Part shown: positions 1 through 9,465 of the stretch, piece after piece
How positions within the stretch are numbered: position 1 is the stretch's first letter
How the letters are laid out: the number at the start of each line of letters is the position of its first letter
From: Nitrosopumilaceae archaeon
Lineage (GTDB): Archaea > Thermoproteota > Nitrososphaeria > Nitrososphaerales > Nitrosopumilaceae
Direction of reading: 5' to 3'
NCBI GenBank assembly: GCA_013330055.1
Contig: DUJB01000039.1
Coordinates: 1 to 9,465 of the forward strand
Length of the DNA: 9,465 nucleotides
The notes under the pieces: generated by a model
What the model was told of the DNA's origin: nothing
The model's input: only the letters and a program-made list of their open reading frames with translations
The model's database searches: none
Program-made: the position numbers and the translations under genes

Positions 1-173
1 GCACTCTTGCTAGTTGGATATTTGAAAAACATTCTGACTAATTCTTCTGCTTTTTCACAAGTTTTACATTCAATTATCGCTGCCATTTTACTTACACATA
101 TAATACAAAATGGTTTCCAAATACCACATTCTAATTCGTTACAAATTTCACATTTGATATTATCACACATCAT
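1..173 (-). CDS. Cysteine-rich zinc-binding protein, C-terminus cut by window edge
   Basis: Only the first 57 codons are inside the window; the frame is still open at base 1. It starts ATG-ATG at 173. An SD-like GGGGATG lies about ten bases upstream, and the stop of the upstream oxidoreductase is 23 bases away. Cysteines stand at residues 3, 8, 11, 16, 23, 26, 36 and 39, giving three CxxC pairs (CEIC, CIIC, CKTC), enough for one or two zinc sites. The part after CKTC is helical (EKAEELVRMFFKYP) and recalls the tail of the zinc protein at 2004-2165 (CGKCIKMFQKHP). I infer zinc binding; the molecular role is unknown. Confidence 0.72.
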   Translation of the reverse strand, partial: MMCDNIKCEICNELECGIWKPFCIICVSKMAAIIECKTCEKAEELVRMFFKYPTSKS

Positions 174-195
174 TGTTAACTTACATCCCCTTTAA

Positions 196-591
196 TCATA
201 TGTCAATTACAACCCCACTTGTTAGAATACTGCATGATCTGATCATTACACCCTTTACAGTTTTACAGTCAGTAGTACATTCATTCAAATCAAAAGTATT
301 TTTATTATACTCATTATTTTTTCTTACAAAAAAATATTTGATAAGTTGTTTTAATCCTTCCCTCCCTCCAAATGCCCTTGTTTTTGTAACAAACCATGAC
401 ATTTCTAGTCCTTCGTAATTATTTTGGAAAATTGATTTTTTGAATGATTTACCTTGTTGTGTATAGTGTCCTATCATAGTTATCCTACCACCATAAATTC
501 TGTTTACATATTTTGCGTATGTAGTACATGAAGTACAAAGATTGTCATAGATCAGTACAGGAAATTTAATTGATTGATCATCTTTGTTCAA
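196..591 (-). CDS. DCC-family (DUF393-like) thiol-disulfide oxidoreductase
   Basis: The sequence shows a thioredoxin-like beta strand running into the DCC signature: PVLIYDNLCTSC, with Asp16, Cys19 and Cys22 counted from the TTG start. A basic helix, the strand RITMIGHY, a WFVTKTRAFGG strand-turn (Trp66) and GGREGLKQLI follow, which is the order seen in DUF393 proteins. The family is predicted to exchange thiols and disulfides through the CxxC pair; substrates are mostly unknown. Cysteines 105, 109 and 120 in the tail are extra. There is no signal peptide, so it is probably cytosolic. An ATG at 636 would overlap the upstream gene by 59 bases. TTG at 591 has GGAG ten bases before it and a 14-base overlap, so I prefer it (131 residues). 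This is the only enzyme-like protein I recognise here. Confidence 0.78.
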   Translation of the reverse strand: MNKDDQSIKFPVLIYDNLCTSCTTYAKYVNRIYGGRITMIGHYTQQGKSFKKSIFQNNYEGLEMSWFVTKTRAFGGREGLKQLIKYFFVRKNNEYNKNTFDLNECTTDCKTVKGVMIRSCSILTSGVVIDI

Positions 592-859
592 AATATTCTT
601 TCTCCAAATGAATTTCTGGTAACATCCCACCACCACCTAATAAAGATATTTTGGGTGTATGCAGTAAATTGTTAACACAGTTAATACACATGTAACCACG
701 CCAATGATCCTGATATTCATCATCCATAACAAAAACATGATAGCCTGTAATCTTTTCCCATAAGGTAGGATCTAATGGTTCGCAGTTTACAACTGTTACG
801 GTTTTTTTACACTCTCTACAATATCCTGTATCTAATGCAGTTGCAAATTCAAATTGCAT
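578..859 (-). CDS. Zinc-ribbon protein, CxxC-x40-CxxC
   Basis: A 93-residue soluble protein. CREC (Cys14, Cys17) and CINC (Cys58, Cys61) are two zinc knuckles separated by 40 residues that contain an aromatic and acidic stretch; Cys26 and His52 are spare candidate ligands. The tail has a GGGG turn and an acidic end. The start ATG at 859 shares a base with the upstream stop (TAATG), so translation is probably coupled. The spacing suggests a rubredoxin-like ribbon with a long insertion. I do not recognise the family, and zinc binding is inferred from the Cys pattern alone. Confidence 0.8.
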   Translation of the reverse strand: MQFEFATALDTGYCRECKKTVTVVNCEPLDPTLWEKITGYHVFVMDDEYQDHWRGYMCINCVNNLLHTPKISLLGGGGMLPEIHLEKEYFEQR

Positions 860-1113
860 TAGTTAGATTTGTTTGATATTGCCAATAAAGTTTTTGGTAG
901 TTCTCTTGAAACAGATATTATTGCATAAACTGCAAAACTAAAAGTTCCACCCAACATCACGAAAACTCCTAATTTTTGTTCAAATGTGGATAAGTTTATG
1001 TCGTTAGGAATTTCAGTTATTGCTGTTAAGAGTACAACACTAGTAGCACCAAGAACAACTAAGCTTAGACATAATGTATAAAATAATATTTTTTTATGTA
1101 ATTTAGAATCCAT
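859..1113 (-). CDS. Two-span membrane protein
   Basis: 84 residues. A basic N-terminus (KLHKK) is followed by a membrane span at about 10-31, an acidic polar loop (TEIPNDINLSTFEQK), a second span at about 47-68 and a short basic tail. The positive-inside rule puts both ends in the cytoplasm and the loop outside. It overlaps the upstream basic protein by 11 bases and the downstream zinc ribbon by one base. It matches the general plan of the other hairpin membrane proteins here (4859-5083, 5313-5516, 3114-3374) without visible sequence identity. Family not recognised. Confidence 0.8.
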   Translation of the reverse strand: MDSKLHKKILFYTLCLSLVVLGATSVVLLTAITEIPNDINLSTFEQKLGVFVMLGGTFSFAVYAIISVSRELPKTLLAISNKSN

Positions 1114-1354
1114 ATTTGGGTACGCCTATTATCGCCTTCATTCCAGGTTTTATGCTGATCGTTCTAAATGTTTTTGGATTAAAGTGCATTGGAGATTCTT
1201 GTCTGAACCTATATGATTTTGGCGTTATGTCAATTTTCATGTAACGAAAACCTGCTTCTCGTAATTCTGATTTTGCCTCTCCTCTACTTAGCCCTTTTTT
1301 TCTGGAAAAAATTATTGATTGGATTCGTGTAGATCGTTTGAATCTTTTTGGCAT
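1103..1354 (-). CDS. Basic small protein of a phage-associated type (IQSIIF ... YRFRQ ... FRTISI)
   Basis: 83 residues, strongly basic at the N-terminus (MPKRFKRSTR). The order IQSIIF, SRGEAKSELREAGF, YRFRQESP, FRTISIKPGMKAIIG resembles, from memory, a small domain found in phage and archaeal genomes with the pattern IQSVIF..W....A..WL...GF..........YRFRQ..P..F....FRTI..G.GIKAVIG. I cannot name the family, and the usual Trp residues are absent here. The function is unknown; the charge would allow nucleic-acid binding. ATG at 1354 lies 25 bases after the centre of the TATA-like box at 1374-1383, so the transcript is probably leaderless. There is one of the few true gaps (41 bases) upstream, which suggests this gene opens a transcription unit. 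Confidence 0.8.
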   Translation of the reverse strand: MPKRFKRSTRIQSIIFSRKKGLSRGEAKSELREAGFRYMKIDITPKSYRFRQESPMHFNPKTFRTISIKPGMKAIIGVPKYGF

Positions 1355-1363
1355 ATTATTTTA

Positions 1364-1387
1364 ATTGTTCTGACTTATTTAAAAGAA
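1364..1387 (-). promoter_or_regulatory. Promoter copy A (TATA box of the gene at 1103-1354)
   Basis: Read on the minus strand, TTCTTTTAAATAAGTCA contains an archaeal TATA-like box (TTTAAATAAG) with a T-rich element before it. The box centre (about 1379) is 25 bases before the ATG at 1354, the expected distance for a leaderless start. The same 17 bases recur at 1510-1526, and the match extends further with a 2-base indel. Confidence 0.6.
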
Positions 1388-1395
1388 CATGTGTA

Positions 1396-1491
1396 TTAGT
1401 CTTCCATTAATTCTTCTTGTGTTTTCCTGCATCTCTTGCATTTTCTACCTTTAGCCATTGTTCTACCACATGTTACACAATAATTAACCAA
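1396..1491 (-). CDS. 31-codon zinc ribbon (CVTC ... CKRC), TTG start
   Basis: The frame reads TTG GTT AAT TAT TGT and gives CVTC (Cys5, Cys8) and CKRC (Cys18, Cys21) followed by a charged tail (KTQEELMED). CxxC-x9-CxxC with a very basic middle (RTMAKGRK) is a complete single-zinc ribbon. TTG 1491 comes directly after the TAA of the upstream gene, in the same frame. The TATA-like box at 1513-1522 is centred 27 bases upstream, so a leaderless transcript beginning at this TTG fits well. A start at ATG 1458 would keep only the second CxxC. Reading through the TAA would instead append this ribbon to the upstream zinc protein. Function unknown. Confidence 0.6.
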   Translation of the reverse strand: MVNYCVTCGRTMAKGRKCKRCRKTQEELMED

Positions 1492-1755
1492 TTATGGTAG
1501 ATTGATTGTTGACTTATTTAAAAGAAGTTTTTCCAATATTGGAACTAGGCAGCATAAATTATGCTCAAATTTTATGCAAGGACAACCTATACCATAACAC
1601 TTTGTCATGGTCTTATCCTCGTTTTTTCCATGATGCCATCCAAGCTTATGACCACAAAAGCAGATTAGTTCTAGTTCATTTGACAATATTTTGATGGAAG
1701 TTTTAGAAGGCAATAAGAACATCGTTTCCATGTATGCAACCAGGAAATCCTGCAT
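1492..1755 (-). CDS. Zinc protein with CxCGH-x4-HH ... CxCxxF motif
   Basis: 87 residues from ATG 1755. Counted from there, Cys32, Cys34, His36, His41/42, Cys53, Cys58, Cys60 and Phe63 form the pattern C-x-C-G-H-x4-HH...C-x4-C-x-C-x2-F. This small zinc module recurs in phage and archaeal small proteins. The zinc protein at 2170-2292 carries a shorter version. A CC pair (68, 69) and a leucine-rich tail follow. The first 28 codons overlap another zinc-like frame (1671-1817) and have more G/C third positions than the neighbours. The true start may therefore be a later codon, such as ATG 1722 or TTG 1686. The 3' end contains a promoter for the next gene. Confidence 0.72.
   Translation of the reverse strand: MQDFLVAYMETMFLLPSKTSIKILSNELELICFCGHKLGWHHGKNEDKTMTKCYGIGCPCIKFEHNLCCLVPILEKLLLNKSTINLP
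1505..1526 (-). promoter_or_regulatory. Promoter copy B (TATA box of the gene at 1396-1491), inside a coding region
   Basis: Carries the same TTCTTTTAAATAAGTCA core as copy A and lies inside the last codons of the zinc protein at 1492-1755 (…LLLNKSTINLP). The TATA-like centre (about 1518) is 27 bases before TTG 1491. It differs from copy A by the loss of two bases just after the core. Confidence 0.55.
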
Positions 1756-1817
1756 AATTGCCTAACCGCATTACAGAGTGGACAGAACATGAATTCGTCC
1801 AACATTTTAAAACTCAT
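1671..1817 (-). CDS. 48-codon zinc-ribbon candidate (CPLC ... CSYC)
   Basis: ATG 1817 overlaps the upstream stop as ATGA, the commonest junction in this window. The frame gives CPLC (Cys12, Cys15), Cys22, CSYC (Cys33, Cys36) and Cys45, a plausible ribbon. Bases 1756-1817 are explained only by this frame. From 1671 to 1755 it competes with the start of the next zinc protein; third positions are richer in A/T here (as elsewhere in the window) than in the competing frame, which favours this one. The downstream half is unusual in being rich in Trp, Tyr, Leu and Cys. A frameshift that joins both frames is a possible alternative. Function unknown. Confidence 0.55.
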   Translation of the reverse strand: MSFKMLDEFMFCPLCNAVRQLCRISWLHTWKRCSYCLLKLPSKYCQMN

Positions 1818-2029
1818 TTAGAATTTTTAAAAATAATCCTTCCAGCTCTTAACATTGTTAAAATTTTTACCAATTCCATAGTAAACTTGAGATCCTTTTT
1901 CTCCTTTAACTGAACTCTTGCGTATTCGATTGAATCATTTGGATAACCTAAACGTTTCATTTCTTCCAAAATATCATCAGTGCTATTAAGATAATTTACT
2001 ATGTTATTCTTTTCCATACCCAAATCCAT
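1814..2029 (-). CDS. Small soluble helical protein
   Basis: 71 residues, no cysteines and no membrane span. Acidic N-terminal half (NSTDDILEEMKRLG), then PNDSIEYARVQLKEKKD, and a hydrophobic-basic helix at the end (MELVKILTMLRAGRIIFKNSK). ATG 2029 overlaps the upstream zinc protein by 26 bases; ATG 2017 would cut this to 14 and is equally possible. The downstream junction is ATGA. The Asp-Ser-Ile-Glu-Tyr-Ala helix and basic tail are compatible with a small DNA- or protein-binding helical bundle, but I recognise no family. Confidence 0.75.
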   Translation of the reverse strand: MDLGMEKNNIVNYLNSTDDILEEMKRLGYPNDSIEYARVQLKEKKDLKFTMELVKILTMLRAGRIIFKNSK

Positions 2030-2165
2030 GCTGTAATAACTTGATTAACACTGGATGCTTTTGGAACATCTTAATACATTTACCACACACAGGTGTGTCT
2101 GGAAAATTTCTTGCAATAATACCTAAAACTTTTTCTTTTTTACAGATCATGCAAATAACAGCCAT
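2004..2165 (-). CDS. Zinc ribbon, CxxC-x18-CxxC
   Basis: 53 residues: CMIC (Cys5, Cys8), a short strand region KVLGIIARNFPDTP, CGKC (Cys27, Cys30), then a basic helical tail KMFQKHPVLIKLLQHGFGYGK. ATG 2165 lies four bases after the stop of the previous zinc protein. A GTG at 2192 would add nine residues and overlap that protein's C-terminus, so I reject it. The FPD..VCGKCIK segment resembles the end of the peptide at 9249-9407 (FPICAKCVR), suggesting the two are distant relatives. Role unknown; zinc binding inferred. Confidence 0.8.
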   Translation of the reverse strand: MAVICMICKKEKVLGIIARNFPDTPVCGKCIKMFQKHPVLIKLLQHGFGYGKE

Positions 2166-2169
2166 TATC

Positions 2170-2292
2170 TTATCCAAACCAACCACATCCACATTTAGTA
2201 CATGCTATATTATAGTCATTATGATCTTCTCTGTCATGTTCACATCTATTACATTTACCTCCCTTTTTCTTCCATTCATTCCATCCAATCAT
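2170..2292 (-). CDS. 40-codon zinc protein, CxxCxH-x3-H ... CxxCxCxxF
   Basis: Starts ATG 2292 with an ATGA overlap on the upstream membrane protein. A basic, Trp-containing N-terminus (GWNEWKKKGGK) leads to CNRCEHDREDH (Cys14, Cys17, His19, His23) and CTKCGCGWF (Cys31, Cys34, Cys36). This is the same C..C.H...H....C..C.C..F layout as the protein at 1492-1755, about 400 bases away, so the two are probably paralogues. The protein ends two residues after the aromatic. It is too short for most gene callers, but the ligand set is complete. Confidence 0.8.
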   Translation of the reverse strand: MIGWNEWKKKGGKCNRCEHDREDHNDYNIACTKCGCGWFG

Positions 2293-2471
2293 AGAGTATC
2301 ATTGGTCCTTACTTCTTTTAGTGCATAATAAAATTCTGCAAATAAGATTACAACCCCTATGCCTATTGTTATTATACCAATAACCATTATCATCTCACCA
2401 TTACCGAAGATGGTGATAATAATCCAAATCCGAAGAAAATTGAGAGAAGTAAGTAGTCCATCAAATATCAT
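2289..2471 (-). CDS. Small hydrophobic membrane protein
   Basis: 60 residues. A hydrophobic segment at about 12-22 (LRIWIIITIF) is followed by the turn GNGE and a strong span at about 27-49 rich in Ile and Gly, then a charged tail (ALKEVRTNDTL). It is either a tight helical hairpin or one span preceded by an interfacial helix. ATGA junctions on both sides place it in a coupled operon between a soluble 52-residue protein and a zinc protein. No family recognised. Confidence 0.77.
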   Translation of the reverse strand: MIFDGLLTSLNFLRIWIIITIFGNGEMIMVIGIITIGIGVVILFAEFYYALKEVRTNDTL

Positions 2472-2626
2472 TGTTTAGTTATTAATTGCTTGGATTTTTC
2501 AAGTAACTTGTTTAATCTAATAATTAATTCGTCTGGGAACATATAGAATGACTCTGGTTCTTTATTGAAGAATATTAATATATCAGCAAACAGTGTGTTT
2601 TTTTCCTTATGGAATTCTTCACTCAT
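2468..2626 (-). CDS. 52-codon acidic-to-basic helical protein
   Basis: The start ATG 2626 is fixed by a near-perfect AGGTGAT Shine-Dalgarno at 2632-2638, five bases upstream. The product has a charged N-terminus (SEEFHKEKN), an aromatic middle (FADILIFFNKEPESFYMFP) and a basic amphipathic C-terminal helix (ELIIRLNKLLEKSKQLITK). There are no cysteines and no membrane span. ATGA overlap downstream. I do not recognise it; the shape is that of a small cytosolic protein that binds a partner through a helix. Confidence 0.75.
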   Translation of the reverse strand: MSEEFHKEKNTLFADILIFFNKEPESFYMFPDELIIRLNKLLEKSKQLITKQ

Positions 2627-2711
2627 TAAGTATCACCTGATCTTTATTTCTCATAAGGTAACTCATAATTACAATTGGTGAAATACTTAAGAACCACAAA
2701 CCGAGAATCAT
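2619..2711 (-). CDS. 30-codon single-span membrane peptide
   Basis: ATG 2711 follows the stop of the zinc ribbon at 2723 after 11 bases, with GGAAGG just before it. The peptide is a single membrane span (about residues 2-19, LGLWFLSISPIVIMSYL) with a short basic then acidic tail (RNKDQVILNE). It overlaps the next gene by eight bases and encodes that gene's Shine-Dalgarno. It is very short, but the frame fills the only gap here and fits the tight packing. Function unknown. Confidence 0.6.
   Translation of the reverse strand: MILGLWFLSISPIVIMSYLMRNKDQVILNE
2632..2638 (-). promoter_or_regulatory. Strong Shine-Dalgarno (AGGTGAT) for the gene at 2468-2626
   Basis: AGGTGAT, five bases before ATG 2626, closely matches the complement of the conserved 16S rRNA 3' end. 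It lies inside the coding region of the 30-codon membrane peptide and fixes the start of the next gene. Confidence 0.7.
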
Positions 2712-2722
2712 ATAGCCTTCCG

Positions 2723-2854
2723 TTATAGCCAATGAATGACACACCCACATTTACAAATCTCAGTTTCTTCTTCCATTTTTAGACTTCTTCCACAATTATA
2801 ACACTCTGGATTTCTTTCTTTTCTTCTATTATGATTCTCAGTTACATCAGTCAT
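2723..2854 (-). CDS. 43-codon zinc ribbon (CYNC ... CKCGC)
   Basis: ATG 2854, with GGATGA six bases upstream. A basic arginine-rich N-terminus (NHNRRKERNPE) precedes CYNC (Cys18, Cys21) and CKCGC (Cys34, Cys36, Cys38), ending VIHWL. The close CxCxC group resembles the CxxCxC end of the zinc proteins at 2170-2292 and 1492-1755, so it may be a divergent member of the same group. Fourteen bases separate it from the upstream stop. The basic arm next to a zinc knuckle would suit nucleic-acid or ribosome binding, but this is inference. Confidence 0.75.
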   Translation of the reverse strand: MTDVTENHNRRKERNPECYNCGRSLKMEEETEICKCGCVIHWL

Positions 2855-2868
2855 GAACTGTCATCCAT

Positions 2869-3117
2869 TTACAACTCTTTTGAATTCTTTTCGCTTTGAA
2901 TATGTTCAGGTAAAACTATTCTAATAGGATTAGAATAGACTAATCTATCTGTCTTTTCATCTTCTATTGTTATGTCTATCCTCAAAACTAATCTATCTTT
3001 TACACTAGTCATGTGAGATTTTGGTATATGTTCAGCATTACATACATCTTTATGCAATAATCCACCTTGTGTTGGACTAAATGGATTAATATGACATATA
3101 TTTTTTAGACCATTCAA
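2869..3117 (-). CDS. Unknown alpha/beta protein, TTG start
   Basis: 82 residues. The N-terminal part has scattered Cys and His (Cys8, His9, His22, Cys26, His30, His35), which could hold a metal. The rest alternates basic and hydrophobic strands (RLVLRIDITIEDE, RLVYSNPIRIVLP) like a small beta sheet and ends in a lysine-rich tail. No ATG occurs in frame before residue 36. TTG 3117 overlaps the upstream TGA as TTGA, the TTG version of the ATGA junction, so I accept it. I recognise no family. Confidence 0.75.
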   Translation of the reverse strand: MNGLKNICHINPFSPTQGGLLHKDVCNAEHIPKSHMTSVKDRLVLRIDITIEDEKTDRLVYSNPIRIVLPEHIQSEKNSKEL

Positions 3118-3374
3118 GATGAGTCACTACATTTGCATTTTATTGTAAATGGTAAAATTGGTTTTCCATCAATATAATTAGTAATGATTTTATTGAGAAT
3201 CTCAATAATTCCCCAAAATGCAAATGGAAATAATATGGAAATAGATGTAGCCATGTTATAGTTGGCAGCATGATAACTAAGAATAAACACTATCCAAATA
3301 CCACAAACTATACTGGCTATTATTCTCCCAAGAGTACCACATGTTATTGGAATACTGAGTTCATATTGTTTCAT
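3114..3374 (-). CDS. Two-span membrane protein with cytosolic CxC tail
   Basis: 86 residues. Spans at about 16-34 and 42-61 are separated by a short polar turn (SYHAANYN). The tail has basic residues and ends KCKCSDSS, a CxC pair on the predicted cytosolic side that could bind metal. Cys12 and Cys24 lie in or near the first span. TTGGTG eight bases before ATG 3374 is a good Shine-Dalgarno, and the junction with the upstream zinc protein is ATGA. Family unknown. Confidence 0.8.
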   Translation of the reverse strand: MKQYELSIPITCGTLGRIIASIVCGIWIVFILSYHAANYNMATSISILFPFAFWGIIEILNKIITNYIDGKPILPFTIKCKCSDSS

Positions 3375-3679
3375 TTTTTTTGCACCAATTCTATGAAGTC
3401 GTTTATCATTCTTGGCGAAAATGCTTTTCTACACCTGTAACATTCTATTACCATATGTTCTATGTAATTTCTTGGATCATCATTAGGTATCCATTCAAAC
3501 CGATGATCACAGCCATCGTTGACATTTAACTCCTCAAAGGTAGTTGGTGACTTCTTTTTTAATTCTAACATCGCTGCTTCAAGACTTTCTGCGGTAATAC
3601 CTAATTGTTGTAATTCTGTCTTTGAGTGATCTAACTTTGTATCAGTATGACTACGTGAAAGTGAACTAATAGTTTTCAT
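3371..3679 (-). CDS. Soluble zinc protein, CxH-x20-CxxC
   Basis: I place the start at ATG 3679 because AAGGAG lies at 3687-3692 and the open frame upstream of it is occupied by another gene. The 102-residue product has a Ser/Thr/His-rich N-terminus (MKTISSLSRSHTDTK), a helix (TAESLEAAMLELKKK), and then CDH (Cys57, His59) and CYRC (Cys80, Cys83) around a Trp/Pro/Asp loop, ending in a helix. CxHxxxW...CxxC is the layout of a zinc ribbon common in phage small proteins. The same frame stays open back to a GTG at 3832, but those 51 codons are probably non-coding. Confidence 0.78.
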   Translation of the reverse strand: MKTISSLSRSHTDTKLDHSKTELQQLGITAESLEAAMLELKKKSPTTFEELNVNDGCDHRFEWIPNDDPRNYIEHMVIECYRCRKAFSPRMINDFIELVQKK

Positions 3680-3839
3680 TGGTTTTCTCCTTTGGAACTT
3701 CTTGACTTCTAAATTTTTTATGCTTGTATCTCCATGTTGATGAACCCCAAAAATGCTTTTGACAAAGGCCATTCTTCCAACAGATTGATCTGTTAGGCCA
3801 TCTGGTTTTATTAGTGCAACCTTCTTTACCACATGTCAT
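3666..3839 (-). CDS. 57-codon Cys/His zinc protein in a frame masked by a longer open frame
   Basis: ATG 3839 overlaps the upstream stop as ATGA. Residues 3-29 hold Cys3, Cys8, Cys20, Cys26 and His29 (C-x4-C-x11-C-x5-C-x2-H), with Trp14 and Trp21 between. The rest is basic and aromatic (WRYKHKKFRS). The pattern is that of a compact treble-clef or AN1-like finger with five candidate ligands. The frame ends 14 bases into the next gene, whose Shine-Dalgarno it contains. It competes with a GTG-started extension of that next gene; the ligand pattern, the ATGA junction and the Shine-Dalgarno favour this frame. Confidence 0.75.
   Translation of the reverse strand: MTCGKEGCTNKTRWPNRSICWKNGLCQKHFWGSSTWRYKHKKFRSQEVPKEKTNENY
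3687..3692 (-). promoter_or_regulatory. Shine-Dalgarno deciding the start at 3679
   Basis: AAGGAG, seven bases before ATG 3679. It supports an internal start over the GTG at 3832 and so frees the upstream stretch for the 57-codon Cys/His protein. Confidence 0.65.
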
Positions 3840-4003
3840 TTTGGATTTCCTGAATTAATATTCATTCCAGTTGCCTTATCAACGATTCTGTAATTATCGG
3901 CTTCCTTAAGTGCAATATCAAGTAATTTTTTCATATCTATTCTTATTTCTTTCTTAAACTGTGTTTCCGATTTAGGATTTTGAATTGATTTTGCATATGC
4001 CAT
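3836..4003 (-). CDS. Small soluble helical protein with uncertain start
   Basis: 55 residues from ATG 4003: MAYAKSIQNP, a basic helix (FKKEIRIDMKKLLDIALKEAD), then NYRIVDKATGMNINSGNPK. No cysteines. The last residues fall in an ATGA overlap with the Cys/His protein. The frame is open and coding-like for another 18 codons upstream (HQIEREIVKWVYTEM), back to a TGA, but has no ATG, GTG or TTG there. A strong GGAGTG at 4065-4070 sits seven bases before an in-frame ATA at 4057, so a non-standard start is possible. Function unknown. Confidence 0.68.
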   Translation of the reverse strand: MAYAKSIQNPKSETQFKKEIRIDMKKLLDIALKEADNYRIVDKATGMNINSGNPK

Positions 4004-4053
4004 TTCTGTATAAACCCATTTTACAATCTCTCTTTCAATTTGATGACCGAAGT

Positions 4054-4377
4054 TTATATCAAATCACTCCTGTCAATTGCTAACTCCTTTTGTAATTCAA
4101 ATGGTATTTTAAATCCAGTTACATCACTGAAATTACCAATCTTTTCTTTTAATGTTTCATTCCACATTTTGTCAATTCTATGACCATAGAGTTTTTTTAA
4201 TGCCTGTCTGATATGCCTGCAATCATCACCTGTTTCATCTAATTTACACTTACATTTTCTTTTGAATTTGAACCAAATATGAGCAAGACTATGTTGGTTT
4301 GAAATATAATTGAACTCTATATCATCTGTATGTTCGTTCCATCTACTTAGAAATTCTGCTGTTTCTTTATCCATCAT
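4054..4377 (-). CDS. SWIM-type zinc-finger protein
   Basis: 107 residues. After an N-terminal helix and the strand AHIWFKFKRK comes C-K-C-x8-C-R-H (Cys42, Cys44, Cys53, His55), followed by IRQALKKLYG. This is the CxCx(n)CxH signature and local layout of SWIM domains, where the second half normally reads CxHIxAx. SWIM fingers occur in bacterial, archaeal and eukaryotic proteins and are linked to DNA or protein binding. The C-terminal 45 residues are charged helices. AAAGGTGG nine bases before ATG 4377 is a good Shine-Dalgarno; the junction is ATGA. The assignment rests on the motif only. Confidence 0.76.
   Translation of the reverse strand: MMDKETAEFLSRWNEHTDDIEFNYISNQHSLAHIWFKFKRKCKCKLDETGDDCRHIRQALKKLYGHRIDKMWNETLKEKIGNFSDVTGFKIPFELQKELAIDRSDLI
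4065..4070 (-). promoter_or_regulatory. Shine-Dalgarno without a standard start codon downstream
   Basis: GGAGTG (part of GGAGTGAT) ends just before the stop of the SWIM protein. In the frame of the next gene the codon seven bases on is ATA; the first ATG is about 60 bases away. It may serve a non-standard start or be a coincidence of the codons for Arg-Ser-Asp. Confidence 0.35.
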
Positions 4378-4862
4378 TTTGTTGTTCCACCTTTTAACAA
4401 GTGATCAACTTTTTCCTCCAAAGAATTAAGTCTTTTTAATTTTTCTGAATTTAATATGTTTCTTTCCTTTATTTCTCTGATCAATTCTTTCATTATCTCA
4501 AATGTGAGTTGATCATGCCCGACCAGTTTATAGAGAGTTGGGTTTGTTTCCCATTCGACATATGCGTGTGTACCATACTGGTTTCTAGTATAATGCCATC
4601 TTCCAATTGCAACTAATGCTGGCAAACCTACTGCAACTGTAAATAAAACAAATAAACCAAAATGCGGAAATAAATATCTGATTAAGCATAAGATGTCACC
4701 GTCCTCTGTTAAAGATTTTCCACTTTCACAAGTTGTACCAAGTATGACAACAAAATATGCAATCATCAAGGCATTTAACCCAGAAACTAGAAAAACGAAA
4801 TAATAGCTATATCCTGTACGAAAGTAAAGCCAAGTCTTTGCAAACTTTTCTTTTTTGGTCAT
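4374..4862 (-). CDS. Two-span membrane protein with C-x13-C outside loop and cytosolic coiled coil
   Basis: The longest protein here (162 residues). Basic N-terminus (TKKEKFAK), span at about 20-42, loop 43-65 with Cys45 and Cys59 thirteen residues apart in an acidic stretch, span at about 66-88, then a long cytosolic tail. The tail has an aromatic segment (HAYVEWETNP) and a charged helix from about 118 to 157 (EIMKELIREIKERN...LNSLEEKVDHLL) with heptad-like leucines that suits a coiled coil. Positive-inside charge puts the Cys loop outside, where the pair could form a disulfide. ATGA junctions on both sides. Family not recognised. Confidence 0.83.
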   Translation of the reverse strand: MTKKEKFAKTWLYFRTGYSYYFVFLVSGLNALMIAYFVVILGTTCESGKSLTEDGDILCLIRYLFPHFGLFVLFTVAVGLPALVAIGRWHYTRNQYGTHAYVEWETNPTLYKLVGHDQLTFEIMKELIREIKERNILNSEKLKRLNSLEEKVDHLLKGGTTK

Positions 4863-5083
4863 TTCATTTCCTTTGATTTGAAAATCATACCTTTATGATA
4901 TAGTAATAGAATTAGAATTGAAACTGGCATTATATAGAAAAAATTACCAGCGATGTTATAAAATTCATCATCGTTAAGAGATATTCCATAAACAAAAACT
5001 CCTGTCAAACAAATGAAAACGAACACTAGAGCTTTCATTCCTTTTTTTAATCTTCTAGTTGATTCTTCTCTTTCAAGAGTCAT
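4859..5083 (-). CDS. Two-span membrane protein
   Basis: 74 residues from ATG 5083, which overlaps the upstream stop as ATGA; ATG 5095 would add four residues. The N-terminus is charged (LEREESTRRLKKG), followed by a span at about 17-35, an acidic loop (NDDEFYN), a span at about 45-63 and a basic tail (HKGMIFKSKEMK). Charge predicts both ends inside. It lies in a run of hairpin membrane proteins (5513-5821, 5313-5516, this one and 4374-4862), which suggests a shared membrane task. No family recognised. Confidence 0.8.
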   Translation of the reverse strand: MTLEREESTRRLKKGMKALVFVFICLTGVFVYGISLNDDEFYNIAGNFFYIMPVSILILLLYHKGMIFKSKEMK

Positions 5084-5220
5084 GATTCTGACCATTCTCC
5101 GCTTTTACAATCAACATAATCTGTATACAATTCCCATAGAATATTTCCAACTGCCTCAGATTCTATGCCCTGTTCTCTGCAAAGCAAAAATGCGATTCTG
5201 CCAAACAATTCGTCATCCAT
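5080..5220 (-). CDS. 46-codon acidic soluble protein
   Basis: Starts ATG 5220, overlapping the upstream small gene by eight bases, and ends in an ATGA junction with the membrane protein downstream. Strongly acidic (MDDELFGRIA, GIESEAVGNILWELYTDYVD, GEWSES), mostly helical, with Cys14 and Cys38. It is too short for a membrane role and shows no paired zinc ligands. It fills a stretch between two membrane-protein genes, and its length and packing match the rest of the operon. Function unknown. Confidence 0.7.
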   Translation of the reverse strand: MDDELFGRIAFLLCREQGIESEAVGNILWELYTDYVDCKSGEWSES

Positions 5221-5332
5221 TTTTATTCATGCGAAACTTGGAATGTTTTTTGATACAGCCTACGCAATCGCAGTTGCTAAGATGGTTAGAAGTAAACATC
5301 AAATTGTTATCTTCATTTGTCCATTTTGTCAT
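5213..5332 (-). CDS. 39-codon Cys-rich peptide (NCDCVGC)
   Basis: ATG 5332 has GAGGA five bases upstream (5338-5342) and overlaps the upstream membrane-protein gene by 20 bases. The polar N-terminus (TKWTNEDNNLMFTSNH) leads to C-x-C-x2-C (Cys21, Cys23, Cys26) with His30 close behind, and then a basic tail (KFRMNKNG). Three cysteines and a histidine within ten residues could form one zinc site. An alternative start is ATG 5299 (28 codons). This frame fills the interval 5221-5312, otherwise the only unexplained gap in this part. Confidence 0.6.
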   Translation of the reverse strand: MTKWTNEDNNLMFTSNHLSNCDCVGCIKKHSKFRMNKNG

Positions 5333-5516
5333 GTTCTTCCTCATAGATTGATTCTGTCTGTGGAGGGAATAAAACACTTGCGATCACAATAAAAATCCCA
5401 ATCGCTGTTGCAGTTACAAATAGATCCGAAGATACTTTGTGAATCGAGAATAAAATAAGCGGTCCGAAAATCATGCTCGAACCAATAAGCAGGAAGCTAC
5501 TGTTAAACCGCCTCAT
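5313..5516 (-). CDS. Two-span membrane protein
   Basis: 67 residues from ATG 5516, where ATG overlaps the upstream stop as ATGA; a TTG at 5531 is possible but worse. Basic N-terminus (MRRFNSS), span at about 8-26, short loop (HKVSSD), span at about 33-51, then a Pro-Pro turn and a strongly acidic tail (TESIYEEEHDKMDK). No cysteines. It lies directly after another two-span protein. Topology probably has both ends in the cytoplasm. Family unknown. Confidence 0.8.
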   Translation of the reverse strand: MRRFNSSFLLIGSSMIFGPLILFSIHKVSSDLFVTATAIGIFIVIASVLFPPQTESIYEEEHDKMDK

Positions 5517-5821
5517 CTGTATGATTTCCAAGTTTTAAGACGTTTCTTTTCAAAATAACTCATCGTAGCTACAAAAATTAGAAAAGGTATTACACCTAAA
5601 GTAATGTAGAGGAATTCTCCACCATGCGGTACAGAGCAGGTTTTTTTGTCTATCCATTCTCCATCAATGTAATCAAAGCATCCAGAATTTTCTATCCATT
5701 CCTGCATTTGAATTTCCTGGATCGGCCAAATGAAATAAACGAAAAACATCAGAATTGGTATAAGTGATAGGCCACCAAGAAAGATTGATTTAATTAAATT
5801 AACTTGTCTTTGGTCGAGCAT
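5513..5821 (-). CDS. Two-span membrane protein with C-x13-C outside loop
   Basis: 102 residues. Span at about 12-33, a 37-residue acidic and aromatic loop with Cys48 and Cys62 thirteen residues apart (GCFDYIDGEWIDKKTC), span at about 71-89 and a basic tail (EKKRLKTWKSYR). The positive tail places the loop outside. The two Cys probably pair, and the spacing equals that in the protein at 4374-4862. Tandem GGAG motifs at 5830-5838 support ATG 5821, which overlaps the upstream gene by 23 bases. I see no known family; it could be a small envelope or host-surface protein. Confidence 0.83.
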   Translation of the reverse strand: MLDQRQVNLIKSIFLGGLSLIPILMFFVYFIWPIQEIQMQEWIENSGCFDYIDGEWIDKKTCSVPHGGEFLYITLGVIPFLIFVATMSYFEKKRLKTWKSYR

Positions 5822-6143
5822 TTTTAATTCTCTCCTCCTGTTCTTTTACAACTTTCATGGCTATTGCATTTGCATGATCCAATGAATAGTTTTTTGATAT
5901 GTAATACTTAACAATATCTGTAAAGGTTTTATCACGATCAAAAGCAGTTACAGTGAAGGTGTCAGCCTTTTCTTCCCTTGGTTTAGGTGGCTGTGTTAAT
6001 TCTGAATAGCACATCTGAAATGCAAGAAACATGCCTTGACAGATTAATGGATGAATCTCAGGATAATCTGTTTTTTCCATTTCTTCTTTTTGGCTGCTAG
6101 CTAGATCCATCTGTTGTTGAAGCCAATCCTTGCTTATTGTCAT
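5799..6143 (-). CDS. Soluble helical protein of unknown function
   Basis: 114 residues, ATGA overlap at its start. The N-terminal third is charged and helical (WLQQQMDLASSQKEEMEK). A central hydrophobic segment follows (HPLICQGMFLAFQMCYSEL, with Cys35 and Cys45), then a Pro-Lys linker (TQPPKPREEK) and a second domain (TFTVTAFDRDKTFTDIVKYY ... DHANAIAMKVVKEQEERIK). It looks like two small domains with a linker. No zinc pairs and no membrane span. I recognise no family. Confidence 0.8.
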   Translation of the reverse strand: MTISKDWLQQQMDLASSQKEEMEKTDYPEIHPLICQGMFLAFQMCYSELTQPPKPREEKADTFTVTAFDRDKTFTDIVKYYISKNYSLDHANAIAMKVVKEQEERIKNARPKTS

Positions 6144-6406
6144 GATTCCAAGGCTATTATCTGGTCGTAGACTATGCCAATTTGCTTTTTTAGATTGTCA
6201 ATTATTTGAATATCTCGTTGCCAGTTTTCAGGTCTTTTGTATAATATTTCTGCCTGAAATTTTTCAAATTGATCCCATGCACCTTTTACAGCCAGTTCCA
6301 AATCTCCTATGTGGGTTGCCTTAATTGATAATTTGGGTTTACCGTTGCAATCTTTGCAATCTCCATTATGATCTAATTGTCTTTTATGAATTTGACATAT
6401 CTCCAT
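6140..6406 (-). CDS. Zinc knuckle (CxxH-x9-CxxC) with helical C-terminal domain
   Basis: 88 residues. The first 20 hold CQIH (Cys4, His7) and CKDC (Cys17, Cys20), a compact zinc knuckle. The rest is a helical hairpin with aromatic and charged faces (LELAVKGAWDQFEKFQAEILY, NWQRDIQIIDNLKKQIGIVYDQI). GGAGAAG ten bases before ATG 6406 supports the start; it overlaps the upstream gene by 23 bases and joins the next by ATGA. Small CxxH/CxxC knuckles next to helices are typical of phage regulatory and packaging accessory proteins, but the role here is unknown. Confidence 0.8.
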   Translation of the reverse strand: MEICQIHKRQLDHNGDCKDCNGKPKLSIKATHIGDLELAVKGAWDQFEKFQAEILYKRPENWQRDIQIIDNLKKQIGIVYDQIIALES

Positions 6407-6596
6407 TAGGTTTCTTCTCCTTGTAATTAAAAAATTGATTTATATCTTCTTCTAGTATTTTTTCATTTTGTATTTTTATTAATCTATCTAATATTGCTAA
6501 TATTGGCATACTGCTTTTAGTTATAACAAGTTTTTCGAAACTTTCAACTATCTGGTTATTTCTTTCACATTTTTTATCCTGATTTGCGTCAATCAT
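6384..6596 (-). CDS. Soluble helical protein
   Basis: 70 residues from ATG 6596, which gives an eight-base overlap. Starts at 6635 or 6614 in the same frame would overlap the upstream gene by up to 47 bases, and that stretch has more G/C third positions than usual here. The product is a charged helical protein (NQIVESFEKLVITKSSMPILAILDRLIKIQNEKILEEDINQFF) with one cysteine and a polar tail. The Ser-Ser-Met-Pro turn divides two amphipathic helices, as in a small helical bundle. Function unknown. Confidence 0.72.
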   Translation of the reverse strand: MIDANQDKKCERNNQIVESFEKLVITKSSMPILAILDRLIKIQNEKILEEDINQFFNYKEKKPNGDMSNS

Positions 6597-6732
6597 AACG
6601 ATCAATCGAACCATATTTGTCAGACAGTCTTTCATCTATCCATTCTCTTTCATAATTAGAAAAAATACATAGACGATCTAATTCACTGTTAATTGATTTT
6701 AATTCTTTAATTCGATTATGAATTTCATTCAA
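6589..6732 (-). CDS. Small coiled-coil-like protein, TTG start
   Basis: I place the start at TTG 6732. GGTG lies eight bases upstream, the overlap with the previous gene is eight bases, and the frame before it has nine of sixteen codons ending in G or C, unlike its neighbours. ATG 6777 (62 residues) is the alternative and overlaps by 53 bases. The 47-residue product is a charged helix (NEIHNRIKELKSINSELDRL) with heptad-like hydrophobics, then a tail rich in aromatic and acidic residues (NYEREWIDERLSDKYGSIDRYD). Function unknown. Confidence 0.65.
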   Translation of the reverse strand: MNEIHNRIKELKSINSELDRLCIFSNYEREWIDERLSDKYGSIDRYD

Positions 6733-7009
6733 AGTCTTGACACCTTCCTTCACATTTTTTGACTTCGACAAAACCATGATCAAATAACCATTGTAAACTA
6801 TTGCTGAATTCTGAGTCTGAAATATGGCCTTCTGACCACCATCCAGCGTTAGATTTTACCCATTCTGGAATTTTATAGGCATCCCTTTCAGGTACGTTAG
6901 AAGCGTCTGTTGCTAGTAAATAAATCACAAAACTTAGAATTACTACTAGTGAAACTATGCCTAGACCGATTAAGGTATATTTTTTTGAATGATCTATTGT
7001 TTGTTCCAT
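6725..7009 (-). CDS. Bitopic membrane protein with thaumarchaeal IPxWxKxNAGWW ectodomain
   Basis: 94 residues. Short cytosolic N-terminus, span at about 12-33, linker, then the ectodomain motif IPEWVKSNAGWWSEG (residues 47-61) and HISDSEFSNSLQWLFDHGFV. I know this domain as a repeated feature of secreted and membrane proteins in Nitrosopumilus and other ammonia-oxidising archaea (pattern IPxWIKxNAGWWxxGxISDxxFxxGIQxLIxxG). Its function there is not settled. Cys86 and Cys90 close the protein on the outside and could pair. It overlaps its upstream neighbour by 16 bases. This is the best host marker in the window, and may be a domain taken from the host for surface interaction. Confidence 0.85.
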   Translation of the reverse strand: MEQTIDHSKKYTLIGLGIVSLVVILSFVIYLLATDASNVPERDAYKIPEWVKSNAGWWSEGHISDSEFSNSLQWLFDHGFVEVKKCEGRCQDFE

Positions 7010-7182
7010 TTCCTTTTCAAATCCTGAATTGTGTATTTTTTTTCTGCTTCATTCTCTGGTGAATATGATGAACCTTTTTTGTAACGATGATAAGTTGGAT
7101 AACAATTTGCACATAGTTTTTCTTCATCATCCACAATTTCTACACTTGAAGTAAGACACATGTGACACAATCCTATTGGCAT
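6994..7182 (-). CDS. Zinc ribbon, CxxC-x14-CxxC
   Basis: 62 residues: CHMC (Cys6, Cys9), an acidic strand-loop (SSVEIVDDEEKL), CANC (Cys24, Cys27), then YPTYHRYKKGSSYSPENE and a basic helix (TIQDLKRKWNKQ). The CxxC-x14-CxxC ribbon is like a rubredoxin knuckle or an archaeal transcription-factor ribbon. GAGGAG about twelve bases upstream supports ATG 7182, ten bases into the previous gene. It sits between two bitopic membrane proteins. Role unknown; zinc binding inferred. Confidence 0.83.
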   Translation of the reverse strand: MPIGLCHMCLTSSVEIVDDEEKLCANCYPTYHRYKKGSSYSPENEAEKKYTIQDLKRKWNKQ

Positions 7183-7523
7183 AGTTTTTTCTTCTCCTCA
7201 ATTAATCCCTCATAAACCTGACCGAGATTAATTAGATTATCTAAAATAGTACAATCGGCCAAGAGAACTTCGGTTATTGATTCTTCCGATAATCCAAACT
7301 CCACATACTTTGCTATGACATCTTTGTTATTGGCTAGGAATTCAGATTTTATTTTTGCTGTTAGTTCTTCTTCAGTTATTTCTGTATAATCCTTAAGCTG
7401 TAAACTATCATTAGTAACTAATCCACTTGAAATTAGGAAAAATGATAAAACTCCTGCACCTATTACTCCTGCAATTATTCCAATTTTTTTGTAATCTGTT
7501 ACTTCTTCGTACTGCTCAGTCAT
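7173..7523 (-). CDS. Bitopic membrane protein with helical two-Cys ectodomain
   Basis: 116 residues. Acidic N-terminus, span at about 14-34 (IGIIAGVIGAGVLSFFLI), then an acidic helical ectodomain (DYTEITEEELTAKIKSEF ... VLLADCTILDNLINLGQVYEGLIEEKKKLCQ) with Cys91 and Cys115. The plan of one span, helical outside part and exactly two cysteines with one near the end also occurs in the proteins at 8926-9252 and 6725-7009. GGAGGT at 7532-7537 fixes ATG 7523. The Gly-rich span could dimerise. Family unknown. Confidence 0.82.
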   Translation of the reverse strand: MTEQYEEVTDYKKIGIIAGVIGAGVLSFFLISSGLVTNDSLQLKDYTEITEEELTAKIKSEFLANNKDVIAKYVEFGLSEESITEVLLADCTILDNLINLGQVYEGLIEEKKKLCQ

Positions 7524-7677
7524 TTCTTTTAACCTCCATTAAGATCCTGTTTTCTTGGATTTTTTGCCACCTAACTATTAATTTTTTTTCAAAAAGTTCT
7601 TTTACATCTGGATTGATTCTTGAATTAAATCCCAGCCAGTTTTTTTTAAACAAAGGCATCACAATAAGATCAGTCAT
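7516..7677 (-). CDS. 53-codon basic soluble protein
   Basis: ATG 7677 with AGGTG about eleven bases upstream; an eight-base overlap upstream and another eight-base overlap downstream. The product starts MTDLIVMPLFKKNWLGFNSR and continues as a charged region and helix (NPDVKELFEKKLIVRWQKIQENR, MEVKRND) with several Lys/Arg and Trp residues. There are no cysteines. Its last codons contain the strong Shine-Dalgarno of the next gene. I recognise no family; a nucleic-acid or protein-binding helix is possible. Confidence 0.7.
   Translation of the reverse strand: MTDLIVMPLFKKNWLGFNSRINPDVKELFEKKLIVRWQKIQENRILMEVKRND
7532..7537 (-). promoter_or_regulatory. Strong Shine-Dalgarno (GGAGGT) for the gene at 7173-7523
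   Basis: GGAGGT, eight bases before ATG 7523. It lies within the coding end of the upstream 53-codon gene and shows that internal genes of this array are translated from their own ribosome sites. Confidence 0.7.
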
Positions 7678-7795
7678 GTTTTCTTAACACCTTTGTTATG
7701 TAATTCATTTCAGTTATTAGGTGAGGATCAGGATTTTTGGCTAGAAAAATTAATGCTCGTTCCCACCATTCCTTCATGAAATCTTCAGCTAACAT
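7670..7795 (-). CDS. 41-codon soluble helical peptide
   Basis: ATG 7795 follows a 33-base gap, one of the longer ones here. The frame reads MLAEDFMKEWWERALIFLAK, then NPDPHLITEMNYITKVLRKHD: two amphipathic helices joined by an Asn-Pro-Asp-Pro turn. It overlaps the next gene by eight bases. A start at ATG 7777 is also possible. Its size is marginal, but the packing and the junction match the rest. Function unknown. Confidence 0.62.
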   Translation of the reverse strand: MLAEDFMKEWWERALIFLAKNPDPHLITEMNYITKVLRKHD

Positions 7796-7828
7796 CCATA
7801 AATAAGATTATTTATGAATTACTATGAT

Positions 7829-7996
7829 CTATTGATCTTCTAAATATTCAGATATTGAATGATTCTCTTTTTTTAATTGTCGTGATTTCTTTTTTTCATT
7901 CCATTTTTGTTTGATTAGAAAACCTAACATCATTCCTGGTATTAGTGAAATCATTATACCAGTTACTATGATTCTTGCAATCTCCCAAGAATCCAT
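7829..7996 (-). CDS. 55-codon single-span membrane protein
   Basis: ATG 7996 shares a base with the upstream stop (TAATG). A span at about 7-28 (ARIIVTGIMISLIPGMMLGFLI) with a short acidic N-terminus is followed by a strongly basic cytosolic stretch (KQKWNEKKKSRQLKKEN) and an acidic end. The positive charge after the span gives an N-outside topology, opposite to the bitopic proteins at 8926-9252 and 7173-7523. No cysteines. Function unknown. Confidence 0.75.
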   Translation of the reverse strand: MDSWEIARIIVTGIMISLIPGMMLGFLIKQKWNEKKKSRQLKKENHSISEYLEDQ

Positions 7997-8268
7997 TAAT
8001 TTTTCCCCTTAAGTCGCTGTCTTTTGTTCAATTCAATACAAAACTCACTAATATCTGCTAAACAGGTCTTCTCGAAGACTGTTCCTGATTCTGGGTAAAA
8101 CCCATACTGTCGCCAATTTGCATACCATTTGATAATTCCTAATAATATTGGGTGTGCTGTCACGCCTGATTCTATAATTTTGTCATTTGTTAGAACATCG
8201 TAGATTACCGTTTTTGGATTCTGTTTTCTACTTTTTACAAAATGAATGAACTTATACTTGCACTTCAT
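7996..8268 (-). CDS. Conserved phage-type small protein (IKWYANWRQYGFYPE ... TCLADISEF)
   Basis: 90 residues from ATG 8268; TTG 8274 is an alternative. After a basic N-terminus and a strand (VIYDVLTNDK), the core at about 43-85 reads LGIIKWYANWRQYGFYPE, SGTVFEKTCLADISEFCIEL and N-K-R-Q-R. From memory this matches a widespread family of 70-90-residue phage and prophage proteins with the pattern LGxIKWxxxWRxYxFxPxxxTxFxxxCLxDIxxFxxxL. I know no established function for it. Its presence supports a viral origin of the window. The overlap with the upstream finger gene is 17 bases. Confidence 0.8.
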   Translation of the reverse strand: MKCKYKFIHFVKSRKQNPKTVIYDVLTNDKIIESGVTAHPILLGIIKWYANWRQYGFYPESGTVFEKTCLADISEFCIELNKRQRLKGKN

Positions 8269-8398
8269 AATCAATCTCAGTAAAGTTCAGTTTTTTGCCT
8301 TTATGGTGTTTTCCCACATGGAAATCAATCATATTATAAGATATAATTTCCTTGCAACCAGAGCAGGTATATCTTCTCCAAGGAGCTCTGTTACTCAT
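8252..8398 (-). CDS. C2H2-like zinc-finger protein, 48 codons
   Basis: ATG 8398, eight bases inside the upstream gene, with GGGTG about eleven bases before it. A basic N-terminus with Trp (NRAPWRRY) is followed by C-x2-C-x11-H-x3-H (Cys12, Cys15, His27, His31, with His32 next to it), close to the C2H2 consensus C-x2-4-C-x12-H-x3-5-H, and then a basic patch (KGKK). Single C2H2 fingers are found in several archaeal virus proteins as DNA-binding regulators. The tail is acidic (NFTEIDYEV). The gap before the first His is one residue shorter than usual. Confidence 0.75.
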   Translation of the reverse strand: MSNRAPWRRYTCSGCKEIISYNMIDFHVGKHHKGKKLNFTEIDYEVQV

Positions 8399-8531
8399 AA
8401 CAATTACACCCATCATATCTGTCATCATAAACAGTTTCGCAGATTGGACAGATTGAACTTCCCTTTGGGGTTTCTTTTATTTTTTCAATCCAACTTTGAA
8501 GCGTGCCTATTGAAAAAGTATCTTTTTCCAT
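8391..8531 (-). CDS. 46-codon zinc ribbon (CPIC ... CNC)
   Basis: ATG 8531 lies directly after the upstream stop (TAAATG), with AAAGGATG about ten bases before. The first half is a helix (FSIGTLQSWIEKIKETPKG). The second carries CPIC (Cys28, Cys31) and CNC (Cys42, Cys44) around an acidic Tyr/Asp loop (ETVYDDRYDG). Four cysteines within 17 residues form a small zinc knuckle. The protein ends two residues later. It overlaps the C2H2-like gene by eight bases, so the two fingers are probably made together. Function unknown. Confidence 0.75.
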   Translation of the reverse strand: MEKDTFSIGTLQSWIEKIKETPKGSSICPICETVYDDRYDGCNCYE

Positions 8532-8756
8532 TTATTCATCCTTTGATTTTTCTAGGATCTTTATCATATTTTTTCTTTGCTCTTTGTTTAGCCCATTGAA
8601 TAATGCTTCCATAATATTCTTTATATCGAACACATCAAGCCTTATCGCCTGACACTTTGCCTCAATAATGGCATTAAATTTTTCTCCTTGATATATCAAA
8701 ATTCTAAATTTGTCATTTTGAAATGTTTTACATGTTGATTCTTGTACTAACATCAT
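8532..8756 (-). CDS. Soluble alpha/beta protein of unknown function
   Basis: 74 residues, ATG-ATG start with an ATGA overlap. The first half alternates strands (FRILIYQGEKFNAIIEAKCQAIRLDVFD); the second half is a helix (IKNIMEALFNGLNKEQRKNMIKILEKSKDE). Cys9 and Cys35 are isolated. The strand-strand-helix plan is that of a small regulatory or inhibitor protein, but nothing identifies it. The final charged helix is long enough to contact a partner. Confidence 0.77.
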   Translation of the reverse strand: MMLVQESTCKTFQNDKFRILIYQGEKFNAIIEAKCQAIRLDVFDIKNIMEALFNGLNKEQRKNMIKILEKSKDE

Positions 8757-8926
8757 TTAGCTTTGTCCTTGGTTATTTCTTCTCCAATATAGAATTGTTC
8801 TAGATGTGGTAATTCTATGATTTGTCCATTCTTAAATTCAAATTTTGTATGAGTAAAACCTTGCCAAAATTTAATTACGTTTATTTTTAGAATGGTTTTA
8901 CCATTTTCTCGATAAGATAATATCAT
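8753..8926 (-). CDS. 57-codon beta-rich soluble protein
   Basis: ATG 8926 shares a base with the upstream stop (TAATG); the downstream junction is ATGA. The product reads as short strands (ILSYRENGKTILKINVIKFW, QGFTHTKFEFKNGQIIEL) followed by an acidic and aromatic segment (PHLEQFYIGEEI) and a lysine-rich end, like a small beta barrel or sheet. There are no cysteines and no membrane span. I recognise no family. Confidence 0.74.
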   Translation of the reverse strand: MILSYRENGKTILKINVIKFWQGFTHTKFEFKNGQIIELPHLEQFYIGEEITKDKAK

Positions 8927-9252
8927 TAGCAATCTAACTCCGTCATTCTATTATTTACTGCTTTCCGAGTTGGCTCTGTCATTGATTCATATCTTGATAA
9001 CATAGTATCGATTAGAATTAATCTATCACAATCTTCAAGAGTTTTTACATTTTGAATTATATTATTTTTATAGTCTTGAACTGATGCAGTTTCATACCCT
9101 ACACTACTTAATAATATAACACCAACAGCAACTAAAATTAAAGCAACCCCAGCAAGAATTAATCCCTCTTTTTGATTTGAATCTAATTTAGTTGATTGTA
9201 AATTTGGCATGTCATTGTATTTTTTTATGATCTCGTTATCTTTATCAGTCAT
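8926..9252 (-). CDS. Bitopic membrane protein with helical two-Cys ectodomain
   Basis: 108 residues. A polar cytosolic N-terminus of about 28 residues, a span at about 29-50 (EGLILAGVALILVAVGVILL), then an outside helical domain (QDYKNNIIQNVKTLEDCDRLIL ... TELDC) with Cys75 and the C-terminal Cys108. The layout parallels the proteins at 7173-7523 and 6725-7009. ATG 9252 overlaps the upstream stop as ATGA. It may belong to a set of disulfide-stabilised surface proteins; the family is not recognised. Confidence 0.82.
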   Translation of the reverse strand: MTDKDNEIIKKYNDMPNLQSTKLDSNQKEGLILAGVALILVAVGVILLSSVGYETASVQDYKNNIIQNVKTLEDCDRLILIDTMLSRYESMTEPTRKAVNNRMTELDC

Positions 9253-9407
9253 TGTTTCATTACCAGTCTAACACATTTTGCACAGATTGGAAATCTTGAA
9301 TATTTAGGTACAAAATTTCCTGTATGAAGTAAAGCCTGATTACAACGATAGACTTTACCTTTGAATAGATGTTTTATTCCACTTTTTGATAATACCCAAT
9401 GGATCAT
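9249..9407 (-). CDS. 52-codon Cys/His zinc-binding peptide, probable operon leader
   Basis: ATG 9407 lies 30 bases after the centre of a palindromic TATA-like box, so it may lead the transcript. The sequence has a basic, aromatic N-terminus (IHWVLSKSGIKHLFKGK), C-x5-H (Cys22, His28) and CAKC (Cys42, Cys45), giving a possible C-H-C-C zinc site. FPICAKCVR near the end resembles the corresponding region of the zinc ribbon at 2004-2165. It joins the next gene by ATGA. Zinc binding is inferred; the first ligand pair is less certain than the second. Confidence 0.7.
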   Translation of the reverse strand: MIHWVLSKSGIKHLFKGKVYRCNQALLHTGNFVPKYSRFPICAKCVRLVMKQ

Positions 9408-9431
9408 TTTATAATGTTATCAGTAAATTGA

Positions 9432-9443
9432 TTTATTAATAAA
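9432..9443 (-). promoter_or_regulatory. Palindromic TATA-like box (TTTATTAATAAA)
   Basis: The 12-base perfect palindrome TTTATTAATAAA is centred 30 bases before ATG 9407, which would give a leader of only a few bases. Direction comes from the gene next to it; only 22 bases of upstream sequence are in the window. It differs from the two TTTAAATAAG boxes further left. Confidence 0.4.
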
Positions 9444-9465
9444 GATTATAACTCCATTTTAGATG

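Follow-up and report, generated by a model that had tools for sequence, protein, structure and literature searches.

A dense run of small predicted zinc-binding proteins on a likely viral element of Nitrosotalea-type archaea

The DNA analysed here (the window), 9.4 kb long, makes up half of a contig of 19.1 kb. The contig comes from a mobile element carried by an archaeon of Nitrosotalea type; this host oxidises ammonia and shares its family with Nitrosopumilus, in keeping with the Nitrosopumilus-type host named in an earlier note. The window holds 44 curated small predicted genes, all on the minus strand between positions 3 and 9407 and tightly packed, with overlaps at 36 of 43 gene junctions (11 of exactly 4 nt). 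Seventeen of these genes are zinc candidates (Table 1). Fifteen of the candidates have at least four cysteines or histidines in a plausible ligand layout, falling into about six layout groups, and two are weak, which bears out the earlier count of some sixteen or seventeen separate small zinc-type genes. Gene 196-636, whose only CxxC lies in YDNLCxSC, was considered as a zinc protein and rejected; from its motif it looks like a thiol-redox protein, and it was excluded from the candidate set. Its relatives in other archaea are no marker of zinc arrays, as the density of pattern ORFs around them is 0 to 0.35 per kb.

Table 1. Predicted zinc-binding candidates in the window
Position	Strand	Layout	Remark
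3..173	-	three CxxC pairs	truncated by contig end
578..859	-	CxxC-x40-CxxC, 93 aa	ligand conservation and model
1396..1491	-	CxxC-x9-CxxC, 31 aa	TTG start
1492..1755	-	CxCxH...C...CxC	
1671..1817	-	CxxC...CxxC, 48 aa	
2004..2192	-	CxxC...CxxC, 62 aa	element-specific, present in 1/101 genomes
2170..2292	-	CxxCxH...CxxCxC, 40 aa	orthologue 90% identical in 61.9-kb relative
2723..2854	-	CxxC...CxCxC, 43 aa	
3371..3679	-	CxH...CxxC	start picked within longer ORF 3371-3832
3666..3839	-	Cx4C...C...CxxH, 57 aa	
4054..4377	-	SWIM-like, CxCx8CxH	four ligands invariant in 9/9
5213..5377	-	single cluster CxCxxCxxxH	weak candidate
6140..6406	-	CxxH...CxxC, 88 aa	
6994..7182	-	GLCHxC, 62 aa, C-terminal helical tail	relative of host micro-zinc-finger family
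8252..8428	-	C2H2-like, CxxC-x11-HxxxHH	
8391..8531	-	CxxC...CxC, 46 aa	
9249..9407	-	CxxC and lone Cys	weak candidate

A strict pattern, defined as two ligand pairs of which at least one is CxxC, occurs in 12 of the 44 curated genes, against a mean of 1.4 and a maximum of 5 in 1000 within-protein shuffles, and CxxC pairs number 23 (shuffle mean 5.6, maximum 15). Under a looser pattern, applied to ORFs of 28-200 aa, 14/52 ORFs on the coding strand and 0/39 on the other strand are positive (Fisher p = 2e-4). When a single rule was applied to both strands, the window gave 12 ORFs (1.27 per kb), as compared with 28 in 245.5 kb of host DNA from the same MAG (0.11 per kb) and 37 (0.18 per kb) and 26 (0.13 per kb) in 200 kb each of two other chromosomes. 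These counts support the reality of the zinc-pattern set and its higher density relative to the host chromosomes sampled. Among 40 sampled host stretches, the highest count within 9.5 kb was 9, in a single stretch, and the runner-up held 4; the expectation that host chromosomes seldom cluster so many is therefore true for 39 of the 40, although hosts do carry such genes. The densities of HGTV-1, Hardycor1 and T4 were left out of the comparison, because GC-rich genomes contain long spurious ORFs that hide small ones, and PhiCh1 was left out as well.

The earlier note had also described the proteins as mostly dissimilar and each with its own fold. The first description stands in part, since three profile comparisons among the candidates gave probabilities below 1%, but it is not absolute: an all-against-all blastp of the 17 aligned 3-173 with 1396-1491 (39% over 23 aa) and returned weaker short matches for the pairs 2170/1396, 2004/9249 and 2170/2723. 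The second finds no support, given the small number of layout groups and the order common to the two proteins for which structure models were made (6994-7182 and 578-859), namely CxxC, strands and a CxxC at the start of a helix, which is treble-clef-like. Pfam gave no match above cut-off for any of the 17 candidates; for ten window proteins, NCBIfam likewise gave none, and the best PHROG match reached only E 0.017. Scans for tRNAs and Rfam families were empty, DNA searches of a phage collection yielded no match, and no relative turned up in viral contigs scanned with five queries. The best PDB matches, a ribosomal protein for 3669 (sequence search, E 0.0036) and PCF11 for the 6994 profile (E 0.013), are unconvincing, and Foldseek returned nothing at E <1, which does not imply a PDB-wide absence of better folds.

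Conservation of the predicted ligands could be followed in the three families with divergent relatives, those of 6994, 578 and 4054; a fourth, that of 2170-2292, offers solely its near-identical orthologue. In the 578-859 family, C14 and C17 are kept in 4/4 sequences and C58 and C61 in the three that are long enough, and in the 6994-7182 family C9, C24 and C27 are present in 11/11 and C6 in 9/9 ORFs reaching that position. The invariant ligands of 4054-4377 follow CxCxnCxH, which we take to be the layout of the SWIM zinc finger (PF04434), and scores of 13.0 bits for this protein and at best 16.7 bits among its eight relatives fall short of the Pfam cut-off of 19.6 bits. It is conceivable, if rather unlikely, that a considerable fraction of the candidates bind no metal or one other than zinc, with redox or structural cysteines, so that the run would be a mixed bag of Cys-rich microproteins. 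The redox-like CxxC of gene 196-636 in the same run would fit such a mixture, as would the Haloferax C(P)XCG proteins, of which 5 of the 14 tested were zinc-free and three carried another metal according to the available portion of that study (PMC11241148). The conservation of both pairs of four-ligand layouts in three families, however, and the knuckle-hairpin-helix model of 6994-7182 speak against such a mixture; the metal bound would presumably be zinc.

A new finding is that 6994-7182, judged by its sequence, belongs to a predicted micro-zinc-finger family of Nitrosopumilaceae chromosomes, for which we coin the name Nitrosopumilaceae GLCHxC micro-zinc-finger family. Its profile finds matches in 130 of 151 Nitrosopumilaceae genomes (best about 1e-12 to 1e-13, top E 4e-13), and the protein combines GLCHxC ... 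CxxC with this significant match to chromosomal proteins; in six examples, 13-15 of 25-26 aligned residues are identical. A host family protein could be read at 18/18 best host loci. The host genes often lie next to those for PfkB and NAD kinase; within the window's own genus the gene sits between IF5A and diphthamide synthase (Dph6). Such neighbours are absent from the element copies, which lie within arrays, and are also missing at 9/12 further host loci. Among six families searched in host genomes, this is the only one with a widespread host relative. CsfB, the sigma-G inhibitor of Bacillus subtilis (CsfB/Gin zinc-finger anti-sigma factors), provides a comparison system for 6994-7182, with the fold as the point of comparison.

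A related contig of 61.9 kb, from another MAG of this genus, shares genes with the element and carries a comparable zinc set, with 38 pattern ORFs and, under the loose pattern, 44/237 ORFs on the coding strand versus 19/352 on the opposite strand. Along successive 5-kb intervals the pattern ORFs number 1, 3, 4, 6, 5, 6, 3, 2, 3, 1, 0, 0 and 0, the empty end being partly built in, because the counting rule drops ORFs inside long ORFs; a CxxC protein of 196 aa, encoded at 50.2-50.8 kb, exceeded the length limit and went uncounted. A virion module was not recognised in this relative. The element is mobile and likely viral. That the run is instead part of a plasmid or an integrated non-viral element, with proteins serving the upkeep of the element, strikes us as improbable. 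In its favour, no portal or capsid gene matched among the element proteins scanned, and the window's contig encodes a HerA-like ATPase with winged-helix traces. Against it, the best-named hit of this ATPase is to a PHROG annotated as terminase large subunit (E 8.8e-14), three phage records also match it (24-36% identity), and the relative has phage-type DNA methyltransferases as well as a 2,665-aa ORF that contains FN3 repeats and gives PHROG tail matches.

Small cysteine-pair proteins are not unprecedented in archaeal viruses. In the published descriptions available in part, the HF1-group haloviruses Serpecor1 and Hardycor2 have 23 and 21 CxxC genes, 14 and 12 of them encoding fewer than 100 aa (PMC7230728), and Hardycor1 has ten (PMC7911831). 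As in the window and its relative, many such proteins, mostly of unknown function, occur together in one element; in contrast, these are tailed viruses of haloarchaea with a lower density of CxxC genes, a set marked by its absence from the virion module and by the company of tailed-virus genes (terL, portal, major capsid), and the portions available do not mention a link to a host micro-zinc-finger. With the halovirus sets as published precedent, the present array is a denser, host-linked counterpart. On the chromosomal side, the accessible text on Haloferax describes 49 C(P)XCG micro-proteins of fewer than 70 aa in one genome, with predicted one-zinc sites (PMC11241148). These resemble the candidates as small archaeal proteins with predicted zinc sites and differ in being chromosomal and having two C(P)XCG motifs; membership was rejected, as two motifs occur in 0/17 candidates and one in 3/17. 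The AFV1p06 protein of Acidianus filamentous virus 1, a small C2H2-type zinc finger that binds DNA (PMC5569661, as far as excerpted), is similar by description, though it is a single protein. Closer in host, Nitrosopumilus spindle-shaped virus 1 (Thaspiviridae) likewise consists mostly of orphan genes (PMC8491892), again a comparison by description, and hypothetical spindle-shaped viruses of ammonia-oxidizing archaea are described, in the part available, as having one conserved zinc-binding-domain protein (PMC10866085). Thaspiviridae, however, have linear genomes of 27-29 kb with terminal inverted repeats and a protein-primed PolB, whereas the element is known from incomplete contigs, its relative spans 61.9 kb, and DNA_pol_B_2 (PF03175) gave nothing above cut-off in 2/2 MAGs, which are 69-78% complete (a lone match below the threshold, with E 8e-4, lies in G000).

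We therefore lean, with modest confidence, towards reading the window as part of a probably virus-like element of Nitrosotalea-type archaea in which about 15 of the 44 leftward, mostly overlapping small genes encode predicted zinc-folding proteins, likely compact modules for binding host proteins or nucleic acids in takeover. The run would form one or a few transcription units, its products would be made during infection, zinc would stabilise the binding modules, and 6994-7182 would compete with its relative in the host or take its place. Less probably, the run is a counter-defence battery that blocks host CRISPR or other defences and does not steer host gene expression. Counter-defence genes are known to sit in dense, co-oriented arrays of small genes away from the structural module, and the scarcity of widespread host relatives (one family in six) fits that idea; against it, no known anti-defence family was matched in searches that left out the PADLOC library, and the family of the host-related member adjoins PfkB-NAD kinase and IF5A-Dph6, not defence genes.

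Ammonia-oxidising archaea carry out a large share of the first step in nitrification, and little is known of their control by viruses or other elements. An array so rich in tiny proteins, likely dependent on zinc, offers a definite set of candidates for takeover factors, and the relationship of 6994-7182 to a micro-protein that is widespread among hosts and has recurring neighbours is a direct and testable entry point to the roles of both. It is tempting to speculate, and we regard this as a long shot, that the array is a toolkit of zinc micro-adaptors, of which one or more were taken from the host GLCHxC family and fitted with a new C-terminal helix, and that it displaces the host adaptors encoded beside the PfkB-NAD kinase and IF5A-diphthamide-SRP54 genes and so reprogrammes NADP supply and translation. 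Takeover would then proceed through a swapping of the host's own micro-adaptors.

The notion that the zinc ORFs are chance ORFs of AT-rich DNA, which draws on a host-trained coding model that finds only 7/36 window genes pattern-positive and shortens or skips others, is scarcely credible and was rejected on the strand contrast and the within-protein shuffles, quite apart from the ligands retained in relatives of three families. The caller had learnt its coding model from host codon use; it truncated Cys-rich genes or missed them altogether, and its output served solely for comparison within itself. Even so, it gives 6/33 small window genes versus 3/121 in a host sample (p = 0.003).

The minus strand of the window carries small ORFs packed into one almost gap-free run, in which the earlier note had counted some sixteen or seventeen small zinc-type genes. 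That count is borne out by our curated set of 44 genes, 17 of which contain Cys/His clusters, with at least four plausible ligands in 15 and weak clusters in two. Genes overlap at 36 of 43 junctions (by exactly 4 nt in 11), and the widest gap between neighbors is 50 nt. A strict pattern of two ligand pairs, at least one being CxxC, occurs in 12 of the 44 genes, as against a mean of 1.4 and a maximum of 5 in 1000 within-protein shuffles and a maximum of 3 in 1000 pooled shuffles. A looser pattern was found in 14 of 52 coding-strand ORFs in the window and in none of 39 opposite-strand ORFs (p = 2e-4).

Densities were compared by a single rule, run on both strands of every sample. Pattern ORFs number 12 in the window (1.27 per kb) and 7 in the remainder of its contig (0.73 per kb); a relative, the 61,890-base contig JAHEYZ010000001.1 from a second MAG of the same genus that matches Candidatus Nitrosotalea sp. 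nzgw14, contains 38 (0.61 per kb). In the window's own MAG, twenty contig stretches totaling 245.5 kb yielded 28 (0.11 per kb); two other chromosomes, each sampled as ten 20-kb stretches, yielded 37 and 26 (0.18 and 0.13 per kb). Within 9.5 kb, the highest of 40 host stretches reached 9 and the runner-up 4; such clustering is unusual in host chromosomes, as had been proposed, although hosts do carry genes of this kind. The stretch with nine, the densest of the 40 sampled, is a cluster of small C2H2-like and ribbon-like ORFs (L084, 149-2156), some of them unconvincing.

The idea that each protein has its own fold is not supported, as the 15 better candidates fall into about six ligand layouts (see table) rather than sixteen demonstrated folds. 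Their supposed lack of mutual similarity holds in part: three profile comparisons between candidates found no homology, but short local blastp matches link some members, most strongly 3-173 and 1396-1491.

The 15 better zinc candidates of the window, and window genes with blastp matches in the relative
Position or left coordinate	Strand	Ligand layout	Match in relative
3	minus	CxxC...CxxC	
196-636	minus		70%
578-859	minus	CxxC...CxxC	
1396	minus	CxxC...CxxC	
1492	minus	CxxC-or-CxC...CxC	
1671	minus	CxxC...CxxC	
2004-2192	minus	CxxC...CxxC	
2170-2292	minus	CxxC-or-CxC...CxC	90%
2723	minus	CxxC-or-CxC...CxC	
3371	minus	CxH or CxxH with CxxC	
3666-3839	minus	Cx4C...CxxH	
4054-4377	minus	CxCxnCxH	
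6140-6406	minus	CxH or CxxH with CxxC	
6725-7009			44%, partly a motif recurring across many host genomes
6994-7182	minus	CxxC...CxxC	38%
8252	minus	C2H2	
8391	minus	CxxC-or-CxC...CxC	
8532-8756			62%

We read the source of the window as a virus-like element, a plasmid being possible. The window is the first 9465 of 19,109 bases in its contig, from an incomplete MAG (77.6%, 86 contigs). By blastp, 5 of its 44 genes are common to the relative, as are several genes outside it, and contig C29 of the same MAG shares with the relative an identical order of a 463-aa and a 1,394-aa gene. The element encodes, among others, AAA ATPases, an MT-A70 methyltransferase, an HNH nuclease and a LamG-domain protein, and the 2,049 residues scanned of a 2,665-aa ORF contain FN3 repeats and matches to PHROG tail families. 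For the ATPase adjoining the window, the matches were a PHROG named terminase large subunit (E 8.8e-14) and, at 24-36% identity, three phage records; it could equally be a HerA-type pump. Among the element proteins scanned, none was recognized as a capsid or portal protein, and neither a DNA search of the window against a phage collection nor five element queries against viral contigs gave a match.

This divergent ATPase gene (L014, 9463-11186, plus) begins at the window's right end, probably with a start codon at 9463, and its Walker A motif lies upstream of the listed ORF, beside an assembly gap of two N. Three element proteins (L011, 8891-9646 and 9689-10828; L015, 1677-2033, minus), one with a LamG domain, have a hydrophobic N-terminal region in common and, after it, EV(S/A)D(T/S)LECP; they are possible surface or virion proteins. 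The 463-aa gene and its 47% relative (L015, 3480-4871, and L028, 2355-3410, minus) have an RHSCVHWL...Y end that is tyrosine recombinase-like by eye; Pfam gave no match for the pair. Beyond the window, a further zinc candidate (L028, 3780-3923; L015, 5205-5393, minus) is 47% identical across two contigs and keeps CxxC...CxxC.

The array most closely resembles the sets of CxxC proteins in HF1-group haloviruses, whose members are many, small and encoded outside the virion module (PMC7230728, section 3.4). Along the relative, coding-strand pattern ORFs per 5 kb number 1, 3, 4, 6, 5, 6, 3, 2, 3, 1, 0, 0 and 0, and the pattern-free end holds a giant ORF; this is only suggestive of a parallel, because the counting rule passes over any ORF nested in a long one, and at that end a CxxC protein of 196 aa was too long to count. 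The array probably supplies zinc-stabilized binding modules produced in takeover, alongside which about a dozen small proteins with a hydrophobic stretch would be made from the same run; by a hydropathy cut, 14 of the 44 genes encode such a stretch, including two borderline zinc candidates.

Viral CxxC microprotein sets are already known in archaea; the window set differs in density, layouts and its tie to a host micro-protein family, and is therefore a variant of them. For elements of ammonia-oxidizing archaea, we saw no such set described in one open-licence library or in passages of PMC10866085, PMC6563490, PMC11849493 and PMC9859776. Zinc-binding genes are described there singly: one is conserved in hypothetical spindle-shaped viruses of ammonia-oxidizing archaea (PMC10866085), and a figure legend on archaeal proviruses names another (PMC6563490).

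The tie to the host comes through 6994-7182. A profile built from two copies on the window's contig and one from the relative matched 130 of 151 sampled host-family genomes (E <=0.001), a count that takes in both element carriers and weak matches not individually read. In the next 18 loci ranked below the elements, a GLCHxC...CxxC protein adjoins a PfkB-family kinase in all 18, one locus being the source of the probe. Of these short loci, 13 show NAD kinase and 10 ribosomal S26e (Pfam on single examples). Among twelve further loci hand-picked from the match list, two have an IF5A-Dph6-SRP54 neighborhood, one a PfkB neighbor and nine none of the probes. The three MAGs of the window's genus have weaker chromosomal matches (E 2e-4 to 2e-7), in each case flanked by IF5A and diphthamide synthase, after which comes SRP54 (Pfam on one). 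For 6994-7182, the neighbors of its host relatives suggest a link to NAD(P) metabolism and to translation factors, as a lead rather than a result. A C-terminal tail with DLKxKW is added in 6994-7182 and C6:10267-10500, and is missing from the second copy on the window's contig (14119-14229) and from host examples. The host micro-protein itself is widespread, with PfkB-NAD kinase as its neighbors or with IF5A and Dph6 on either side (loci L051-L068, L102, L104-L106 and L109).

The remaining zinc proteins of the window that were searched are almost specific to the element. Protein 581 (578-859) was found in 1 and protein 4057 (4054-4377) in 2 of 151 host-family genomes, with 3 and 8 matching metagenome proteins, respectively, and proteins 2007, 3669 and 6143 (from 2004, 3666 and 6140) each in 1 of 101 genomes.

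The product of 196-636, which has another conserved pair of Cys residues besides an invariant YDNLCxSC, looks from these residues like a thiol-redox protein, and has relatives in Nitrosopumilus, Nitrosotalea and Nitrosocosmicus contigs. In addition, 6805-6877 encodes a PEWVKxxAGWW-type motif that recurs across many host genomes and lies, in the element, within a small membrane-anchored protein.
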